Positions 1 to 64,000 of a DNA stretch of 64,000 bases are shown here, piece by piece. This stretch comes from an uncultured Oscillospiraceae bacterium (GTDB lineage: Bacteria > Bacillota > Clostridia > Oscillospirales > Oscillospiraceae): positions 1-64,000 of the forward strand of contig CAKTPQ010000003.1 of the NCBI GenBank assembly GCA_934591745.1. Reading direction: 5' to 3'. Within the stretch, counting starts at the first letter, position 1, and every line of letters begins with the position of its first letter. The translations under genes were made by a program, and so were the position numbers. The notes below the pieces were generated by a model. The model made no database searches. It was not told the DNA's origin and saw only the letters and a program-made list of their open reading frames with translations.

Positions 1-99
1 TCTGTCCAGACAGTCAGCGTCACCCGCAATTTCTTTGGTCAGCAGACAGTGGAAGCGCTGCTGCTGGAACTGATCCGCGCCCATATGCAGCCGGTGTAG
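1..99 (+). CDS. C-terminal end of a small protein upstream of the recombinase (partial)
   Basis: The last 32 codons of a plus-strand frame enter from the left edge and stop at TAG 97-99. The visible tail contains VSVTRNFFGQQTVEALLLEL. It resembles in general form the short accessory ORFs found directly upstream of large serine recombinases in Firmicute elements, but I cannot name it. The stop lies 33 bp before the recombinase start, so the two are probably co-transcribed. Confidence 0.45.
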   Translation, partial: SVQTVSVTRNFFGQQTVEALLLELIRAHMQPV

Positions 100-132
100 G
101 TCTGTGCACAGTCCGGGGAAAGGAGGGGCCTT

Positions 133-1683
133 ATGGATGTACGGCCGCTGCCCGCCGCGCTGTACTGCCGCCTGTCCCGGGAGGACGGCGACCGCGTGGA
201 GAGCGATTCCATCGCCAACCAGCGAAAGCTGCTGGAGACGTATATCGAAGATCACCCGGAGCTGACTGCGGCGGCGTGTTATGCCGACGACGGCTATACC
301 GGCACGAATTTTCAGCGCCCCGCCTTTCAGCGGATGCTGCGGGACATGGAGAACGGGCGTATCCGCTGTGTGCTGGTGAAGGACCTGTCCCGCTTTGGCC
401 GCGACTACATCGAAACAGGCCGCTATCTGGAGCGCTGGCTGCCGGAGCACGGCGTGCGGTTCATTGCCGTTGCGGACAATATCGACAGTGAGCGCGGCGC
501 CTACGACATGATGATGCCGCTGAAGAACCTGTTCAACACCCAGTATGCCCGCGACATCTCCCAGAAGGTCAAAAGCTCCCTCCACGCCAAGCAGCAGCGG
601 GGCGAGTTCATCGGGGCCTTCGCCAGCTACGGCTACTGCAAGGATCCGCAGAACCACAACCGATTGATCATCGACCCGCCCGCTGCGGAGGTGGTGCGGC
701 GCATCTTTACCCTGTTTGAAAATGGAATGGGAAAGATACGTATTGCCAAGCAGCTGAACGAGGAAGGCATCCCCTGCCCCAGCGAGTACAAGCGACTCAC
801 TGGCGAAAAATACCGCAACAACCACCGGCTGGAAACCACCACCTACTGGACATATGCCACCATCCACCGTATCCTGCAAAACGAGATGTACATCGGGAAT
901 ATGGAGCAGGGACGGGATGACCGACTCCAAATGCACGGGAAAGCCAAGCGAAAGGAGCGCTCCCAGTGGATGGTGGTATCCGGCACGCACCAGCCGATCA
1001 TCGAGAAAGACCAGTGGCAGCGGGTACAGGCCCTGCTGAACACCAACGCTCGCACGCCGGATTTTCAGCAGAACGTCAGCCCTTTTGCGGGCTTTCTCAA
1101 GTGCGGCGACTGCGGACGAGCCATGGTCAAGACCACCTGGGGCGGTAAGACATTCTACACTTGCGGCTCGTACAAGCGCTATGGCGCCTCCGTGTGCAGC
1201 AAGCACTACATCGCCCATGATGTGCTGGTGCAGGTGGTGCTGGACGACCTGAACCAACTCATTGCCGGCGTGGAAAACCTCCGCCAGCTGGCGCAGCAGG
1301 GTGCGGCAAAGCGCCCGCGCTCCGGAACCGATCAGCCGCAAAAGCTGGAAGCTGCCCTGCAGCGCATCCAGCGCCGTCGCCAAAGTGCCTATGAGGACTG
1401 TCAGGATGCGCTGATCTCCAAAGAGGATTACCTCCGCTACCGCGCCGACTACGACGCGCAGGAGCAGGCGCTGCAAGCCCAGCTGGACAAGCTGCGCAGT
1501 ACGGCGCAGGACGGCCCGCTGTCCATGCCATGGGTGAAGGAGCTGTTGGCGCTGGGGCATCTGACGGAGCTGGATCGTCCCACAGTGGCCGCCGTCATCC
1601 GGGAGATCCGTGTTTACGAGGGAAACCGCATGGAGATCGACTATCTGCTCCCAGAGACGTGCCGCGCACGGCTGGAAAAATAG
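133..1683 (+). CDS. large serine recombinase (site-specific integrase)
   Basis: This 516-aa protein has the order of the large serine recombinases. An N-terminal resolvase catalytic domain spans about residues 8-155, with the nucleophile Ser15 in YCRLS and the conserved stretch KDLSRFGRDYIETGRYLE. A recombinase domain follows at about 165-285. A zinc ribbon lies at about 322-365, with CGDC and a second Cys pair, followed by a charged coiled-coil tail. It is full length for the family and no key residue is missing. ATG 133 follows an AAAGGAGGGG ribosome site at 119-128. It catalyses integration and excision of the element by staggered 2-bp cuts through a 5' phosphoserine link. A hairpin terminator follows at 1694-1735. 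It ends about 325 bp from the interrupted deacetylase, as expected for an integrase next to an attachment junction. Confidence 0.95.
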   Translation: MDVRPLPAALYCRLSREDGDRVESDSIANQRKLLETYIEDHPELTAAACYADDGYTGTNFQRPAFQRMLRDMENGRIRCVLVKDLSRFGRDYIETGRYLERWLPEHGVRFIAVADNIDSERGAYDMMMPLKNLFNTQYARDISQKVKSSLHAKQQRGEFIGAFASYGYCKDPQNHNRLIIDPPAAEVVRRIFTLFENGMGKIRIAKQLNEEGIPCPSEYKRLTGEKYRNNHRLETTTYWTYATIHRILQNEMYIGNMEQGRDDRLQMHGKAKRKERSQWMVVSGTHQPIIEKDQWQRVQALLNTNARTPDFQQNVSPFAGFLKCGDCGRAMVKTTWGGKTFYTCGSYKRYGASVCSKHYIAHDVLVQVVLDDLNQLIAGVENLRQLAQQGAAKRPRSGTDQPQKLEAALQRIQRRRQSAYEDCQDALISKEDYLRYRADYDAQEQALQAQLDKLRSTAQDGPLSMPWVKELLALGHLTELDRPTVAAVIREIRVYEGNRMEIDYLLPETCRARLEK

Positions 1684-1693
1684 AGGTTTACAT

Positions 1694-1735
1694 AAAAACG
1701 TACAGCGGGGGTGTCACTCTGCCGTACGTTTTTTT
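1694..1735 (+). terminator. terminator of the recombinase gene
   Basis: A perfect 10-bp inverted repeat (AAAAACGTAC at 1694-1703, GTACGTTTTT at 1724-1733) ends in a run of seven T, 11 bp after the recombinase stop. Confidence 0.8.
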
Positions 1736-1786
1736 GTCGGAATGCGATACGCAGGAGTTGAAAGGGGATGGAACTCTCTGCTCGTT

Positions 1787-1815
1787 TTGCGTGACGGAAC
1801 GCGGCTCGTTATAAT
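1787..1815 (+). promoter_or_regulatory. promoter for a small RNA candidate
   Basis: A perfect -10 TATAAT (1810-1815) lies 17 bp after a weak -35 TTGCGT (1787-1792). No coding frame with a ribosome site follows; a terminator comes about 75 bp after the expected start. Confidence 0.5.
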
Positions 1816-1821
1816 AAGGGC

Positions 1822-1917
1822 ATCACATAACTGCGGTCAGCAGATCACTATCCGGCACGGCGGTGCGCCCCCTTGCGCTGCTGTGGGAAAAGACACCCCG
1901 TATGGAGTGTCTTTTTT
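1822..1917 (+). ncRNA. candidate small RNA near the element end
   Basis: Between the 17-bp-spaced promoter and the terminator at 1888-1917 lies about 96 nt without a convincing ORF. It can fold: CAGCAG near 1839 can pair with CTGCTG near 1879, enclosing a GCAC/GTGC hairpin. It lacks the SRP RNA tetraloop region and matches no RNA family I know. It could instead be a decayed leader. Confidence 0.35.
1888..1917 (+). terminator. terminator after the small RNA candidate
   Basis: AAAAGACAC (1888-1896) pairs with GTGTCTTTT (1907-1915), followed by further T. Confidence 0.75.
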
Positions 1918-1924
1918 GCATTGG

Positions 1925-2209
1925 TTACAAAATCAAAACCTCCGGCTTAGCCGGAGGTTTTGATTTTCCGGGAAAAGAAGGAACCGGCCGTTCCTGCCGC
2001 ACTTTCACATCACCCCACGCGGCGTCAAAGCTGATGGCGCACACCTTCTGCGTGCGCTCCACCGAGTAGATGGGCAGCTGCCGCGTGCTGGCCGCCGCGC
2101 TGACGGAGACGGGATAGTTCACCACATAGAAGATGGCCGCCGCCAGCACCAGCGCCGCGCCGCCTACCATGTACCACCGCCGCAGCAGGAACACCTTGAT
2201 CTTTTTCAT
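1925..2209 (-). pseudogene. 5' fragment of a PdaB-like sporulation polysaccharide deacetylase, cut by the element
   Basis: The 94-codon frame starts with a charged N-terminus and one membrane segment (residues about 11-31). It continues into the start of the deacetylase fold at KVCAISFDAAWGD (residues 55-67), typical of clostridial PdaB-like proteins. After Asp67 (about 2009) similarity stops and the frame runs through unrelated sequence to a stop at 1925, so most of the catalytic NodB domain is missing. The family removes N-acetyl groups from cell-wall glycan during sporulation. ATG 2207-2209 is preceded by an AAAGGGG ribosome site, and a sigma-E-like promoter lies upstream. Integration of the neighbouring element at about 2005-2012 is the simplest cause. 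The 3' part should lie left of the window. Confidence 0.75.
1929..1967. terminator. 18-bp perfect palindrome, bidirectional terminator
   Basis: AAAATCAAAACCTCCGGC (1929-1946) and its exact complement (1950-1967) enclose a 3-nt loop. A/T-rich outer arms make it usable as a rho-independent terminator on both strands. It insulates the element end from the disrupted host gene, and the minus-strand frame of that gene stops inside it. Confidence 0.8.
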
Positions 2210-2239
2210 GTTGTATCCGCCCCTTTCCGATTTTGATTT

Positions 2240-2268
2240 ATCCTATGTCCCTCGCAGCGGGAATATAT
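2240..2268 (-). promoter_or_regulatory. sigma-E-like sporulation promoter of the deacetylase fragment
   Basis: On the minus strand a -35 like ATATATT (2262-2268) is followed after 14 bp by a -10 like CATAGGAT (2240-2247). This fits the sigma-E pattern ATATT-N14-CATACANT. The predicted start lies about 25 bp before the ATG. Confidence 0.45.
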
Positions 2269-2350
2269 CCCCGCCGCCTGCCGCGGCCCGTGGGCAGACC
2301 GCCTCCGTGCTGTCCCATGAATCTGTAACGGATGCTTGACGGCGCCGGCA

Positions 2351-2379
2351 TTGTAAAGGCAGGCGATCTCCGCTAAGAT
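2351..2379 (+). promoter_or_regulatory. promoter of the NtrC-like regulator
   Basis: TTGTAA (2351-2356) is separated by 17 bp from TAAGAT (2374-2379), about 32 bp before the start codon. Confidence 0.5.
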
Positions 2380-2410
2380 ATATAAAAACGTAACAGAAGG
2401 GCGGCGGAGC

Positions 2411-4255
2411 ATGGATATTCTGCAAAGCGTGATGGATTGCTCATCTCACGCCATGTTCACCATGGACCGGCAGGGCATTGTGACACATATCAACCGGCAG
2501 GCAAAGGAGAGTTTCGGACTGTTCAACCATAGCCGCCATGCCCACCCGGCGGGCAGGCTGCTGCGGGGCGACATGGTGATCCTTGCCACCACCGCTATGG
2601 GGCAGGATGACGGTGCTCTGACGGCGGCGGAGTTGGAAACCATCGGTGTCCGCGACCGCCGGATCCGATCCGGCGACATGATCGCTGCGGTGGGGGTATT
2701 CGGCGGCGAAGGCGTCAAGCCGGTCTGCAAGTACCTGCACAGCGGCAGCGCGGATGAACTGCGGTTGGATGTGACCTTTCAGGGTGTGCCTGTCTCCGTG
2801 CAGATCGACGGTGAACAGGCAGCGGTCACGGTGCGGGAGGATGTCTATGCCATCGGTTACTTCATGTGCATTGGGCAGATGGTAGTGCTGGACCGCTACA
2901 CCAGGCAGGTAAAGTTCTGGGAGGAAAAGGGCTACTCCGCCCGCCGAGAGGGGATCGGCAATCTGCTGCGGGGCGGCGGCTATATCGCCAAAAGTCCGGA
3001 GCAGGAGATCCACGTCGCAGGCTACCACTTCCGGGATTTTTTTGAGGGTGCGCTGTTTGAGGAGCATCTGCAAAAGGTGCTGACAGGGGAGGTGGCCAGC
3101 TTTGTAGATATGCCCTATGAGATCAACGGCTCGGCACTGTCCGCTTCCATCCTGCCCATGCGTGGCGGCGATGGGGAAATTTCCGGTGCCATCGTCAAAT
3201 TCCGCAACGTGGAGGATCTGAAGACCTCCATCATCGAGCGCAATACCGCTATTGCGGCGGCGGAACGGAAGTATCGGGAGACAGAGCGTGTCGCTGCCTC
3301 AGATGTCAGCGGCGAGATGCTTTCGGCGGCGGGTGATTCCGCCGTCATGCGGGCGCTGCGCCGCCGTGCGTACCGGCTGAGTCAGATGGACTGCAGCATC
3401 CTGCTGACCGGTGAGCCGGGCACGGGCAGATCCGCGCTGGCACAGGACATCGCCCGTGTGCAGCCCCGGCGCGGCCCGTTTGTGAAGGCGGACTGCTCCG
3501 CCATGGCCCCTGCCGCAATGGAGGAGGCGCTGTTCGGCCGCAGCGGTTTGCTGGCGGCGGCCCGCAGTGGAACGCTGTTTCTGGACGGCGTGGACCGACT
3601 GCCGCCGGGAGCGCAGGCTCGGCTCCTGCGCTGTCTGTCCGTGCTGGAGGGTACGCCGGACGTGCGGCTGTTGGCAGCTGCGGACGGCGATCTGCGCACG
3701 GCCACGGAGCAGGGGCGGTTTCGGCAGGATCTCTACTACCGCCTGTCTGCGTTTTCCCTGGAGCTGCCGCCGCTGCGGGAGCACAAGGAGGACATCTATC
3801 TCCTTGCGGGAGATCTGATCGAAAAGATCAGGCAGCGCTACGGCATACCGGAACGGTTCCTGTCCGGCGAGGCGTTCAGCAAGCTGATGAATTACGACTG
3901 GCCCGGCAATATCCGGGAGATGGAGAAAGTATTGGAGAGCGCCGTGGTGCTCTGCGATACGGACATTATTTATCCGGAGCATATCCGGCTGGACGCGGCA
4001 CCGGTGACACTGACCCTGCGGCAGCAGCTCAAACAGGCGGAACGCCGCATCCTCCAGCAGACGCTGGCGCAGTGCGGCGGCGACAGGCAGCAGGCTATGC
4101 AGCTTCGGGGTCTGTCCCACACCGTATTCTATGAAAAGCTGAAGGAGCACGGCATCCGCCGGGATGGCGGTGCCCTCTGGAGAACGGAAAATCAGTCCGG
4201 AAATCCGGAATGTGCGTCCGGATTTCCGGACAATGACAATAATTTGACAAACTAA
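2411..4255 (+). CDS. NtrC/PAS-type regulator with a degenerate AAA+ domain
   Basis: This 614-aa protein has two PAS-like sensor regions (about 5-60 and 210-280), a short coiled coil, an AAA+ domain of the sigma-54 activator type (about 310-530) and a C-terminal Fis-type helix-turn-helix (about 550-590). The AAA+ domain is altered. The Walker A lysine is Arg340 (GEPGTGRS). Walker B reads LFLDGVD, with Gly393 where the family has Glu. The GAFTGA loop is absent, with about 12 residues missing between ALFG and GTLFLDG. It is therefore unlikely to remodel sigma-54 polymerase and may act as an ATP-independent repressor or activator. It lies directly upstream of the nhaC operon, whose promoter overlaps its stop codon, so it probably regulates that operon. 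ATG 2411 is in good context (AGAAGGG at 2395-2401). Confidence 0.8.
   Translation: MDILQSVMDCSSHAMFTMDRQGIVTHINRQAKESFGLFNHSRHAHPAGRLLRGDMVILATTAMGQDDGALTAAELETIGVRDRRIRSGDMIAAVGVFGGEGVKPVCKYLHSGSADELRLDVTFQGVPVSVQIDGEQAAVTVREDVYAIGYFMCIGQMVVLDRYTRQVKFWEEKGYSARREGIGNLLRGGGYIAKSPEQEIHVAGYHFRDFFEGALFEEHLQKVLTGEVASFVDMPYEINGSALSASILPMRGGDGEISGAIVKFRNVEDLKTSIIERNTAIAAAERKYRETERVAASDVSGEMLSAAGDSAVMRALRRRAYRLSQMDCSILLTGEPGTGRSALAQDIARVQPRRGPFVKADCSAMAPAAMEEALFGRSGLLAAARSGTLFLDGVDRLPPGAQARLLRCLSVLEGTPDVRLLAAADGDLRTATEQGRFRQDLYYRLSAFSLELPPLREHKEDIYLLAGDLIEKIRQRYGIPERFLSGEAFSKLMNYDWPGNIREMEKVLESAVVLCDTDIIYPEHIRLDAAPVTLTLRQQLKQAERRILQQTLAQCGGDRQQAMQLRGLSHTVFYEKLKEHGIRRDGGALWRTENQSGNPECASGFPDNDNNLTN
4195..4231 (+). 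promoter_or_regulatory. TCCGGA palindrome array, candidate operator
   Basis: GTCCGGAAATCCGGA (4195-4209) and its exact reverse complement (4217-4231) flank a 7-bp spacer. Each arm holds two self-palindromic TCCGGA copies, four in all. It lies within the last codons of the regulator gene and ends 12 bp before the -35 of the nhaC promoter. No T-run follows, so it is not an intrinsic terminator. Best candidate binding site for the regulator encoded just upstream (inference). Confidence 0.55.
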
Positions 4256-4272
4256 ACGTATATATCTACAAT
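4244..4272 (+). promoter_or_regulatory. promoter of the nhaC-lysA operon
   Basis: A consensus -35 TTGACA (4244-4249), a 17-bp spacer and a -10 TACAAT (4267-4272). It overlaps the TAA of the upstream regulator and gives a leader of about 115 nt. Confidence 0.8.
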
Positions 4273-4392
4273 GCAAGGCAAGCGCGGCGGATGGGTATCC
4301 GGCATGCATGATCTCCTCTGCTGCATATGGATCGGGTGTGGGCAGTCCACGCCTGCAAAACGACTTGTGTATGTGAAAGAGAGGTACGCATT

Positions 4393-6087
4393 ATGAGGAA
4401 GTCTTTCGGCAGAAAACGGCCTTTCAGACGGACGCTGGTGCTCACACTTGTGATGCTGGCAGCGGTCTTTCTGTTCGGCACCTTTGCATTTGCCACCGGT
4501 GACGGCGCCGCTGACGGCGCGGCGCATTTTGTCGGCACCGCCTGGGCGCTGCTGCCGCCGCTGGTGGCTATCGTGCTGGCGTTCCTGACAAAGGAGGTCT
4601 ATTCCTCCCTGTTCGCGGGATGCCTTGTGGGCGCCATGCTGGTAACGAATTTCGACCCGTGGGGCGTGTTTGAAACACTGTTCCTGACGCTGATGGACAA
4701 CATCGACCTGAAAATATTCTTCTTCGATGTGCTGCTGGGCACCATCGTGATCCTGTTTGCCCGCTCCGGCGGCTCCCGCGCCTTCGGCGACTGGGCCGCC
4801 CGCTGGATCAAGTCCAAGAAAAGCGCGCTGGTGATGACCTCCGTGCTGGGCTGCCTGATCTTTCTGGACGACTATTTCAACTGTCTGACGGTGGGCACCA
4901 TCATGATGCCCATTACCGACCGGTTCAAGGTGTCCCGCGCCAAGCTGGCCTACATGATCGACGCCACCGCCGCGCCCATCTGCATCATCGCGCCCATCAG
5001 CTCCTGGGCCGCCGCCGTGGCCTCCTATATCCCGGACGAGTACACCACCACGGTCAACGGCTTCACGCTGTTCGTGCAGGCGATCCCCTATAACTTTTAC
5101 GCGCTGCTGACGCTGGTGATGGTGTTCGGCACGGCCCTGATGGCAAAGGATTATGGTCCCATGTACGAGCACGAGGCCAACGCCGCAAAGGGCGATCTGT
5201 TCACTACCGGCGATGACTACGCCGCCGTGCAGGCCGAGGTGGCGGCTGAGACCAGCACCAAGGGCACGGTCTGGGATCTGCTGCTGCCCACGTTCTGCCT
5301 CATCGGCACCGTGGTGTGGGGCATGGTCATCCTGGGCCGCCGCAGCTGTCTGGAGGGCGACCTTCCCCTGACCCTCACCAATATATTCGCCAATACCGAT
5401 GCGCCGCTGGCACTGAGCTTCGGCTGTGTGCTGACGCTGCTGCTGATGGCCATCATGTTCATCCCCCGGAAGATCGTAGACTTCAAGGGCTATGTGGACA
5501 GCTATGTGGAGGGCTTCAAGCTGATGATCCCCGCGCTGCTGGTGTTGACCTTCGCCTGGGGCCTGAAGGCCTTTGTGGGTATGCTGGATGTCTCCTCCTT
5601 CGTGCAGGGCATCTTTGCAGGCCGCGAGGCGCTGACCACACTGTTCCCCATGTTCATGTTCCTGATGGGCGGCGTTCTGGCGTTTGCCACCGGCACCAGC
5701 TGGGGCACCATGGGTATCCTCATTCCCGTGGCCGTACCCATCTTTGCCGCGGATACCACCTCCAACAGCATGCTGGTCATCGTGATCGCCTCCATCTGTG
5801 CCGGCGCCATCATGGGCGACCACTGCTCTCCCATTTCCGATACCACCATCATGAGTTCCACCGGCGCACAGTGCAACCACATCAATCACGTCAAGACCCA
5901 GATGTACTACGGCCTGACGGTCAGCGCCGACTGCGTGATCTGCTACATTCTGGCGGCGGTCATGAAGACGCCGTGGATCCCTCTGGCCATCGGCGTGGCG
6001 CTGGTGATCGCGGAGATACTGGTGTTCAACCGCCTGACGGCGAAAAAATACGCCGCCAAGGCTGCGCAGACGGCGGATAAGATCTGA
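4393..6087 (+). CDS. Na+/H+ antiporter, NhaC family
   Basis: A 564-aa polytopic membrane protein with about 11-12 hydrophobic segments. It carries the NhaC-family stretches LDDYFNCLTVGTIMMP, ATAAPICIIAPISSW, ATGTSWGTMGILIPVAVPI and GDHCSPISDTTIMSS, where conserved polar residues line the transport path. The frame is open from 4327, but ATG 4393 is preferred. It has AAAGAGAGG 8 bp upstream, and the protein then begins with a basic tail and a membrane segment. The family exchanges external protons for internal sodium or, in relatives, organic anions or amines. It is the first gene of an operon with a C39-like peptidase, a small membrane protein and lysA. The exact substrate cannot be read from sequence. 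Confidence 0.88.
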   Translation: MRKSFGRKRPFRRTLVLTLVMLAAVFLFGTFAFATGDGAADGAAHFVGTAWALLPPLVAIVLAFLTKEVYSSLFAGCLVGAMLVTNFDPWGVFETLFLTLMDNIDLKIFFFDVLLGTIVILFARSGGSRAFGDWAARWIKSKKSALVMTSVLGCLIFLDDYFNCLTVGTIMMPITDRFKVSRAKLAYMIDATAAPICIIAPISSWAAAVASYIPDEYTTTVNGFTLFVQAIPYNFYALLTLVMVFGTALMAKDYGPMYEHEANAAKGDLFTTGDDYAAVQAEVAAETSTKGTVWDLLLPTFCLIGTVVWGMVILGRRSCLEGDLPLTLTNIFANTDAPLALSFGCVLTLLLMAIMFIPRKIVDFKGYVDSYVEGFKLMIPALLVLTFAWGLKAFVGMLDVSSFVQGIFAGREALTTLFPMFMFLMGGVLAFATGTSWGTMGILIPVAVPIFAADTTSNSMLVIVIASICAGAIMGDHCSPISDTTIMSSTGAQCNHINHVKTQMYYGLTVSADCVICYILAAVMKTPWIPLAIGVALVIAEILVFNRLTAKKYAAKAAQTADKI

Positions 6088-6101
6088 AAAAGGAGCCGCG
6101 T

Positions 6102-6707
6102 ATGAAAAAGATCGATGTTCCCTATCTGGACCAGTCAGGGCAGGCGCCCACCGGCTGCGAGAGCGTTTCGGCGGTGATGCTGCTGCGCTATCTGGGCTAT
6201 CCGGTGACCATTCCCGATTTTCTGGATCATGTGCTGGAGCGCGGCGTTTTTGAAAAGCGCGGCGATGAGCTGTGGGGTTCCGACCCGCGCCAGTGCTTTG
6301 TGGGCGACCCCCGGGACCCGGAGGCGCTGGGCTGCTACGCGCCGGTGATGGTCAAGGCGCTGCGCCGCGTGGCCGGCGAGCGGTACGATGTGGTGGACGA
6401 GACCGGCACGGAGATCGACGAGCTGTGCCGCCGCTACATAGACAACGGCATGCCGGTGCTGCTGTGGTGCAGCATCAACATGCGTCCCACCGTGAATGGC
6501 CCCTGGTACCGGCTGATCCCCTCTGGCCAGCCGTTCATGTGGGTGTCCAACGAGCACTGCCTGCTGCTGGTGGGCTATGACGAGGAGCACTATGTCTGCA
6601 ACGATCCGTGGGACAACAACGGTGTGGTAGCCTACCCCCGCCGCACCATGTGGGAGCGGCACCGGGAGCAGGGCATGCAGGCCGTGGGTCTGAGGGCGCG
6701 GGCATGA
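6102..6707 (+). CDS. C39-like (papain-fold) cysteine peptidase family protein
   Basis: A 201-aa protein of the peptidase_C39_2 type. Cys19 sits in the helix-starting motif TGCESVSAVMLLRYLGY, His152 in NEHCLLLVGYD, and Asn167/Asp168 in CNDPWDN, so the catalytic set looks intact. There is no signal peptide or membrane segment, so it is probably cytosolic unless exported by another route. It starts 14 bp after the antiporter gene with a GGAG site and ends with ATGA overlapping the next start, so the three genes are translated together. Relatives are mostly uncharacterised; the substrate is unknown. Confidence 0.7.
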   Translation: MKKIDVPYLDQSGQAPTGCESVSAVMLLRYLGYPVTIPDFLDHVLERGVFEKRGDELWGSDPRQCFVGDPRDPEALGCYAPVMVKALRRVAGERYDVVDETGTEIDELCRRYIDNGMPVLLWCSINMRPTVNGPWYRLIPSGQPFMWVSNEHCLLLVGYDEEHYVCNDPWDNNGVVAYPRRTMWERHREQGMQAVGLRARA

Positions 6708-7186
6708 CGGGCACGGGACTGCTTGCGGCAACGCGGATCATCCTGCTGTGTCTGACCGCCTATTTCGGCGTGGCGTACAGCATCGTCAAGGCGCTGGAGA
6801 TGTTTACGGTCTACATTCCCTTTTCCGGCGCTATGGCGGACGGCGGTGTGTATTCCCGGCGGGATCACCGGCGCCTGCTGACCGGGCGCTGGATACCGCT
6901 GCTGGTCATCCTGCTGCTCTCCTCGGCGCTGACGGCCTATCTGACATGGCGGACCTTCCCCGTAGGCGCCTATGCGGTGGGCATCTGCCTGGTGCTGGGC
7001 GTGGCCATGTTCCTGCGGGGCAGCCGGGACCGCGTGGCGCTGTACCAGCGGTTCGTCCGCCAATACCGCGACTTTATGGACAAAGAGAAGTTCTGCCGCG
7101 TGCTGGAGAGCAAGTACGGCATGACGCTGGCAGAGCTGTCCTCTTACAAAGGAGGAAACGCCTATGGCAGAAATGCTGCACAATAA
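6704..7186 (+). CDS. small membrane protein, function unknown
   Basis: A 160-aa protein. ATG 6704 overlaps the TGA of the upstream gene (ATGA), indicating translational coupling. Hydrophobic segments at about residues 6-30 and, as a closely spaced pair, 64-105 are followed by a soluble, charged C-terminal part. I do not recognise the family. Its last 23 bp overlap the start of lysA, whose ribosome site (AAAGGAGG near 7148) lies inside this gene. The tight packing ties it to the antiporter and decarboxylase. Confidence 0.6.
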   Translation: MTGTGLLAATRIILLCLTAYFGVAYSIVKALEMFTVYIPFSGAMADGGVYSRRDHRRLLTGRWIPLLVILLLSSALTAYLTWRTFPVGAYAVGICLVLGVAMFLRGSRDRVALYQRFVRQYRDFMDKEKFCRVLESKYGMTLAELSSYKGGNAYGRNAAQ

Positions 7187-8471
7187 CATCACCGTTGGGG
7201 AGAACGGGCACCTGTACTTCGCCGGGCAGGACACGGCGGCGCTGGCGGCCCGGTACGGTACGCCGTTGTACCTGATGGACGAGGCGGATATCCGCCGCCA
7301 GTGCCGGCTGTATCAGGCGGCGTTCCGCAGGCACTTCGGCCCCGGCGGCCGCCCGCTGTACGCCGGGAAAGCCTGTTGCTTCAAGCGACTGTACGAGATC
7401 ATGCGCGAGGAGGGCATGGGCATCGACGTGGTGTCCTCCGGCGAGATATACACCGCGCTTCAGGCGGGATACGACCTGCGGAACGCCTATTTCCACGGCA
7501 ACAACAAAACGGACACCGACATCGCCTACGGCATGGACAGCCGCGTCGGGTACTTCGTGGCGGACAACGCCGAGGAGATACGCGCTATCGAGGCGGAGGC
7601 CGCCCGCCGGGGCCTCCGGCAGAAGGTGCTGCTGCGCCTGTCGCCGGGTATCGACCCCCACACCTTCGAGGCCGTGTCCACCGGCCGGGTGGACAGCAAG
7701 TTCGGCAGCGCCATCGAGACCGGCCAGGCGGAGGAGATCACCTGCTATACGCTGGCCCAGCCCCATGTGGAGTTGGTGGGCTTCCACTGCCACATCGGCT
7801 CCCAGATCTTCGACGCGGAGGTTTTTGAGCGTGCTGCGGAGATCATGCTGGCCTTCATCGCGGCCATGCGGGATAAGCACGGCTATACGGCGCAGCAACT
7901 GGATCTGGGCGGCGGCTACGGCGTCCGCTATCTGGCCGGCGACCCGGAGCTGGACATCGACGATACGGTGGGCCGCGTGGCGGCGGCTGTCAGGGCCGCC
8001 TGCGCCCGGCTGGATATCCGGATGCCGGAGATCCACATGGAGCCGGGCCGCAGCATCGTGGCGGCGGCGGGCATGACGCTGTACACCTGCGGCACAGTGA
8101 AGAAGATCCCCGGCTATAAGAACTATGTATCCGTGGACGGCGGCATGGCGGATAACCCCCGATTCGCCCTGTACCGCGCCGGATACACCTGCCTGCCCGC
8201 CGGCAAAATGAAAGAGCCGCAGGAGCTGGAGGCCTCCGTGGTGGGGCGATGCTGCGAAAGCGGCGACATCATTCAGGAACACGTGATGCTGCCGTCCTCC
8301 GTGGGACGCGGCGATATCGTGGCGGTGTGTACCACCGGCGCCTACAACTTTTCCATGGCGTCCCACTACAACCGGCTGCCCATGCCGCCGGTGGTGATGC
8401 TCCGGGACGGCGAGAGCTATGTGGCCGTCCGCCGGGAGACGCCCGCCGACCTGTGCGCCCGTGATGTGTGA
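7164..8471 (+). CDS. lysA: diaminopimelate decarboxylase
   Basis: A 435-aa fold-type III PLP enzyme that converts meso-diaminopimelate to lysine and CO2 in the cytosol. The PLP lysine is Lys69 in LYAGKA. Other family signatures are FHCHIGSQI, the glycine-rich DLGGGYGV, EPGRSIV for phosphate binding, CCESGDI with the active-site Cys from the partner subunit, and TGAYNFSMASHYN near the end. Length and order are normal. ATG 7164 follows AAAGGAGG. Diaminopimelate epimerase is encoded about 7 kb away, which supports the lysine role, but the pairing with an NhaC antiporter leaves room for another amino-acid substrate. The gene ends at a strong bidirectional terminator. Confidence 0.9.
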   Translation: MAEMLHNNITVGENGHLYFAGQDTAALAARYGTPLYLMDEADIRRQCRLYQAAFRRHFGPGGRPLYAGKACCFKRLYEIMREEGMGIDVVSSGEIYTALQAGYDLRNAYFHGNNKTDTDIAYGMDSRVGYFVADNAEEIRAIEAEAARRGLRQKVLLRLSPGIDPHTFEAVSTGRVDSKFGSAIETGQAEEITCYTLAQPHVELVGFHCHIGSQIFDAEVFERAAEIMLAFIAAMRDKHGYTAQQLDLGGGYGVRYLAGDPELDIDDTVGRVAAAVRAACARLDIRMPEIHMEPGRSIVAAAGMTLYTCGTVKKIPGYKNYVSVDGGMADNPRFALYRAGYTCLPAGKMKEPQELEASVVGRCCESGDIIQEHVMLPSSVGRGDIVAVCTTGAYNFSMASHYNRLPMPPVVMLRDGESYVAVRRETPADLCARDV

Positions 8472-8480
8472 CGGATAACC

Positions 8481-8519
8481 AAAAAGAACGGCAGTCCAGC
8501 AGGACTGCCGTTCTTTTTT
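8481..8519. terminator. bidirectional terminator between lysA and the minus-strand surface operon
   Basis: AAGAACGGCAGTCC and its complement form a 14-bp stem with a 3-4 nt loop, flanked by A5 on the left and T6 on the right. It serves lysA on the plus strand and the convergent gene ending at 8537 on the minus strand. Confidence 0.9.
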
Positions 8520-8536
8520 GCGTAGATGCGGGACTG

Positions 8537-9250
8537 TCAGGCGTCTTTGCGGCGCAGCTGCCGGCATACCGCCATACCGGCGGCGGACAGAGCCAGCGCG
8601 CCGCACCACACCAGCGGCTGAAAAGTATCGCCGGTCTGCGGAGCAGTGGGCCTTGTGCTGCCGCCGCTGCCGGAGCCGGAACCAGAACCGCCGCCGGAGG
8701 ACTTGGTGAACACATAGTACCCGCTGGTGCCGATGTCGAAGCTGACGCTGCCGGATGCATAGGCGGGCAGCAGCCGCGACAGGCTGCCGTCGCAGTCCAG
8801 AAGGTGCAGACGGCCCTTCTCATAGCCGTCCGGCGTCGTCATGGTGATGCTGACGCGCCCCTCCGGCTCCACGAGGACGTCCCCGCGATAGATGGCCAGA
8901 TAATAGATCACCGGCTCGCGGCCCGCCTTTTCGGCGGACTTGGCGGCCCACGCATAGGCGTCCGGTTCGTCTGCCTGCGTCACGGGGATCACCACGATCC
9001 GCAGGCCGTTGTCCGCCGTATCGCTGCTTGCCGCCCGGATGTGGATGCCGTCCGGCAGCTCTGCGTGGTCAAGCTCCGGGTCGCCCAGCACCAGCTCGAA
9101 CTGCGTGGACGCGGCGCCCACATAGCTGCCGTAGATGGAGATGGGCTGGGAGGCGGGGAGCCGCCCGGCGGAAGCGGTATCGGCAAAGGCCGCGGCGGTC
9201 AGGCAGACCGCCAGACCCAGTGCCGCCGCCAGCGAGATGAGTTTTTTCAT
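8537..9250 (-). CDS. secreted protein with a sorting-type C-terminus
   Basis: A 237-aa protein, last gene of the minus-strand surface operon. ATG 9248-9250 is chosen over an in-frame ATG 39 bp upstream because AGGAGG lies 8 bp before it and the protein then begins with a clean signal peptide (MKKLIS, hydrophobic core to about residue 21). A soluble beta-rich region of about 150 residues is followed by a Gly-Ser linker. The end reads APQTGD, a hydrophobic stretch and RRKDA, a sortase-type tail with a PQTGD motif in place of LPxTG. It is therefore probably linked to the cell wall. I do not recognise the central domain. Confidence 0.7.
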   Translation of the reverse strand: MKKLISLAAALGLAVCLTAAAFADTASAGRLPASQPISIYGSYVGAASTQFELVLGDPELDHAELPDGIHIRAASSDTADNGLRIVVIPVTQADEPDAYAWAAKSAEKAGREPVIYYLAIYRGDVLVEPEGRVSITMTTPDGYEKGRLHLLDCDGSLSRLLPAYASGSVSFDIGTSGYYVFTKSSGGGSGSGSGSGGSTRPTAPQTGDTFQPLVWCGALALSAAGMAVCRQLRRKDA

Positions 9251-9285
9251 ACAGTGTTCCTCCTGTTCGTGGAAAACTCCGTCCG

Positions 9286-9762
9286 TCACGCGACACGCAG
9301 CTGTGTTTGCAGCACAACGGAACCGGCGCTGTAATAGGTGTCGGGCTCATAGGCCATGATCTTCAGAATGACCGGCACGCTCTGTTCCGGAACGGTGGTC
9401 AGCGTCACGCTGCGCACGTACTGGCCCGGCCGCAGAAGGCCGCTTTCGCCCAGCACCGCGCCGTCCTCTGTCAGCAGCCGCACCTTCAGCCACACCGTGC
9501 TGTCGGCGGGGTCGGTGAGCCATACGTCCACCGCGCCGTCCCGCACCGTCAGCGCGCCCGCGGCGGAAAACCGGTAGCTCTGTGCGTCCAGCTGGCCGTA
9601 ACCGGCATCCTCCGGTACATCGGGGACGCCGTTCTGGGCGGCGGGGTCGAAGGGGGGCGGCACGAACGCGGCCTGCCGCCCGGTAAGGGCCAGTACCAGC
9701 GCCGCCGCCACAGCCACGGCGCACAGTCCGGCCAGCAGATAGATGGTGTTTTTTCTTTTCAT
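9286..9762 (-). CDS. membrane-anchored small beta-sandwich protein
   Basis: A 158-aa protein. The frame is open further upstream to 10026, but ATG 9760-9762 has an AGGAG site and starts a basic-hydrophobic N-terminus (MKRKNTIYLLAG). That gives one membrane anchor (about 6-26) and an extracellular domain. The domain pattern (VWLKVRLL, GESGLLRPGQYV, VPVILKIMAYEPDT) resembles the product of the gene at 10037-10585, so the two look like diverged paralogs. It sits 35 bp before the sorted-protein gene, in the same operon. Function unknown. Confidence 0.6.
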   Translation of the reverse strand: MKRKNTIYLLAGLCAVAVAAALVLALTGRQAAFVPPPFDPAAQNGVPDVPEDAGYGQLDAQSYRFSAAGALTVRDGAVDVWLTDPADSTVWLKVRLLTEDGAVLGESGLLRPGQYVRSVTLTTVPEQSVPVILKIMAYEPDTYYSAGSVVLQTQLRVA

Positions 9763-9795
9763 GGGTCCTCTCCTGTCGGGGCATTTGGGGTCACT

Positions 9796-9869
9796 GGACA
9801 CAACAGCGTCCGCAGGGCGCTGCTGTGTCCAATGATCCCGGGAAAGGGGGGCTTCCCCGGAATCATTGG
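9796..9869. repeat. two adjacent long inverted repeats
   Basis: IR1 (9796-9830) pairs GGACACAACAGCG with CGCTGCTGTGTCC. IR2 (9829-9869) pairs CCAATGATcCCGGGAA with a near-complement ending ATCATTGG. They share their boundary bases. Neither is followed by a T-run, so they are not typical terminators. They lie between two genes of the minus-strand operon and may be RNA-processing or stabilising hairpins, or remains of a small mobile repeat. Confidence 0.55.
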
Positions 9870-9920
9870 TTCTATACCGATCCGCGCATGCGGAGGGGCA
9901 AGCAAAAAGGAAAGTGCCTG

Positions 9921-10037
9921 TTACTTGGCCAGAGCGATGGTCAGGGTGAACAGGGTCTTGGCGCTGGTGTAGGTGTCGGGCAGGTCGCCGGTCAGCACAA
10001 CAGTGCCGGTGACGCCGTGGGCGCATTTGAAACGCAT
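9921..10037 (-). pseudogene. 38-codon ORF, probable C-terminal remnant of a secreted protein
   Basis: On the minus strand its ATG overlaps the TAA of the preceding gene (TAATG), so it could be translated by coupling. The product contains GTVVLTGDLPDTYTSAK and ends TIALAK. It has no signal peptide or membrane segment. Its ending resembles the last residues of the large surface protein upstream (GTQTHIGTVTIGL), which suggests a leftover C-terminus from a deleted or duplicated relative. It may still be a real small peptide. Confidence 0.35.
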
Positions 10038-10585
10038 TACTTCACCGTCACGTCCATGTCGATCTCGGTGTTGACGATGGCTTTTTCGCCGCTGTCGGGC
10101 TGATAGAACAGCACCACCAGCTTGCCGCTGTACGGCCCGGCCTGCAGACGGCTGGCCGTCCCGCTGAGCAGGTCCATGGTCCGTATCTCCTTGCCCGGCG
10201 CCACCCTGTCGGACTGGGCCAGCACCACGTCCTGCACCACCAGCTGCACCACCATATCCTGATTGGATTCGCTGGGGTTGCCGAACAGCAGGGAAACTTT
10301 TTCCGTGGACAGGTCAACGGTCACATCCGTGCCGTACATCAGGCTCACCGCGCCGCCGCCCTGGCTCTGCTCCAGCTTGCCCGTGTCGCCGTCGTTCATG
10401 CTCTGGGCGTATTTGTCCTCCTGCCGGGGGGCGTAGTCCGGTGCAAGGACCTTGTCCTGCCGGAAAAACAGCATCCACACGATGACGCCGATGGCGATGA
10501 GCAGCAGGAGAAGCAGCAGCAGGATCAGCACGCGGCTGCGCTTTTCATCCTTTTCCTCTTTCTGTAAGCGGTTGGAAGCCGCCAT
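10037..10585 (-). CDS. membrane-anchored extracellular protein, paralog of the downstream gene
   Basis: A 182-aa protein with a charged cytoplasmic N-terminus, one very hydrophobic leucine-rich membrane segment (about residues 19-41) and an extracellular domain. The domain has beta-strand patterns such as VTVDLSTEKVSLLFGNPSES, MVVQLVVQDVVLAQS and GPYSGKLVVLFYQPDSGEK. It starts 19 bp after the large surface protein gene, with an AAGGAGTG site. The order large secreted protein, two small anchored domains and a sorted protein suggests a small surface assembly. I do not recognise the family. Confidence 0.65.
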   Translation of the reverse strand: MAASNRLQKEEKDEKRSRVLILLLLLLLLIAIGVIVWMLFFRQDKVLAPDYAPRQEDKYAQSMNDGDTGKLEQSQGGGAVSLMYGTDVTVDLSTEKVSLLFGNPSESNQDMVVQLVVQDVVLAQSDRVAPGKEIRTMDLLSGTASRLQAGPYSGKLVVLFYQPDSGEKAIVNTEIDMDVTVK

Positions 10586-10604
10586 ATAGGATCACTCCTT
10601 CCTT

Positions 10605-13600
10605 TTAGTCAGTGGTCAGACCGATGGTCACTGTACCGATATGTGTCTGGGTCCCGCTGAACGCATCCTGCGGGATGACGCCGGACGCGATCTCCAGCTT
10701 CGCCGTGACCGAGCCGCCGCCAGCGGCGACGGTTGTGGGATTGCTGATGACGCTGGCACCATTTTTCAGCGTGCCGGTCAGGCCGTACTTGCTCGCAAAA
10801 CCGGGTTCCGGCGTAAAGCTGAAGGTGGCATTTACGTCCACGTTGGTGTCAGTCGAAGTGGACACCGTTACCGCATCGGCGCCATTGGAGGCGGCCACCC
10901 ATGCGTGGTTGTCGTTATGGGTGGCGGGGTCCCACGCGCCGTTTTCAAAGGCTTTGTAGGTGAATGCCATGCTGCCCCAGCTTATGCTGACGGCAACGAC
11001 CTTCTTGGTATTGCTGTACTTCGTCTCCGTATGGCGGTAAACAATGCCGTCGGTGCTGGACAGGTTCGGGTAAGCCTGCGGGGTCTGACCGTTACCGGCG
11101 GCCGCGTTGTCCACATTCTGCCGCCAGACGGTAGCCTCAGAGGTGTTGCCGTTCAGGAAATAGCAGGCATTGCCGTGGGCAAACTCATCGGCGGTCATTG
11201 CGGCCACCTGGTCTTTTACCGCACTGTTGCCGTTGCCCGCGATGAACGTAGTAGTGGCATCGGAAGCGAGAGCGACGCACGCCGTGACCTCGGTGCTGAA
11301 GCTTCTGCCGGCCAGCAGGCCCATGCCCGTAGTAGGATTATTGGTCGTGCATGTAAAATTAAGCGGACTGTAGCTGAAGCTGTTCGATATTGCTCCATTC
11401 ATATTATTGTGCGTAAGAAGCTGGCCGGTAATGCCGCCCACAAGGAACACGTTGCTGCTGTCACTGCTCACCGATAGGGACGAGGCCAGATTGCCGCAGT
11501 ACTCGATCGTGCCCTCGGTGCAGCCCACGATACCGCCGATGCTGTCGCCGGAGTTCGTGAGGTCGATATAGGGGCGCGCAGCAGCATACGGAATGCCGTA
11601 GAAGCTCCGTGACAGCGTCGGCATAGTATCGCTGGAACCGCGCATGCAGCCCACGATACCGCCCACATGATACAGCGCATCGCCCTTGATCATCACATCG
11701 GAGATAACATCACGGATGGCGGCGCTGCCGGACGCGTGGCCCACGATGCCGCCGATGCCGGTTTCGGCATCGCCGTCCCTGTTCGTGCCTGCTGGGGCGA
11801 TCAAGCCGTTTACGGGCAGGTTTGTGACCCTGCCGCTGGGGGCCAGATAGCCGACAAAGCCGAGAACGGTGCTGACGGTGGGGATATACATGTTCTTGAC
11901 GGTCTTTCCGCCGCCGTCGAACGTGCCGGAGAAGCCATTGGCAGTGACGACATTGCTGCTCAGCGTGGCCTCGCAGCCGATGGGCGTCCATTCGGCGTGA
12001 TTGTTCTCTGCATTCGGATTGCCTTCGAGCAGGTCAATGTTCGCATCCAGCACGCCGCTGATAGTGGGATGCGTTTCTTCGACGGTGTAAGCGTGGGCGC
12101 TTTCGCCATTCACCATCGCCGCGAACCAGAACAGCTGTCCCGCGTTGGTGATGTGGTAAACGCCGTTGTTAAGCGTGGCAGGCTCATACTCGCCGCAGGT
12201 CGTTCCGTTAGCCAACACCTGTTCGCAGAAGCCATAGCTGTTGAAGCTGGCTGCAGTGTGCGCTACATTCATGCTGTTGGAAGCGCCCGCAATATACGCT
12301 GTATCCGTGTCAGCGAGTTTGACCGTGACTGTGATCGGGCCAAACTTGGCCTTATCGGCTGTTGGTGTGTAGGTATTGTTTCCGGTGTCGCTGCTGAGTT
12401 CTGTGCCGTTCTGTTTCCATGTATATGTGGCCCGTGCAGCGACATCATCCGGCACGCCCGGCAGCTCTGCGGTCAGTACGCAGCCGGGGTGCGCCATACC
12501 CGTAATAACGGGCGCGAACACCTGTCTGACAAAGAGTTTGGTGGTGACGGTCTTATCCTCGAAGTTGGCCATGCCGCTGAGCGTCAGCGTGACGGTGTAC
12601 ATGCCGGGCGTGTCGGCTGTGAACGTGGGGGTAAGGCCGTCCGTGCCGGTCAGCACACGGCCGGTGCAGTCAGTGCCGTCCGGGCCGGTCACCGTCCATG
12701 TGCAGTTGCCGCCGGTCCCCGTGATAAGCGCTACGCTAAGACCGGAGTTGCCGCCGGACGTATAGGGAACGGTGGGCGAGACGGTCTTTTTGTCGGTACT
12801 GATCGTACCGGCACCCAGCGTAATGCTCTTGGACACTGCGAACGGCCGCGTTTCTGCGGTATCGTCGTCCGTGGCTGTTGTATATTCATCAGCCGGCGCC
12901 GTATCGTTATTGACGTTCGGCAGATGGTCGCCCTTGGCGGCGATCACAAGATCGCCTAGCGCAGCCTTCTGAATGCCGATCTCCACCGTTTTCGTGCCGG
13001 TAAGCAGGGCATAAATGGCAGGATGGCCCGTTGTATAACCTGAAAACGAACCAGTTAGTAACCCATTCGGCCACTTTGTAAAAATGGCGCTGTAATCCCG
13101 CGCAGCCAGCGCCTCCTGATAGGCGCTGCCGACAGCGCCGCCCACCACCACGGTGCCGGGGCAGTTGACATAGTCGCTGGCCGCTGCAGTACTGCCGTCC
13201 AGCAGGTCATCCGTTTTTACGATTTTATAGAGTCCATCGACAAAGGACGTTATAGTGCCGCCGGAGACAACCGCCTTGCCGATAGGAAACCATTCGGCGA
13301 TCTTGTTTCCGGTGTCTGTGGTGCCCGTATAGGTGATATCAACACTAGGATCGGAGGAGATGTGGGTATTGCCGGTATAGTAGTGCGCCCCGGTTTCTCC
13401 GCAGGAATAGGGGAGGGCACCGATCGTCACCTCGCAGTCCCGCAGATCATAGAGAATGACAGGGAATTTATTATATGGAGGAATAAGGCCACTGCTAGTT
13501 AACTGTGCCCCGCCGCCGTTGCCGCCAATGGCCGCCGCCGTTGCCGCCAATAGCCGCCGCCGCGCCGCCGCCATTGCCACCTTGTCCCGCTGCCCAGCTT

Positions 13601-14256
13601 ACGGGCCTCCAGCTGCTGCTGTTTTCATTGACAGATGCCTGCGCATCACCGCCGTCACCGCCCTTTGCGGCATTGCCGCCGTACACCGTCAGGGTGTCCA
13701 CCGGCTTGCCGGCGGTGCTTCTGTCATCATGGGCGCTGAGGATGGTCAGCGTGGCGCTCTCCGGGACGCAGATGGCCGCGCCCGCGCCGGTAGTACTGTC
13801 GGCATTGCCGCCCTTCAGCGTGACATTGCCGTTGATTACCAGCGTGACGTCGGCACCGTCCGCCAGCGTGATAGGACTCATGCCCGCATAAGAAGTCGAA
13901 GTGGAGAAATCGATGGTCAGATCCTTCAGTGTCACGGTAATATTGCCGGACAGCAGGTATTCGATGGGGTTGTCGGTTTTGTCGCCGGAAAGCGTCGTAT
14001 CGCTGGTGATCTCGGTGTAATTGTGAGTCACCTCATACACTGCGATCTGGTCGGAGTCATCGGCACCGGACATGGAGAGACTGTCCCACAGGTCCTCCTC
14101 GTCCTGCAGGTCGTCCGGCTGTGTGTCCTCGCCGTTCACATAGGCGTCGGCGGGGTCCTCCGCGTCGCCCTCCGCCAGCGCGGTGGCCGGCAGCAGTGCC
14201 GCCAGCATCAAAACGGCCAGCAGCATGGCGAGTCCTTTCTTCAACATATTCGACAT
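10605..14256 (-). pseudogene. large secreted GLUG/beta-helix surface protein, frame broken by a 22-bp duplication
   Basis: The first part (14256 to 13495) starts at ATG 14254-14256 behind AGGAGGTG, with a signal peptide (LKKGLAMLLAVLMLAALLPA), an acidic stretch and a beta-helix-like region. It runs into a Gly/Ala/Asn-rich segment and stops soon after a tandem repeat. The continuation is open in another frame to 10605. It contains Ig-like domains, then GLUG-type repeats (GFSGTFDGGGKTVKNMYI, IGGIVG repeated) and a terminal beta domain. Deleting one 22-bp unit restores a single frame of 1,209 aa. Without that, only about 250 residues are made from this start. No cell-wall anchor is visible. It is the first gene of the surface operon. 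The break may be a phase-variation state or a sequencing error. Confidence 0.8.
13508..13551 (-). repeat. 22-bp tandem duplication that shifts the reading frame
   Basis: Units 13508-13529 and 13530-13551 share 20 of 22 bases; the identical core is CCGCCGCCGTTGCCGCCAAT. The unit length leaves remainder 1 when divided by 3, so gain or loss of one copy switches the frame of the surface-protein gene. With one copy the frame reads AIGGNGGGAQLTSSG without a stop. Confidence 0.85.
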
Positions 14257-14349
14257 AACACAGGCACCTCCTCGAGGGGTCATTGCCGCTTCGCGGCAGG
14301 CAGGCACGGCGCGTCACGATTGGCACACGTGCCGTTTTTTACGGCATTT

Positions 14350-14377
14350 ATTTTACCGCGACTGCCGCTGGATGCAA
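14350..14377 (-). promoter_or_regulatory. promoter of the minus-strand surface operon
   Basis: On the minus strand TTGCAT (14372-14377), a 16-bp spacer and TAAAAT (14350-14355). The leader of about 85 nt holds a small TGCCGT/ACGGCA hairpin near 14330. Confidence 0.6.
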
Positions 14378-14382
14378 TGCAG

Positions 14383-14415
14383 ACGACTCAAACGGTCAAA
14401 AAACGACTCAAACGG
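14383..14415 (-). promoter_or_regulatory. pair of LytTR-type direct repeats
   Basis: ACGACTCAAACGG occurs at 14383-14395 and again at 14403-14415, a 20-bp period. On the minus strand each unit reads CCGTTTGAGTCGT. Paired direct repeats about two helical turns apart, with a GTT core, are the usual LytTR site. The nearer copy lies 5 bp from the -35 of the surface operon, a typical activator position. Confidence 0.6.
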
Positions 14416-14437
14416 CAAAATAAGGAGAAAGCAAACT

Positions 14438-14446
14438 TGTTATAAT
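14438..14446 (+). promoter_or_regulatory. extended -10 promoter of the LytTR regulator remnant
   Basis: TGTTATAAT at 14438-14446 is an extended -10. No good -35 is seen at the usual distance; the LytTR repeats sit about 22-55 bp upstream and could give autoregulation. Confidence 0.45.
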
Positions 14447-14479
14447 AAGCGGTACTAAACAGACGGGAGCGAAACAAGA

Positions 14480-14912
14480 ATGCTGCATATTGCGGTGGTA
14501 GGCGGTGATCCGGCGGAGCTGGCGGAACTGGCAGACCTGATAAGAGAAGAACTGTGCGACTGCGGCCAGCCGGCGCCGGGTGCCGCTGCGCAGCATTCTG
14601 TTTACCGCGTACTACAACCATGTGGTGACCGTGTATCTGGCGGACGGAGCGGGAGACGCGTCTGCCAGCCAGATGCGGGTTCGGACCACACAGGCGGAGA
14701 TCGAACGGCGGCTGCTGCCCCACGAGGAATTCGTGGCCCCGGCGCGGGGCATCGTGGTCAACCTGTTTGCCGTGGCGAAGATGTCGCCGGAGGATTTCAT
14801 CCTGCGCAGCGGGCACATCATCCGCATTGCCCGCCGCCGCAGCAAGGAGATGCGGGAGGCCTACGACAGATTCCGCGAGGAGCTGGCACAGCGCGGGACA
14901 ACAGAATGGTGA
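14480..14912 (+). pseudogene. LytTR response regulator, receiver domain deleted and frame shifted
   Basis: The first frame starts at ATG 14480 with the beginning of a receiver domain (MLHIAVVGGDPAELAEL) but leaves it after about 35 residues. The second frame, one base over, encodes a nearly complete LytTR DNA-binding domain to 14912 (ILFTAYYNHVVTVYLADG, ARGIVVNLFAVAKM, IRIARRRSKEMREAY). About 90 receiver residues, including the phosphorylated Asp, are missing. The receiver start also has GGD where the acidic pair is expected. An internal deletion is likely. A GTG at 14580 could allow a 110-aa LytTR-only protein, but no ribosome site is visible. It is divergent from the surface operon, with LytTR boxes between them. 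Confidence 0.7.
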
Positions 14913-15015
14913 GGCCCGTCCGGGCGGGGCGGCGCGGCGCGTCTATGAGCAGGGAACACACCGGCATACCGGTGGGCCCCTGCAAAATTTTGCCCTTTTT
15001 CTGTATAAATATAAG

Positions 15016-15047
15016 GAGAACGGCAGCCCGACCGGACTGCCGTTCTC
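15016..15047. terminator. hairpin after dapF
   Basis: GAGAACGGCAG (15016-15026) pairs with CTGCCGTTCTC (15037-15047), with a partly paired centre. It lies 18 bp after the dapF stop on the minus strand and is followed by CTTATATTT. Its stem shares the AACGGCAG core with the lysA terminator. Confidence 0.6.
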
Positions 15048-15064
15048 TTATGCATCACGGGTAT

Positions 15065-15925
15065 TCAGTTCCGCTCCGCCGCGCAGAAGCGGCAGTCCTC
15101 GTCGGTGGCCTCGCCCCGGCACACGATGTTGGTGGGGCCGGTGAGGTACAGGTCGGCCACCCGCCCGCCATCGCGCACCACGTCCACCGTCAGCTGTCCG
15201 CCGGGCATGTCCACCCGCACGTTCCGGCCGGACACCCGGCCCAGCAGCGTCAGCACCGTGACCACGGAGCCGGTGCCGGTGCCGCAGGCGTAGGTAAAGT
15301 CCTCCACGCCCCGCTCGTAGGTCAGCTCCCGCACATGGTCGGGGCCGATGACCTCATAAAAATTCACGTTGGCACCCTTGGGATAGCCCGCATAGTACCG
15401 CAGACGCCGTCCCAGCTCCCGCAGCGCCTGCCGGTCACAGTCCGCCAGCCCCGGCACCTCCACGGCGACATGGGGCAGACCGGGATCGCCCAGCTCCACG
15501 TAGGGCGCGGCATAGACCGTGCCGTCGATGTCGGCGGCGGCGTCCAGCCGGATGACGGAGGGGTCGTTCAGCCGGATGCGGTAGTTCCGCCGGTCCAGCC
15601 GCCAGCCGGTGACCAGCCCGGCAGTGGTCTCCACCGTCTGCACCTGGCCCGCCAGTCCGTTTTCGTAGCCGTAGCGGCAGATGCACCGGGCGCCGTTGCC
15701 GCACATCTCGCCCAGCGACCCGTCGGCGTTGTAGTAGCGCATCCGGTAGTCCGCCCTGTCGGACACATCCACCACCATCAGGCCGTCCGCGCCGATGGAC
15801 AGGTGCCGCTCACACAGGGTACGGGCGATCTCCGGCCACGCCTCATCGGGCAGCCCCAACCGGCGGTTGTCCACGATCACGAAGTCGTTGCCCGCACCGT
15901 TCATCTTCCAGAATTCCACGTACAT
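15065..15925 (-). CDS. dapF: diaminopimelate epimerase
   Basis: A 286-aa cofactor-independent epimerase that converts LL- to meso-diaminopimelate for lysine and peptidoglycan. Both catalytic cysteines are present: Cys75 in GEMCGNGARC and Cys214 in YACGTGTGS. The family start MNGAGNDFVIVDN is also present. The frame is open about 300 bp further upstream, but ATG 15923-15925 has an AAAGGAG site and matches the normal N-terminus. The upstream extension covers the promoter and is not coding. It has its own promoter with a flanking inverted repeat and a terminator, so it is monocistronic. Together with lysA it covers the last two steps of the pathway. Confidence 0.95.
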   Translation of the reverse strand: MYVEFWKMNGAGNDFVIVDNRRLGLPDEAWPEIARTLCERHLSIGADGLMVVDVSDRADYRMRYYNADGSLGEMCGNGARCICRYGYENGLAGQVQTVETTAGLVTGWRLDRRNYRIRLNDPSVIRLDAAADIDGTVYAAPYVELGDPGLPHVAVEVPGLADCDRQALRELGRRLRYYAGYPKGANVNFYEVIGPDHVRELTYERGVEDFTYACGTGTGSVVTVLTLLGRVSGRNVRVDMPGGQLTVDVVRDGGRVADLYLTGPTNIVCRGEATDEDCRFCAAERN

Positions 15926-15979
15926 CAGCTCCTTTTCACAGGCGGAGGGAGCGGCGCACCGCGTTCCCGTCCCCGATAC

Positions 15980-16022
15980 GTTTTTCTCCCGCCCAGTATA
16001 CGGCACCCGGGAGAAAAAAGCA
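15980..16022 (-). promoter_or_regulatory. dapF promoter with flanking inverted repeat
   Basis: On the minus strand TTGCTT (16017-16022), a 17-bp spacer and TATACT (15994-15999). An exact 11-bp inverted repeat, TTTTTCTCCCG (15980-15990) and CGGGAGAAAAA (16007-16017), brackets the -10 and reaches the -35 edge. It may be an operator; no T-run suggests a terminator. Confidence 0.65.
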
Positions 16023-16080
16023 AGCCGCCGTTCCGGGGCGAAAAATGGAAGATCCTGCTGAAAATCATACTTCGGTATGA

Positions 16081-16108
16081 TTGACAAACTCTGGAAGAAC
16101 GGTAAAAT
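16081..16108 (+). promoter_or_regulatory. promoter of the giant surface protein
   Basis: TTGACA (16081-16086), a 16-bp spacer and TAAAAT (16103-16108). The -10 and spacing match the promoter of the other surface operon at 14350. No LytTR repeat is seen here. Confidence 0.7.
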
Positions 16109-16175
16109 AAAAGGGATAGAAATACACCGATAGGGTGGGAGAGAACAGCAAATGAACGGAGAAAGGAAAGAGAGC

Positions 16176-19100
16176 ATGAAAAAACGCATCATCAGCTTTT
16201 TAATGTGCCTTGTGATGGCGTTCAGCATCGTGCCCGCCGCCGCGTGGGCCGAGGTGCTGCCGTCGGCACAGGACGCGGCCCGTGTCTACGTCAACAGCGC
16301 GGACACCGCCATCCGGCGCGGCGCGGGCACCGCTGTGTCGGCGGAGGAGGCCAAGGCCAGGATCGGCGAGGAGGACTACTACGCCTCCCTGCCTGAAGCC
16401 CTTGAAGCGGCGGAGAACGGCGATACCGTCACGCTGCTGGCGGACCATGAGGAGGACGTGGATGCCATCATGAAGGGCGACCTGTCCACCATGGCCGTTG
16501 TCAAAAAGCGGCTGACGCTGGACCTGAACGGCTTCTCGGTGGACTATCTCACCGTGGGCGATAAGGCCATAGTGGGCGAGCCGACGCATGACGAGGAAAC
16601 AGAAGAAGCAATAGACCAAGTCGCCATTACTGCCGGCGACCTGACCGTTGTGGACAGAAGCCAGGGCGCCTCCGGCAGCATTGCTGAACTCGAGTTCATA
16701 AGCGGCAGGCTGGAGCTTAAGAGCGGTGTCATTGGCGACTCGGACGGCACCTATGGCGATGGAATTACCTGCGCAGGAGGCCGTGATAATGAGAACGTCA
16801 CCGACGGGACGTATGACGGTGAGATCACCGTCACCGGCGGCACGGTGTATAGCCTCTATGCAAAAGAGAATGTTACCGTCACCGTCACCGGCGGCTCTGG
16901 TCACAAGGGCAACTGGTCCAACGACACCGGTAAGATGACCATCACCGGCGGAAGCTTCGCCGATGCACATTTCTCCAACAACGGCGGGACCATTGCCATC
17001 AGCGGCGGCGCGTTTGAGAGCATCACGAACAACGATGCCAGCGCTATTATCCCGCTGATGCCCCTGCTGGCGGACGGCTATGCCTTCTTTGATAAGGACG
17101 GCAATGTGCTGAACGGCACGGCGAAAACGCTGACCGACGTGGAGGTCAAGCGCCATACCCACTCCGTCACCGGCGGCGTCTGCCCCTGCGGCGCGGAGTT
17201 CGTGGCCAGTGTGACCCACGATGAGGCCACCGCCTATTACACCACCCTGCAAAGCGCCTTTGACAACGCGCAGGACTACGATACCATCACCCTGCTGACG
17301 GATGTGGCGCTTACCAAGCCGCTTTCCATCGAGCTGAATTGGACCACTGGGGCCGACAAGTTCACGCTGGATCTGAACGGCAGGACCATCAGCTGCGATA
17401 ACGGAGAAACGAATACGATCTATGTCTCGAACGCAAGGCTTACCATTTGCGACAGCAGCTCCGAAAAAACCGGCAAGGTCACCCAGAATGCCACCTACGC
17501 CGTGTGGGTAGAGTCTAGCGGCACGCTGACCATCACCGGCGGCAGCTTTGGGATGGTGAGGGTCGGTTCCATGGGTCGCGCCGTGATCGGCGGCGGCAGC
17601 TTTTCCGCCATTGATTCCAGTGGTAGTAGTGGCAGCCTCGCAGACCTGCTGGCCGACGGCTACGCCTTCTATGACCAGAGCAGCGGTGAGGTGCAGAACG
17701 GCACAGCCACAAAGCTGACCAATGTGACGGTCAAGAAGCACACCCACAGCGGCAAGCCCTGCGCCTGCGGCTATACCTGCCCCAATACCACTGATATGGA
17801 TGCGACCGGGCACTGCGCCACCTGCGGAGAGCTTCTGGCCCAGGCCAGCGTGACCGTGGATGGCAATACCACCTACGACATCAGCTTCAAAAATGCAGTC
17901 GAAAACGCGGCGGACGGCGCCACCGTGACGCTGCTGCAGGATGTCACCCTGCCCGACGGCGATGAGGTCTATATCAACAAGGCATATGACCAGCAGATCA
18001 GCTTCGCCATCGACTGGAACGGCCATACCCTCTCCGGCAGGCACTACGCATACCTGCTGACCATCAGCGGGGCTGTCAATATGACGCTGAAGGACAGCGG
18101 CGGCAACGGCGGCGTCCGCAATGAATATGCGATCGATGATTACGTGGGTGGAACAGCGGTACATGTTTCCGTCCAAAGCGGCTACTGTGTGACCATCGAG
18201 GGCGGCACCTATTCCGCGCAGGTGGTGAAATATAATTGCAGCGGCGACCTCCGGATCAAAGGCGGCGTGTTCCAAAACCCGGAGCGATCCACCGTAAGGT
18301 ATGCCATCTTCAGCTGCGACAGGAACAAAATTGATACGGGTGCGCTGGCGGATCTGCTGGCCGATGGCTACACCTTCTCCTATTCTGCGAATGCGGCAGA
18401 CACGGAGCGGCTGCTGGATGTCTACACAAACGCCCATACGGAGGCCGGAAAGACCGTCTACGTGGTGTCCCACACCCACGCGTATGACAGCACCACCGGC
18501 AAATGCGCCTGCGGTAAGCCCTGTGCGCATACACTGGACGAAACCGGCAAGTGCACCACCTGCGGCGCCACCTTCGTGGCCCAGGTGAACGGCGACTATT
18601 ACACCACCGTGACCGAGGCCCTTGACAAAGCCTCCTCCGGCGGCACCGTCACCCTGCTGTCCAATGCCGTCACCGAGAACGTGACGTTCGCTGGCGGCGA
18701 TAAGTCCGTCACGCTGGACATGGCCGGCAAGACCCTGACGGCTGCGGACATCGCCCACCCGGCGCTGACCGTTGAGAGCGGCACGCTGACCGTCTCTGGC
18801 GATGCGGCGTTCATCAGTCAGGGCTTTGTGACCATGCTCAGCAGTGATACCCAGCCTGCGATCCTTGTCACCGGCGGCAAGCTGGTGTTCACGGGGGCTC
18901 TCACCGCCGTGGGTGGTTGGAGCGGAAACGCGATGAGCTCTGTTCGGCGGCAGTTCGCCGTGAAAGCCACCGGCGGCGAGCTGGATTTCAAGGGCGGTCT
19001 GGATCTGAAGGGCGGCCTGGCGGTGCTGGGAACGGCAGTGCTGACGAACAAGCTGACGCAGGGCACCTTCTGGATCGATAGGAGCAAAGACGAAAACGAG

Positions 19101-22100
19101 GTGCCGGTGTACGCGATCATCGCGGTCGAAACAAAGGGCACCGATATGAACAAGACCTATAGGAACGTCCGCGCCCTGCTGGCCGACGGTCATGCCTTTG
19201 CTAAGGTAGACAGCGGTGAGATCTGGGGTGTGACCGCCCTGTCGTGCAGCGACAATGTCACCATCGTGCCGCATGAGCATACATGGGAGGCGGACGGCGA
19301 GCTCTATACCTGCACGGTGTGCGGTGAAACCTGCGCACATGAAGGCGGCTATAAGACTGGCGCCTGCACCGTCTGCGGCAAGCCCTGCCCGCACGCACTG
19401 GCGGATCAGAGCACGGTGGATCACAACTATTACTGCAAAGAGTGCGGCGTCCAGATGTTCGCAAGAATCGAGATCAGAGCATACAATTGGGCGCACTTTA
19501 CAAGCCTTGCGGACGCAATGGCTGCGGCCAAGGACGGCCAGACCGTTACGCTGCTGTCGGACATCGACCAAGACGAGCAAAGCGCGGATATTATCGTCAA
19601 CGGCAAAACCGTTACGCTGGATCTGAACGGCAAAACGATCACAGGCGGCTGGATCTATGTCGGCGATAACGAGCAGCCCACGACCGCCACGCTGAAGATC
19701 ATCGGCAGCGGCAGCTTTGTGCTCCCCACCGTATCAGGCGTTCTTACCGTTCATCCGGGCGGTACACTGGATCTGAGCGGCTGGACAGGCGGTACGCTCA
19801 CCCGTGTGCAGATCGATGACAGTTCGGACGCGAGTGAGGACATCCGGAAAAAGACCTCGCTCGTTGTCGGGGAAAGAGCAGGCACCATTGAAGAACTGGA
19901 TATCTTGAATTGGCAGTTAGGCGCAGCCGATACGGCAAACGCGATCAATCTCGGCGGCGGCAGCTATGGCAAGATTAATATGAGTGGCGTGAGTGGCGGC
20001 TCTGCGCAGTACCTTGCCGTTGGCAGCCTGCTTGCCTCCGGCTATGCCTTCAAGGACACGGATGGGTATGTGAGATATGACCGGGAAATTACGAAGGGAA
20101 CGAATTACGCCGGCTCCATCTCCGACGTTACCGTTGTCCAGTGCGACCACAGCGGACTTACCGCCCTGCCCGCGGACGGCAAGTGCCCGTACTGCAATGT
20201 CAGCGGCTTTGTCGCGATGGTGGAGACATCGAACGGCGTTCTGATCGCTTTTACGGACGCACAGACCGCTTTCGATGAGGCAGAGGACGGCGAAACGGTG
20301 ACGCTGCTGGAGGGCGTCACGGATGATGCGGTCATCGACAAGGCCGTCACGGTGGACCTCAACGGGAAAAATATGTCCACGGTGACAGTCAGTGCGCTGG
20401 CAAAGTTCAAGAACTCCGGAGCCACCGGCGGCCAGATCACCAGCCTGACCATCGACAGCGCTGACGCCGTGCTGGGCGACCTGCTGGCGGACGGTTACAG
20501 CTTCAAGGACAACACCGGCAAGTGGCTGGGTGTTTCTGATTTGCTGGGCACGAGCGCCGACGAGGTCATGGTGTGCAGGATGGGCGTCATCAACAGCGTA
20601 AGCGCCAACACGGACAAAAGCATGACCTATGGCGAGAGCATCACCATCGGCCCGTCTATTGGATACAGTGGTGGTTCTCTGACCGACCGTCAGTGGTACG
20701 AGCTGAGTGAAGAAGGCCGTTGGGTAACGGCTGACAGCGGCACCGTCTCGCCTCTCGGCGGCTATGAGATATCTGGTCTGGATGCCGGCACATACTACTA
20801 TCGCTGCGTGGTCACAGGCAGCGACGGCGCCAGCGCTGTAAGCCCCTGCATCACCCTTACAGTGGAGGAAGCAGACTTCAACGATGCGGTCGTCGAGCTG
20901 GAGCAGTCCGAGTTGACCTATGCACTGGATGCAGGCGGCAGCCCGGCCACCCAAAGCGTGCACGTCAAATCGGTCAAGATCGCCGGTGTCGAGGTGCCCG
21001 AGAAAGCGTATACTATCGAGGGCACTGACAGCGCTTCACTTGCGGGTACCTATTATATTTATATTAAGGCCGCGGAGGGCGCCACTAACTATACCGGCGT
21101 CAAAGAGGTCAAATGGAAGATCATCCCGCTGGAGCTTGACGGGATCTACGTGGACAACAACGTGATCAAGACCTACGACGGCAAACCGGTGGATCTGAAC
21201 ACCAGCATCTTCGGCAAGGGTACGTTGGTGTTCACGGATGTCAGCGGCAACCACGTTACGCTTAGCCGGTACAGGCACTACAGCGTCCAGCGCATCGACC
21301 ACAGCTTTACCAGTGCCAACGCCGGCAGCACCGGCGATGTGACCGTCTGGGTCGATCTGTATCCTACCGGCGACATCATCTTCAGAAAAGGGACGACCAG
21401 CGTGCAGAAAGGGATCACGCTGAAGAACATGACCATCGGGCAGGCATCCCTGCAGGGGCCTGTCGCCGTCCCCCTGCAGGTGGTGAACGGCGTGGACAGA
21501 GACTATACGCTGGACATCCTCGCCGAGATCCGGAAGACACTGCCCGTGTGGCAGAGCTGCGGTGATGTCACGTACTCGCTGCCGAAGGTCGATCTGCCGA
21601 CGGAATACTATGAGGTCGGCAGAGTATCCATCGATAAAGACGGCGTCCTGACGCTGCCCATCCACGCAGAAACTGCCGATACGGTCGACGATATCGGCAC
21701 GGTCACGGTCACGGCAAGCACCCAGAACTATGGGGATATTACAGTCACCGTCAATGTCTCCTCCATGAACAAGAGCGCCATCGAGATAAGCAAGCACCCG
21801 ACTGCGACACCGATCACCTATGGCCAGATGGTGAAGGACAGCCAGTTCATCCCGGATGGCGTTGTGGTGACGGGCGAAGACGATGGCCTCGTTGTGGAGG
21901 GCGAGTTCCGCTGGAAGGCGGAGTACGCTGACGAGAAGCCGGAACCCGCATCCTGCTGGGTGGAGTACGAATTCATTCCCACAGGCGAGAACGCTTATAA
22001 GTACAAGACCGGCGGGAGCGGGATGAGCATTAAGGTAAATCCGGCGCTGCTCACGGACGTGTCCGTTGAGCAGACCAACGAGCTTACCTATACAGGCAAA

Positions 22101-24194
22101 CCGCAGACCGCGACCGTAAAGACCACGGCCCATACCGTGGACAACTGGGATGAGCGCGTGACGTTCTACTACGGCCTGAAGGAGTGGACCGGGGCGTATG
22201 GAGAGTTCAGATCGGACGTGCCGGCCTTTACCGAGGCAGGCGCCCACACCGTCTATTACCGCACGCTCGATGGTGCGCTGCATCATGAGATCGCCACCGG
22301 CAGCTTCACCGTCACCATCGCACCCAAGACGGTGGACGCGCCCACCATCGAGCTGAGCGAGAGCGTGTTCACCTATACCGGCGAGGCCTTTGAACCCACG
22401 GTCGTCATCAAGGACGGCGACACGGTCATCCCCGCCGGGGAGTACACCGTCTCCTACAAGGACAACACCGATGCCGGTACGGCCACCGTCGTCATCGAGG
22501 ATAAGCCCGGCGGCAACTACGCCGTCAGCGGCACCGCGTCCTTTAAGATCGAAAAGGCCAATGCCAAGCTCCTCACGCCTCCCACGGCCAACACCCTGAC
22601 CTACACTGGCGCCGAACAGGCTCTGGCGGCAGCCGGTACGGCGGAGGGCGGCTGGATGCGGTACAGCCTGGATGACATGACCTACGAGATCGACATCCCC
22701 ACCGGCACGGATGCCGGCACCTACACCGTGTGGTACACGGTGATAGGCGACAGCAACCACAACAGCACCCGGGATTTCCAGAGCTTCACCGTCACCATCG
22801 CGCCTAAGACGGTGGATGCCCCGGTCATCGAGGTGAGCGGGGCCCCGTTCGCCTACACCGGCAAGGCCATTGAGCCTACCGTTATCGTCAAGGACGGTGG
22901 CACGGTCATCCCCGCCGGGGAGTACACCGTCTCCTGCAGGGACAACACCGGTGTCGGTACCGCCGCTGTCACCATCACGGATAAGACCGGCGGCAACTAC
23001 ACCGTCAGCGGCACCGCGTCCTTTGCCATCGACCCGGCGAAGCTGACCAACGTGTCCGTCACCGCGCCGGCACTGTCCTACAACGGCAAGGCACAGACGC
23101 CCGATATCCGTGCGGCGGCGGATACCGTGGACGGTTCCCCCGTCACCGTGACGTACAGCGAGACGGAGAACGGCGTTTACACCGAGACCATCCCGTCTTA
23201 CAGCGCCGTGGGCAGCTATGAGCTGTACTACCGGCTCACTGCCGCCAACCATGAGACTGTATCCGGCAGCCTGCGCATCACGGTGCAGAAGTCCGGCGAG
23301 CCGAGCTATACCGTCAGCGGCGAGGTGAAGCAGATCGACCTGATGGATCGCGGTCAGCCCGGCAGCCCCGTGGAGGGTGCTGAGGTCACCATCCGCAGAG
23401 GTCTGGAGGTCATCGGCGGCCGGAAGACCACGGACGCGGACGGCAGATTCGATCTGGACGGCGTGCCCGCCGGTGTGTACAACGTTGTGGTGGAGTATCA
23501 CGACCGGGTCATCACCCAGATGGTGAAGCTGGTGGATCACAATGTTACCGGGCTGCCGGTGGGGATCCCCCTCCAGGACGTGAACAGCGAGCTGGCCATC
23601 CGCGGCGGCTCCGACCTGACGAACGGCATGGTGGTGGGCGGCCTGGATGACGAGGCGGCCAACCAGTTCCCCGACAGCGGCGGTTCCGTTTCCGTCAGCA
23701 TGGATATCCGTGAGCGGTCTGCCGACAGAACTGACCCGGTCCAGAGAGCCATCCGCGGCAAGGCCGGCGGCATGACGCTGGACTTCGTGGACATGACGCT
23801 GCTGCTGGTACGGGACGGCGTGTCCTCCGACCTGGCGGAGACAAAGGGACTGCTGGAGATCATCATCTCCTACGATACCAGCCGCCGCGGCATCACGGTG
23901 CTGCGCAGCCATAACGGCGAGGTGCAGACGCTGGAGGCCTGCGGCCCCACCGGCGGCAGGGAGGGCTACTATGTGGACAAGGCCAACGGCTGCATCCACA
24001 TCTTCGCCCAGAAGTTCTCCACCTACGCCATCGGCTATACCACAGGCAATGACAAGCCTGACAGCAGACCCGCTGTCAAGGAAGCCACGTCCCCGGCCAC
24101 CGGCGACGCGGGCCTGGTGGTCTATGCGGCCATGGCGCTGAGCAGCTGCACCGGCACGGCGCTGCTGCTGCGCCGCAAGCGCGAGCACGAATAA
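16176..24194 (+). CDS. giant multidomain surface protein with sorting tail
   Basis: A 2,672-aa protein. ATG 16176 gives a typical signal peptide (MKKRIISFLMCLVMAFSIVPAAAWA); an in-frame ATG at 16152 is an alternative. The first half is about six repeated modules. Each has beta-helix-like strands (DGATVTLLQDV type), an LLADGYAF-type motif and then a short His/Cys-rich piece such as HTH followed by CACG and CxxC pairs. The second half has Ig-like and MBG/YDG-type beta-sandwich repeats; two copies near 22,310 and 22,800 are nearly the same. A carboxypeptidase-regulatory-like domain follows (about 2,385-2,470). The C-terminus reads SPATGD, a hydrophobic segment and LRRKREHE, a sortase signal. Probably a wall-linked adhesin or stalk. 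It is transcribed alone, between its own promoter and terminator. Confidence 0.85.
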   Translation: MKKRIISFLMCLVMAFSIVPAAAWAEVLPSAQDAARVYVNSADTAIRRGAGTAVSAEEAKARIGEEDYYASLPEALEAAENGDTVTLLADHEEDVDAIMKGDLSTMAVVKKRLTLDLNGFSVDYLTVGDKAIVGEPTHDEETEEAIDQVAITAGDLTVVDRSQGASGSIAELEFISGRLELKSGVIGDSDGTYGDGITCAGGRDNENVTDGTYDGEITVTGGTVYSLYAKENVTVTVTGGSGHKGNWSNDTGKMTITGGSFADAHFSNNGGTIAISGGAFESITNNDASAIIPLMPLLADGYAFFDKDGNVLNGTAKTLTDVEVKRHTHSVTGGVCPCGAEFVASVTHDEATAYYTTLQSAFDNAQDYDTITLLTDVALTKPLSIELNWTTGADKFTLDLNGRTISCDNGETNTIYVSNARLTICDSSSEKTGKVTQNATYAVWVESSGTLTITGGSFGMVRVGSMGRAVIGGGSFSAIDSSGSSGSLADLLADGYAFYDQSSGEVQNGTATKLTNVTVKKHTHSGKPCACGYTCPNTTDMDATGHCATCGELLAQASVTVDGNTTYDISFKNAVENAADGATVTLLQDVTLPDGDEVYINKAYDQQISFAIDWNGHTLSGRHYAYLLTISGAVNMTLKDSGGNGGVRNEYAIDDYVGGTAVHVSVQSGYCVTIEGGTYSAQVVKYNCSGDLRIKGGVFQNPERSTVRYAIFSCDRNKIDTGALADLLADGYTFSYSANAADTERLLDVYTNAHTEAGKTVYVVSHTHAYDSTTGKCACGKPCAHTLDETGKCTTCGATFVAQVNGDYYTTVTEALDKASSGGTVTLLSNAVTENVTFAGGDKSVTLDMAGKTLTAADIAHPALTVESGTLTVSGDAAFISQGFVTMLSSDTQPAILVTGGKLVFTGALTAVGGWSGNAMSSVRRQFAVKATGGELDFKGGLDLKGGLAVLGTAVLTNKLTQGTFWIDRSKDENEVPVYAIIAVETKGTDMNKTYRNVRALLADGHAFAKVDSGEIWGVTALSCSDNVTIVPHEHTWEADGELYTCTVCGETCAHEGGYKTGACTVCGKPCPHALADQSTVDHNYYCKECGVQMFARIEIRAYNWAHFTSLADAMAAAKDGQTVTLLSDIDQDEQSADIIVNGKTVTLDLNGKTITGGWIYVGDNEQPTTATLKIIGSGSFVLPTVSGVLTVHPGGTLDLSGWTGGTLTRVQIDDSSDASEDIRKKTSLVVGERAGTIEELDILNWQLGAADTANAINLGGGSYGKINMSGVSGGSAQYLAVGSLLASGYAFKDTDGYVRYDREITKGTNYAGSISDVTVVQCDHSGLTALPADGKCPYCNVSGFVAMVETSNGVLIAFTDAQTAFDEAEDGETVTLLEGVTDDAVIDKAVTVDLNGKNMSTVTVSALAKFKNSGATGGQITSLTIDSADAVLGDLLADGYSFKDNTGKWLGVSDLLGTSADEVMVCRMGVINSVSANTDKSMTYGESITIGPSIGYSGGSLTDRQWYELSEEGRWVTADSGTVSPLGGYEISGLDAGTYYYRCVVTGSDGASAVSPCITLTVEEADFNDAVVELEQSELTYALDAGGSPATQSVHVKSVKIAGVEVPEKAYTIEGTDSASLAGTYYIYIKAAEGATNYTGVKEVKWKIIPLELDGIYVDNNVIKTYDGKPVDLNTSIFGKGTLVFTDVSGNHVTLSRYRHYSVQRIDHSFTSANAGSTGDVTVWVDLYPTGDIIFRKGTTSVQKGITLKNMTIGQASLQGPVAVPLQVVNGVDRDYTLDILAEIRKTLPVWQSCGDVTYSLPKVDLPTEYYEVGRVSIDKDGVLTLPIHAETADTVDDIGTVTVTASTQNYGDITVTVNVSSMNKSAIEISKHPTATPITYGQMVKDSQFIPDGVVVTGEDDGLVVEGEFRWKAEYADEKPEPASCWVEYEFIPTGENAYKYKTGGSGMSIKVNPALLTDVSVEQTNELTYTGKPQTATVKTTAHTVDNWDERVTFYYGLKEWTGAYGEFRSDVPAFTEAGAHTVYYRTLDGALHHEIATGSFTVTIAPKTVDAPTIELSESVFTYTGEAFEPTVVIKDGDTVIPAGEYTVSYKDNTDAGTATVVIEDKPGGNYAVSGTASFKIEKANAKLLTPPTANTLTYTGAEQALAAAGTAEGGWMRYSLDDMTYEIDIPTGTDAGTYTVWYTVIGDSNHNSTRDFQSFTVTIAPKTVDAPVIEVSGAPFAYTGKAIEPTVIVKDGGTVIPAGEYTVSCRDNTGVGTAAVTITDKTGGNYTVSGTASFAIDPAKLTNVSVTAPALSYNGKAQTPDIRAAADTVDGSPVTVTYSETENGVYTETIPSYSAVGSYELYYRLTAANHETVSGSLRITVQKSGEPSYTVSGEVKQIDLMDRGQPGSPVEGAEVTIRRGLEVIGGRKTTDADGRFDLDGVPAGVYNVVVEYHDRVITQMVKLVDHNVTGLPVGIPLQDVNSELAIRGGSDLTNGMVVGGLDDEAANQFPDSGGSVSVSMDIRERSADRTDPVQRAIRGKAGGMTLDFVDMTLLLVRDGVSSDLAETKGLLEIIISYDTSRRGITVLRSHNGEVQTLEACGPTGGREGYYVDKANGCIHIFAQKFSTYAIGYTTGNDKPDSRPAVKEATSPATGDAGLVVYAAMALSSCTGTALLLRRKREHE

Positions 24195-24197
24195 CGC

Positions 24198-24231
24198 AAA
24201 AAGATGACCGGCCCCAGGCCGGTCATCTTTT
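24198..24231 (+). terminator. terminator of the giant surface protein gene
   Basis: AAAAGATGACCGGCC pairs with GGCCGGTCATCTTTT around a 3-nt loop, starting 4 bp after the stop codon. Confidence 0.9.
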
Positions 24232-24232
24232 G

Positions 24233-24261
24233 TTGCCAACCGTCGGAAAAAGCGGTATAAT
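24233..24261 (+). promoter_or_regulatory. promoter of the acetyltransferase-regulator operon
   Basis: TTGCCA (24233-24238), a 17-bp spacer and TATAAT (24256-24261), directly behind the previous terminator. Confidence 0.75.
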
Positions 24262-24297
24262 CGGCGTATATGAAACGCGGCGAAAGGAGCACGGCTT

Positions 24298-25584
24298 ATG
24301 AACTACGATATGGCAGCCCGCGGCTGGGACATCCGCCCCCTGACGGAGGGGGACATCGAGGCGTATCTGGACATCTACCTCAACTCCTACCCGGCCTACA
24401 AGGCGCTGGACGCCGAATGCCGCGCCCATTACCGGGCCAAGCACCTCACCGAGCTGCGGGAGGACACCCAGACCCGCACGGTGGGCCTTTTCGAGAACGG
24501 CACGCTTATCGCCACCATGAAGCTCATTTTGTTTTCCATGAACTTCTTCGGACGGATGCAGCCCGCCTGCGGCCTGATGGCGCTGGAGGTCCATCCGCTC
24601 CACAAGAAGAAGGGCACGGCGCTGGCCATGGTGCGGTACTTCGAGGACTATGCCCGGCAAAACGGCGCGCTGCTGACGCTGCTTCTGCCGTTCCGCATCG
24701 ACTTCTACCGCCGGATGGGCTACGGTTTTGCCGGCAAGCTGTACGAATACCACCTGCCCACATCGGTGCTGCCGAAGCCCGATGCAGCGGCGCAGCGCCG
24801 TCTGCGGCTCCTGCAGCCGGAGGACTTCGATGCGGCCATGGCCTGCCAGCGCCGCTTCGCTGCCCAGAACCACGGCATGGTGGAGAAATTCGACGAGGAG
24901 CTGCGCGCCGCCCGGGACGACATACAGGCGCGGCGCCTGGGCTGGTACGACGACGGAGGTACGCTGCGGGGCTACGCGGCCTACCGCTTTGAAAGTGCCA
25001 GCGACACCAACTATACACAGAACCGCCTCAGCGTGGAGGAGCTGGTCTATGAGGACGGCGCCGTGCTGCGCGCTTTGCTGGGCGGCCTGAAACTGCAGGA
25101 GGATCTGGCGCAGACCGTGATCCTCCGCACCGGTGAGGAGGACTTCCATCACCTGCTGCACGACCCGCAGGATGTGTCGAAGAACTACATCGACTACGGC
25201 TTTCTGCAGACCAATGTCTCCGCCGTGGGGACCATGTTCAAGCTGACGGACGGCCAGGCTTTTCTGGAAAAAACGGCCTACCGTCCGTTCCCGCAGGGTA
25301 CGCTGACCGCGGCGTTCCGCTGCCGGGATGAGATGTCGGGCGCGGAACAGTGCCTGCGCATTGCCTTTTCGCAGGGCCGCTGGGTCGCGGCAGCGCCGGA
25401 CGCGGCAGCGGATGTTACCGTCACCTGCCGCCAGGGGGAGCTGACGTCTCTGCTGATGGGGTCCTGCGAGCTGGAGAGCCTGCTGCGGCTGGGCGCCGCC
25501 GAGGCGGACGATCCCGGCAAGGCGCGGGAATTGGCCCGTCTGCTGCACTGGGACCAGAAGCCGTGGCTCAACGCGGATTATTGA
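24298..25584 (+). CDS. GNAT acetyltransferase, Eis type
   Basis: A 428-aa protein with the Eis-like three-part layout. An N-terminal GNAT domain (about 8-150) has the acetyl-CoA loop region ALEVHPLHKKKGTALAM. A second, degenerate GNAT half (about 170-300) and a C-terminal SCP2-like beta domain (about 310-410) follow. Relatives acetylate amines on small molecules or proteins using acetyl-CoA; the substrate here is unknown. It starts at ATG 24298 behind AAAGGAG and has its own good promoter. The LuxR-type regulator follows after 31 bp in the same operon. Confidence 0.85.
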   Translation: MNYDMAARGWDIRPLTEGDIEAYLDIYLNSYPAYKALDAECRAHYRAKHLTELREDTQTRTVGLFENGTLIATMKLILFSMNFFGRMQPACGLMALEVHPLHKKKGTALAMVRYFEDYARQNGALLTLLLPFRIDFYRRMGYGFAGKLYEYHLPTSVLPKPDAAAQRRLRLLQPEDFDAAMACQRRFAAQNHGMVEKFDEELRAARDDIQARRLGWYDDGGTLRGYAAYRFESASDTNYTQNRLSVEELVYEDGAVLRALLGGLKLQEDLAQTVILRTGEEDFHHLLHDPQDVSKNYIDYGFLQTNVSAVGTMFKLTDGQAFLEKTAYRPFPQGTLTAAFRCRDEMSGAEQCLRIAFSQGRWVAAAPDAAADVTVTCRQGELTSLLMGSCELESLLRLGAAEADDPGKARELARLLHWDQKPWLNADY

Positions 25585-25615
25585 GAGAAAAAACAGCGAA
25601 AGGAAGGGTGCGGGC

Positions 25616-27979
25616 ATGACAAACGGGCCGGTCATTGAGGAACAGTTGGCGGAGTCGTTCCGCACCGCCATGGAGCGGGGGCGCATCGCGCTGTTCAGCG
25701 CGCCCTGCGGCTTCGGCAAGACCGTGGTGGCCCGTGCACTGCTGGAGGGCTGCCGCGTGCGGGAGCTGTCCGCCGATGGGGAGACGCTGGATCTCCCGGC
25801 GGACGATGGCACATGGGACGTGCTGCTGCTGGATGAGCTGCAAAGCCTGCCGGAAAGCGGGCAGGAGCCGCTTTGCGCCCTGCTGCGCACCGCAGTAGAG
25901 CGCCGCTTCGTGCTGCTGAGCCGGGGCGGGCTGCCGGGCTGGCTGGCACCGTTCCAGTTCTCCGGATTGCTGCGGGTGTTCATCGCCGATGATCTGGCGC
26001 TGCACCGCGTCGGCGCCGCGGAGCTGCTGGCGCGCTGCGGCGTGACGCTGCCTGACACGGAGCTGACCGCCGTCCTGCGCGACACCTGCGGCCACCCGCT
26101 GGCGCTGGAACTGCTGGGCCGCTGCATGGCAGCCCGCCGGGAGGGCTATACCCCCGTGGTGGAGCAGACCGTGCGCCGCCAGATGATGGCCTATTTCGAG
26201 GACGCGGTGTACCGCCGCTTCGACCTGCCCCTGCGCCGCTTCCTGCTGGAGCTGGCGCCCTTCGAGCCGTTCGATCTGGAGCTGGCCCGCATCGCCACCG
26301 GCGACAGCCGCGCCGGCGAGCATCTGGCCTGGCTCCAGCAGCAGACGTCCATGCTGCTGTATGGGGGGGACAAGTACCGGTTCTGGCCGGCTTTCCGCCA
26401 GTTCCTGCTGTGGGAGCTGGAGCGGGAGTACAGCGACGAACGCCGCCGCAGCCTGTACAACCGGGGCGCGCTGTATTACGAGCTGCATCAGGATTACGGA
26501 CAGGCGCTTTACTTTTACGACCGCGGCGGCGATCGGGGCAAGGTGTCGGAGCTGCTGCGCCGCAGCGCCGAGCTGCACCCCGGCATGGGACACTATGAAG
26601 AGCTGTCCGCCTACTACGACACGCTGAACGAGGAGGAGATCGCCGCTTCGCCCTCACTGATGCAGGCCGTCAGCATGCTGTGCGCCCTGCGGGGCGATTA
26701 TGACGGCTCCCAGCGGTGGTATGGCCGTCTGGCCGACTTTGCCGCCCGCCGCAAGGGCGCAGATGCCGCCGGCCGGGAAGCGCGGGGGCGCTTGGCGTGG
26801 CTGGATATCTCCCTGCCCCAGCGTGGTGTGGCGGGCCTTGCGGAGATGTTTCCCGCCGCTTTCCGTCTGCTGACCGACCGGGAGATCACGCTGCCGGCCT
26901 TCTCCGTTACCAGTGCGCTGCCCAGCATCATGAACGGCGGCAAGGACTTTTCCGACTGGAGCCGGCGGGACGACCTGCTGTACGCCACGCTGCGCCGTCC
27001 TGTGGAGGCCGTGCTGGGCCGGGACGGCGAGGGACTGGCGGACACCGCCATCGCCGAGAGTAAATTTGAAAAGGGACAGGACGTGTCCGGCCGGGTGCTG
27101 GCATTGGTGTCCCGTCTGAGCGATATCCGCTGTCAAGGTACGCCGGACATCGAGTTCGCGGCGGTGGGCCTCATCGTCCGCAGTCAGGTGGACACCGGCC
27201 GCCCGGAGGATGGCGCCCGGATGCTTACCTCCCTGCGTCAGCGGCTGGAGAGCCGCGGCGAGACGCGCTTTCTGCCCAATATCGACGCCATGCTCTGCCG
27301 CATCGCGCTGCGCACCGGCGACCGGCTGGCTGTGGCCGCGTGGTACAGGGATAAGGCGCCCCGTGATCCCACCCATTTCCGGGTGCTGCTGCGGTATCAG
27401 TACTTTACCCAGGCCATGGCAGAGCTGGCTCAGGGCGACAATGACACGGCGCTGCTGACATTGGCGCCGCTGGAGCGGTACTGCGCCGTGTGTCAGCGCC
27501 ATATCGACGGCATCCATCTGCACCTGCTCACCGCCATTGCCCGGTTCCGGCGGCACGAGGACACATGGCAGGCGCCGCTGGACGCGGCACTGGAGACGGC
27601 GGCGCACTACGGCTTTGTGCGCACGGTGGGGCAGTACGGCGCGGCCATCCTGCCCCTGCTGGAGCGCCGCCGCTGGCAGGGCGACCCGGACTTCCGCGCC
27701 GCCATGATGCAGGCTGTCCGCGCCCAGGCCGCCAACTATCCGGATCTGCTGACGCCGCCGCTGGAGCAGGCGGAGGCGCTCACCGCTGCGGAAATGCAGG
27801 TGCTGCGCCTGCTGTGCGCCGATAAGAGCAACGCCGAGATCGGCCAGATCCTGGATATCCGTCTGCCCACGGTGAAAAGCCATGTCAGCCACATCCTGCA
27901 AAAGCTCAATGTCAGCCGCCGCAGCGAGGCCAAGCGCGCTGCGGAGCGGCTGCACCTGCTGCCCGGCACCAGACTATGA
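25616..27979 (+). CDS. LuxR-family transcriptional regulator, MalT-like
   Basis: A 787-aa STAND-type regulator. An N-terminal NTPase has Walker A SAPCGFGKTVVA (Lys35) and Walker B VLLLDEL near 72. A winged-helix region and a long helical-repeat (TPR-like) sensor arm cover about 300-700. A C-terminal LuxR helix-turn-helix (about 722-780) has LTAAEMQVLRLL, NAEIGQILDI and TVKSHVSHILQKLNV. Such proteins bind an inducer, oligomerise with ATP and activate transcription. ATG 25616 follows AAAGGAAGGG. It ends at a strong terminator just before the cobalamin riboswitch promoter, so it may act on neighbouring operons, but no binding site is evident. Confidence 0.85.
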   Translation: MTNGPVIEEQLAESFRTAMERGRIALFSAPCGFGKTVVARALLEGCRVRELSADGETLDLPADDGTWDVLLLDELQSLPESGQEPLCALLRTAVERRFVLLSRGGLPGWLAPFQFSGLLRVFIADDLALHRVGAAELLARCGVTLPDTELTAVLRDTCGHPLALELLGRCMAARREGYTPVVEQTVRRQMMAYFEDAVYRRFDLPLRRFLLELAPFEPFDLELARIATGDSRAGEHLAWLQQQTSMLLYGGDKYRFWPAFRQFLLWELEREYSDERRRSLYNRGALYYELHQDYGQALYFYDRGGDRGKVSELLRRSAELHPGMGHYEELSAYYDTLNEEEIAASPSLMQAVSMLCALRGDYDGSQRWYGRLADFAARRKGADAAGREARGRLAWLDISLPQRGVAGLAEMFPAAFRLLTDREITLPAFSVTSALPSIMNGGKDFSDWSRRDDLLYATLRRPVEAVLGRDGEGLADTAIAESKFEKGQDVSGRVLALVSRLSDIRCQGTPDIEFAAVGLIVRSQVDTGRPEDGARMLTSLRQRLESRGETRFLPNIDAMLCRIALRTGDRLAVAAWYRDKAPRDPTHFRVLLRYQYFTQAMAELAQGDNDTALLTLAPLERYCAVCQRHIDGIHLHLLTAIARFRRHEDTWQAPLDAALETAAHYGFVRTVGQYGAAILPLLERRRWQGDPDFRAAMMQAVRAQAANYPDLLTPPLEQAEALTAAEMQVLRLLCADKSNAEIGQILDIRLPTVKSHVSHILQKLNVSRRSEAKRAAERLHLLPGTRL

Positions 27980-27983
27980 CCCG

Positions 27984-28018
27984 CGCCCTGCGGACACGGT
28001 GTGTCCGCAGGGCGTTTT
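27984..28018 (+). terminator. terminator of the regulator gene
   Basis: CGCCCTGCGGACAC (27984-27997) pairs exactly with GTGTCCGCAGGGCG (28001-28014), followed by TTTT. Confidence 0.85.
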
Positions 28019-28023
28019 CCCTG

Positions 28024-28052
28024 TTGACATCCGGATTCTTCCAATCTATAAT
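28024..28052 (+). promoter_or_regulatory. perfect consensus promoter of the B12-riboswitch operon
   Basis: TTGACA (28024-28029), exactly 17 bp, TATAAT (28047-28052). Transcription should start near 28059, giving a leader of about 610 nt before the first gene. Confidence 0.92.
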
Positions 28053-28090
28053 GATAAACGGCGGCTTAGGCCGCTGGCCAATTGAATACA

Positions 28091-28336
28091 TGATCCAAGG
28101 ATGCTGTGCAGCCAGCCTGTCGTAAAGACCCCGTGTGGGTCAGGCAGCGGCTTCAAAGGAACGGGGTGCAGAGCCCCACGCGAACGGCACTGTGAGCGCA
28201 AGAACGTACCGAGGCGGCGTCAGCCGCTGGGACGAAAGTCCGCCATTGCAGACATCACGTCTGTGAGAAGGCAGGTCACGAACGAGGAGAGGATTCTCCG
28301 CGGCGCGAGTCAGAAGACTTGCATGGAGGAGGATCA
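28091..28336 (+). promoter_or_regulatory. cobalamin riboswitch (B12-box aptamer)
   Basis: The RNA contains, in order, the conserved core of cobalamin aptamers. AAAGGAACGGGGTGCAGAGC (28156-28175) corresponds to the GGTGCxAATCC box, and GGCACTGTGAG lies at about 28187-28197. Next come a GGGACGAAAGTCC hairpin, TGTGAGAAGGC near 28262, and GAGTCAGAAGACTTGC (28307-28322), corresponding to the AGxCAGGAxACCTGCC box. TGATCC (28091-28096) and GGATCA (28331-28336) can close stem P1. A terminator follows at 28386. Cobalamin riboswitches normally switch expression off when B12 binds, so the operon downstream should be on under B12 shortage. Boundaries are set by P1 and are approximate. Confidence 0.85.
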
Positions 28337-28385
28337 CCAACAGCGGGCGCTCTCTCCGTGGTGTATGGATAGGCAGGAGTGTGCG

Positions 28386-28420
28386 CCGGCGCTTCCCGAA
28401 AGGGGAGGAGCCGGTTTTTT
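28386..28420 (+). terminator. riboswitch expression-platform terminator
   Basis: CCGGC...GCCGG with an inner CTTCCC/GGGGAG stem and GAAA loop, followed by T6 (28415-28420). It lies 50 nt after the aptamer and is the likely off-state terminator. Confidence 0.8.
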
Positions 28421-28433
28421 CTGTCGCGGACCC

Positions 28434-28475
28434 CGCTGGTCGTCCTCCGGTAAACGGAGGCGGACCGGCGTTTTT
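28434..28475 (+). terminator. second leader terminator
   Basis: CGCTGGTC and CCTCCG pair with CGGAGG and GACCGGCG around GTAAA, followed by T5 (28471-28475). Only 14 nt separate it from the first terminator. Confidence 0.7.
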
Positions 28476-28531
28476 CTGCGCATGGACTTGTCAGGCCGAG
28501 GCGGTTTTTCCAGCCGCCTGCTTTCCATAAG

Positions 28532-28571
28532 GGCGGGAGGGGACCAAACCCCTTCCGCCTCCTCTCTTTTT
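28532..28571 (+). other. third leader hairpin, terminator-like
   Basis: GGCGGGAGGGG (28532-28542) pairs with CCCCTTCCGCC (28549-28559), followed by TCCTCTC and T5. The T-run is displaced, so it may be a weak terminator or a processing stem. The remaining leader to 28654 holds nothing else I can name. Confidence 0.45.
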
Positions 28572-28669
28572 GAGGATGGAAACACTTCCGCCGCATTGGC
28601 CAAGGGAGCCTTACCCTTTTTTCCGCAGGTGCGTTAGAGATAGAGAAGATCAAAACAGGAGGAGATCAC

Positions 28670-31600
28670 ATGCATTACAAAAGAAGTGTGACCGACCGTG
28701 CGTTGGCCATGCTGCTGAGTCTTGTGCTGTGCCTGACCATGGTGCCGCAGATGGTTTTTGCCGCTGCGGATACGTCCGGCGCGGCATCCTGCGTTGCCGT
28801 GAAGGCTGGCGCAGAGACGGCATATGAGACGACCACCGGCGCATACCTGCCCGTCTCGCTGGATCAGTTGTTTACCGACAGCGATGGTCATACGCTGACC
28901 TACACGCTGTCTGACGGCGATTACGGCACACAGACCAAGCTCGCCAAAGACGCGGATGGCAAGGACATCCTGTCCTTCACCAATCCGGACGCAGGCACCT
29001 ATACCCCCACCATTACCGCATCCTGCCCCAACGGCGGCAAGGCCTCCGTGCAGCTGACCATCACGGTGGAGCAGGGCGAGGCCGGCGACGCGTCGCAGTA
29101 CGGCTATGACGAGACGCCCGCCGCTTCCGTAAAGGTCTATGTCACCATCGCCAGCGACGGCGTCCCCCTGAAGAGCAATGAGGGCACCGTACTGTCCCAT
29201 CTGGAGGTGGATGTGCCCTATTTCGACCTGGCGTATCAGGGCCTGTCGGAGTTCTACCGATATCACACGGAGAACGGCCAGGGCAACTATATAGATGACG
29301 TCATCGTAGAGCGTCCCACCGCCCTGCACCTGTACCTTTACATGATCGGTGTCTACTATCTGGGCTATACGCCGGAGGAGATCACCAGCGGCGATGTGCA
29401 AATCCCAGGCCATGAAGGCGGCATAGGCGTTGTGGATATGTTCGACGGCACGCCCTATACGGACGATCGGAAGGCATTGTACTTCACCGGCAGCGCCACG
29501 TCCATGTATATGCAGCAGTTCTGGGGCCATGACGAGAACCTGATGTATTATCGCAACCACGTCTATCCCCTGAAGAGCGCCGGCTGGGGCAGCACAGCGG
29601 ACTATGTTCTGTTGTCTGATGGCGACACCATTGACTTGTCCATGTTTACCGACTGGAGCTTCTGGCACGACGGCGGCGCCTTTGCCGCCTTCGACCGGGA
29701 CGACTATACCGTGTCCGCGGGCGATGAGCTGACCTTCAAGACCCTCAAGTATGACACCAAGTCCGTGGCCGACGGCGGCACAGAGCAGTTCGACCCCATT
29801 ACCGGCCTGGATATGCGCGTCTATGACGAAGACTGGCAGCAGATAGACGCTGTCGCGCCCGGCGATGACGAGAGTACCTATACTTACACCTTCGATGAGG
29901 CGGGCACCTATTATCTGCTGGGCATCGACCCCAATGCCGGTACCAAGGCTGCCCGGTTCGCACCGGCCACCGCCAAGGTCACGGTAGAGAGCAAGACGGT
30001 TCCCGTGCCCACCCGCAAGGCGGACTATCCCGCCGCCAGCGAGGCCACGGTCAAGACCGGCATGGCCTATCTGCTCAGCGACCTGCAGGCGGGCAAGGTG
30101 TTTGCTCCCGTGGACGGCCAGCGCCTGACCTATGCGAACTACTATTACCAGCGTTCCACCGATGGCGGCAAGACCTGGGGCAGCATGCAGCACTTCTCTG
30201 AGTCTCTTTTCGGCGGGACTACCATCCAGCTCACCGAGCTGTCGGAGGGCGATTACACCTACCGCTTCTATGCCTCTCACGACGGCGAGAATTTCTCCGA
30301 GGATACCTGGACGCTGACGCTCCATGTGCAGGACAGTCCCGCCATGAACTTCACGTTCTTCGTCGGCAAGGACTATACCGACAGTTATCCCGTCATCCGG
30401 CTCTACAACGTGGATGAGGATGGCGAGGGCAATGAAGTGCTGGGCGATGCGATTGAGAACTGCTTCAGGTACAGCGATTTCACCGACACCCTGCCGGAGG
30501 GCCAGGACGCCTACGATCCCGCCGCCGGCCTGCTGACAGGCGGCTACCAGGTGTTCTACGCCAGTCTCAAGGCCGGACGCTATGCCTACCGCGCCTTTGC
30601 AAAAAATGCGGACACCGGCGCGTATGACGTGGAGCTGGGCGGCATGACCCTGGATCTGCCCACCGACACCAACGTGGATGGCGGCGCCGGCGGCGGCACC
30701 AATATCTACCTCCGGTGCGGCTCCTTCTATGTTGACAGCAAAAAGACGGACGGCACCTATTTTGCGGCGGATGAGTACCACGTGCGGGTGGACTGCCCCA
30801 TCATGGGAACCGCCTGCGCCATGGGCGAGCCGTACACCAAGGGCAGTTACACCTATTATCCCACGGTGCTGTACGCCGCCGGCAATGCCTGCCTGTACAA
30901 CAGTTACGCCTACCCCGATATTGACGGCTATGTCTTCACGCAGAACATCAACCGGACCTTCTCCGCCGGCAGCGGTGCCTTTGAGGAGAAGCTGACCATC
31001 AACGCCGGTGTTGAGCTGACGGTCACGGTGCCCGATGATACCGATTTCGGCCTGTACTTCCAGTGGAACAACTTCAACACCACGGAAGTGGCGCCTGTGA
31101 ACGCGACAGAGGACTTTGACGGCTGGAGCCACAAGGAGAACGGCACCAAGTCCGTCGTCTACTTCATCTCCAAGGGCAATGGCAACTACACCTGGCGTCT
31201 CAGCGATGCCACGCATGTGACCCGGGCTGGCTGGCTGACCCAACTTAATGCCAGAGAGGAACTGTCCTTCAGCTTCGACGCCGGCGCCGCCACGGACCGC
31301 CTGTCCCATGATTTCAGCAATCTGGGTTCACAGACCGTGAACCGCGACGAGGCCGACCTGCAGGTGAATCTGGATCCCAGCGGCTATAAGGCGCTGAACG
31401 ACACCACCCGCGTCCGGGCTTACCGTCACTGGCAGCTCATCAACAATGACGCCGGCAACATCATGGTGGAGCCTGATTTCCACTGGGACCGGCAGTCCGG
31501 CGACGCGGAGATCGAGACGGTCAACGGCGGCAATACCACCGCCAACTGGGCGGACATTACCCCCGGTACGCAGGATTCCATCATCACCGTCTACTATGAC

Positions 31601-34054
31601 AGTGTGGATGTGAATCCCGGCAGCTACGGCAGCCACGGCGGCCTGTATCCCGCCACCCAGCCCCAGCGCGTGGGCGTCATCGTGGTGGGCGGCACCGGCG
31701 TGGAGCACGGCACCGCCGACGCGGATGTGGACTTCAACATGGCCGCCGGAGCCACCACCACCCGTTCCATGGACTGGGACTACAACTACGACACGTGGTA
31801 CTATGAGGCCGGTGAGACGGATCCCACGCTGACCTTCGCCGTGGTGAAGAGCACCGGCGATGTCACGGTGGACTACGCCTTTGTCGCCACCAACAACGCC
31901 ATGGTTACCACCGTTTCCGCCTTCCGGACCATTTCCGCCGGTGCGGACGGCCGTTACACGGTGCCGCTGGCTGATTTCAACGACCTGGGCAACGGCATGG
32001 GCGGCACCGTCATCCTCCGCATGACTGATAACAGCGGCGTCAGCTACCGGCTGGTGCGTGTAGCTAAGGTCACTATCACCTCCGAGAACGCCAGCCACAA
32101 GGGCGAGGACATCATGCCCGGCGATCAGGTGAAGCTGACCTTCAGCGGCATGTTCCGCGGCGTCAACAAGATCTCCGGCATCTTCAACCCCACCACCTTC
32201 ATGCCTACCTACTATGCAGGCGATACCAAGTGTGCGGGTGCGTTGGGACAGTACCAGAGGATGGACAACGCCTCTGTCAGCGTCACGCTCCCCGCGGACA
32301 TCGTCTTTGAGGACGGGCAGGAAACGACAACGTACACCTTCACCAACGGCTACACCTACGGCAGCATGTATTCTGCCGCCAACCCCTTCGCATTCCTGTA
32401 TGGCATGACGGATACCGGCGTGGGTACCAACTTCAACGCCGTCACCGTCAACTACTACATGAACCACTACGCCGACGCCGTGGTCACGGTCCACCGTAAG
32501 GTCTTCTATGACGTGGCACTGGACATCACGGATGCCGGCGGTACGGCGCTGTCGGGCGTGACCATCGCACTGACCGACAGCAGCGGCAAGGCTGTCGCGG
32601 CCAACGAGAATGGCCGCTTCCAGCTGGGCTACGGCACGTATAACTACGTTCTGACCAAGGATGGCTATGTGGTGACACGGAGCAGCTTCACCCTGAGCAG
32701 CGCTGACGCCGACAAGGTGCAGGACGGTATCCTGACCATCAAGGCGTCCATGGACGCCGCTGGTGCTGCTCCTTGGGATGGTACCACGCGCACCGAGCCC
32801 TCCAAGGATGATGACGGTGTTTATCTCATCGGCACCGGCGCCGAACTGGCATGGTTCGCCGCCAACGGCGGTGAGGACAGCGCCAGGCTGACGGCGGACA
32901 TCGAGCTGTCGGGCTACGACTGGACGCCCATGAATAAGTTCTACGGCACGTTTGACGGGCAGGGGCATGTCATCCGCAACCTGTACGTCAACAGCAGCAG
33001 CTATCCGCTGGGCCTGTTCGGCTATCTGCAGTCCGGGGCCTCCGTCACGGAGCTGGGCATCACAGGCGACGTGACCTGCACCGCCAGAAGCAACGCGCAG
33101 GCGGGCGGCATCGCAGGTTATATGTACGACAAGGCGTCCATTACCCAGTGCTGGAGCGCCGTAAACGTCACCACCAAGAAGTACGGCGGCGGTATCGCGG
33201 GTTATACCGCCAAGGGTGCGGCTATCACCGACTGCTATGCCACCGGTACGATCCGCACCACCTCCGCCAATGAGTGCTATCTGGGCGGTATCTGCGCCAG
33301 CTTCTACAGTAACACGGCCGGCGCGGCCCTTACCAACTGCTACAGCATCGCCACGGTCGTCGGCAGCGGCGGCAATGCCTCCTATGTGGGCGGCCTGTCT
33401 CCCGTCACCAATGGACAGTACTACGTGAACAGCTATTATCTGGAAGGCACCGTCTCCGGCGCAAGCGCCAAGTACGGCGTTACCGGCCTTGGCACCTCTT
33501 TCACCGCGGCGGACGGCCTGAGCGCCGAAACGCTGGGCAACAACTTCGCAGCGGATGACAAGGGCATCAACAGCGGCTATCCGATCCTGACCTGGCAGGT
33601 CGTCGCGGAACCCGAACTGACGGGCCTGAGGATCACCACGCCGCCCACCAAAACCGAGTACCTGCCCGGTGAGGACTTTGAGCCCGCTGGTATGACGGTG
33701 GTGGCCGTGTACGACGGCGTCACCGAGGTAGAGGTCACGGACTACACCGTGGAGGACGGAGAGGCTCTCAAAGCAGAGGCCACCGCCGTCACCGTGAAGT
33801 ACGGTGGCTTCACCGCCCAGCAGGCCATCACCATGCTGGCCCGGTATGACAAGGGTGATGTGAACAACGACGGTGTGGTGGATGATGCCGACGCCGCCAT
33901 GGTCTATGCCTTTGCCAATGCCAAGCTCACCGCAGACGCCCGACAGGCTGACGCCGCCGATATCAACGGCGACGGTGCCGTGACGGCCGCAGACGCGGAG
34001 ATCATCTATTCTTTCTATCTGGGAGAGCTCGCTTCTCTCACCGCTCACAACTAA
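28670..34054 (+). CDS. secreted transcobalamin-like/GLUG protein with C-terminal dockerin
   Basis: This 1,794-aa protein is the first gene after the riboswitch; AGGAGG lies 9 bp before ATG 28670. It has a signal peptide (to about residue 30), a cadherin-like beta domain (about 40-140) and a region at about 152-370 with the pattern of DUF4430/transcobalamin-C-like domains (VKVYVTIASDG, then YVLLSDGDTIDL). More beta-sandwich domains follow, then a GLUG beta-helix region (about 1,390-1,640: FYGTFDGQGHVIRNLYV, AGGIAGYM), a bacterial Ig-like domain and a type I dockerin (about 1,727-1,790). The dockerin has two calcium loops, DVNNDGVVDDADA and DINGDGAVTAADA. It should be secreted and docked onto a cohesin; the next gene supplies one. 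The DUF4430 link points to corrinoid binding; ligand contact is inference. Confidence 0.85.
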   Translation: MHYKRSVTDRALAMLLSLVLCLTMVPQMVFAAADTSGAASCVAVKAGAETAYETTTGAYLPVSLDQLFTDSDGHTLTYTLSDGDYGTQTKLAKDADGKDILSFTNPDAGTYTPTITASCPNGGKASVQLTITVEQGEAGDASQYGYDETPAASVKVYVTIASDGVPLKSNEGTVLSHLEVDVPYFDLAYQGLSEFYRYHTENGQGNYIDDVIVERPTALHLYLYMIGVYYLGYTPEEITSGDVQIPGHEGGIGVVDMFDGTPYTDDRKALYFTGSATSMYMQQFWGHDENLMYYRNHVYPLKSAGWGSTADYVLLSDGDTIDLSMFTDWSFWHDGGAFAAFDRDDYTVSAGDELTFKTLKYDTKSVADGGTEQFDPITGLDMRVYDEDWQQIDAVAPGDDESTYTYTFDEAGTYYLLGIDPNAGTKAARFAPATAKVTVESKTVPVPTRKADYPAASEATVKTGMAYLLSDLQAGKVFAPVDGQRLTYANYYYQRSTDGGKTWGSMQHFSESLFGGTTIQLTELSEGDYTYRFYASHDGENFSEDTWTLTLHVQDSPAMNFTFFVGKDYTDSYPVIRLYNVDEDGEGNEVLGDAIENCFRYSDFTDTLPEGQDAYDPAAGLLTGGYQVFYASLKAGRYAYRAFAKNADTGAYDVELGGMTLDLPTDTNVDGGAGGGTNIYLRCGSFYVDSKKTDGTYFAADEYHVRVDCPIMGTACAMGEPYTKGSYTYYPTVLYAAGNACLYNSYAYPDIDGYVFTQNINRTFSAGSGAFEEKLTINAGVELTVTVPDDTDFGLYFQWNNFNTTEVAPVNATEDFDGWSHKENGTKSVVYFISKGNGNYTWRLSDATHVTRAGWLTQLNAREELSFSFDAGAATDRLSHDFSNLGSQTVNRDEADLQVNLDPSGYKALNDTTRVRAYRHWQLINNDAGNIMVEPDFHWDRQSGDAEIETVNGGNTTANWADITPGTQDSIITVYYDSVDVNPGSYGSHGGLYPATQPQRVGVIVVGGTGVEHGTADADVDFNMAAGATTTRSMDWDYNYDTWYYEAGETDPTLTFAVVKSTGDVTVDYAFVATNNAMVTTVSAFRTISAGADGRYTVPLADFNDLGNGMGGTVILRMTDNSGVSYRLVRVAKVTITSENASHKGEDIMPGDQVKLTFSGMFRGVNKISGIFNPTTFMPTYYAGDTKCAGALGQYQRMDNASVSVTLPADIVFEDGQETTTYTFTNGYTYGSMYSAANPFAFLYGMTDTGVGTNFNAVTVNYYMNHYADAVVTVHRKVFYDVALDITDAGGTALSGVTIALTDSSGKAVAANENGRFQLGYGTYNYVLTKDGYVVTRSSFTLSSADADKVQDGILTIKASMDAAGAAPWDGTTRTEPSKDDDGVYLIGTGAELAWFAANGGEDSARLTADIELSGYDWTPMNKFYGTFDGQGHVIRNLYVNSSSYPLGLFGYLQSGASVTELGITGDVTCTARSNAQAGGIAGYMYDKASITQCWSAVNVTTKKYGGGIAGYTAKGAAITDCYATGTIRTTSANECYLGGICASFYSNTAGAALTNCYSIATVVGSGGNASYVGGLSPVTNGQYYVNSYYLEGTVSGASAKYGVTGLGTSFTAADGLSAETLGNNFAADDKGINSGYPILTWQVVAEPELTGLRITTPPTKTEYLPGEDFEPAGMTVVAVYDGVTEVEVTDYTVEDGEALKAEATAVTVKYGGFTAQQAITMLARYDKGDVNNDGVVDDADAAMVYAFANAKLTADARQADAADINGDGAVTAADAEIIYSFYLGELASLTAHN

Positions 34055-34069
34055 GGAGGGGAAAGACGT

Positions 34070-36238
34070 ATGAAGAAGATCGTATCTTTCCTGCTGGCGC
34101 TGGTGCTGACGCTGAGTCTCACCACCAATGCGCTGGCCGCCGTTGTCAGTCCCAAAACGGACGTGACCGAGGCCGCGGTGGGACAGACCGTCAAGCTGAC
34201 GGTCACCGCCTCCGGCCAGGAGCCGCTGACCGGCGTCGTATGCCTGAATTACCGGGTATACTTTGACCCCGCAGTTTTTGAATTGGATGCCGCCGCCTCC
34301 GCGGCGAACACCAAGGGCGCCCGGCTGACGGCCCTCAAGACCGATGAGGTCGGCAGCTACTACGCCGTATCCCTGCTGGATCCCACCAGCGAGGGCCTCG
34401 ATGTCAGCGGCGACCTGTACACGCTGGTCTTTAAGGTCAGGGACAGCGCGGCAGTGAACACCGAGTCCGTGCTCACCATCGCAAAAGCCCACATCTACAC
34501 CATTGCCGATGGTGCCATGCAGCCCGTGGACAACGGCGCTGTGGAGAACAGCACTGTCACCGTGAAGATCATCAGCTCCGCTCCTGCCACAGTGACGCTG
34601 GGGACGGCGAAAGCCGGAGCCAACGGCATCAAGGTGACCTGGACGCAGACAGAGGGTGCGGTGAAGTACAACGTCTACCGGAGGACGGCGGATACGAAGT
34701 GGACGTCGGCGCCGCTGGCCACGGTGAGCGGCACCAGCTTTACGGATAAGACGGTGAAGGCCGGTGAGACATACATCTACACGGTGCGGGGCATCGCATC
34801 GGACGGCAAGAGCCTCAGCACCGGCTACGACAAGAATGGCGTGACCGCCACGGCGCTGCCGGCCACGGTGAAGCTGACGGGGGCAAAGGCCAGCGGCAGC
34901 AGCATCGTGGTGACGTGGAAACAGGCGGAAGGCGCGGTAAAATACCGGGTATACCGCCAGGCCACCGGAGAAAGCAGCTGGACGACGCTGACCTCGTCGG
35001 CCACGGGCACCAGCTATACGGACAAGAAGGCGAAGGCCGGTGTGACATACACGTACACGGTGCGCGCTCTGAACGCCGCCAACAGGCTGAGCGCCGGCTA
35101 TGATAAGAACGGCGTCAAGGCTATCATTGCCCCGGCCACGGTGACGCTGGGTACGGCGAAGGCCGGAGCCAACGGCATCACGGTGACGTGGAAACAGGCG
35201 GAAGGCGCGGTAAAATACCGGGTATATCGTCAGGCCGCCGGAGAAAGCAGCTGGACGACGCTGACCTCGTCGGCCACGGGCACCAGCTATACGGACAAGA
35301 AGGCGAAGGCCGGCGTGAAGTATATCTACACGGTGCGAGGCGTGGCGTCGGACGGCAAGACGCTGAGCGCCGGCTACGATAAGACGGGCGTGAGCGCCAC
35401 GGCACTGCCGGCCACGGTGAAGCTGACGGGGGCAAAGGTCAGCGGCAGCAGCATCGTGGTGACATGGTCCAAGGCGGAGGGTGCGGTGAAATACCGTGTC
35501 TACCGCAAGAGCGCCGGCACCGACTGGACGACGCTGACCTCGTCGGCTACGGGCACCAGCTACACGGACAAGAAGGCGAAGGCGGGTGTGAAGTACACGT
35601 ATACGGTGCGTGCGCTGAACTCGGTCAATGGGCTGAGCGGCGGCTATGATAAGAACGGCGTCAGCGCCGTCATCGCGCCGGCGAAGGTGGTACTGGTCAG
35701 TGCGAGAGCGGATTCCGCCGGCATCCTGGTGACATGGAAGGCCGCCAGCGGCGCCCACACGTACCAGGTGTACCGCAAGACGGCGAGCGACGGCTGGAAG
35801 CTGGTGGCGAAGAACATCAGCGACACGGAGTGGAAGGACACCAGCGCGGTGAAGGGGACCACGTATACGTACACGGTGCGTGCGGTGGCGGATGACGGCA
35901 CCACCAGAGGCGCCTGCGACACCAGGGGCAAGAGCGCTGCGGTGACGAAGGCATCGACCACGCCGGCCAACGTGACGATGGGGAAGGCCACCGCCGGGAA
36001 GAAGGGCATCACGGTGACGTGGAGCTACGCGGCGGACGCCCGGACGTACCGGGTGTACCGGAAGGCGGCGGGCGAGACCAAGTGGACGATCGTGGCCAAG
36101 AATGCCGAAGGCAAGAACTGGACGGATAAGAACGTGACCAAGGGCGTGAAGTACACCTACACGGTGCGCGGCGTCTCCGCCAACGGCAAAGCCCTCAGCA
36201 GGAGCTATACCGCCACCGTCTCCGCTACCGCTAAGTAA
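34070..36238 (+). CDS. cohesin scaffold protein with six Fn3 repeats
   Basis: A 722-aa secreted protein. ATG 34070 is preceded by AGGAGGGG and starts a signal peptide (to about residue 23). Residues about 24-165 form a cohesin domain (VGQTVKLTVTASGQEPLTGV, LNYRVYFDPAVFEL, SGDLYTLVFKV). Six fibronectin type III repeats follow, each starting PATV or similar and containing VTW, YRVYR and YTYTVR. There is no sorting motif, S-layer domain or C-terminal membrane segment, so anchoring must come from elsewhere, perhaps through the Fn3 repeats. Cohesins bind dockerins, and the genes on both sides encode dockerin proteins, so this is the likely scaffold of the system. It lies 15 bp after the first gene. 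Confidence 0.88.
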   Translation: MKKIVSFLLALVLTLSLTTNALAAVVSPKTDVTEAAVGQTVKLTVTASGQEPLTGVVCLNYRVYFDPAVFELDAAASAANTKGARLTALKTDEVGSYYAVSLLDPTSEGLDVSGDLYTLVFKVRDSAAVNTESVLTIAKAHIYTIADGAMQPVDNGAVENSTVTVKIISSAPATVTLGTAKAGANGIKVTWTQTEGAVKYNVYRRTADTKWTSAPLATVSGTSFTDKTVKAGETYIYTVRGIASDGKSLSTGYDKNGVTATALPATVKLTGAKASGSSIVVTWKQAEGAVKYRVYRQATGESSWTTLTSSATGTSYTDKKAKAGVTYTYTVRALNAANRLSAGYDKNGVKAIIAPATVTLGTAKAGANGITVTWKQAEGAVKYRVYRQAAGESSWTTLTSSATGTSYTDKKAKAGVKYIYTVRGVASDGKTLSAGYDKTGVSATALPATVKLTGAKVSGSSIVVTWSKAEGAVKYRVYRKSAGTDWTTLTSSATGTSYTDKKAKAGVKYTYTVRALNSVNGLSGGYDKNGVSAVIAPAKVVLVSARADSAGILVTWKAASGAHTYQVYRKTASDGWKLVAKNISDTEWKDTSAVKGTTYTYTVRAVADDGTTRGACDTRGKSAAVTKASTTPANVTMGKATAGKKGITVTWSYAADARTYRVYRKAAGETKWTIVAKNAEGKNWTDKNVTKGVKYTYTVRGVSANGKALSRSYTATVSATAK
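34911..35313 (+). repeat. near-identical DNA repeats inside the Fn3 region
   Basis: About 130 bp at 34911-35040 recur at 35184-35313, offset 273 bp, with only a few mismatches. A less similar third copy starts near 35457. The spacing equals one Fn3 repeat, so unequal recombination could change the scaffold length in frame. Confidence 0.75.
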
Positions 36239-36254
36239 GACCCCGCACATATTC

Positions 36255-36292
36255 CCTCTGCCGCCCCTGGCAGACGCCAGGGGCGGCAGAGG
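36255..36292 (+). other. strong intra-operon hairpin
   Basis: CCTCTGCCGCCCCTGGC (36255-36271) pairs exactly with GCCAGGGGCGGCAGAGG (36276-36292). The next bases are ACCCTATTTT, so termination would be partial at best. It lies in the only gap over 100 bp within the operon, between the scaffold and the propeller gene. Confidence 0.7.
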
Positions 36293-36384
36293 ACCCTATT
36301 TTCTGCCGGGCGCCGTTCTGTGCGCTTCCCACTGCGAAAGCGCAGAGAACGACTTCCGCCTATCTCATACAGGAGGTATTTTCC

Positions 36385-39300
36385 ATGAAAAAACGTCTCG
36401 TATCCTGGCTGCTGGCGCTGGCGGCGGTACTGACCTGCCTGACGCCGGCCTCCGCCGTGTCGACGGGCGGTACGTTCTACCTTGCCGCCTCCACTGCCGA
36501 CCGGACGCTGATCGAACCGGCGCCCGTGTCCTACACGGCGGGCCAGACCGTGCTGCAGGCGCTGCAAAGCAGCGGCTATGCCTTTGATTTGTCCGGCGGC
36601 TTTGTCAGCGCTGTTTGCGGTCAGAGCGGCAACTATACCGTCTACTATGACGGCGGGGCATATTCCCTGGATGCCCCTGCCTCCAGTGTAAAAACGGCCA
36701 TCGTCTTTTCCGAGTACAGCGGCGCGTATGACGCATCACAGACCCGGCTGGCGGCGCTGATGGGCCGCTATCGGGCCAGAACAGACAATGTGCAGAACTA
36801 CAAGCCTGCGGCTGACGCCTATACCGACGGTCTTGCCGCCCTGCGGGGTGATGGCTGGTCCGCCGCGTACACGGCGCTGGACGCGGCCATCACGGAGTAT
36901 GAGACCATTCGCAGCGGCCCGAAATACACCGTTACCGCCTCCGCGACCCGGAACGGAAAAGCGGTTTCCGGCGCCGTGCTGACCCTGACGGACAGCTGCG
37001 GCAACGTGACGTCCGCCGCAGGTGCCGTGCAGGTGGTGGCCGGCGACTATACCTTTTCCGTTGCCGACGGCAGCGACCGCACGGAGGGTACACTCACCGT
37101 CTCCGGCAGTACCACCCTGCGCGCCGCTTTGCCGGCAGGGGAGTGGTTCGGCGATATCCAGATCCTGTATGGCGGCGCGGCGCTGCCCTGCACCCGGAAT
37201 GCCGCCTCCCGCACACTGACGTGCCAGGTGCCGGATACGGCGGGAGGCTCCGGCCTCGGTCTGAAGGCCTGCACCGGAACGGATACACCGTCCAACGCCC
37301 GGCTGCGCACCATTTATGTGGACACGGCCGGCGTGGACTGCTCCAACACCAGCCGCAGCTGGAACAGCAGCTCCACGGCGCTGGTCCGACTGTTAGATAC
37401 CGGTATGAAGGGACGCACCCTCCCGCTGGAGGCGCAGTACGACGCGGACGGCCATACACAGATCCAGACCTATACGGTCATGCTGGAGCGTACGCCGACC
37501 CTCAGCGGCCTGACTGTCACGGCGGACGGTGTTACCCAGCCGCTGGACTTTGTCCCCGGTACGACGGACTATACGCTGTCCGTTGTTTCCGACGCCGTCA
37601 CGGTGGCCGCACAGCCCTACGGCGCGGACTATACCGTTGCCGGTATCGGCACGGTGCAGCTGACAGCGGCCCGAAAGGACCACACCGTGTCCGTCACCGC
37701 AGGCGGACGCACTACCACCTACACCCTGCATCTGCAGAAGGTCAGCGCCGCGGCGGTCACTGTCACCGCGCCCGCTGCGGGCACGGAGGTGCAGGTGACC
37801 AATGCCGCCGGTGGGGCGATCGCCCCGCAGAACGGTGTGTACCGTCTGGTACCCGGCGCATCCTATACCTGCACCGCTGTGCGCGGCGACTACCGTGCCA
37901 GCCTGCCCTTTACCGCCGCTGACGGCCTGAAGCTGACGGCGCCCGCACCGGAGACGGAGGAGGCTCTGACGGCGCTGGCGCTGTACAACGGCATGTCCGC
38001 CGCCACCCGGCAGTCGTATGAAAGTGCCGAGGGCTTTGCACCTGACCGGCGCACCCTGACCTATACCGTTCCCGACGACCAGCAGAATCTGTACGCGCAG
38101 GCCACTGCTGTCTCCGGCTACACGGTGGAGGCGCGCTATAACCGCCAGACTGCCAGCGAGACAACGGATGGGCAGCCCCATGCCGTTACTGTCAAGTACC
38201 CGGTGAGCAGCACCGGCACAGCGGACAGACTCTATTACTGCGTAGCATCGGGGGACCGCAGCCAGACTGTGACCCTGCGGCTGTACAAAACCGTTTCCGG
38301 CGTCACCTATGAGCAGAGCTATACCCTGCGCGTCCTTCGCCTGACCCGGCTCAGGACACTGTCCCTTTCCGCCGACGGAGAGGAGCTGCGCTTGTACGAC
38401 GCCGCCGGCGCGGCCTGTACCTTCCGCAGCAGCGTGACGGCCTATACTGTCATCGTACCCCGGAACGCCGCATCCCTGACCGTCACGGGTACTTTCGTGA
38501 GGAGCGGCTATACATCGGAGATCAACGGCGTCCGCCATGACGCGCTGACCGGCGCGGAGGCGGCACTGTCTCCCGCAAAGGATGCCGAAACGGTGACGAT
38601 CCGCGTTATCGGCGGCGATAGCGCCGCCGTCCCCGCCGTCTACACCGTTACCGTCCGCAAGCAGGAGCCGGTGAACGTCACGCTGTCTCTGAATCCCGCC
38701 GGTGCCGCGGTGTACCTGACGGACACCCGTACCGGGCGGCGCGTTGCGCCTGTTTCAGGCAGCACCTGGCAGTTGATGCCCGGCGTGACATATCACTATA
38801 CGGCCACGCAGTACGGCTATGTGGGTGTCTCGACGGACTACACCGCTCCGGAGAAGGATGCCGTGGTGCCGGTGACGCTGACGCGTGCCGCCGCCAGTAC
38901 CCGGCGGGAGCTGGACGCCGCATGGCCCGGTTTCCGACTGGATGAGAACAACAACGGCGTGGTGTCCGCGCCTGTGCCCACGGAGGACAGCAAGGCCATG
39001 CTGAGCTGGGCCACCCAACTGGGCGAGGGCTACTCCGCCGATGCCTGCGGCTGCCCCATTCTGGTGGACGGCTGCCTGTATACCTATGCCAAGTCCACGC
39101 TGTATAAGGTGGACGCCGTTTCAGGTGAGATCCTGGCCACCGGTGCCATGGATCACAGCTCCAGCTTTGCCATCAATACCCCCACCTACGCCGAGGGCAT
39201 GATCTTCGTCGGCCTGTCGGACGGTACAGTGCAGGCCTTTGACGCCGTGACCCTCCGTTCTCTGTGGATCTACCGCGACCCGCTGAAGGGCCAGCCCAAT

Positions 39301-40701
39301 TGCCCCATCGTCTACCATGACGGCTATATCTACACCGGCTTCTGGAACGGTGAGGCGCTGGATGCCAACTACGTCTGCCTCAGCGTTACCGATGAGGATC
39401 CCACCAAGACCAACGAGGCCAAGCTGGCCTCCTGGACGTACACCTCCCGGGGCGGCTTCTACTGGGCCGGCGCCTATGTCACTGACAACGCGCTGGTGGT
39501 GCCCACGGATGACGGCGAGAGCGGCTACACCACCGGCTATGCCCGGCTGCTGTCGCTGGACCCCCAAACGGGCTTCCTGCTGGACAGCGTCACCATGCCC
39601 CATCCCGGCGATCTGCGCAGCGCCGTGACGTATGACGGCGGCACCTGCTACTTTACCTCCAAGGGCGGGTATCTCTACGCCGTTGGCCTGCTGTCCGGCG
39701 GTACGTTCCGCGCCGGCAGCCTGCGGGAACTGAAGCTGGAGAACTATGCCAGCGATGCCGCCAACCCCGCCATGAGCACCTCCACCCCCACCGTGTACAA
39801 CGGCCGGGCCTATGTGGGCGTGTCCGGTGTGGGCCAGTTCACGGCCTACTCCGGCCACAACATCACCGTTATCGACCTCTCCGCGTGGCACACCGCCTAT
39901 ACCGTCCGCACTCAGGGCTATCCTCAGACCAGCGCGCTGCTGACCACCGCCTATGAGGAGGAGACAGGGTACGTCTGCGTCTACTTCTTCGATAACTACA
40001 CCCCCGGCAAGCTGCGGATGCTGCGGGACAAGCCCGGCCAGACCGCCCCGGAGATCACCACGGTGGAGACGGTGGTGGCCGGCGGCAAGACCGTCTCCTA
40101 TGACACGGCCCCGGTGTTGTTCACGCCCAGCGGCGCCCAGCAGCAGTACGCCATCTGCAGCCCGATCACCGATGAGAGCGGTGCCATCTACTTCAAGAAC
40201 GACTCCGCCAACCTTATGGCGCTGACCAGCACCGTGACAAAGCTGGAGATCACCGCCGCCCCCACCAGAACCGTTTACCGGCCCGGAGAGAGCTTCGACT
40301 CCGCCGGTATGCAGGTCACGGCCCACTACGCCAACGGCTATACGCGGGACGTGACGAAATATGTCACCTGGAGTACCGCGCCGCTGACGGCGGACGACAC
40401 CCGCTTCCGCATCGAGTTCCCCTATGCCATGTACCAGAACGCCGATGGCAAGACGGGCGTCTCCTGTGTGAAGCCCTCCGCCACGCTGTCTCTGGTCATT
40501 GATGACGCCGTACCCGGTGACGTCAACGGCGACGGTGCGGTGGACGATGCGGACGCCGCCATGATCTACGCCTACGCCAACGGGAAGCTGACCCTCACTG
40601 ACCGGCAGCTGCTGCTGGCGGATGTGGACGGCTCCGGCAAGGTGGATGCGAAGGACGCGGCACAGATCTACAACGCCTATCTGACCGAGTCCAACGGATG
40701 A
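36385..40701 (+). CDS. secreted transcobalamin-like/beta-propeller protein with C-terminal dockerin
   Basis: A 1,438-aa protein. AGGAGGT precedes ATG 36385, and a signal peptide ends near residue 26. Residues about 30-115 have a DUF4430-like pattern (TAGQTVLQALQSSGYAFDL, FVSAVCGQSGNYTVYYDGG). Small beta domains follow, including cadherin-like ones near 370-450 and 640-780. A PQQ-type beta-propeller covers about 870-1,290, with repeated blades such as VDGCLYTYAKSTLYKVDAVSG and AEGMIFVGLSDGTVQAFDAV. An Ig-like domain and a dockerin (about 1,378-1,436) end the protein. The dockerin loops are DVNGDGAVDDADA and DVDGSGKVDAKDA. It should dock on the cohesin scaffold. A propeller is also the fold of Bacteroides BtuG, a known B12 binder, but homology to BtuG is not claimed. 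Confidence 0.82.
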   Translation: MKKRLVSWLLALAAVLTCLTPASAVSTGGTFYLAASTADRTLIEPAPVSYTAGQTVLQALQSSGYAFDLSGGFVSAVCGQSGNYTVYYDGGAYSLDAPASSVKTAIVFSEYSGAYDASQTRLAALMGRYRARTDNVQNYKPAADAYTDGLAALRGDGWSAAYTALDAAITEYETIRSGPKYTVTASATRNGKAVSGAVLTLTDSCGNVTSAAGAVQVVAGDYTFSVADGSDRTEGTLTVSGSTTLRAALPAGEWFGDIQILYGGAALPCTRNAASRTLTCQVPDTAGGSGLGLKACTGTDTPSNARLRTIYVDTAGVDCSNTSRSWNSSSTALVRLLDTGMKGRTLPLEAQYDADGHTQIQTYTVMLERTPTLSGLTVTADGVTQPLDFVPGTTDYTLSVVSDAVTVAAQPYGADYTVAGIGTVQLTAARKDHTVSVTAGGRTTTYTLHLQKVSAAAVTVTAPAAGTEVQVTNAAGGAIAPQNGVYRLVPGASYTCTAVRGDYRASLPFTAADGLKLTAPAPETEEALTALALYNGMSAATRQSYESAEGFAPDRRTLTYTVPDDQQNLYAQATAVSGYTVEARYNRQTASETTDGQPHAVTVKYPVSSTGTADRLYYCVASGDRSQTVTLRLYKTVSGVTYEQSYTLRVLRLTRLRTLSLSADGEELRLYDAAGAACTFRSSVTAYTVIVPRNAASLTVTGTFVRSGYTSEINGVRHDALTGAEAALSPAKDAETVTIRVIGGDSAAVPAVYTVTVRKQEPVNVTLSLNPAGAAVYLTDTRTGRRVAPVSGSTWQLMPGVTYHYTATQYGYVGVSTDYTAPEKDAVVPVTLTRAAASTRRELDAAWPGFRLDENNNGVVSAPVPTEDSKAMLSWATQLGEGYSADACGCPILVDGCLYTYAKSTLYKVDAVSGEILATGAMDHSSSFAINTPTYAEGMIFVGLSDGTVQAFDAVTLRSLWIYRDPLKGQPNCPIVYHDGYIYTGFWNGEALDANYVCLSVTDEDPTKTNEAKLASWTYTSRGGFYWAGAYVTDNALVVPTDDGESGYTTGYARLLSLDPQTGFLLDSVTMPHPGDLRSAVTYDGGTCYFTSKGGYLYAVGLLSGGTFRAGSLRELKLENYASDAANPAMSTSTPTVYNGRAYVGVSGVGQFTAYSGHNITVIDLSAWHTAYTVRTQGYPQTSALLTTAYEEETGYVCVYFFDNYTPGKLRMLRDKPGQTAPEITTVETVVAGGKTVSYDTAPVLFTPSGAQQQYAICSPITDESGAIYFKNDSANLMALTSTVTKLEITAAPTRTVYRPGESFDSAGMQVTAHYANGYTRDVTKYVTWSTAPLTADDTRFRIEFPYAMYQNADGKTGVSCVKPSATLSLVIDDAVPGDVNGDGAVDDADAAMIYAYANGKLTLTDRQLLLADVDGSGKVDAKDAAQIYNAYLTESNG

Positions 40702-40726
40702 CCCCTCAGAAACAGGAGAAAAACGT

Positions 40727-43700
40727 ATGAGAAAGAGGATCACAGCCCTGCTGCTGGCCTGCGCTCTGGCGCTGGGCCTGCTGCCGGTGCCCATACTGGC
40801 CGCCCCCGCCGGGGAGACGGCGTACCCGGTGTCCACGGCGGCGGAATTTGCCGCCATGGACCCCGCCGGATGCTACCGTCTCACGGAGGACGTGACCATC
40901 GCCGCGCCGTTTCCCGCCGTCTTCACCGGCAGCTTTGACGGCGGCGGCCACACCGTCACGCTGGCACTGACGGCGCAGGCGGATACGATGTCGCTGGCCC
41001 TCTTTCCCGAGGTGGACGGCGCGTCCATCGAAGCGCTGACCCTCACCGGCACCGTTTCCGCCGGGGAGGACAGCGGCCTTGCCTACGCCGCCGCACTGGT
41101 TGGGGCCGCCTCCGGCGACACGGTGATCACCGCCTGTAAAACCACGGCGCGGATGGATATCACCGTTCCCGGCGCGTCCGTGGGCGGACTGACCGCCATC
41201 CAGGTGGACGGCGCCCTGACGCTGACGGGCTGCGCCTCCTCCGGCGAGATATCTGCGTCTCAGGCTGTCTTTACCGGCGGCCTTGTGGGCCGTCAGGAGC
41301 CGTACAGCACCCTGACGCTGCAAAACTGCTATCAGGCGGCGGATGTCACCGGCGGCGGGGAGGAGGGCCTCTGTGCCGGCGGTCTTATCGGCTCCGTGGG
41401 CGGCAGCGCCGTACTGCGAAGCTGCTGGAGCGCCGCCTCGCCGGAGGACCATACCCCGTCTCTCACCGCGTGGGGCGCGCAGTACCGGGTGTCTGCCGGC
41501 CTGCCCGGCGCATTGTGCGGCGCGGTGGATGACGGCGCCTCCCTCGCGGGGGAGCACTGCTTCTGCATTGCCGTCCCCGTGGGCGGTGACAGCACCCTCA
41601 CACTTCTGGAGCCCGGCCTGTTCCCGGAGTACGGCTCCCACCGCCGGGGGATCCTGCTGGATTCCCTTAATGCCTCCGGCGATGTGCCGGAGGACTGTGT
41701 GTTTCTGCTGCCTCCGGAAACCGGATGGCCCCTGCTCCGCTGGGAGCAGCCGATGACGGAGGAGGAGCGGCTGGCCGCCGCCCGCCAGACCGCCGCGGCG
41801 GAGGTGGAGGATGCCTTCCGCACCGCTTCTGACCGTGTGCAGACGCTCCTGGCGGAGGTAATGGGCCGCACAGGCCTCTGGTACGAGCTGTACGATGCTG
41901 CCCGGCAGACGGCGGCGGATACTGCCGCCCGGCTGGCGCAGCAGCGTGCCGAAGCGCTGGCGTCGCTGGACGCCGACACCGATATCAATGAAATACAGCG
42001 CCTTGCGGCGGAGAGCCGCACGGCCATGGAACAGACCGCCGCCGGCTTGGAAAACGCCCTCGGCGGCAACGGTGTTTCTGCGGATAAGCGCTGGGATGGC
42101 GTGACGCAGACCCGGCCTGTCGGCAGCGGCACCGCTGCCGACCCATACCGCATCACCTCCGGCACGGAGCTGGCATGGTTCGCCGGCCGCGTCAATGCGG
42201 GCAGCACGGCTCTGTGCGCCCGCGTTACCGAAGCACTGGATCTGGGCGACATGCCCTGGACGCCCATCGGCGTTTCGGACGGTGTGGACACAGATGGCGG
42301 CTACTGCGGCACGTTTGACGGCGGCGGCTTCATCATCCATGGACTGTCCGTCACCGACACCGCAGCCCAGCGCAGCTACACCGGCCTGTTCGGCACCGTG
42401 TCGTCGGGCGGCGTGATCTGCCATGTCCGTCTGGCCGGAAATATCACCTGCGACCAGCCGGACAGCGGCGGCAACCGCGTCCTCAACTGCGCCGCCGGAG
42501 GCATCGCGGGCCGCAGCAGCGGCACGCTCTACCGCTGCGAGACGTCGGTGTATATCACCACCGGCAGCGGAGCCCGTCCCGCCGTCCATGTGGGCGGCAT
42601 CGCGGGCCAGCTCGACGGAAACGCCATCGTGGACGGCTGCACCAGCTTCGGCACCCTCACCGGCGACCTGTCCAATGCCGGCGGCATCGCCGGCACCGTG
42701 CGGCAGAACGCTTTGGTGCGCTACTGCCGCAGTGAGGGCACCGTCACCGGCCTGCGCAGCGTGGGCGGCATTGCCGGGTTCCTCACCGGCGGCGGCCATC
42801 TCCGGGAGTGCGAGAACCGCGCTGCCGTCACCGGCGCCGTCGCCGTGGGCGGCATTGCGGGCCGTCTGGATAAGGACAGCCATTTCTCCAACGAGCTGGA
42901 CGTCACCGTGACCCACACCGTCAATTATGGCGCCGTCAGCGGCAGCAGCGGAAACGCCTGCGGCACTGGCGGCATCGCCGGTTGGATCGGCGCCGTAGAA
43001 AACGGCACCTACACCGGTGCCGCCCACCTCTCCTATGTGTATAACGGCGGCGCCGTCACCGCCGGCGGCAGCACCACGGGCACCGCCTGCGGCGGCCTCG
43101 TCGGCAACTGGAAAACGGGCTGCGTTACCCATGGACAGAACGCTTCCGCCAACGGCCTCTGGGGCGTGGCCGAGACGCTGGGCACCACTGCCGAGGACGT
43201 GGTGCAGGTGTCTGCCCTTTCCCCGGACGTCACGCCGGACGCCAGCCGGTGGGACAAGACTGCCGCTTCCAGGACCCTCCTGGCCCAGCGCATCACCCCC
43301 ACCGACGCCCGCCGCGCCGTTTACGGCGATGCGCAGAGCGCCGTCTATAACGATATCCTGCTGACGTACCTGCGCCGGGTGGAGCTGTCCACCTCCGCCG
43401 CGGAGACGGAAACGCTGCTGGCCGACTGCGGCGCCCAGCTCCAGACGGTGCTCACAGGTGCCGCTGCCGCCGGCGCCCAGCTTCTGGCGGATCTGCGTGC
43501 CTACGCCGCTGCCCGGCTCTATGGCCCAGAGGACGCCGCTGAGATCCAGCGGCTGCTGGAGCAGGCGGCACAGGACGTGGCCGCCGCCGTGACCCTGCGG
43601 GATGTGGCGCTGCTGCGCCAGACCTATCTGGGCACCGACCGGCTGGACGGCCTGCTCCAGCGCGTCCCCACCTATCCCGCCCGCATGCGGCAGGCGCTGT

Positions 43701-46700
43701 ACAGTGCCTTCATCTACCAGAAAAACTACTCACTGGAGGACATGGCCGCGCTGCTGTGCGCCTATGAGGACTGGTGCCTGCAGATGGAACGCGCCGTCTC
43801 GGTACAGGCGGTAGACGCTCTGTATGCCGACGCCCGTCAGGCCCTGTCCCAGTTGGCCTTTACATTCCAGCCGGCCGATACTCCGCCGGATATGGACAGA
43901 GCCGCCGCGCTGGCGCTGGAGCTGGCCCGCACCCGGGCGCGGCAGCGCCTGACCGAACTGGCGGACAGCCGTATCGCCGCCCTTGCCGATCTGGCCGGCG
44001 ATCTGATGCCGTATCCCGCTGCCCGCCGCCAACGGCTGACAGCGGTGCTGGCTTATTCCGCCGCCGCTATCCGTGCAGCGGCGGACAGGGACTTTACCGT
44101 CCTGACCGATCACGCCGCCGTGGCTGAAACGCTGGAGACGGCCACTGCCGATGTGGAGGCGGCCTATGACGCCGCCCGTACCCGCATCCAGCGCCTGCTG
44201 GACAGCACCGGCGACTGGGACGGCATCTCCGTTCAGCAGCCCGGCGGCAGCGGTACTGCCGCCGACCCCTACCGCATCGGCACCGCGCAGGAGCTGGCCT
44301 GGCTGGCTCAGGCTGTGAACAGCGGGGCGGGGGAGGCCTACCACGCCATGGTAACGGCGGACATCGACCTTGGCTTCCAGCCCTGGCCCGTCATCGGTGC
44401 GTCCGCGCCCTTTACCGGCACGCTGGACGGACAGGGCCACACCATTTCCGGCCTGTACATCAATGAGCTGGCGGAACCCACGGCCTTGGGCCTTTTCGGC
44501 ACGGCGGAGGATGCTGCGCTCCGGGATCTCACCGTTTCCGGTGCCATCGACCTTACCGATGTGGATATGACCGGCGCGGCGGATGCCCTCAGTGTCGGCG
44601 GACTTATCGGCCGCGGCAGCGGCGTCACGCTGGAGGGCTGCGTCTCGCAGGTGGATATCGCCGTCTCCCTGACCAATGCCCCGGACAGCCAGTCCGCCGC
44701 GTTGGGCGGCCTTGTGGGCCGTCTCTCCGGCGGCGTCCACCGTCTGGCGGACTGCCGCAGCGAGGGTCGTCTCACCGTCACGTCTGCCCCCGGCAGCCGC
44801 TATCTAGGCGGCAGCGGGCAGGGCGGTCTTGGCGGCATCGTGGGCAGCGTCACCTCTGACGCCGTGCTGACGCGCTGCGTCAACGCGGGCAGCGTTACCG
44901 CAGACCGCGCCGCCGGCGTGGGCGGCATCGCGGGCCGTCTGGACGGCGGCACCGTCACCGTGACCCAATGCGCCAATCAGGGGGCCGTGTCCAACGACAC
45001 CGCCGCCTCGCTGCTCCGCCGGGGCGGCACCGGCGGCATCGCCGGTCTGGCCGTCTCCGGTGCCGTCACCATCGACCGCTGCTACAACACCGCCGTCATC
45101 GCCGGCCGCACCATCGTGGGCGGCATCTTGGGTGGTGAGATCGGCGACTACGCCGCCAGCATCCCCTCCTATACCGGCAACAGCGCCCTTGTGGTGCAGT
45201 ACTGCTACAACGCGGGCCGTCTGGATACCGGCGCGTCCATGGAGCGCGTCGGCTCTCTGGCGGGCTATCCGCTGGACGGCTGCTACCGGGAGGGACTGAC
45301 AGTGCTGACGGGCACGGCCCGTGCCCGTCTGGGCTGGCGCAGCAGCCAGGGCGACAGCGTTACGGAGCGCAGCACCCTGACGCCGGACGTGTTCCCCGGC
45401 CTTGTGCGCAGCATCGGCGGCCTCAACGGCGGCTATCCGCTGTTTGACTGGCAGCTGCTGGAGTCCCGCAGCCGCGAAACGGTCATCAGCTATCTGGAGG
45501 ACTACTATACCCGGTACGCCGCGCCCTACGTCTCCGCCGCCCAGCGGCAGGAGCTGGCGGCGCTGCTGACCGATACTGCCGCCGCTATCCGCGGCGCATC
45601 ATCGGCGGACGATGTCCTGACCGCGTTCGACACGGCCATGGCCCGCCTGACCTCGCCGGAGCTGCTGGAGCAGGCCATTGCCGCCGCACGGAAGCGGCTG
45701 GCGAAGCTCTGCAAGGACGCCTGTAAGGCGTATCCCCATATCGCGGACGAGCTCCGCGCCCTGTACGAAAAGCAGTTGGCGGCGCTGGAGGGCTGTACCG
45801 TCGCCGCCGAAACCGATACGGTGCTGGACGGCTTTGCCGCCGGTGTGGTGGACTGCCTGCTGCTGAAGCTGGACGGCATCCCCATGAAGGAACTGGAGAC
45901 GCGGCTCCCGGCGGCGGAGGCCGCCGCCGCGGCTCTGACCGATGTCCAGCGGGGCATGCTGCTGTACTACGGGCGGCTCCCGGAGCGGAAAGCACTGCTG
46001 ATACTCTACCAGCAGAATATCGAAAAGCTGAACCAATGGCGCAAGGCGGACAAGAAGGCCTACGACGACCTGACGGAGGAGATCGCCGCGCTGGCCGCCC
46101 GGACCCGGCAGGCACTGGACGATGCCACGGACGCCAAAGGCATGACCGCTGCACTGGACATCTACTGTGCTGGCGTGGTGGAACTGCTCATCACCGCGCT
46201 CGGCCCTGTTCCGGAGCTGCTGACGCTGGAGGAAGCGGCTCTGTATCAGAAAAATATCCTCCGGGCACAGGCTGCCTATAGCCGCCTGACCGATGCGCAG
46301 AAGGAGCTGGTGCCCAATCTGGAGGCGCTGGAGGCGGCGCAGGCGCGCTATGCCCAGTTCCAGCAGGATCTGGCCGCCGCCCGGCGGGTGGAGAGTCTCA
46401 TCGCCGCCATCGGCACTGTGACGGCGGACAGCCTTGCCGCCATCCAGCGGGCGCAGGCGGCTTATGACGCCCTGACTCCCGCACAGAAGATCCTGGTGTC
46501 GCCCGCCATGCTGACCCTTCTGCAAACGGCCTGGGCCCGCTGGCAGGAGCTGGCATCCCAGCCAGAGGAGACACCGGCGCCGGTGCAGCCGAAGGCTGTG
46601 CCGTCTCCGTCTCCGGCGCCGGTGCAGCGCCCCTTCAACTGGAGCCTTGTCTGGATGTCGCTGGGCGTTGCCGCCTGTTTCAGCGTTATCACCTTCGCCG

Positions 46701-46771
46701 GTACATGGTTTGCCGGCGCACGCCGCGCCGCCCGGAGACGGGCGGACAACAGTAAGGAGTGGTACTCGTGA
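40727..46771 (+). CDS. giant GLUG-repeat protein with C-terminal membrane anchor
   Basis: A 2,014-aa protein. ATG 40727 follows AGGAG, with a signal peptide to about residue 26. Three beta-helix blocks with GLUG-type motifs (GTFDGGGFIIHGLSV, GGIAGR, GTLDGQGHTISGLYI) alternate with long Ala-rich helical stretches likely to form coiled coils (about 340-450, 880-1,160, 1,580-1,930). The end is a Pro-rich linker, one membrane segment (about 1,970-1,992) and a basic tail with ARRAARRRA. It should span the wall with its C-terminus in the membrane. It lies 25 bp after the dockerin gene and overlaps the next gene by 4 bp. No dockerin or cohesin is visible. A structural stalk or anchor for the complex is plausible. 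Confidence 0.8.
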   Translation: MRKRITALLLACALALGLLPVPILAAPAGETAYPVSTAAEFAAMDPAGCYRLTEDVTIAAPFPAVFTGSFDGGGHTVTLALTAQADTMSLALFPEVDGASIEALTLTGTVSAGEDSGLAYAAALVGAASGDTVITACKTTARMDITVPGASVGGLTAIQVDGALTLTGCASSGEISASQAVFTGGLVGRQEPYSTLTLQNCYQAADVTGGGEEGLCAGGLIGSVGGSAVLRSCWSAASPEDHTPSLTAWGAQYRVSAGLPGALCGAVDDGASLAGEHCFCIAVPVGGDSTLTLLEPGLFPEYGSHRRGILLDSLNASGDVPEDCVFLLPPETGWPLLRWEQPMTEEERLAAARQTAAAEVEDAFRTASDRVQTLLAEVMGRTGLWYELYDAARQTAADTAARLAQQRAEALASLDADTDINEIQRLAAESRTAMEQTAAGLENALGGNGVSADKRWDGVTQTRPVGSGTAADPYRITSGTELAWFAGRVNAGSTALCARVTEALDLGDMPWTPIGVSDGVDTDGGYCGTFDGGGFIIHGLSVTDTAAQRSYTGLFGTVSSGGVICHVRLAGNITCDQPDSGGNRVLNCAAGGIAGRSSGTLYRCETSVYITTGSGARPAVHVGGIAGQLDGNAIVDGCTSFGTLTGDLSNAGGIAGTVRQNALVRYCRSEGTVTGLRSVGGIAGFLTGGGHLRECENRAAVTGAVAVGGIAGRLDKDSHFSNELDVTVTHTVNYGAVSGSSGNACGTGGIAGWIGAVENGTYTGAAHLSYVYNGGAVTAGGSTTGTACGGLVGNWKTGCVTHGQNASANGLWGVAETLGTTAEDVVQVSALSPDVTPDASRWDKTAASRTLLAQRITPTDARRAVYGDAQSAVYNDILLTYLRRVELSTSAAETETLLADCGAQLQTVLTGAAAAGAQLLADLRAYAAARLYGPEDAAEIQRLLEQAAQDVAAAVTLRDVALLRQTYLGTDRLDGLLQRVPTYPARMRQALYSAFIYQKNYSLEDMAALLCAYEDWCLQMERAVSVQAVDALYADARQALSQLAFTFQPADTPPDMDRAAALALELARTRARQRLTELADSRIAALADLAGDLMPYPAARRQRLTAVLAYSAAAIRAAADRDFTVLTDHAAVAETLETATADVEAAYDAARTRIQRLLDSTGDWDGISVQQPGGSGTAADPYRIGTAQELAWLAQAVNSGAGEAYHAMVTADIDLGFQPWPVIGASAPFTGTLDGQGHTISGLYINELAEPTALGLFGTAEDAALRDLTVSGAIDLTDVDMTGAADALSVGGLIGRGSGVTLEGCVSQVDIAVSLTNAPDSQSAALGGLVGRLSGGVHRLADCRSEGRLTVTSAPGSRYLGGSGQGGLGGIVGSVTSDAVLTRCVNAGSVTADRAAGVGGIAGRLDGGTVTVTQCANQGAVSNDTAASLLRRGGTGGIAGLAVSGAVTIDRCYNTAVIAGRTIVGGILGGEIGDYAASIPSYTGNSALVVQYCYNAGRLDTGASMERVGSLAGYPLDGCYREGLTVLTGTARARLGWRSSQGDSVTERSTLTPDVFPGLVRSIGGLNGGYPLFDWQLLESRSRETVISYLEDYYTRYAAPYVSAAQRQELAALLTDTAAAIRGASSADDVLTAFDTAMARLTSPELLEQAIAAARKRLAKLCKDACKAYPHIADELRALYEKQLAALEGCTVAAETDTVLDGFAAGVVDCLLLKLDGIPMKELETRLPAAEAAAAALTDVQRGMLLYYGRLPERKALLILYQQNIEKLNQWRKADKKAYDDLTEEIAALAARTRQALDDATDAKGMTAALDIYCAGVVELLITALGPVPELLTLEEAALYQKNILRAQAAYSRLTDAQKELVPNLEALEAAQARYAQFQQDLAAARRVESLIAAIGTVTADSLAAIQRAQAAYDALTPAQKILVSPAMLTLLQTAWARWQELASQPEETPAPVQPKAVPSPSPAPVQRPFNWSLVWMSLGVAACFSVITFAGTWFAGARRAARRRADNSKEWYS

Positions 46772-48879
46772 AAAAATGGATATCGCGGGCGCTGCGCCTG
46801 ACGGCGGCCCTGGCCCTGGTGCTGTCTGCCGTATGGCTGGCCGCGGGGCTGAAGCCCGCCGCTCCGCCTCAGCCGGAGGCGCAGCCCGCCTCCCGCACCC
46901 TTATCACGGAGGGGGAGCTGCTGTACGACGGCACGGCGCTGACCGCCTCGGACGTCTCCTTCACCGGTGATGCCTCCGCTATCCCGCCTGCCGACCCCGC
47001 GCCGGAGGAGACACCTCCGGAGGATACCTCCGCGGCGGACACCCCCACGGAGGATGTCTCCACCGATACCGCCGACGGGCTGGAGGACTTTCAGGACATC
47101 GCGGATAAGGGCGGCGGCTCCGGGGGACAGCTCCCCAGCCGGGACACCGGCGGGCAGACCGACGGCGGCTCCGGCCAGCCGGAGGAGGGGGACGCCTGGT
47201 TCACCACCTCCATCGTGGACGGCGACCGGGTGACGGACGCCGACTACCCCTTCACCATCCGCCATCTGAAGCCGGATGCCCAGGTGCTGGGCCTGTCCGT
47301 GACCGTCAACGGCGCCGTCACGGATTACGCCGCCAACACCGCCGCCGGTACGCTGACCCTTACCGGCGGCGCCAATACCGTCACCGTCACTGCGCAGTAT
47401 CAGACGGCGGACCGCACCGTTACCGCTGTCCGCACCTATACCCTGTACTATCTGGACGGCCAGTGGGTGCTCATCGTCCAGCGTGCATCGGACGATGCGT
47501 CCCTCAGCGGCCTTACGGTCACGGAGCGGACACTGACGTTCCGAGCCGTGGCTGTGCAGGCAGACGTTCAGCAGCCGGTGCAGACCGTCCGTGTCAATGG
47601 CAGCACTGTCACCGGCAGCGGCGACCTCTACACCGCACAGCTCCGCGCCGGTGACAACGAGATCACCGTGGAGGCTGGGGGCCGCATCGGCCTGACGGAG
47701 ACATACACCGTTACCTATACCGCTCCGTCCTTCCGCATCGACACTCTGTTTTCCGACGGCCAGACCCGCACGGTCACGGCGGACACACCCTCCGGCGGCT
47801 CCGAGACCGTCACCGTGGAGGGCAGCAGCGAGGATATCTGCGCATGGGTGTCCGTGGAAGGCGTCACCGGCCTTGAGACACTGGAGGAGCTGCGTCTGGA
47901 CGGACAGCGCCTCTCGCCGGGTGCCGACGGCGGCTATGCCGTCACGCTGGACCCCCGCACCCCTGTGACCCTGACGCTGTACTACACCGATTCGGACGGC
48001 GCGTCCCGGGAATACAGCTACATCCTGCGCTTCCAGCGCACCGGCGGTGCCGAGGAGGCACAGCCGCCCACCATCTCCGCCCAGATCGAGGCCGATGGCA
48101 CCACCATGGGCCTGACGGACGGCCTTGTGCTGAAGAACCCCGCCGTCCTCCTGCTGGTGGAGGGCCGCAGCGGACAGGGTGAGCAGCTTTACAGCAACAA
48201 TTTCACCGTCACCGTCAACGGCACCGTCATTCCCGCTCCCGCCTCCCAGTCCGGCAGCCTGTTCGGCTACGACGCCTACCTGCTGTACGAGGGGGCCAAC
48301 ACCATCACCGTCACCGCCGTGGATAACGACGGCGTCAGCGCCTCCCGGACGTGGACGGTGTACTATGAGGCGGGACAGATCACCGTCACCGTCAGCGTGG
48401 AGGCCACCACCGTGGGTCTGGGCACGCTGGTGCCCTACGCCTCCGTCACTGTCCCCGGCGGCACCGACGCCCTCACCATTCTGGAGCAGGCGCTGGCCCA
48501 GTACGGCTACACCGCCGATGTGGAGCGGGGCGAATACCTGTCCGCCATCTGCGGCCCCGGCATCTGCACCGGTTACAGCATCGACCCGGAGCTGATGGAA
48601 CTGATCGTGGCTGACGGCATGGACGCCCAGGGCGTGGGCTATGACCCGGCTCCGGCATCAGAGGACCGTCTGGGTGAATTTGACTTTTACCGCTGGTCGG
48701 GCTGGATGTTCTCCGTCAACGGAAGCTACCCCGGCATCGGCATGGCGTCCTACGCGCCCCAGGACGGCGCGGTGCTGCGCGTCCGCTTTACGCTGGCCAT
48801 GGGCAAGGACATCGGGGCCTACGATGGCTCCGGCGGCGCCTACGGCGAATCCAGCGGCAACTATTACAGAGAATGGTAA
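46768..48879 (+). CDS. membrane-anchored DUF4430 (transcobalamin C-terminal-like) protein
   Basis: A 703-aa protein. GTG 46768 is preferred, with AAGGAG 8 bp upstream and a GTGA overlap with the previous stop; the frame is also open from GTG 46759. An N-terminal membrane segment (about 8-26) is followed by an acidic Pro/Thr-rich linker (to about 135) and several beta-sandwich domains. A C-terminal DUF4430 domain (about 537-690) contains DALTILEQALAQYGYTAD and FYRWSGWMFSVNGSYPGIG. In transcobalamin and intrinsic factor the C-terminal beta domain of this type closes over the B12 ligand. It is a candidate corrinoid receptor at the membrane. The aromatic-rich GWMxxVNG motif matches that in the lipoprotein at 53168. 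Confidence 0.82.
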   Translation: MKKWISRALRLTAALALVLSAVWLAAGLKPAAPPQPEAQPASRTLITEGELLYDGTALTASDVSFTGDASAIPPADPAPEETPPEDTSAADTPTEDVSTDTADGLEDFQDIADKGGGSGGQLPSRDTGGQTDGGSGQPEEGDAWFTTSIVDGDRVTDADYPFTIRHLKPDAQVLGLSVTVNGAVTDYAANTAAGTLTLTGGANTVTVTAQYQTADRTVTAVRTYTLYYLDGQWVLIVQRASDDASLSGLTVTERTLTFRAVAVQADVQQPVQTVRVNGSTVTGSGDLYTAQLRAGDNEITVEAGGRIGLTETYTVTYTAPSFRIDTLFSDGQTRTVTADTPSGGSETVTVEGSSEDICAWVSVEGVTGLETLEELRLDGQRLSPGADGGYAVTLDPRTPVTLTLYYTDSDGASREYSYILRFQRTGGAEEAQPPTISAQIEADGTTMGLTDGLVLKNPAVLLLVEGRSGQGEQLYSNNFTVTVNGTVIPAPASQSGSLFGYDAYLLYEGANTITVTAVDNDGVSASRTWTVYYEAGQITVTVSVEATTVGLGTLVPYASVTVPGGTDALTILEQALAQYGYTADVERGEYLSAICGPGICTGYSIDPELMELIVADGMDAQGVGYDPAPASEDRLGEFDFYRWSGWMFSVNGSYPGIGMASYAPQDGAVLRVRFTLAMGKDIGAYDGSGGAYGESSGNYYREW

Positions 48880-48892
48880 AGGAGAAACGATG

Positions 48893-49825
<933 letters not shown>

Positions 49826-49827
49826 CC

Positions 49828-50919
49828 ATGGCGCGGAACCGTATCCTGTTTCTTCTCTGGCTGCTGCTGTGGCTGGCGGCATGGGCGCTGGGCGCGGGCA
49901 ATGTGTCCGGCGGCATCCTGCTGGGCAGCGTACTGCTGGCACTGGTGGAGATCGTGTTGGCCCGCCGCATCCGGAAACGGCTGTCGGCGGTCCTCGCCGC
50001 CGGACTGTCCTGCCGGAAAGGCGGGCCGCTGCCGGTGACGCTGACCGTATCCAATACCGGCTTTTTCACCGCGCCGCAGGTGCGGGCGGTGGTGCGCTGC
50101 CGAGACCTGCTCACCGGCGAACAATGGGAAAAGACCCTGCGCCTTGCCGTTCCCGGCAGGGGGGAGGGCAGCGCCGCCGCGTCCTTCACGCCGCCGCGCT
50201 GCGGCAAGCTGGAGCTGACGGTGCAGACCTTGACGGCCTTTGACATCTTCGGCCTGCGGGGCACACGTCGGAGCGTCTCCCTCACCGCCTCGGCGCTGGT
50301 GCTGCCAGAGCTGTGGCCCGTCACGCTGTCCCTGTCGGAGCACTGCCTGCCGGACGCGGACAGTGCGGAGTACTCCATGACCCACCCCGGCGACGACCCC
50401 AGCGAGACGTTTGGCCTCCGGGAGTACCAGAACGGCGACCGTCTGCGCAGCATCCACTGGAAGCTGTCGGAAAAGACGGACGGCCTCATGGTACGCCAAC
50501 TGGGCCTGCCGGTGGACGACACGCTGCTGCTGGTGCTGGACAACTCCGCTGCCGTGCCGCCCTCTCCGCTGGAGCGGGAGGCGCTGGGCGAGGCGGTGAT
50601 CTCCGTCTCCGCCGCCCTGTGCCAGCAGGGCTTTGCCCACCGTATCGCGTGGCTGGACCGCCCCAGCGGCGAGCTGGCCTTCCGCGCCGTCTCCTCCATG
50701 GACGAGCTGACGGCGGCCATGCCCGACATCCTTTCCGCCGAAACAGAGGTGGACGGGGAGGACGTGCCCGTCCGTCTGGTGTCCTGCCGCGCCGCCGATG
50801 CCGCCCGTATGCTGGTGCTGACGCTGCGTCCCGCCGGGGAGCCGTCCGCCGCCATGACGTTCTGCACCGTCACCCCGGCTGCGCTGCGTGGAAAGGAGGG
50901 ATTGACACTTGCGCTCTGA
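49828..50919 (+). CDS. DUF58 protein
   Basis: A 363-aa protein with two N-terminal membrane segments (about 5-45), a beta-rich middle and the DUF58 signature FGLREYQNGDRLRSIHWKLS. A VWA-like fold follows (DDTLLLVLDNS). DUF58 proteins are membrane partners of MoxR ATPases. ATG 49828 comes 2 bp after the MoxR stop without a clear ribosome site, so translation is probably coupled. It overlaps the transglutaminase gene by 11 bp. Confidence 0.88.
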   Translation: MARNRILFLLWLLLWLAAWALGAGNVSGGILLGSVLLALVEIVLARRIRKRLSAVLAAGLSCRKGGPLPVTLTVSNTGFFTAPQVRAVVRCRDLLTGEQWEKTLRLAVPGRGEGSAAASFTPPRCGKLELTVQTLTAFDIFGLRGTRRSVSLTASALVLPELWPVTLSLSEHCLPDADSAEYSMTHPGDDPSETFGLREYQNGDRLRSIHWKLSEKTDGLMVRQLGLPVDDTLLLVLDNSAAVPPSPLEREALGEAVISVSAALCQQGFAHRIAWLDRPSGELAFRAVSSMDELTAAMPDILSAETEVDGEDVPVRLVSCRAADAARMLVLTLRPAGEPSAAMTFCTVTPAALRGKEGLTLAL

Positions 50920-53155
50920 TGCTTTGCGCCGTATCGTCCCCGCCGCTCTGCTGGCCATGTCCTTTCCCGTGCTGCTGGCGGGCCTGCTGGGTCTGACCGC
51001 GCCTCTGTGGCTGCCGCTGCTGCTGGCCGTACTGTCCGCCGGGACAGCGGCGGCCCTTGCCGGAAGCCGCCGCCCGTGGCTGCCGTTCCTGTGTTGGACA
51101 GCCCTGTGCGCCGCCGTGCTGCTGGCGCAGGGCAGCGCCCTCACCGGCGGACTTGCCGCGCTGGTCAACGCCTCGCTCCACACGTGGCGGCAGGTGTTCC
51201 CCCGCATTTATCCCACCTTCACCGCGCCCTCGGACGACACGGGCCTCACGGTGCTGCTGACGGTGCTCTCCGCCCTCTGGGGCCTGTGGAGCGCCCGCTG
51301 CACCCTGCGTCCCCGGACGCTTCCCCTTTGCCTGACGGCGCTGCCGCTGGCGGCAGCCGCCGTGGTGCTGGCCCCCGCCGCCCCCCTGTGGTGGATGGCG
51401 TTGGCCGCGCTGACCCTGCTTTTCCTGTACCTGCTGGCCTTTGGCCGGGAGGGGAGCGCCGCCCTGCGGGTCTGGTGCCGTGCTGCTGTGATCGTACTGC
51501 TGACCGTGACGGTGCTGGACGGCTGGAACGGCGATACCGCCCGCCCCGCGTGGCTGGATGACGGCAATGCCGCCGTCTCGCAGGGCGTGGACGCCCTGCG
51601 CTATGGTGATAACGCCGCCGCCGGATTACCGGGCGGCGACCTCACCATCGCCGGGCCTGCCCGGACGGAGGAGCCTATGCTCACCGTCACCATGACCGTC
51701 CCCACGTCCTACTACCTTCGCGGCTTCGTGGGGGAGACGTACGCCGGCGGCCGCTGGACGCCGCTGGACAGCGCCTCTCTGGCGGAGAGCGCCGACACGT
51801 TCTACTGGCTGCACCGGGACGGCTTCCGTCCCCTGACCCAGCTGACATCGGCGGCCCGCGCCGCCGCGCCGGAGCTGCTGGACACGCACAATACCGTGAC
51901 GGTGGAAAATACCGGTGCCTCGTCGAAATATCTTTACGCGCCCTATGAATTGGGGTATGATACCCCTGTACCCGTTGAGAACGCCGTGGGCGAGGCGTCT
52001 CTCGCCGCCTCCGGCCTGCGGGGCCAGCGGACGTACACCCTCTCCGCCGCCGGGAATATCCTGGTCAAGCACCGCCTGATCGGCGCGTCTCTGGCGGAGG
52101 ACACCGCAGCCAACGCCGCCTTTCTGGACGCGGAGAGCGCCTATAACCGCTTCGCCTACGACCATTACACCGACATCCCCGACGATATCCGCCGCTTCCT
52201 GACGGAGAAGCTCAGCGGCTGGGAGAAGGAGCCGGGCCAGACACACTTCGACTGCCAGCGCGCCAAGCAGAACATCCTGTTCTATCTGAGCACCTACGTC
52301 ACCTACACGGAGACGGCCTCCGCGCCGTCCGCCGGCACCGACCCCATCCTCTACTTTCTGGACGGCGTCCAGACCGGCGGTGACGCCCAGTACGCGGCGG
52401 CAGCAGCCATGATGTTCCGCTACTACGGCATCCCCGCCCGCTGCGTGGAGGGCTTTCTGGTGACGAAGGACGCTGCCGCGTCCATGACGCCGGGGCAGCC
52501 TCTGACTCTCACCGGGCAGAGCGGCCATACATGGGTGGAGTACTATCAGGACGGCGTGGGCTGGCTGCCCTTCGAGGTGGCGCCGCCCTATCTCAGCGTC
52601 ATGGAGCAGGCCGAGAGCTACCAGAACGTCTCCGGCCTGGTGGGGCAGGTCCCGCCGGACACGGAGGACAACGAGGAACCGGACGCGCCGGACAGCGACC
52701 TGGCCCAGACCCTCCGGGAGTTCTGGCTCAAGTACCGCCTGACTATCCTGCTGACCCTGTCCTGCATTCTGGCCGCCGTCGTGGTGTGCCTGTTCACCGG
52801 CTGGCTCATCTGCCAGCGGAAAAAGACCGCCCGCCGCAAGGCCCGCTTCGCCGACCCCCATGTGCCCACGGCCATCGACGCCATCTACCGCTACACCATG
52901 GATGTGCTGCGAGCCAGAGGCATGCCTGCCGCCAACTGCGCCCCCGCCGACTATGCCCCGTTTCTGGACGAGGACCTGCGGGAGGAGTACCGCGCCGTGG
53001 CCGCCCTGTGGGAGCAGGCCCGCTTCGGCGCCGCCCCCATGGACGAGTCCCAGCGCCGCCGCGCCCTTGCGCTGGAGGAGCAGGTCTGGACGCGGACATG
53101 GCGCCGTGCAGGGCTGGGGGAGAAGCTGTGCCTGAAATACAAGGAATTTCTGTAA
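50909..53155 (+). CDS. TgpA-type membrane transglutaminase-fold protein lacking the catalytic Cys
   Basis: A 748-aa protein. TTG 50909 lies 8 bp after GAAAGGAGGG. About five N-terminal membrane segments (to about residue 205) precede an extracellular transglutaminase-like domain and another membrane segment (about 612-634), then a cytoplasmic DUF4129-like tail. In the core, where the family reads GYCxHFA, this protein has GGDAQYA, so Asp492 replaces the nucleophilic Cys. The following MMFRYYGIPARCVEGF and His540 in SGHTWVEYY fit normally, and Glu replaces the usual Asp in GWLPFEVAP. It is probably not a protease or transglutaminase but may bind peptide or act structurally. It completes the familiar MoxR-DUF58-TgpA trio. 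Confidence 0.85.
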   Translation: MRSDALRRIVPAALLAMSFPVLLAGLLGLTAPLWLPLLLAVLSAGTAAALAGSRRPWLPFLCWTALCAAVLLAQGSALTGGLAALVNASLHTWRQVFPRIYPTFTAPSDDTGLTVLLTVLSALWGLWSARCTLRPRTLPLCLTALPLAAAAVVLAPAAPLWWMALAALTLLFLYLLAFGREGSAALRVWCRAAVIVLLTVTVLDGWNGDTARPAWLDDGNAAVSQGVDALRYGDNAAAGLPGGDLTIAGPARTEEPMLTVTMTVPTSYYLRGFVGETYAGGRWTPLDSASLAESADTFYWLHRDGFRPLTQLTSAARAAAPELLDTHNTVTVENTGASSKYLYAPYELGYDTPVPVENAVGEASLAASGLRGQRTYTLSAAGNILVKHRLIGASLAEDTAANAAFLDAESAYNRFAYDHYTDIPDDIRRFLTEKLSGWEKEPGQTHFDCQRAKQNILFYLSTYVTYTETASAPSAGTDPILYFLDGVQTGGDAQYAAAAAMMFRYYGIPARCVEGFLVTKDAAASMTPGQPLTLTGQSGHTWVEYYQDGVGWLPFEVAPPYLSVMEQAESYQNVSGLVGQVPPDTEDNEEPDAPDSDLAQTLREFWLKYRLTILLTLSCILAAVVVCLFTGWLICQRKKTARRKARFADPHVPTAIDAIYRYTMDVLRARGMPAANCAPADYAPFLDEDLREEYRAVAALWEQARFGAAPMDESQRRRALALEEQVWTRTWRRAGLGEKLCLKYKEFL

Positions 53156-53167
53156 GGAGGAACGCCC

Positions 53168-54643
53168 ATGCGCGTCATGAAAAAGACCCTGCTGCCCCTG
53201 CTGCTGGTGGTGAGCCTGCTGCTCCCCGCCTGCGGCGCGCAGCCCGCCGGCGGGGAGGAGGCCCCGTGGCAGACCGCTTACCGCCAGACCGGGGAGTATC
53301 TGCTGTCCCAGGATGCCCCCACCGCCGGCTCTGTGGGCGGCGAATGGACGGTGGTGGGGCTTCGCGCCGCAGGTCTGCTGTCCCGTGAGACCGCCGCCGT
53401 CTACTACGAATCTGCCGCGGCCTATGCGGCTCAGGCTGACGGGAACCGCCTGAACCCCAACAAGTCCACGGAGAACGCCCGCACCATTCTGGGCGTCACC
53501 GCCGCCGGACACAATGCCGCCGACGTGGACGGCGTGGATCTGACGGTAGGGCTGGGCGATATGGAATATCTTCGCCGTCAGGGTCTCAACGGCCCCGTCT
53601 GGGCGCTGATCGCACTGGACAGCGGCGCGTATCCCGACCCTGCCCCCGCGGAGGGCGCAGAGCCTGTGACCCGTGCCGCGCTGGTGGCGGAGGTGCTGTC
53701 CTCCCGCTGCGCCGACGGCGGCTGGACACTGATGGGTGACACGCTGGACGTGGACATCACCGCCATGGCTCTGACGGCGCTGGCCCCCTATACGGAGGAT
53801 GCCGCCGTGCAGGCGGCGGTGGACGCCGCCGTGCAGATGCTGTCCGACAGCCAGCTGCCCAGCGGCGGCTTTGCCAGCTGGGGTACGGAGAACTGCGAAT
53901 CTGCGGCCCAGGTGCTGGTGGCCCTGACCTCCCTCGGCATCGACCCGCTTACCGACAGCCGCTTCCTGAAGAACGGCGCCACGGTGCTGGACGCGCTGGC
54001 CGCCTTTGCCGTGGAGGGCGGCGGCTTCCGCCACATCGCGGAGCAGACCGCCCCGGACGATATGGCCACGGAGCAGGGCTTTTACGCGCTGGCGGCCTAT
54101 GACCGCTTCACCAGGGGCCAGTCCCGCCTGTTCGACATGACCGCCGCGGCCCAGGACGCCTACCAGACCGACCCCGTGCCGGCAGGCAGGCCCCAGCCGG
54201 TGGAGCCGGAGGACGCCCGGGTGGACGAGGGCACCACCTATACCTGCACCGTCTCCATCTCCTGCGCCGCGCTGCTGGACAGCATGGACAAGCTGGCGCA
54301 GAACAAGCGTCCGCTGGTGCCGGAAGACGGTGTGCTCCTGCCGGAGACGCAGGTCACCTTCTCCGCCGGAGAGAGCGCCTTTGATGTGCTCCAGCGTGTC
54401 TGCCGTGACAATAAGCTCCACATGGAGTCCAGCTTCACGCCCCTCTACAACAGCGCCTATATCGAGGGCATCGGCAACCTCTACGAGTTCGACGCCGGCA
54501 GCCTGTCCGGCTGGATGTACGCCGTCAACGACTGGTTCCCCAACTACGGCTGCTCCCGCTATCAGCTGCAAAACGGCGATGTGGTCCGCTGGGTCTACAC
54601 CTGCGACCTGGGCAAGGATGTGGGCGGCGGCATGACCAACTGA
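53168..54643 (+). CDS. transcobalamin/intrinsic-factor-like lipoprotein
   Basis: A 491-aa lipoprotein. ATG 53168 follows AGGAGG, and the lipobox LLLPAC places lipidated Cys22. Residues about 35-325 form a helical alpha/alpha-barrel of the prenyltransferase/terpenoid-cyclase type, with repeats such as ADGGWTLMGDTLDVDITAMAL and PSGGFASWGTENCESAAQVL. Residues about 350-485 are a DUF4430 domain with SAFDVLQRVCRDNKL, GSLSGWMYAVNDWFPNYG and NGDVVRWVYT. This two-domain order is that of animal transcobalamin and intrinsic factor, where B12 is held between barrel and beta domain. As the last gene of a cobalamin-riboswitch operon it is the best candidate for the surface B12-binding protein. A B12 transporter is not in the window. 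Confidence 0.85.
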   Translation: MRVMKKTLLPLLLVVSLLLPACGAQPAGGEEAPWQTAYRQTGEYLLSQDAPTAGSVGGEWTVVGLRAAGLLSRETAAVYYESAAAYAAQADGNRLNPNKSTENARTILGVTAAGHNAADVDGVDLTVGLGDMEYLRRQGLNGPVWALIALDSGAYPDPAPAEGAEPVTRAALVAEVLSSRCADGGWTLMGDTLDVDITAMALTALAPYTEDAAVQAAVDAAVQMLSDSQLPSGGFASWGTENCESAAQVLVALTSLGIDPLTDSRFLKNGATVLDALAAFAVEGGGFRHIAEQTAPDDMATEQGFYALAAYDRFTRGQSRLFDMTAAAQDAYQTDPVPAGRPQPVEPEDARVDEGTTYTCTVSISCAALLDSMDKLAQNKRPLVPEDGVLLPETQVTFSAGESAFDVLQRVCRDNKLHMESSFTPLYNSAYIEGIGNLYEFDAGSLSGWMYAVNDWFPNYGCSRYQLQNGDVVRWVYTCDLGKDVGGGMTN

Positions 54644-54650
54644 ACCGCAC

Positions 54651-54683
54651 CGCCCGCCTGTCGTGGACAGGCGGGCGTTCTTT
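54651..54683 (+). terminator. terminator of the B12-riboswitch operon
   Basis: CGCCCGCCTGTC (54651-54662) pairs exactly with GACAGGCGGGCG (54666-54677), followed by TTCTTT, 8 bp after the last stop. Confidence 0.85.
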
Positions 54684-54776
54684 GTCCACGCCCCTCGCAG
54701 AAGTCCCAAATTTTCCTGACGGGAAACCTGTGCATTTCTACACATTTTCCGTCTGGCGCGGCGGCGCATGACCGTG

Positions 54777-54782
54777 TATAAT
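54777..54782 (+). promoter_or_regulatory. -10 element of the pyruvate carboxylase gene
   Basis: TATAAT at 54777-54782, preceded directly by GTG. No good -35 is seen at 16-18 bp, so the promoter is only partly supported. Confidence 0.4.
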
Positions 54783-54830
54783 AGAGAAAATATAGGTCCG
54801 CGCCCCGTGCGCGGCAGGAAGGAGCCGTCC

Positions 54831-57800
54831 ATGCAGACTACACAGCTCAAAAAGGTGCTGGTCGCCAACCGCGGCGAGATCGCGGTGCGCATTTTCCGCG
54901 CCTGCTATGATTTGGGCCTCCACACCGTGGCCATCTATTCCAACGAAGACACCTACTCGCTGTTCCGCACCAAGGCGGACGAGGCGTATCTGGTGGGGGA
55001 GAAGAAGTCCCCTCTGGGCGCGTATCTGGATATCCCGGGCATCATCAGCCTTGCCCGCCGCCGTGGCGTCACCGCCATCCACCCCGGCTACGGCTTCCTG
55101 TCCGAGAATGCCGACTTTGCCCGGGCCTGCGAGGAAAATGGCATCCTGTTCGTCGGCCCGTCCTCCGATGTGCTGGCCCAGATGGGCGATAAGCTCAGCG
55201 CCAAGGAGATCGCCGTCAAGTGCGGCGTGCCCATCATCCCCGGCTGCACCGAGCCCTTGAAGGACGCCGACGACGCGCTGGAAAAGGCCGTCAGCTTCGG
55301 CTTCCCCGTGATATTGAAGGCGGCGGCCGGCGGCGGCGGACGCGGCATGCGCCGCTGCGACCGGCCCGAGGAGGTCAGGACCGCCTACGAGCTGGTCCAC
55401 AGCGAGGCGGAGAAGTCTTTCGGCTGCGGTGATATCTTCATGGAGAAGTACCTGGTGGAGCCAAAGCACATCGAGGTGCAGATCCTGGCCGACAAGTACG
55501 GCAATGTCTACCACCTGGGCGAGCGTGACTGCTCCCTCCAGCGCCGGTATCAGAAGGTGGTGGAGTTCGCCCCTGCCTGGTCCGTGCCGCAGGCCACGGT
55601 GGAGGCTCTGCGCCGTGACGCAGTGAAGATCGCCAGGTCCGTGGGCTACGTCAGCGCCGGCACCGTGGAGTTCCTGGTGGATAAGTCCGGGAACTACTAC
55701 TTTATCGAGATGAATCCCCGCATTCAGGTGGAGCACACCGTCACCGAGATGGTCACCGGCGTGGACATCGTCCGCGCCCAATTGCTGGTAGCCGCCGGCT
55801 ATCCCCTGAGCTGCCCGGAGATCGGCCTGACGAAGCAGGAGGACGTTCACTTCGACGGTTACGCCATCCAGTGCCGCGTCACCACGGAGGACCCCTCCAA
55901 CAACTTCGCCCCCGACAACGGCAAGATCACGGCCTATCACTCTCCCGGCGGCTTCGGCGTCCGGCTGGACGGCGGCAATGTGGGCGTGGGCACCGTCATC
56001 TCCCCGTATTACGACTCGCTGCTGGTGAAGGTCACCAGCTGGGACCGCACGTTTCCCGCCGTCTGCCGCAAGGCCGCCCGCGCCATCAACGAGGTGCGCG
56101 TTCGGGGCGTCAAGACCAACATCCCCTTCGTCACCAATATTCTGGCCCATCCCACGTTCATCAGCGGCCAGTGCCACACCAAGTTCATCGACGAGACACC
56201 GGAGCTGTTCGAGCTGATGGACTCCCGTGACCGCGCCACCCGCGTCCTGCGTTACATCTCCGAGATCCAGGTGGCCAACCCCAATGCCGAGCGCCACCAG
56301 TACGACATTCCCCGTTTCCCGGAGGCGAAGGAGCCTCTTGGCCCCGGCCTCAAGCAGCTGCTGGACGCGGAAGGCCCCGAGGCCGTGAAGCAGTGGGTGC
56401 TGTCCCAGAAGAAGCTGCTGCTCACCGACACCACCATGCGGGACGCCCACCAGAGCCTGCTGTCCACCCGTATGCGCACCCGCGACATGGTCAAGGGCGC
56501 CGACGGCGTGGCCGACATCCTGCGGGACTGCTTCTCGCTGGAGATGTGGGGCGGCGCCACCTTCGACGTGGCCTACCGCTTCCTCCACGAGTCCCCGTGG
56601 GAGCGTCTGCGCCTGCTGCGTGAAAAGATCCCCAACATCCCGTTCCAGATGCTGCTGCGCGGCTCCAACCTGGTGGGCTACGCCAACTATCCCGACAATC
56701 TGGTGCGCGCCTTCGTGGAGGAGGCCGCCCAGCGCGGCATCGACGTGTTCCGCGTGTTCGACTCCCTGAACTGGGTGCCGGGCATGGAGGTGGCCATGGA
56801 GGAGGTGCTCCGCCAGAACAAGCTGCTGGAGGCCACCATGTGCTACACCGGCGATATTCTGGACGAGACCAAGGACAAGTACACCCTGAAATACTACGTG
56901 GACCTCGCCAAGGAGCTGGAGAAGCGGGGCGCCCACATGCTGGCCATCAAGGATATGTCCGGCCTGCTGAAGCCCTACGCCGCCAAGAAGCTGGTGTCCA
57001 CCCTGAAGCAGGAGGTGGGCCTGCCCATCCACCTGCACACCCATGACACCACCGGCAATCAGGTGGCGGCGCTGCTGCTGGCCGCCGAGGCCGGCGTGGA
57101 CGTGGTGGACGCCGCCTGCGCCCCCATGGCGGGCCTCACCAGCCAGCCCTCGCTGGACGCGGTGGTGGCCGCCCTCCACGGCACGGAGCGGGACACCGGC
57201 CTCGACCTGCGCCGCGTGCAGGAGCTGAGCAACTACTGGTCCGATGTGCGCCTGCGCTACGAGAACTTCGACCACGGCCTGAAGTCCTCCACCACCGACA
57301 TCTACCGCTATGAGATCCCCGGCGGTCAGTACACCAACCTCCGCCCGCAGGTGGAGTCTCTGGGCCTCGGCGACCGGTTCGAGGAGGTCAAGGAGATGTA
57401 CAAGACCGTCAACGATATGCTGGGCGACCCCGTGAAGGTGACGCCCTCCTCCAAGGTGGTGGGCGATCTGGCCATCTTCATGGTGCAGAACGACCTGACG
57501 CCGGAGAACATCGTCCAGCGCGGCGAGGCGCTGGCCTTCCCGGATTCCGTGGTGTCCTACTTCAAGGGCATGATGGGCCAGCCCGCCTGGGGTTTCCCCA
57601 AGGATCTGCAAAAAGTTGTCCTCAAGGGCGAACAGCCCATCACCTGCCGTCCCGGCGCGCTGCTGCCTCCCGTGGACTTCGACCAGCTGCGCCATGAGGT
57701 GGAGCAGTTCCGCGATGACCCGGAGAAGAAGGACCTCATCTCCTATGCCATGTACCCCAAGGTCTACGAGGACTTCTGCCGCCACCGCAAGGAGTACGGC

Positions 57801-58253
57801 TACATCACCCGTATGGGCAGCCATGTGTTCTTCAACGGCATGGCTCTGGGCGAGACCAACAAGATCAACATCGAGGACGGCAAGACCCTGGTCATCAAGT
57901 ACCTGGGCCTGGGCGACCGCAACAGCGACGGCACCATCAACGTCCAGTTCGAGCTGAACGGCATGCGCCGCGAGGTCACCGTCCGCGACCCCAATGCCTC
58001 GGAGCAGACCCGTCAGGCCACCCTGGCCGACGAGTCCGACCCCCTGCAGGTGGGTACGTCCATCCCCGGCATGGTGTCCAAGCTCTGCGTCAAGCAGGGC
58101 GACCATGTGGAGAAGGATCAGGTGCTGGCCGTCATCGAGGCCATGAAGATGGAGACCGCCATCACCGCCCGCACCGCCGGCACGGTCAAGACCGTCCGGG
58201 TCAAGGAGGGCCAGCCCGTCAAGGCCAAGGAGCTGCTGATGGTGCTGGAGTAA
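54831..58253 (+). CDS. pyc: pyruvate carboxylase
   Basis: A 1,140-aa biotin enzyme that makes oxaloacetate from pyruvate, bicarbonate and ATP. It is a single chain with all parts in order. The biotin carboxylase/ATP-grasp part (about 1-450) includes LVANRGEIAVRIFRA, AAAGGGGRGMRR and EMNPRIQVEHTVTEMVTG. The carboxyltransferase barrel (about 525-820) includes LLTDTTMRDAHQSLLSTRMR and LAIKDMSGLLKP. The PYC/OADA region and the biotinyl domain follow, with Lys1106 in EAMKMETAI. Length matches family pyruvate carboxylases. ATG 54831 follows AAGGAG; the frame is open 63 bp further upstream, without support. It is monocistronic between terminators and supplies oxaloacetate for aspartate-family amino acids, including lysine. 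Confidence 0.96.
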   Translation: MQTTQLKKVLVANRGEIAVRIFRACYDLGLHTVAIYSNEDTYSLFRTKADEAYLVGEKKSPLGAYLDIPGIISLARRRGVTAIHPGYGFLSENADFARACEENGILFVGPSSDVLAQMGDKLSAKEIAVKCGVPIIPGCTEPLKDADDALEKAVSFGFPVILKAAAGGGGRGMRRCDRPEEVRTAYELVHSEAEKSFGCGDIFMEKYLVEPKHIEVQILADKYGNVYHLGERDCSLQRRYQKVVEFAPAWSVPQATVEALRRDAVKIARSVGYVSAGTVEFLVDKSGNYYFIEMNPRIQVEHTVTEMVTGVDIVRAQLLVAAGYPLSCPEIGLTKQEDVHFDGYAIQCRVTTEDPSNNFAPDNGKITAYHSPGGFGVRLDGGNVGVGTVISPYYDSLLVKVTSWDRTFPAVCRKAARAINEVRVRGVKTNIPFVTNILAHPTFISGQCHTKFIDETPELFELMDSRDRATRVLRYISEIQVANPNAERHQYDIPRFPEAKEPLGPGLKQLLDAEGPEAVKQWVLSQKKLLLTDTTMRDAHQSLLSTRMRTRDMVKGADGVADILRDCFSLEMWGGATFDVAYRFLHESPWERLRLLREKIPNIPFQMLLRGSNLVGYANYPDNLVRAFVEEAAQRGIDVFRVFDSLNWVPGMEVAMEEVLRQNKLLEATMCYTGDILDETKDKYTLKYYVDLAKELEKRGAHMLAIKDMSGLLKPYAAKKLVSTLKQEVGLPIHLHTHDTTGNQVAALLLAAEAGVDVVDAACAPMAGLTSQPSLDAVVAALHGTERDTGLDLRRVQELSNYWSDVRLRYENFDHGLKSSTTDIYRYEIPGGQYTNLRPQVESLGLGDRFEEVKEMYKTVNDMLGDPVKVTPSSKVVGDLAIFMVQNDLTPENIVQRGEALAFPDSVVSYFKGMMGQPAWGFPKDLQKVVLKGEQPITCRPGALLPPVDFDQLRHEVEQFRDDPEKKDLISYAMYPKVYEDFCRHRKEYGYITRMGSHVFFNGMALGETNKINIEDGKTLVIKYLGLGDRNSDGTINVQFELNGMRREVTVRDPNASEQTRQATLADESDPLQVGTSIPGMVSKLCVKQGDHVEKDQVLAVIEAMKMETAITARTAGTVKTVRVKEGQPVKAKELLMVLE

Positions 58254-58266
58254 GTGCATACCATTA

Positions 58267-58298
58267 CATCCCGCAGCGGGCGTGCCCGCTGCGGGATG
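58267..58298. terminator. hairpin after pyc
   Basis: CATCCCGCAGCGGGC (58267-58281) pairs exactly with GCCCGCTGCGGGATG (58284-58298). The stem is strong but lacks a T-run (TGCTGTTCT follows). Confidence 0.6.
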
Positions 58299-58385
58299 TG
58301 CTGTTCTGCCCCGTCCTTCCGCCCATACTGTACAAAATTCAGGCAAAAACCCAAAAGTGTTTGGTTCTTTTGGCGCAGCTTCCTG

Positions 58386-58391
58386 TATAAT
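58386..58391 (+). promoter_or_regulatory. -10 element of the YhgE/Pip operon
   Basis: TATAAT at 58386-58391 with TTGGTT 19 bp upstream; the spacing is long, so support is moderate. Confidence 0.4.
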
Positions 58392-58476
58392 GGAAAATGC
58401 CTGAGTTTGCGGGCTTTTTCGTACACAAATATGTGACATGCGGCGCGGGGCTCTCCGCACCGCCGATGGAGGACAT

Positions 58477-60543
58477 ATGCGCAATATCTGGACGGTATTC
58501 AAAACGGATCTCTGCACGCTGAGCAAGTGCTTTTTTGCCTGCGTGGTGGTAGTGGCCATCGCGCTGCTGCCCAGCCTGTACGCCTGGCTGAACATCTACT
58601 CCAACTGGGATCCCTACGGCAACACCGGCGGCATCTCCATTGCCGTGGCGTCGCTGGACCGGGGCTATACCGACAACGGCGAATACGTCAACAAGGGCCG
58701 GGACGTGCTGGAGGACTTAAAGACCGCCACGTCCATCAACTGGGTCATCGTGGACACGGAGCAGGAGGCCACCGACGGCGTCTGCGCCGGTGATTACTAC
58801 GCCGCCGTGGTCATCGACGAGGACTTCTCCCGTAAGATGTACCGCATGTTCACCGACTGGACGGGCCAGCCCGCCATTACCTATTATGAAAATGCCAAGA
58901 AGAACGCCGTGGCCACCAAGATCACCGACACGGCGGTGGAGACGCTGAAGCGCTCCATCAGCGAAAACTATCTGGAGGTGGTCATCAGCGGCATCATGGA
59001 GCAGAGCAATCTGCTGGCCGCCGACCTGACGGAGACAGACCCCGAGACTGCCGTCAAGGGCCTTCTGTATCAGGCTCAGGACGTGCTCTCCGGCTGCCGC
59101 CGGATGATGGATGCCTTCCGCGCCGCCGGTGACGCCGGTGTGTCGGAGTCTGACGCACAGGCACTGGCCAACGCCATCGCCGACATCAACAGGAACCTGC
59201 CTGACGGCTCCGCCATTGCTGACGATGCCGCCCAGCTCCAGCACGCGCTGTACACGGCGCTGGCGGGGGTAGAGCGCGCCCTGGACCGCTTCGAGGCGGC
59301 GCTGGGTACGGCGGAGCTGCCCTCGGCCCAGCAGCAGCTGCGGGATGCGGCCGCCGCCATGGGCAGACTCAGCACCCGGCTGTCCGATCTGGCCGGTAAG
59401 CTGGAAGCCGCCAACACCGCCGGCGACCCCATCCTCACCGCGCAGACGGCGCAGCTGCGGGAACTGGCCGGTCGGTGTACCCAGCTCCAGAAGACGCTGA
59501 ACAAGCTGGCTGACAGCAGCGATGTCAGCGGCCTTCTGGCCGACTGTGACGCGCTGGTGGACGCTGTCCGGGATGCGGCCGCCAGGATACCCGTCACGGG
59601 CCGCGACCTGCGTCGCCAGTTGGACACCGTGGTATCGGAGGTGTCCGATGCGCTGGACGGTGTCCGTGACCTGAAGGAGGACGCCAAGGCCCTGCGTGCC
59701 GCGCTGTCCGATACCACGGCGGCGCTGGGCGTCACCATGGACCTGCTGCGCCCGGCGACAGAGCGGATGGTGGACTCCCTGTCCGAGACCATCGACAAGC
59801 TGGAGGGCATGACCACCGGCGAGTACATGGATATCCTTCTCAATGTTCTGGGCGGCGACCCCATTGCCTACAGCCAGTATTTCCCCGAGATGGTGCAGAC
59901 CACCGTCAACAAGGTCTATCCCATCGAGAACTACGGCTCTGCCATGGCCCCGTTCTACACCACACTGGCCATCTGGGTGGGCGGCGTTATCCTCTCGTCT
60001 CTGGTGAAGGTCCACGCCCGTACCGACGGGCTGATCGACCCCCGCCCGGCGCAGCTGTACTTCGGCCGCTATCTGTTCTTTTTTCTGCTCAGTCAGATAC
60101 AGGCGGCGGTCATCGTCACCGGCGATCTGTACCTGCTGAAGATACAGTGCCTGCATCCGGGCCTGCTGTACCTGACGGCGTCTCTGACAGCCTTCACCTT
60201 CAGCCTGCTGATCTACTCGCTGGCCCTGTCCTTCGGCGACGTGGGCAAGGCCCTGGTGGTGGTCATCATGGTCATGCAGATCGCCGGCTCCTCCGGCACG
60301 TTCCCCATCGAACTGCTGCCGGAGATCTACCAGAAAATTTACCGTTTCTTCCCGTTCCCCTATGCCATTGACGCCATGCGCGAGTGCATCTGCGGCCTGT
60401 ACGGCGACTATTATCTGACCCAGATCGCCTTCCTGCTGCTGTTCGCTGTGGCGGCGCTGCTCATCGGATTGCTGGTTCGCCGCCCCTTCATGGGCCTGAA
60501 CCACTTCATGGAGGAAAAGCTGGAGGAAACGGAGCTGCTGTAA
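58477..60543 (+). CDS. YhgE/Pip-family membrane protein 1
   Basis: A 688-aa protein. ATG 58477 lies behind GGAGGA; the in-frame start 39 bp upstream has no site. One N-terminal membrane segment (about 15-37) ends in the family motif LPSLYAWLNIYSNWDPYGN. A long extracellular region follows, including the conserved YYENAKKNAVATKIT and Ala-rich coiled coils. Five or six C-terminal membrane segments (about 490-680) complete it. The family includes phage infection protein Pip and is related in topology to EsaA and ABC-2 permeases. It probably exports or positions surface material; the substrate is unknown. It heads a three-gene operon with a second family member. Confidence 0.88.
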   Translation: MRNIWTVFKTDLCTLSKCFFACVVVVAIALLPSLYAWLNIYSNWDPYGNTGGISIAVASLDRGYTDNGEYVNKGRDVLEDLKTATSINWVIVDTEQEATDGVCAGDYYAAVVIDEDFSRKMYRMFTDWTGQPAITYYENAKKNAVATKITDTAVETLKRSISENYLEVVISGIMEQSNLLAADLTETDPETAVKGLLYQAQDVLSGCRRMMDAFRAAGDAGVSESDAQALANAIADINRNLPDGSAIADDAAQLQHALYTALAGVERALDRFEAALGTAELPSAQQQLRDAAAAMGRLSTRLSDLAGKLEAANTAGDPILTAQTAQLRELAGRCTQLQKTLNKLADSSDVSGLLADCDALVDAVRDAAARIPVTGRDLRRQLDTVVSEVSDALDGVRDLKEDAKALRAALSDTTAALGVTMDLLRPATERMVDSLSETIDKLEGMTTGEYMDILLNVLGGDPIAYSQYFPEMVQTTVNKVYPIENYGSAMAPFYTTLAIWVGGVILSSLVKVHARTDGLIDPRPAQLYFGRYLFFFLLSQIQAAVIVTGDLYLLKIQCLHPGLLYLTASLTAFTFSLLIYSLALSFGDVGKALVVVIMVMQIAGSSGTFPIELLPEIYQKIYRFFPFPYAIDAMRECICGLYGDYYLTQIAFLLLFAVAALLIGLLVRRPFMGLNHFMEEKLEETELL

Positions 60544-60559
60544 AGGAGGTGCACGACCC

Positions 60560-61243
60560 ATGTCGACAGAACGCGACTATCAGGAATTATACGACCGCCT
60601 GCTGGAGGAGGTGGGTGCGCTGCACCGCGCCAACCAGCGCCGTATCCGCAGCGGCATGTGGGCCCTGCTGGCCGTCACCGTGGGACTGATGATCCTCATG
60701 TTCCTGGCCGGCGGCAACAAGGTGTTCACGCTGATGCTGTGGATATTGTCCATGTTCGCCGTGGCGGCGTATCTTATCGCCGTGGAGTACATGGATTACG
60801 AGCTGCAAAAGAAGCTGCGGGACATTGCCCAGCTGGAGGAGAGCGCCTTTGACGGCCTCATGAACGTCCCGGAGCTGCCCGCCGCGCCGGCGCTGCCCCG
60901 GCTGCTGCGCCGTCGTGCCGCCGCCCGGCCTCTGCCGGAGGCGCCCGTGTCCCCGGAGGAGTCCGCTCCTGCGGAGGCATCCGCTCCCGCGCCGGCGCCC
61001 GCCGCCCCGGAGGAGCCGTCCGCCCCTGCGCAGGAGCCTGCCACGCCGGAGGTCTCCGCCGCGCCGCAGCCCGCCCCGCAGGAGCCTGCCGTGCCCCGCG
61101 GTGCTTCGCTGCCTCAGGGTTGGGAGCGTGTGCTGGAGGATCCCGGCAGGCTGGCGGACGACCTGACACTGCTGACCCGTGCGCTGCAGAACCTGTCCGA
61201 GGATCTGCGCCGCGCCGGTGATAAAAAGGAGGGGGAGCGGTGA
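60560..61243 (+). CDS. membrane protein with Pro/Ala-rich tail, between two YhgE/Pip genes
   Basis: A 227-aa protein. ATG 60560 follows AAAGGAGGTG. A short cytoplasmic helix is followed by two adjacent membrane segments (about 33-52 and 56-75). A Pro/Ala/Glu-rich low-complexity stretch (about 105-185) leads to a short C-terminal helical piece. I do not recognise the family. Its stop overlaps the GTG of the next gene (GTGA), so it is made together with the second YhgE-like protein and may be an accessory subunit. Confidence 0.65.
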   Translation: MSTERDYQELYDRLLEEVGALHRANQRRIRSGMWALLAVTVGLMILMFLAGGNKVFTLMLWILSMFAVAAYLIAVEYMDYELQKKLRDIAQLEESAFDGLMNVPELPAAPALPRLLRRRAAARPLPEAPVSPEESAPAEASAPAPAPAAPEEPSAPAQEPATPEVSAAPQPAPQEPAVPRGASLPQGWERVLEDPGRLADDLTLLTRALQNLSEDLRRAGDKKEGER

Positions 61244-63330
61244 AGAACATCTGGAATATTTTCCGCGCCGACTGGAAGCGCCTGACCGCCAGTGTGGTGG
61301 CCGTTGTGGTCATGCTGGGCCTGTGTCTGGTGCCCTGCCTGTATGCGTGGTTCAACATCCTGTCCAACTGGGACCCCTACGGCCCCGCCTCCACCGGCCG
61401 CATCCGGGTGGCCGTGGCCAGCGAGGACGACGGCTGTGAGGTGCTGGGCCTCCACCTGAATATCGGCGAGCTGGTGCTGCAGGGACTGGAGAGCAACGAC
61501 CAGATGGGCTGGGTCTTTGTGGACGACGCCCAGACGGCGCTGGACGGCGTCAGCGCCGGCGACTACTATGCCGCGCTCATCGTCCCGCCGGAGTTCACCG
61601 GCGACTTCGTCAGTATTCTGGAGGGCGACCTGCGCCACCCGGAGATACAGTATTACGAGAACGAGAAAAAGAACGCCATCGCCCCCAAGATCACCGGTAA
61701 GGCCAAGACCGCCGTACAGGAGCAGATCAACACCACCATTCTGGAAAAGGTGGCGGACGCCCTGACCACTGCCGGCTCCGTGTTCAAGGCCATGGGCCTT
61801 GACGGGCAGGACATTGCCGACGGCCTGCTGGAAAAGCTGTCCAACGCCCAGCGGGATATGGACCAGATGGCCCAGGTGTTCCGCTCACTGCAGGACGTGA
61901 TGGATGGGGCTGACAGCCTGCTGACTGCCTCCGCCATCACCATCAGCGATGCTCAGGGCACCATGGACGATGCCTCTGCCGCCGCCGGCAGCACCGTCCG
62001 CCTCATCGACCGCGGTCTTGACGCGGCGGACGATGCCTCCGCCGACCTGCTGCGTGTGCTGGATGCCGCCGATACCACCCTCTCCGACTTGGAGGATCTG
62101 CTGGGCGGTGTGGATATGACCCCGGCGGACGATGCCGCCCATGACCGGGTCAACGCCCGCATCGACGGCATGATCGAGGAGCTGGAGACGGCTAAGGCCA
62201 TGACGGACGATGAGGCCGTCATCGCACAGATCGATGCCGCCATCGCGGAGCTGGAGACGCTGCGCACCTCCGTGGACCAGACCGGCCTCTCGCAGGTGCA
62301 GGGTCCTCTGCTGGACATGATCGCTCAGGTGCGGCAGAGCCTGCGCACCGCCGCCGTCAACACCAACCAGCAGGTCAACGAATACCTCCACGACGCCGGT
62401 GAGCGTGCCCAGTCTACCCTCCGCTCCGTGCAGGATCTGCTGGACGCGGCCTCCGGCTCACTGGGCGGCGTGTCTGACACCCTCCGGGCCTACTCCAACG
62501 CCGTGGCCGCCGCCCAGCCCACGCTGGCCTCCGGCATCACCCTGACCCAGAGCGTCTCCGGCTATCTGGCCGACATGGAGGAGGATATCCGCCGCGTCAC
62601 GGACAGCGCCGCCTTCCGGCGCTTCGTAGAGCTGATGGAGAGCGATTCCGACAGCATGGCGGAGTATCTGGCCTCCCCGGTGCAGATGAACACCCAGATC
62701 ATCTACGAGATCAAGGACTACGGCGCCGCTATGTCCCCGTATTATGTGATGCTGGCCCTGTTTGTGGGCAGCCTGCTGACGGCGGTGATGGTGAAGGTGC
62801 CCGTGACCCAGCCGGAGTTCCAAAACTGCCGGGGCATCGAACGGTACTTCGGCCGCTTCTTCATTTTCTTCTTCATGGCCATTGCCCAGGCGCTGGTCAC
62901 GGCCTTCGGCTGCCTCTGGTTCGTGGGCATGGAGACGGCGGAGCCGGCCCTGTTCGTGCTGGCCTGCTGCATCTGTTCCCTGAACTTCGCTGCCATGAAC
63001 TATGCGCTGGTCTACTCGCTGGACAATGTGGGCCTTGCCGCCTCCGTCATCATCATGGTGCTGCAGGTGGCCGGCTCCGGCGGCTCCTATCCCATCGACG
63101 TGCTGCCCAAGCTGTTCCAGTACCTGTATCCCTTCATGCCCTTCCATTATGGCATGGACATGATCCGCGAGACCATCGGCGGCCTGTACGGCCATACCTA
63201 TCTCCGCTGCGCCCTGATCCTGCTGGGCATGTGTGTGCTGTTCACTGTATTCGGTCTGCTGGTTTACTATCCCGCCCGCAGGCTGAACGCGGCTATCGCC
63301 GCCAGCAAGGAGAAGTCTGGCATTATGTAA
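61240..63330 (+). CDS. YhgE/Pip-family membrane protein 2
   Basis: A 696-aa protein with a GTG start at 61240, a GGAGGGGGAG site and a 4-bp overlap with the upstream gene. Layout is the same as the first family member: an N-terminal membrane segment followed by LVPCLYAWFNILSNWDPYG, YYENEKKNAIAPKITGKAK in the extracellular part, coiled coils and a C-terminal membrane bundle (about 495-685). The two are clearly homologous but diverged in the middle. They may form a heterodimer. Confidence 0.88.
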   Translation: MKNIWNIFRADWKRLTASVVAVVVMLGLCLVPCLYAWFNILSNWDPYGPASTGRIRVAVASEDDGCEVLGLHLNIGELVLQGLESNDQMGWVFVDDAQTALDGVSAGDYYAALIVPPEFTGDFVSILEGDLRHPEIQYYENEKKNAIAPKITGKAKTAVQEQINTTILEKVADALTTAGSVFKAMGLDGQDIADGLLEKLSNAQRDMDQMAQVFRSLQDVMDGADSLLTASAITISDAQGTMDDASAAAGSTVRLIDRGLDAADDASADLLRVLDAADTTLSDLEDLLGGVDMTPADDAAHDRVNARIDGMIEELETAKAMTDDEAVIAQIDAAIAELETLRTSVDQTGLSQVQGPLLDMIAQVRQSLRTAAVNTNQQVNEYLHDAGERAQSTLRSVQDLLDAASGSLGGVSDTLRAYSNAVAAAQPTLASGITLTQSVSGYLADMEEDIRRVTDSAAFRRFVELMESDSDSMAEYLASPVQMNTQIIYEIKDYGAAMSPYYVMLALFVGSLLTAVMVKVPVTQPEFQNCRGIERYFGRFFIFFFMAIAQALVTAFGCLWFVGMETAEPALFVLACCICSLNFAAMNYALVYSLDNVGLAASVIIMVLQVAGSGGSYPIDVLPKLFQYLYPFMPFHYGMDMIRETIGGLYGHTYLRCALILLGMCVLFTVFGLLVYYPARRLNAAIAASKEKSGIM

Positions 63331-63345
63331 ACTCTGCCCACAAAC

Positions 63346-63378
63346 AAAAAACCGCCGTCCCGGAAGGGGCGGCGGTTT
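63346..63378. terminator. bidirectional terminator between the YhgE operon and the XRE gene
   Basis: AAACCGCCG (63349-63357) pairs with CGGCGGTTT (63370-63378), with an inner CCC/GGG. On the minus strand the stem is followed by a long T-run, so it mainly serves the gene ending at 63404. Confidence 0.8.
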
Positions 63379-63403
63379 GTGCCTGCTTCAAATGGAGCGC
63401 TGC

Positions 63404-63724
63404 TTACTTCTCCTTGCTGCACCGGTCATACTCCACCTGCATGACGGAGGAGATGGTGTGCCGGCCGTAGTCGTCCAGCTTGGCGTACTGCGTCAGCAGC
63501 CGCTCGGTGTCGTCTGTCAGATACAGGGCCGCGTCGTCGGACATGGCCTTGATGCCCAGGATCTTGCAGATACGCATCACCGTGTCAAAGGAGGAACCGC
63601 CCACGCCGTTGTGCAGTGCGCTGTTGATGGTGGACAGGGGGATATCCACGGCGAAAGCGAACTGCCGCACGCTCCGGTACTGCCGCGAGATCTCATCGCG
63701 GACCACTTTTGTCAGATTGTCCAT
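63404..63724 (-). CDS. XRE-type helix-turn-helix regulator
   Basis: A 106-aa protein. The N-terminal helix-turn-helix (about 10-62) reads RSVRQFAFAVDIPLSTINSA and then FDTVMRICKILGI, typical of Cro/XRE regulators. The C-terminal helical part (about 72-106) is short and may dimerise. Spacing and length fit small chromosomal XRE proteins. It has its own promoter and terminator and converges on the YhgE operon. Target and signal are unknown. Confidence 0.82.
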   Translation of the reverse strand: MDNLTKVVRDEISRQYRSVRQFAFAVDIPLSTINSALHNGVGGSSFDTVMRICKILGIKAMSDDAALYLTDDTERLLTQYAKLDDYGRHTISSVMQVEYDRCSKEK

Positions 63725-63769
63725 ATCAGAACCTCACTTCTGTAAAGAATTTCCAGTTAAGGCGGTCTT

Positions 63770-63798
63770 AGTATAGCACGGATTTTCGCGCACGCCAA
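63770..63798 (-). promoter_or_regulatory. promoter of the XRE regulator
   Basis: On the minus strand TTGGCG (63793-63798), a 17-bp spacer and TATACT (63770-63775) with a TG one base upstream of the -10. Confidence 0.7.
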
Positions 63799-63939
63799 GA
63801 GGGAAAATCAAAAATTTATAAAAAAGTCACAAGAACGGCGGGGAAGTGTGGCACTTATGCCGAATTTTGCCTCCGGCAAATGCCCCTTTTATTTTGCGTC
63901 CCGCTGTGGTACAATATACCCTCAGAGGAGCTTCTGCCT

Positions 63940-64000
63940 ATGAAAACACCAAAACTTTATACGCCCAGGACCGGCTTTGGCCGTCTGGCAGGCGACATGC
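63940..64000 (+). CDS. start of an unidentified gene (partial, cut by window edge)
   Basis: ATG 63940 with AGAGGAG about 9 bp upstream begins a frame (MKTPKLYTPRTGFGRLAGDM) that leaves the window after 20 codons. A TACAAT at 63910-63915 could be its -10. Too short to identify. Confidence 0.5.
   Translation, partial: MKTPKLYTPRTGFGRLAGDM

Follow-up and report, generated by a model that had tools for sequence, protein, structure and literature searches.

Layout of the unit and its leader

The window, by which we mean the whole stretch of 64,000 nucleotides that was analysed, holds nine genes on one strand. The first starts at 28670 and the last ends at 54643, and neighbours overlap or lie 2-146 bp apart, as the initial annotation had described (Table 1). 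We moved the start codons of the MoxR and DUF58 genes by eye, to 48890 and 49828. The terminator said to close the unit at 54651 is present as a hairpin. A pyruvate carboxylase gene adjoins the 3´ end, and Pfam searches found no ECF transporter gene in the unit or directly 3´ of it.

Table 1. Features of the leader, genes and terminator, in window positions
Feature	Position	Strand	Evidence
Sigma-70-type promoter, TTGACA-17-TATAAT	28024..28052	+	12/12 consensus positions
Cobalamin riboswitch aptamer, RF00174	28116..28340	+	29.8 bits, full-length model 1-189, E 1.2e-5
Hairpin 1 of expression platform, intrinsic terminator-like; stem then TTTTTT	28385..28420	+	-21.1 kcal/mol; own hairpin/T-run script
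Hairpin 2, intrinsic terminator-like; stem then TTTTT	28434..28475	+	-28.0 kcal/mol; own hairpin/T-run script
Third leader hairpin, T-rich tail	28531..28560	+	terminator scan; -24.5 kcal/mol
Gene 1: 1794-aa secreted protein; weakly DUF4430-like N-terminal region, Big_3, C-terminal type I dockerin (~33851-34006)	28670..34054	+	Pfam dockerin 44.0 bits
Gene 2: 722-aa protein; N-terminal cohesin (~34160-34564), then fibronectin type III (fn3) repeats, GH85_C accessory match	34070..36238	+	fn3 98.6, GH85_C 80.4 bits; cohesin 40.6 bits scanned alone
Internal hairpin between genes 2 and 3, 17-bp stem, weak T tract	36255..36292	+	hairpin search
Gene 3: 1438-aa protein; cadherin-like, PQQ-type beta-propeller, C-terminal type I dockerin (~40513-40674)	36385..40701	+	Pfam; dockerin 44.3 bits
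Gene 4: 2014-aa protein, C-terminal hydrophobic segment (by eye)	40727..46771	+	ORF
Gene 5: N-terminal hydrophobic segment (by eye), C-terminal DUF4430 (~48388-48819)	46768..48879	+	Pfam DUF4430 26.8 bits
Gene 6: MoxR-type AAA+ ATPase	48890..49825	+	PF07726 189.3 bits
Gene 7: DUF58 protein	49828..50919	+	PF01882 27.1 bits
Gene 8: TgpA-like membrane transglutaminase-core protein	50909..53155	+	PF01841 53.5 bits
Gene 9: transcobalamin-like protein, lipobox-like signal (by eye); predicted alpha/alpha toroid (~53285-54142), DUF4430 (~54368-54601)	53168..54643	+	DUF4430 63.8 bits; fold model
Terminator closing the unit	54651..54677	+	-25.9 kcal/mol for 54649-54690

The layout of the leader fits an expression platform, with the promoter 5´ of the aptamer and two terminator-like hairpins 3´ of it, ahead of gene 1. 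The promoter is as perfect as had been claimed, and promoter-like sites in the region number 2, against a mean of 0.2 in shuffles. The claim of a cobalamin-class aptamer held in part: the covariance-model match to RF00174 is significant (the E-value refers to 751 nt searched against all families), but its score lies below the gathering score of 31.5 bits. We call this RNA a riboswitch on the basis of that E-value and of the relatives that carry RF00174 at the same kind of place. Hairpins 1 and 2, which stand in tandem directly 3´ of the aptamer, are not named in the initial annotation, and neither is the 17-bp hairpin between genes 2 and 3. Our script, which allowed up to 2 mismatches, detected both; they are absent from the terminator output of the scan tool, which gave the third hairpin alone in the leader. 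A search of the leader for a clear antiterminator found none, and one candidate helix, at 28346-28387, overlaps terminator 1 by 3 nt and is not claimed.

Carrier-like and docking domains

DUF4430 (PF14478) exceeds its cut-off of 23.8 bits in two products, those of genes 5 and 9, and the C-terminus of gene 5 also matches our own beta-domain profile (E 2.7e-24). The domain had been assigned to at least three products, and probably four; the assignment stands for those starting at 46768 and 53168. It falls for those at 28670 and 36385 (genes 1 and 3), where neither Pfam, run on whole proteins and excised regions, nor our own 126-sequence profile gave a match. There is a weak hint that the N-terminal region of gene 1 may be DUF4430-like: its residues ~156-330 match the part that precedes the toroid in related proteins. 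Alignment to DUF4430 by hhalign, however, is weak (37.7% probability over 34 columns), and the fold model for gene 1 is poor (pLDDT 52.7), with a best Foldseek E of 1.2 and many rows ubiquitin-like.

The model of gene 9 (pLDDT 85.6, pTM 0.64) has the two-domain layout of the animal cobalamin carriers, an alpha/alpha toroid followed by a beta-grasp domain, which is also the domain order given for transcobalamin in the available text of Burroughs et al. (PMC1796856). Its best 15 Foldseek PDB matches are all such carriers (transcobalamin, intrinsic factor, haptocorrin), with E of 2.9e-10 to 3.0e-7 and 12-16% identity. The relative placement of the two domains is uncertain in the model (pTM 0.64; rmsd to transcobalamin ~22 Å). 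By sequence, phmmer found no match between gene 9 and transcobalamin structures, and the A1 profile matched squalene-hopene-type cyclases and others, with no transcobalamin at E ≤ 1. VIA-align of gene 9 returned terpene cyclases in its first rows, over the toroid alone, and intrinsic factor at rank 47. The link to transcobalamin comes from DUF4430 and the predicted fold. We describe gene 9 as a predicted lipoprotein with a toroid and a DUF4430 domain, which shares its fold with transcobalamin, intrinsic factor and haptocorrin and differs from them in its low identity, its lipobox-like signal and its as yet putative ligand binding.

The two dockerins and one cohesin read earlier from the sequence are borne out by Pfam. 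The type I dockerins (PF00404, cut-off 22.9 bits) lie at the C-termini of genes 1 and 3; the cohesin (PF00963, cut-off 24.1 bits) at the N-terminus of gene 2 does not appear in the whole-protein scan at E ≤ 1e-3 and passes its cut-off once the domain is excised and scanned by itself. Cellulosomes are marked by a multi-cohesin scaffoldin and by dockerin-bearing glycoside hydrolases. In this unit we found one full cohesin, which leaves a large scaffold unsupported, and no catalytic glycoside hydrolase domain in the nine products (Pfam, E ≤ 1e-3). Gene 8 has further Pfam matches, to TgpA_N and DUF4129, both under their cut-offs, and gene 4 matches no Pfam family at E ≤ 1e-3.

Comparable loci in relatives

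Gene 9, searched against 400 genomes of one family, hit 97 with E ≤ 1e-60, and the top match has 51% identity over residues 3-327; the DUF4430 part alone reached up to 72% identity among the matches listed. No genome near-identical to the window was found among the 400.

The initial annotation had put forward conservation of gene order behind cobalamin riboswitches as a check; whole units comparable to this one occur in four genomes. In G002, three tandem riboswitches accompany dockerin and cohesin genes, after which come MoxR-DUF58-TgpA, a gene-3-like gene (a near full-length relative; phmmer 768.6 bits), toroid lipoprotein and DUF4430 genes, with gaps of at most ~220 nt between the riboswitch-led genes and the gene-3-like, MoxR-DUF58-TgpA and toroid genes; next come an EcfT-like gene and the beginning of one for an ECF ATPase. 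The G008 unit has a riboswitch (partial model match) directly 5´ of a gene-5-like gene (a near full-length relative, 452 bits), with MoxR-DUF58-TgpA, a gene-4-like gene and a toroid gene. Partial relatives of gene 4 occur there and in other units. For gaps and order in G002 and G008, ORFs were called on that strand only. The units of G019 and G020 comprise a riboswitch, dockerin genes, a cohesin gene, and toroid and DUF4430 genes, followed by ECF genes.

Dockerin and cohesin matches fell inside the B12 locus in 7/7 cases in G002, 4/4 in G019, 3/3 in G020 and 1/1 in G045 (Pfam, E ≤ 1e-3, whole genome). Among the chosen genomes, this search covered 13 for cohesins and 5 for dockerins. The cohesins of G019 and G020 score below the Pfam cut-off (20.0-21.8 bits), and that of G045 was detected by our own profile only. 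The cohesin profile was seeded from the window, G002, G019 and G020 (L046 was no seed), so its matches in these four are by construction; the dockerin profile was seeded from the window, L007, G002 and G019. CbiD was sought in 24 of 75 genomes, and 20 of these 24 gave no match. Three of the four genomes with every dockerin and cohesin at the B12 locus (G019, G020 and G045) encode it and may build the corrin ring themselves.

The wider comparison used 79 loci chosen by gene 9 similarity alone. Within 8 kb upstream, 45 of them carry a same-strand RF00174 match (E ≤ 1e-3), against 0.28 expected and 4/79 on the opposite strand; the gathering score is reached in 37 of the 45. Where at least 8 kb of upstream sequence was at hand, also 45 loci, 30 have a same-strand riboswitch and 15 do not. 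Loci whose match lies beyond the fetched flank were scored as being without one, and four (L002, L008, L020, L021) have such matches on the same contig. Coordinates alone did not assign RF00174 places to loci unambiguously, as contig numbers and accession numbers do not agree. Of the 198 places, 100 were therefore fetched for exact-sequence matching, and each of the 55 places used is present in its locus with an identical sequence. Terminator-like hairpins follow the aptamer within 200 nt in 34/47 riboswitches (1.0 in simple shuffles; 1/47 in a control at +1 kb). Of the 79 loci, 54 extend 6 kb or more downstream, and 45 of these encode a relative of the fused ECF ATPase.

In 20 loci, toroid and dockerin occur in a single protein, and for 15 of these the fetched sequence includes a riboswitch on the same strand; L043, L045 and L064 showed none. 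Three of the 20 are titled Ruminococcus bromii. The three R. bromii genomes searched carry a single RF00174 match each (E ≤ 1e-3), scoring 27.0, 27.0 and 36.5 bits; the two lower scores miss the cut-off. In every case the match lies just 5´ of a toroid-DUF4430-dockerin gene, with ECF genes next. This species is reported, in the available text of one source, to be unable to synthesise B12 (PMC6231298).

A proposed model for corrinoid capture at the cell surface

We consider it probable that the unit is a vitamin B12-repressed operon for corrinoid capture at the cell surface. The initial annotation had proposed a B12-repressed surface apparatus docked by cohesin and dockerin, and the comparison supports it through the linkage to riboswitches, terminator-like hairpins and ECF ATPases, the transcobalamin-like predicted fold, and dockerins and cohesins in other riboswitch-linked units. 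The ligand, the docking partners, the direction of regulation and the part played by MoxR-DUF58-TgpA are as we infer them in the following scheme. At low intracellular B12, the riboswitch would allow transcription to continue through the tandem terminators. In the gene 9 lipoprotein, the corrinoid would be sandwiched between the toroid and beta-grasp domains, and gene 5 would supply a second beta-grasp protein made with it. The gene 2 cohesin and the dockerins of genes 1 and 3 would assemble by calcium-dependent docking, and MoxR-DUF58-TgpA probably serves the assembly or maturation of surface proteins. Captured corrinoid would then be handed to an ECF transporter, which is encoded at the same locus in relatives and not in the window unit.

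The same proteins could be read differently. Repeat-rich, fn3, Ig-like and beta-propeller modules make up most of the coding length, genes 2 and 5 match accessory domains of glycan enzymes (GH85_C, Glucodextran_B), and elsewhere cohesin-dockerin proteins have been regarded as adhesins (PMC10553843, whose available text takes up dockerin and cobalamin as separate topics). The unit might then be B12-regulated while its surface complex serves mainly adhesion or another ligand (a glycan, mucin or a partner cell), with corrinoid binding confined to gene 9 or absent. We think this unlikely, since the riboswitch and ECF linkage tracks the toroid protein across the 79 loci, and every detected dockerin or cohesin of G002, G019, G020 and G045 is at the B12 locus.

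The reach of the riboswitch is a separate matter. The gap between genes 2 and 3 (146 bp) is the sole wide one in the unit, and the stem and weak T tract within it could end or strongly cut the transcript, so that the riboswitch governs genes 1-2 only and genes 3-9 are expressed separately. This appears quite improbable: the T tract is short and offset, we found no promoter-like site in the gap, and the arrangements in G002, with its closely spaced genes, and in G008, where the riboswitch directly precedes the gene-5-like gene, argue against it. The hairpin may nevertheless uncouple or weaken expression of genes 3-9. That the RNA is decayed or not a cobalamin structure, with hairpins that terminate constitutively, would suit its sub-threshold score and the want of a clear antiterminator, but is highly improbable given a significant full-length match where relatives carry RF00174, mostly over the cut-off, and the frequency of terminator-like hairpins at that place.

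Several elements of a B12-repressed capture operon have precedents. In the available text of Burroughs et al. (2007; PMC1796856), B12 scavenging was predicted for Gram-positive surface proteins with SLBB (transcobalamin-like beta-grasp) and alpha/alpha-toroid domains, acting with CbiO/CbiQ. The window unit shares with that system its toroid and DUF4430-type domains, surface location and several such proteins per operon, and its relatives are linked to CbiO/CbiQ-type (ECF) transporters. It differs in having no such transporter genes itself, and in its cobalamin riboswitch, cohesin, dockerins and MoxR-DUF58-TgpA; riboswitch, dockerin and MoxR have 0 occurrences in the text of that paper available to us. 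To the scavenging prediction, which is already known, our analysis adds a riboswitch, a cohesin-dockerin layer and a MoxR-DUF58-TgpA module. According to the accessible part of another study (PMC6143338), Bacteroides BtuG likewise belongs to B12-riboswitch loci with surface lipoproteins for B12 capture, but serves an outer-membrane BtuB route, and has no homologs outside Bacteroidetes under that paper's BlastP criteria. The secreted proteins with type I dockerins or cohesins recall the cellulosome and the R. bromii amylosome (PMC5814915, available portion), from which the unit differs in its single full cohesin, its B12 riboswitch and its lack of a catalytic glycoside hydrolase domain (Pfam, E ≤ 1e-3).

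We found no published account of cohesin-dockerin B12 capture in the open-access literature, in which surface B12 collection by Gram-positive gut bacteria appears, from our searches, to have been little tested. Our more specific proposal is a cohesin-dockerin assembly dedicated to vitamin B12, in which transcobalamin-like carriers and their partners would be joined on the surface under riboswitch control; in R. bromii and relatives, the B12 carrier's own dockerin would plug into scaffoldins otherwise known from starch degradation. On this proposal our confidence is evenly divided. If it is true, cohesin-dockerin assembly would extend from glycan digestion to vitamin capture, and R. bromii offers a cultured test case. 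The analysis names parts for Gram-positive surface B12 capture, parts that often stand behind cobalamin riboswitches in Clostridia. It points to a route, so far little known, by which gut bacteria may collect B12, on a theme common to relatives that include R. bromii.

Leader and gene products of the unit

The unit comprises a leader and genes 1-9, all on one strand, the last ending at 54643. The initial annotation placed a cobalamin aptamer in the leader, and the match to the Rfam cobalamin riboswitch family RF00174 is indeed significant, but its score falls below the gathering score. This shortfall counts against the mechanism proposed below, as does the failure to find a clear antiterminator in the leader. 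A further point against it is a perfect 17-bp hairpin with a weak T tract in the sole wide intergenic gap, which may reduce or end transcription ahead of genes 3-9; expression levels may be unequal between genes 1-2 and genes 3-9.

Features of the unit, its upstream neighbors and the tandem riboswitches of a related genome
Feature	Position	Remarks
Gene for a predicted repeat-rich surface protein	16152-24194	upstream of unit
LuxR-family regulator gene	25616-27979	same strand, directly upstream of unit
Consensus promoter	28024-28052	
RF00174-like aptamer	28116-28340	29.8 bits; gathering score 31.5; E 1.2e-5
Two tandem terminator-like hairpins	28385-28420 and 28434-28475	missing from the terminator scan's list
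Third hairpin	28531-28560	from terminator scan
Intergenic hairpin	36255-36292	
MoxR-DUF58-TgpA trio	48890-53155	
Closing terminator	54651-54677	
Three tandem RF00174 matches, G002	contig C3, 28311-29217 (in L162)	ahead of first dockerin gene

Type I dockerins form the C-terminal ends of the gene 1 and gene 3 products, and the gene 2 product has an N-terminal cohesin with fn3 repeats behind it. Gene 4 encodes a large protein with no Pfam family at E<=1e-3, the gene 5 product ends in DUF4430 (PF14478, a transcobalamin-like beta domain), and genes 6-8 encode MoxR, DUF58 and a TgpA-like transglutaminase-core membrane protein, a trio common to the riboswitch-linked units of two related genomes (G002 and G008). 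Gene 9 encodes a protein that combines an alpha/alpha toroid with DUF4430 and, judged by eye, carries a lipobox-like signal. Across the window, our own cohesin, dockerin, toroid and beta-domain profiles matched solely products of the unit. DUF4430 had also been proposed for genes 1 and 3, which neither Pfam nor our beta-domain profile bore out; the N-terminal region of gene 1, common to toroid proteins of relatives, has a weak link to DUF4430 by profile comparison. Of the upstream neighbors, the predicted surface protein (2680 aa, sortase-like C-terminal end by eye) lacks dockerin, cohesin, toroid and DUF4430 domains according to our profiles, and the regulator has a MalT-like TPR region.

The 15 best PDB matches that Foldseek returned for the predicted gene 9 model (pLDDT 85.6; relative placement of the domains uncertain) are all animal cobalamin carriers (transcobalamin, intrinsic factor, haptocorrin), at 12-16% identity. 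The toroid taken alone is nearer to terpene cyclases by VIA-align.

Riboswitch and transporter linkage among relatives

We chose 79 loci by gene 9 alignment similarity alone (best 80 kept of 399 stretches encoding a relative) and searched the 75 genomes containing them for RF00174. At E<=1e-3 the 160.5 Mb searched (rounded sizes) yielded 198 places; all 55 places mapped to loci were confirmed letter for letter. A same-strand match lay at most 8 kb upstream at 45 of 79 loci, against 0.28 expected from density, and 37 of these 45 matches reached the gathering score; opposite-strand matches were found at 4 of 79. Where at least 8 kb of upstream sequence was present, 30 of 45 loci had a same-strand match, and the 15 with none there count against the proposed mechanism. 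Terminator-like hairpins stood within 200 nt behind 34 of 47 such aptamers; simple shuffling gave 1.0, and at +1 kb the count was 1 of 47.

Two loci have arrangements of their own. L013 (1861-4114) has three cobalamin riboswitches of 109-112.6 bits, with identical-looking small genes (94 aa; 138 aa, DUF4430-like by eye) behind the first two, an apparent recent tandem duplication. In Clostridium cadaveris (L079, 5239-21364), a riboswitch and toroid gene are followed by other genes and then by ethanolamine-utilization-like genes (by eye); ethanolamine utilization is a B12-dependent pathway.

A relative of a fused ATPase of ECF transporters (E<1e-100) occurs at 51 of 79 loci, and at 45 of the 54 with at least 6 kb of downstream sequence. 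The ECF set of L020 includes CbiQ-like and S components, and behind it (17311-18078) is a CbiR-like cobamide-remodeling protein (46.9 bits, below the cut-off of 105). ECF genes are missing from the window's unit, which counts against the proposed mechanism; a pyruvate carboxylase gene directly follows the unit. An earlier study, which mentions neither riboswitch nor dockerin, predicted that SLBB-toroid proteins on Gram-positive surfaces, accompanied by CbiO and CbiQ, act as B12 scavengers and that several of them may join in surface complexes (Burroughs et al., 2007; PMC1796856).

Dockerins and cohesins at B12 loci

Toroid and dockerin share one protein at 20 of 79 loci. A same-strand riboswitch lies inside the fetched locus at 15 of these and further upstream, beyond it, at L020 and L021; none was seen at L043, L045 and L064. 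The 15 include three genomes titled R. bromii, two with RF00174 scores below the cut-off. Each has two DUF4430 matches, both at the B12 locus, and cohesin matches elsewhere, away from the toroid-DUF4430-dockerin locus. Two reports present dockerin proteins of R. bromii as components of the amylosome (PMC9112005, PMC5814915); neither main text contains the words cobalamin or B12. We found no paper in the open-access literature pairing a cobalamin riboswitch with a dockerin.

All dockerin and cohesin matches (E<=1e-3 only) fall within the B12 locus in G002 (7 of 7), G019 (4 of 4), G020 (3 of 3) and G045 (1 of 1); the G019 and G020 cohesins score under the Pfam cut-off, and that of G045 was seen by our own profile only. 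In G002, three riboswitches in tandem stand ahead of genes for dockerin and cohesin proteins, which are followed by the MoxR-DUF58-TgpA trio, a dockerin protein resembling that of gene 3, a toroid lipoprotein and DUF4430. ORFs of this run were called on its own strand only, and no gap between them exceeds about 220 nt. Next downstream come an EcfT-like gene (E 2.5e-54) and the first part of a gene for an ECF ATPase.

Proposed mechanism and B12 status

What was computed here is the RNA match, the domain content, the predicted fold and the locus linkage; the model of regulation, docking, corrinoid binding and transport that follows is inferred. At low B12, RNA polymerase would read through both terminators of the tandem, allowing synthesis of the surface proteins; products of genes 1, 2 and 3 would dock with one another, gene 9 would clamp a corrinoid between its two domains, and an ECF transporter would import the captured ligand. 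At high B12, the ligand-bound aptamer would favor termination. A match to CbiD is absent from 20 of 24 genomes chosen from the 75 (which may be incomplete), and the anaerobic corrin pathway is therefore probably missing there. Of the four genomes in which every dockerin and cohesin match sits at the B12 locus, however, three do have a CbiD match, and thus the system extends beyond auxotrophs.
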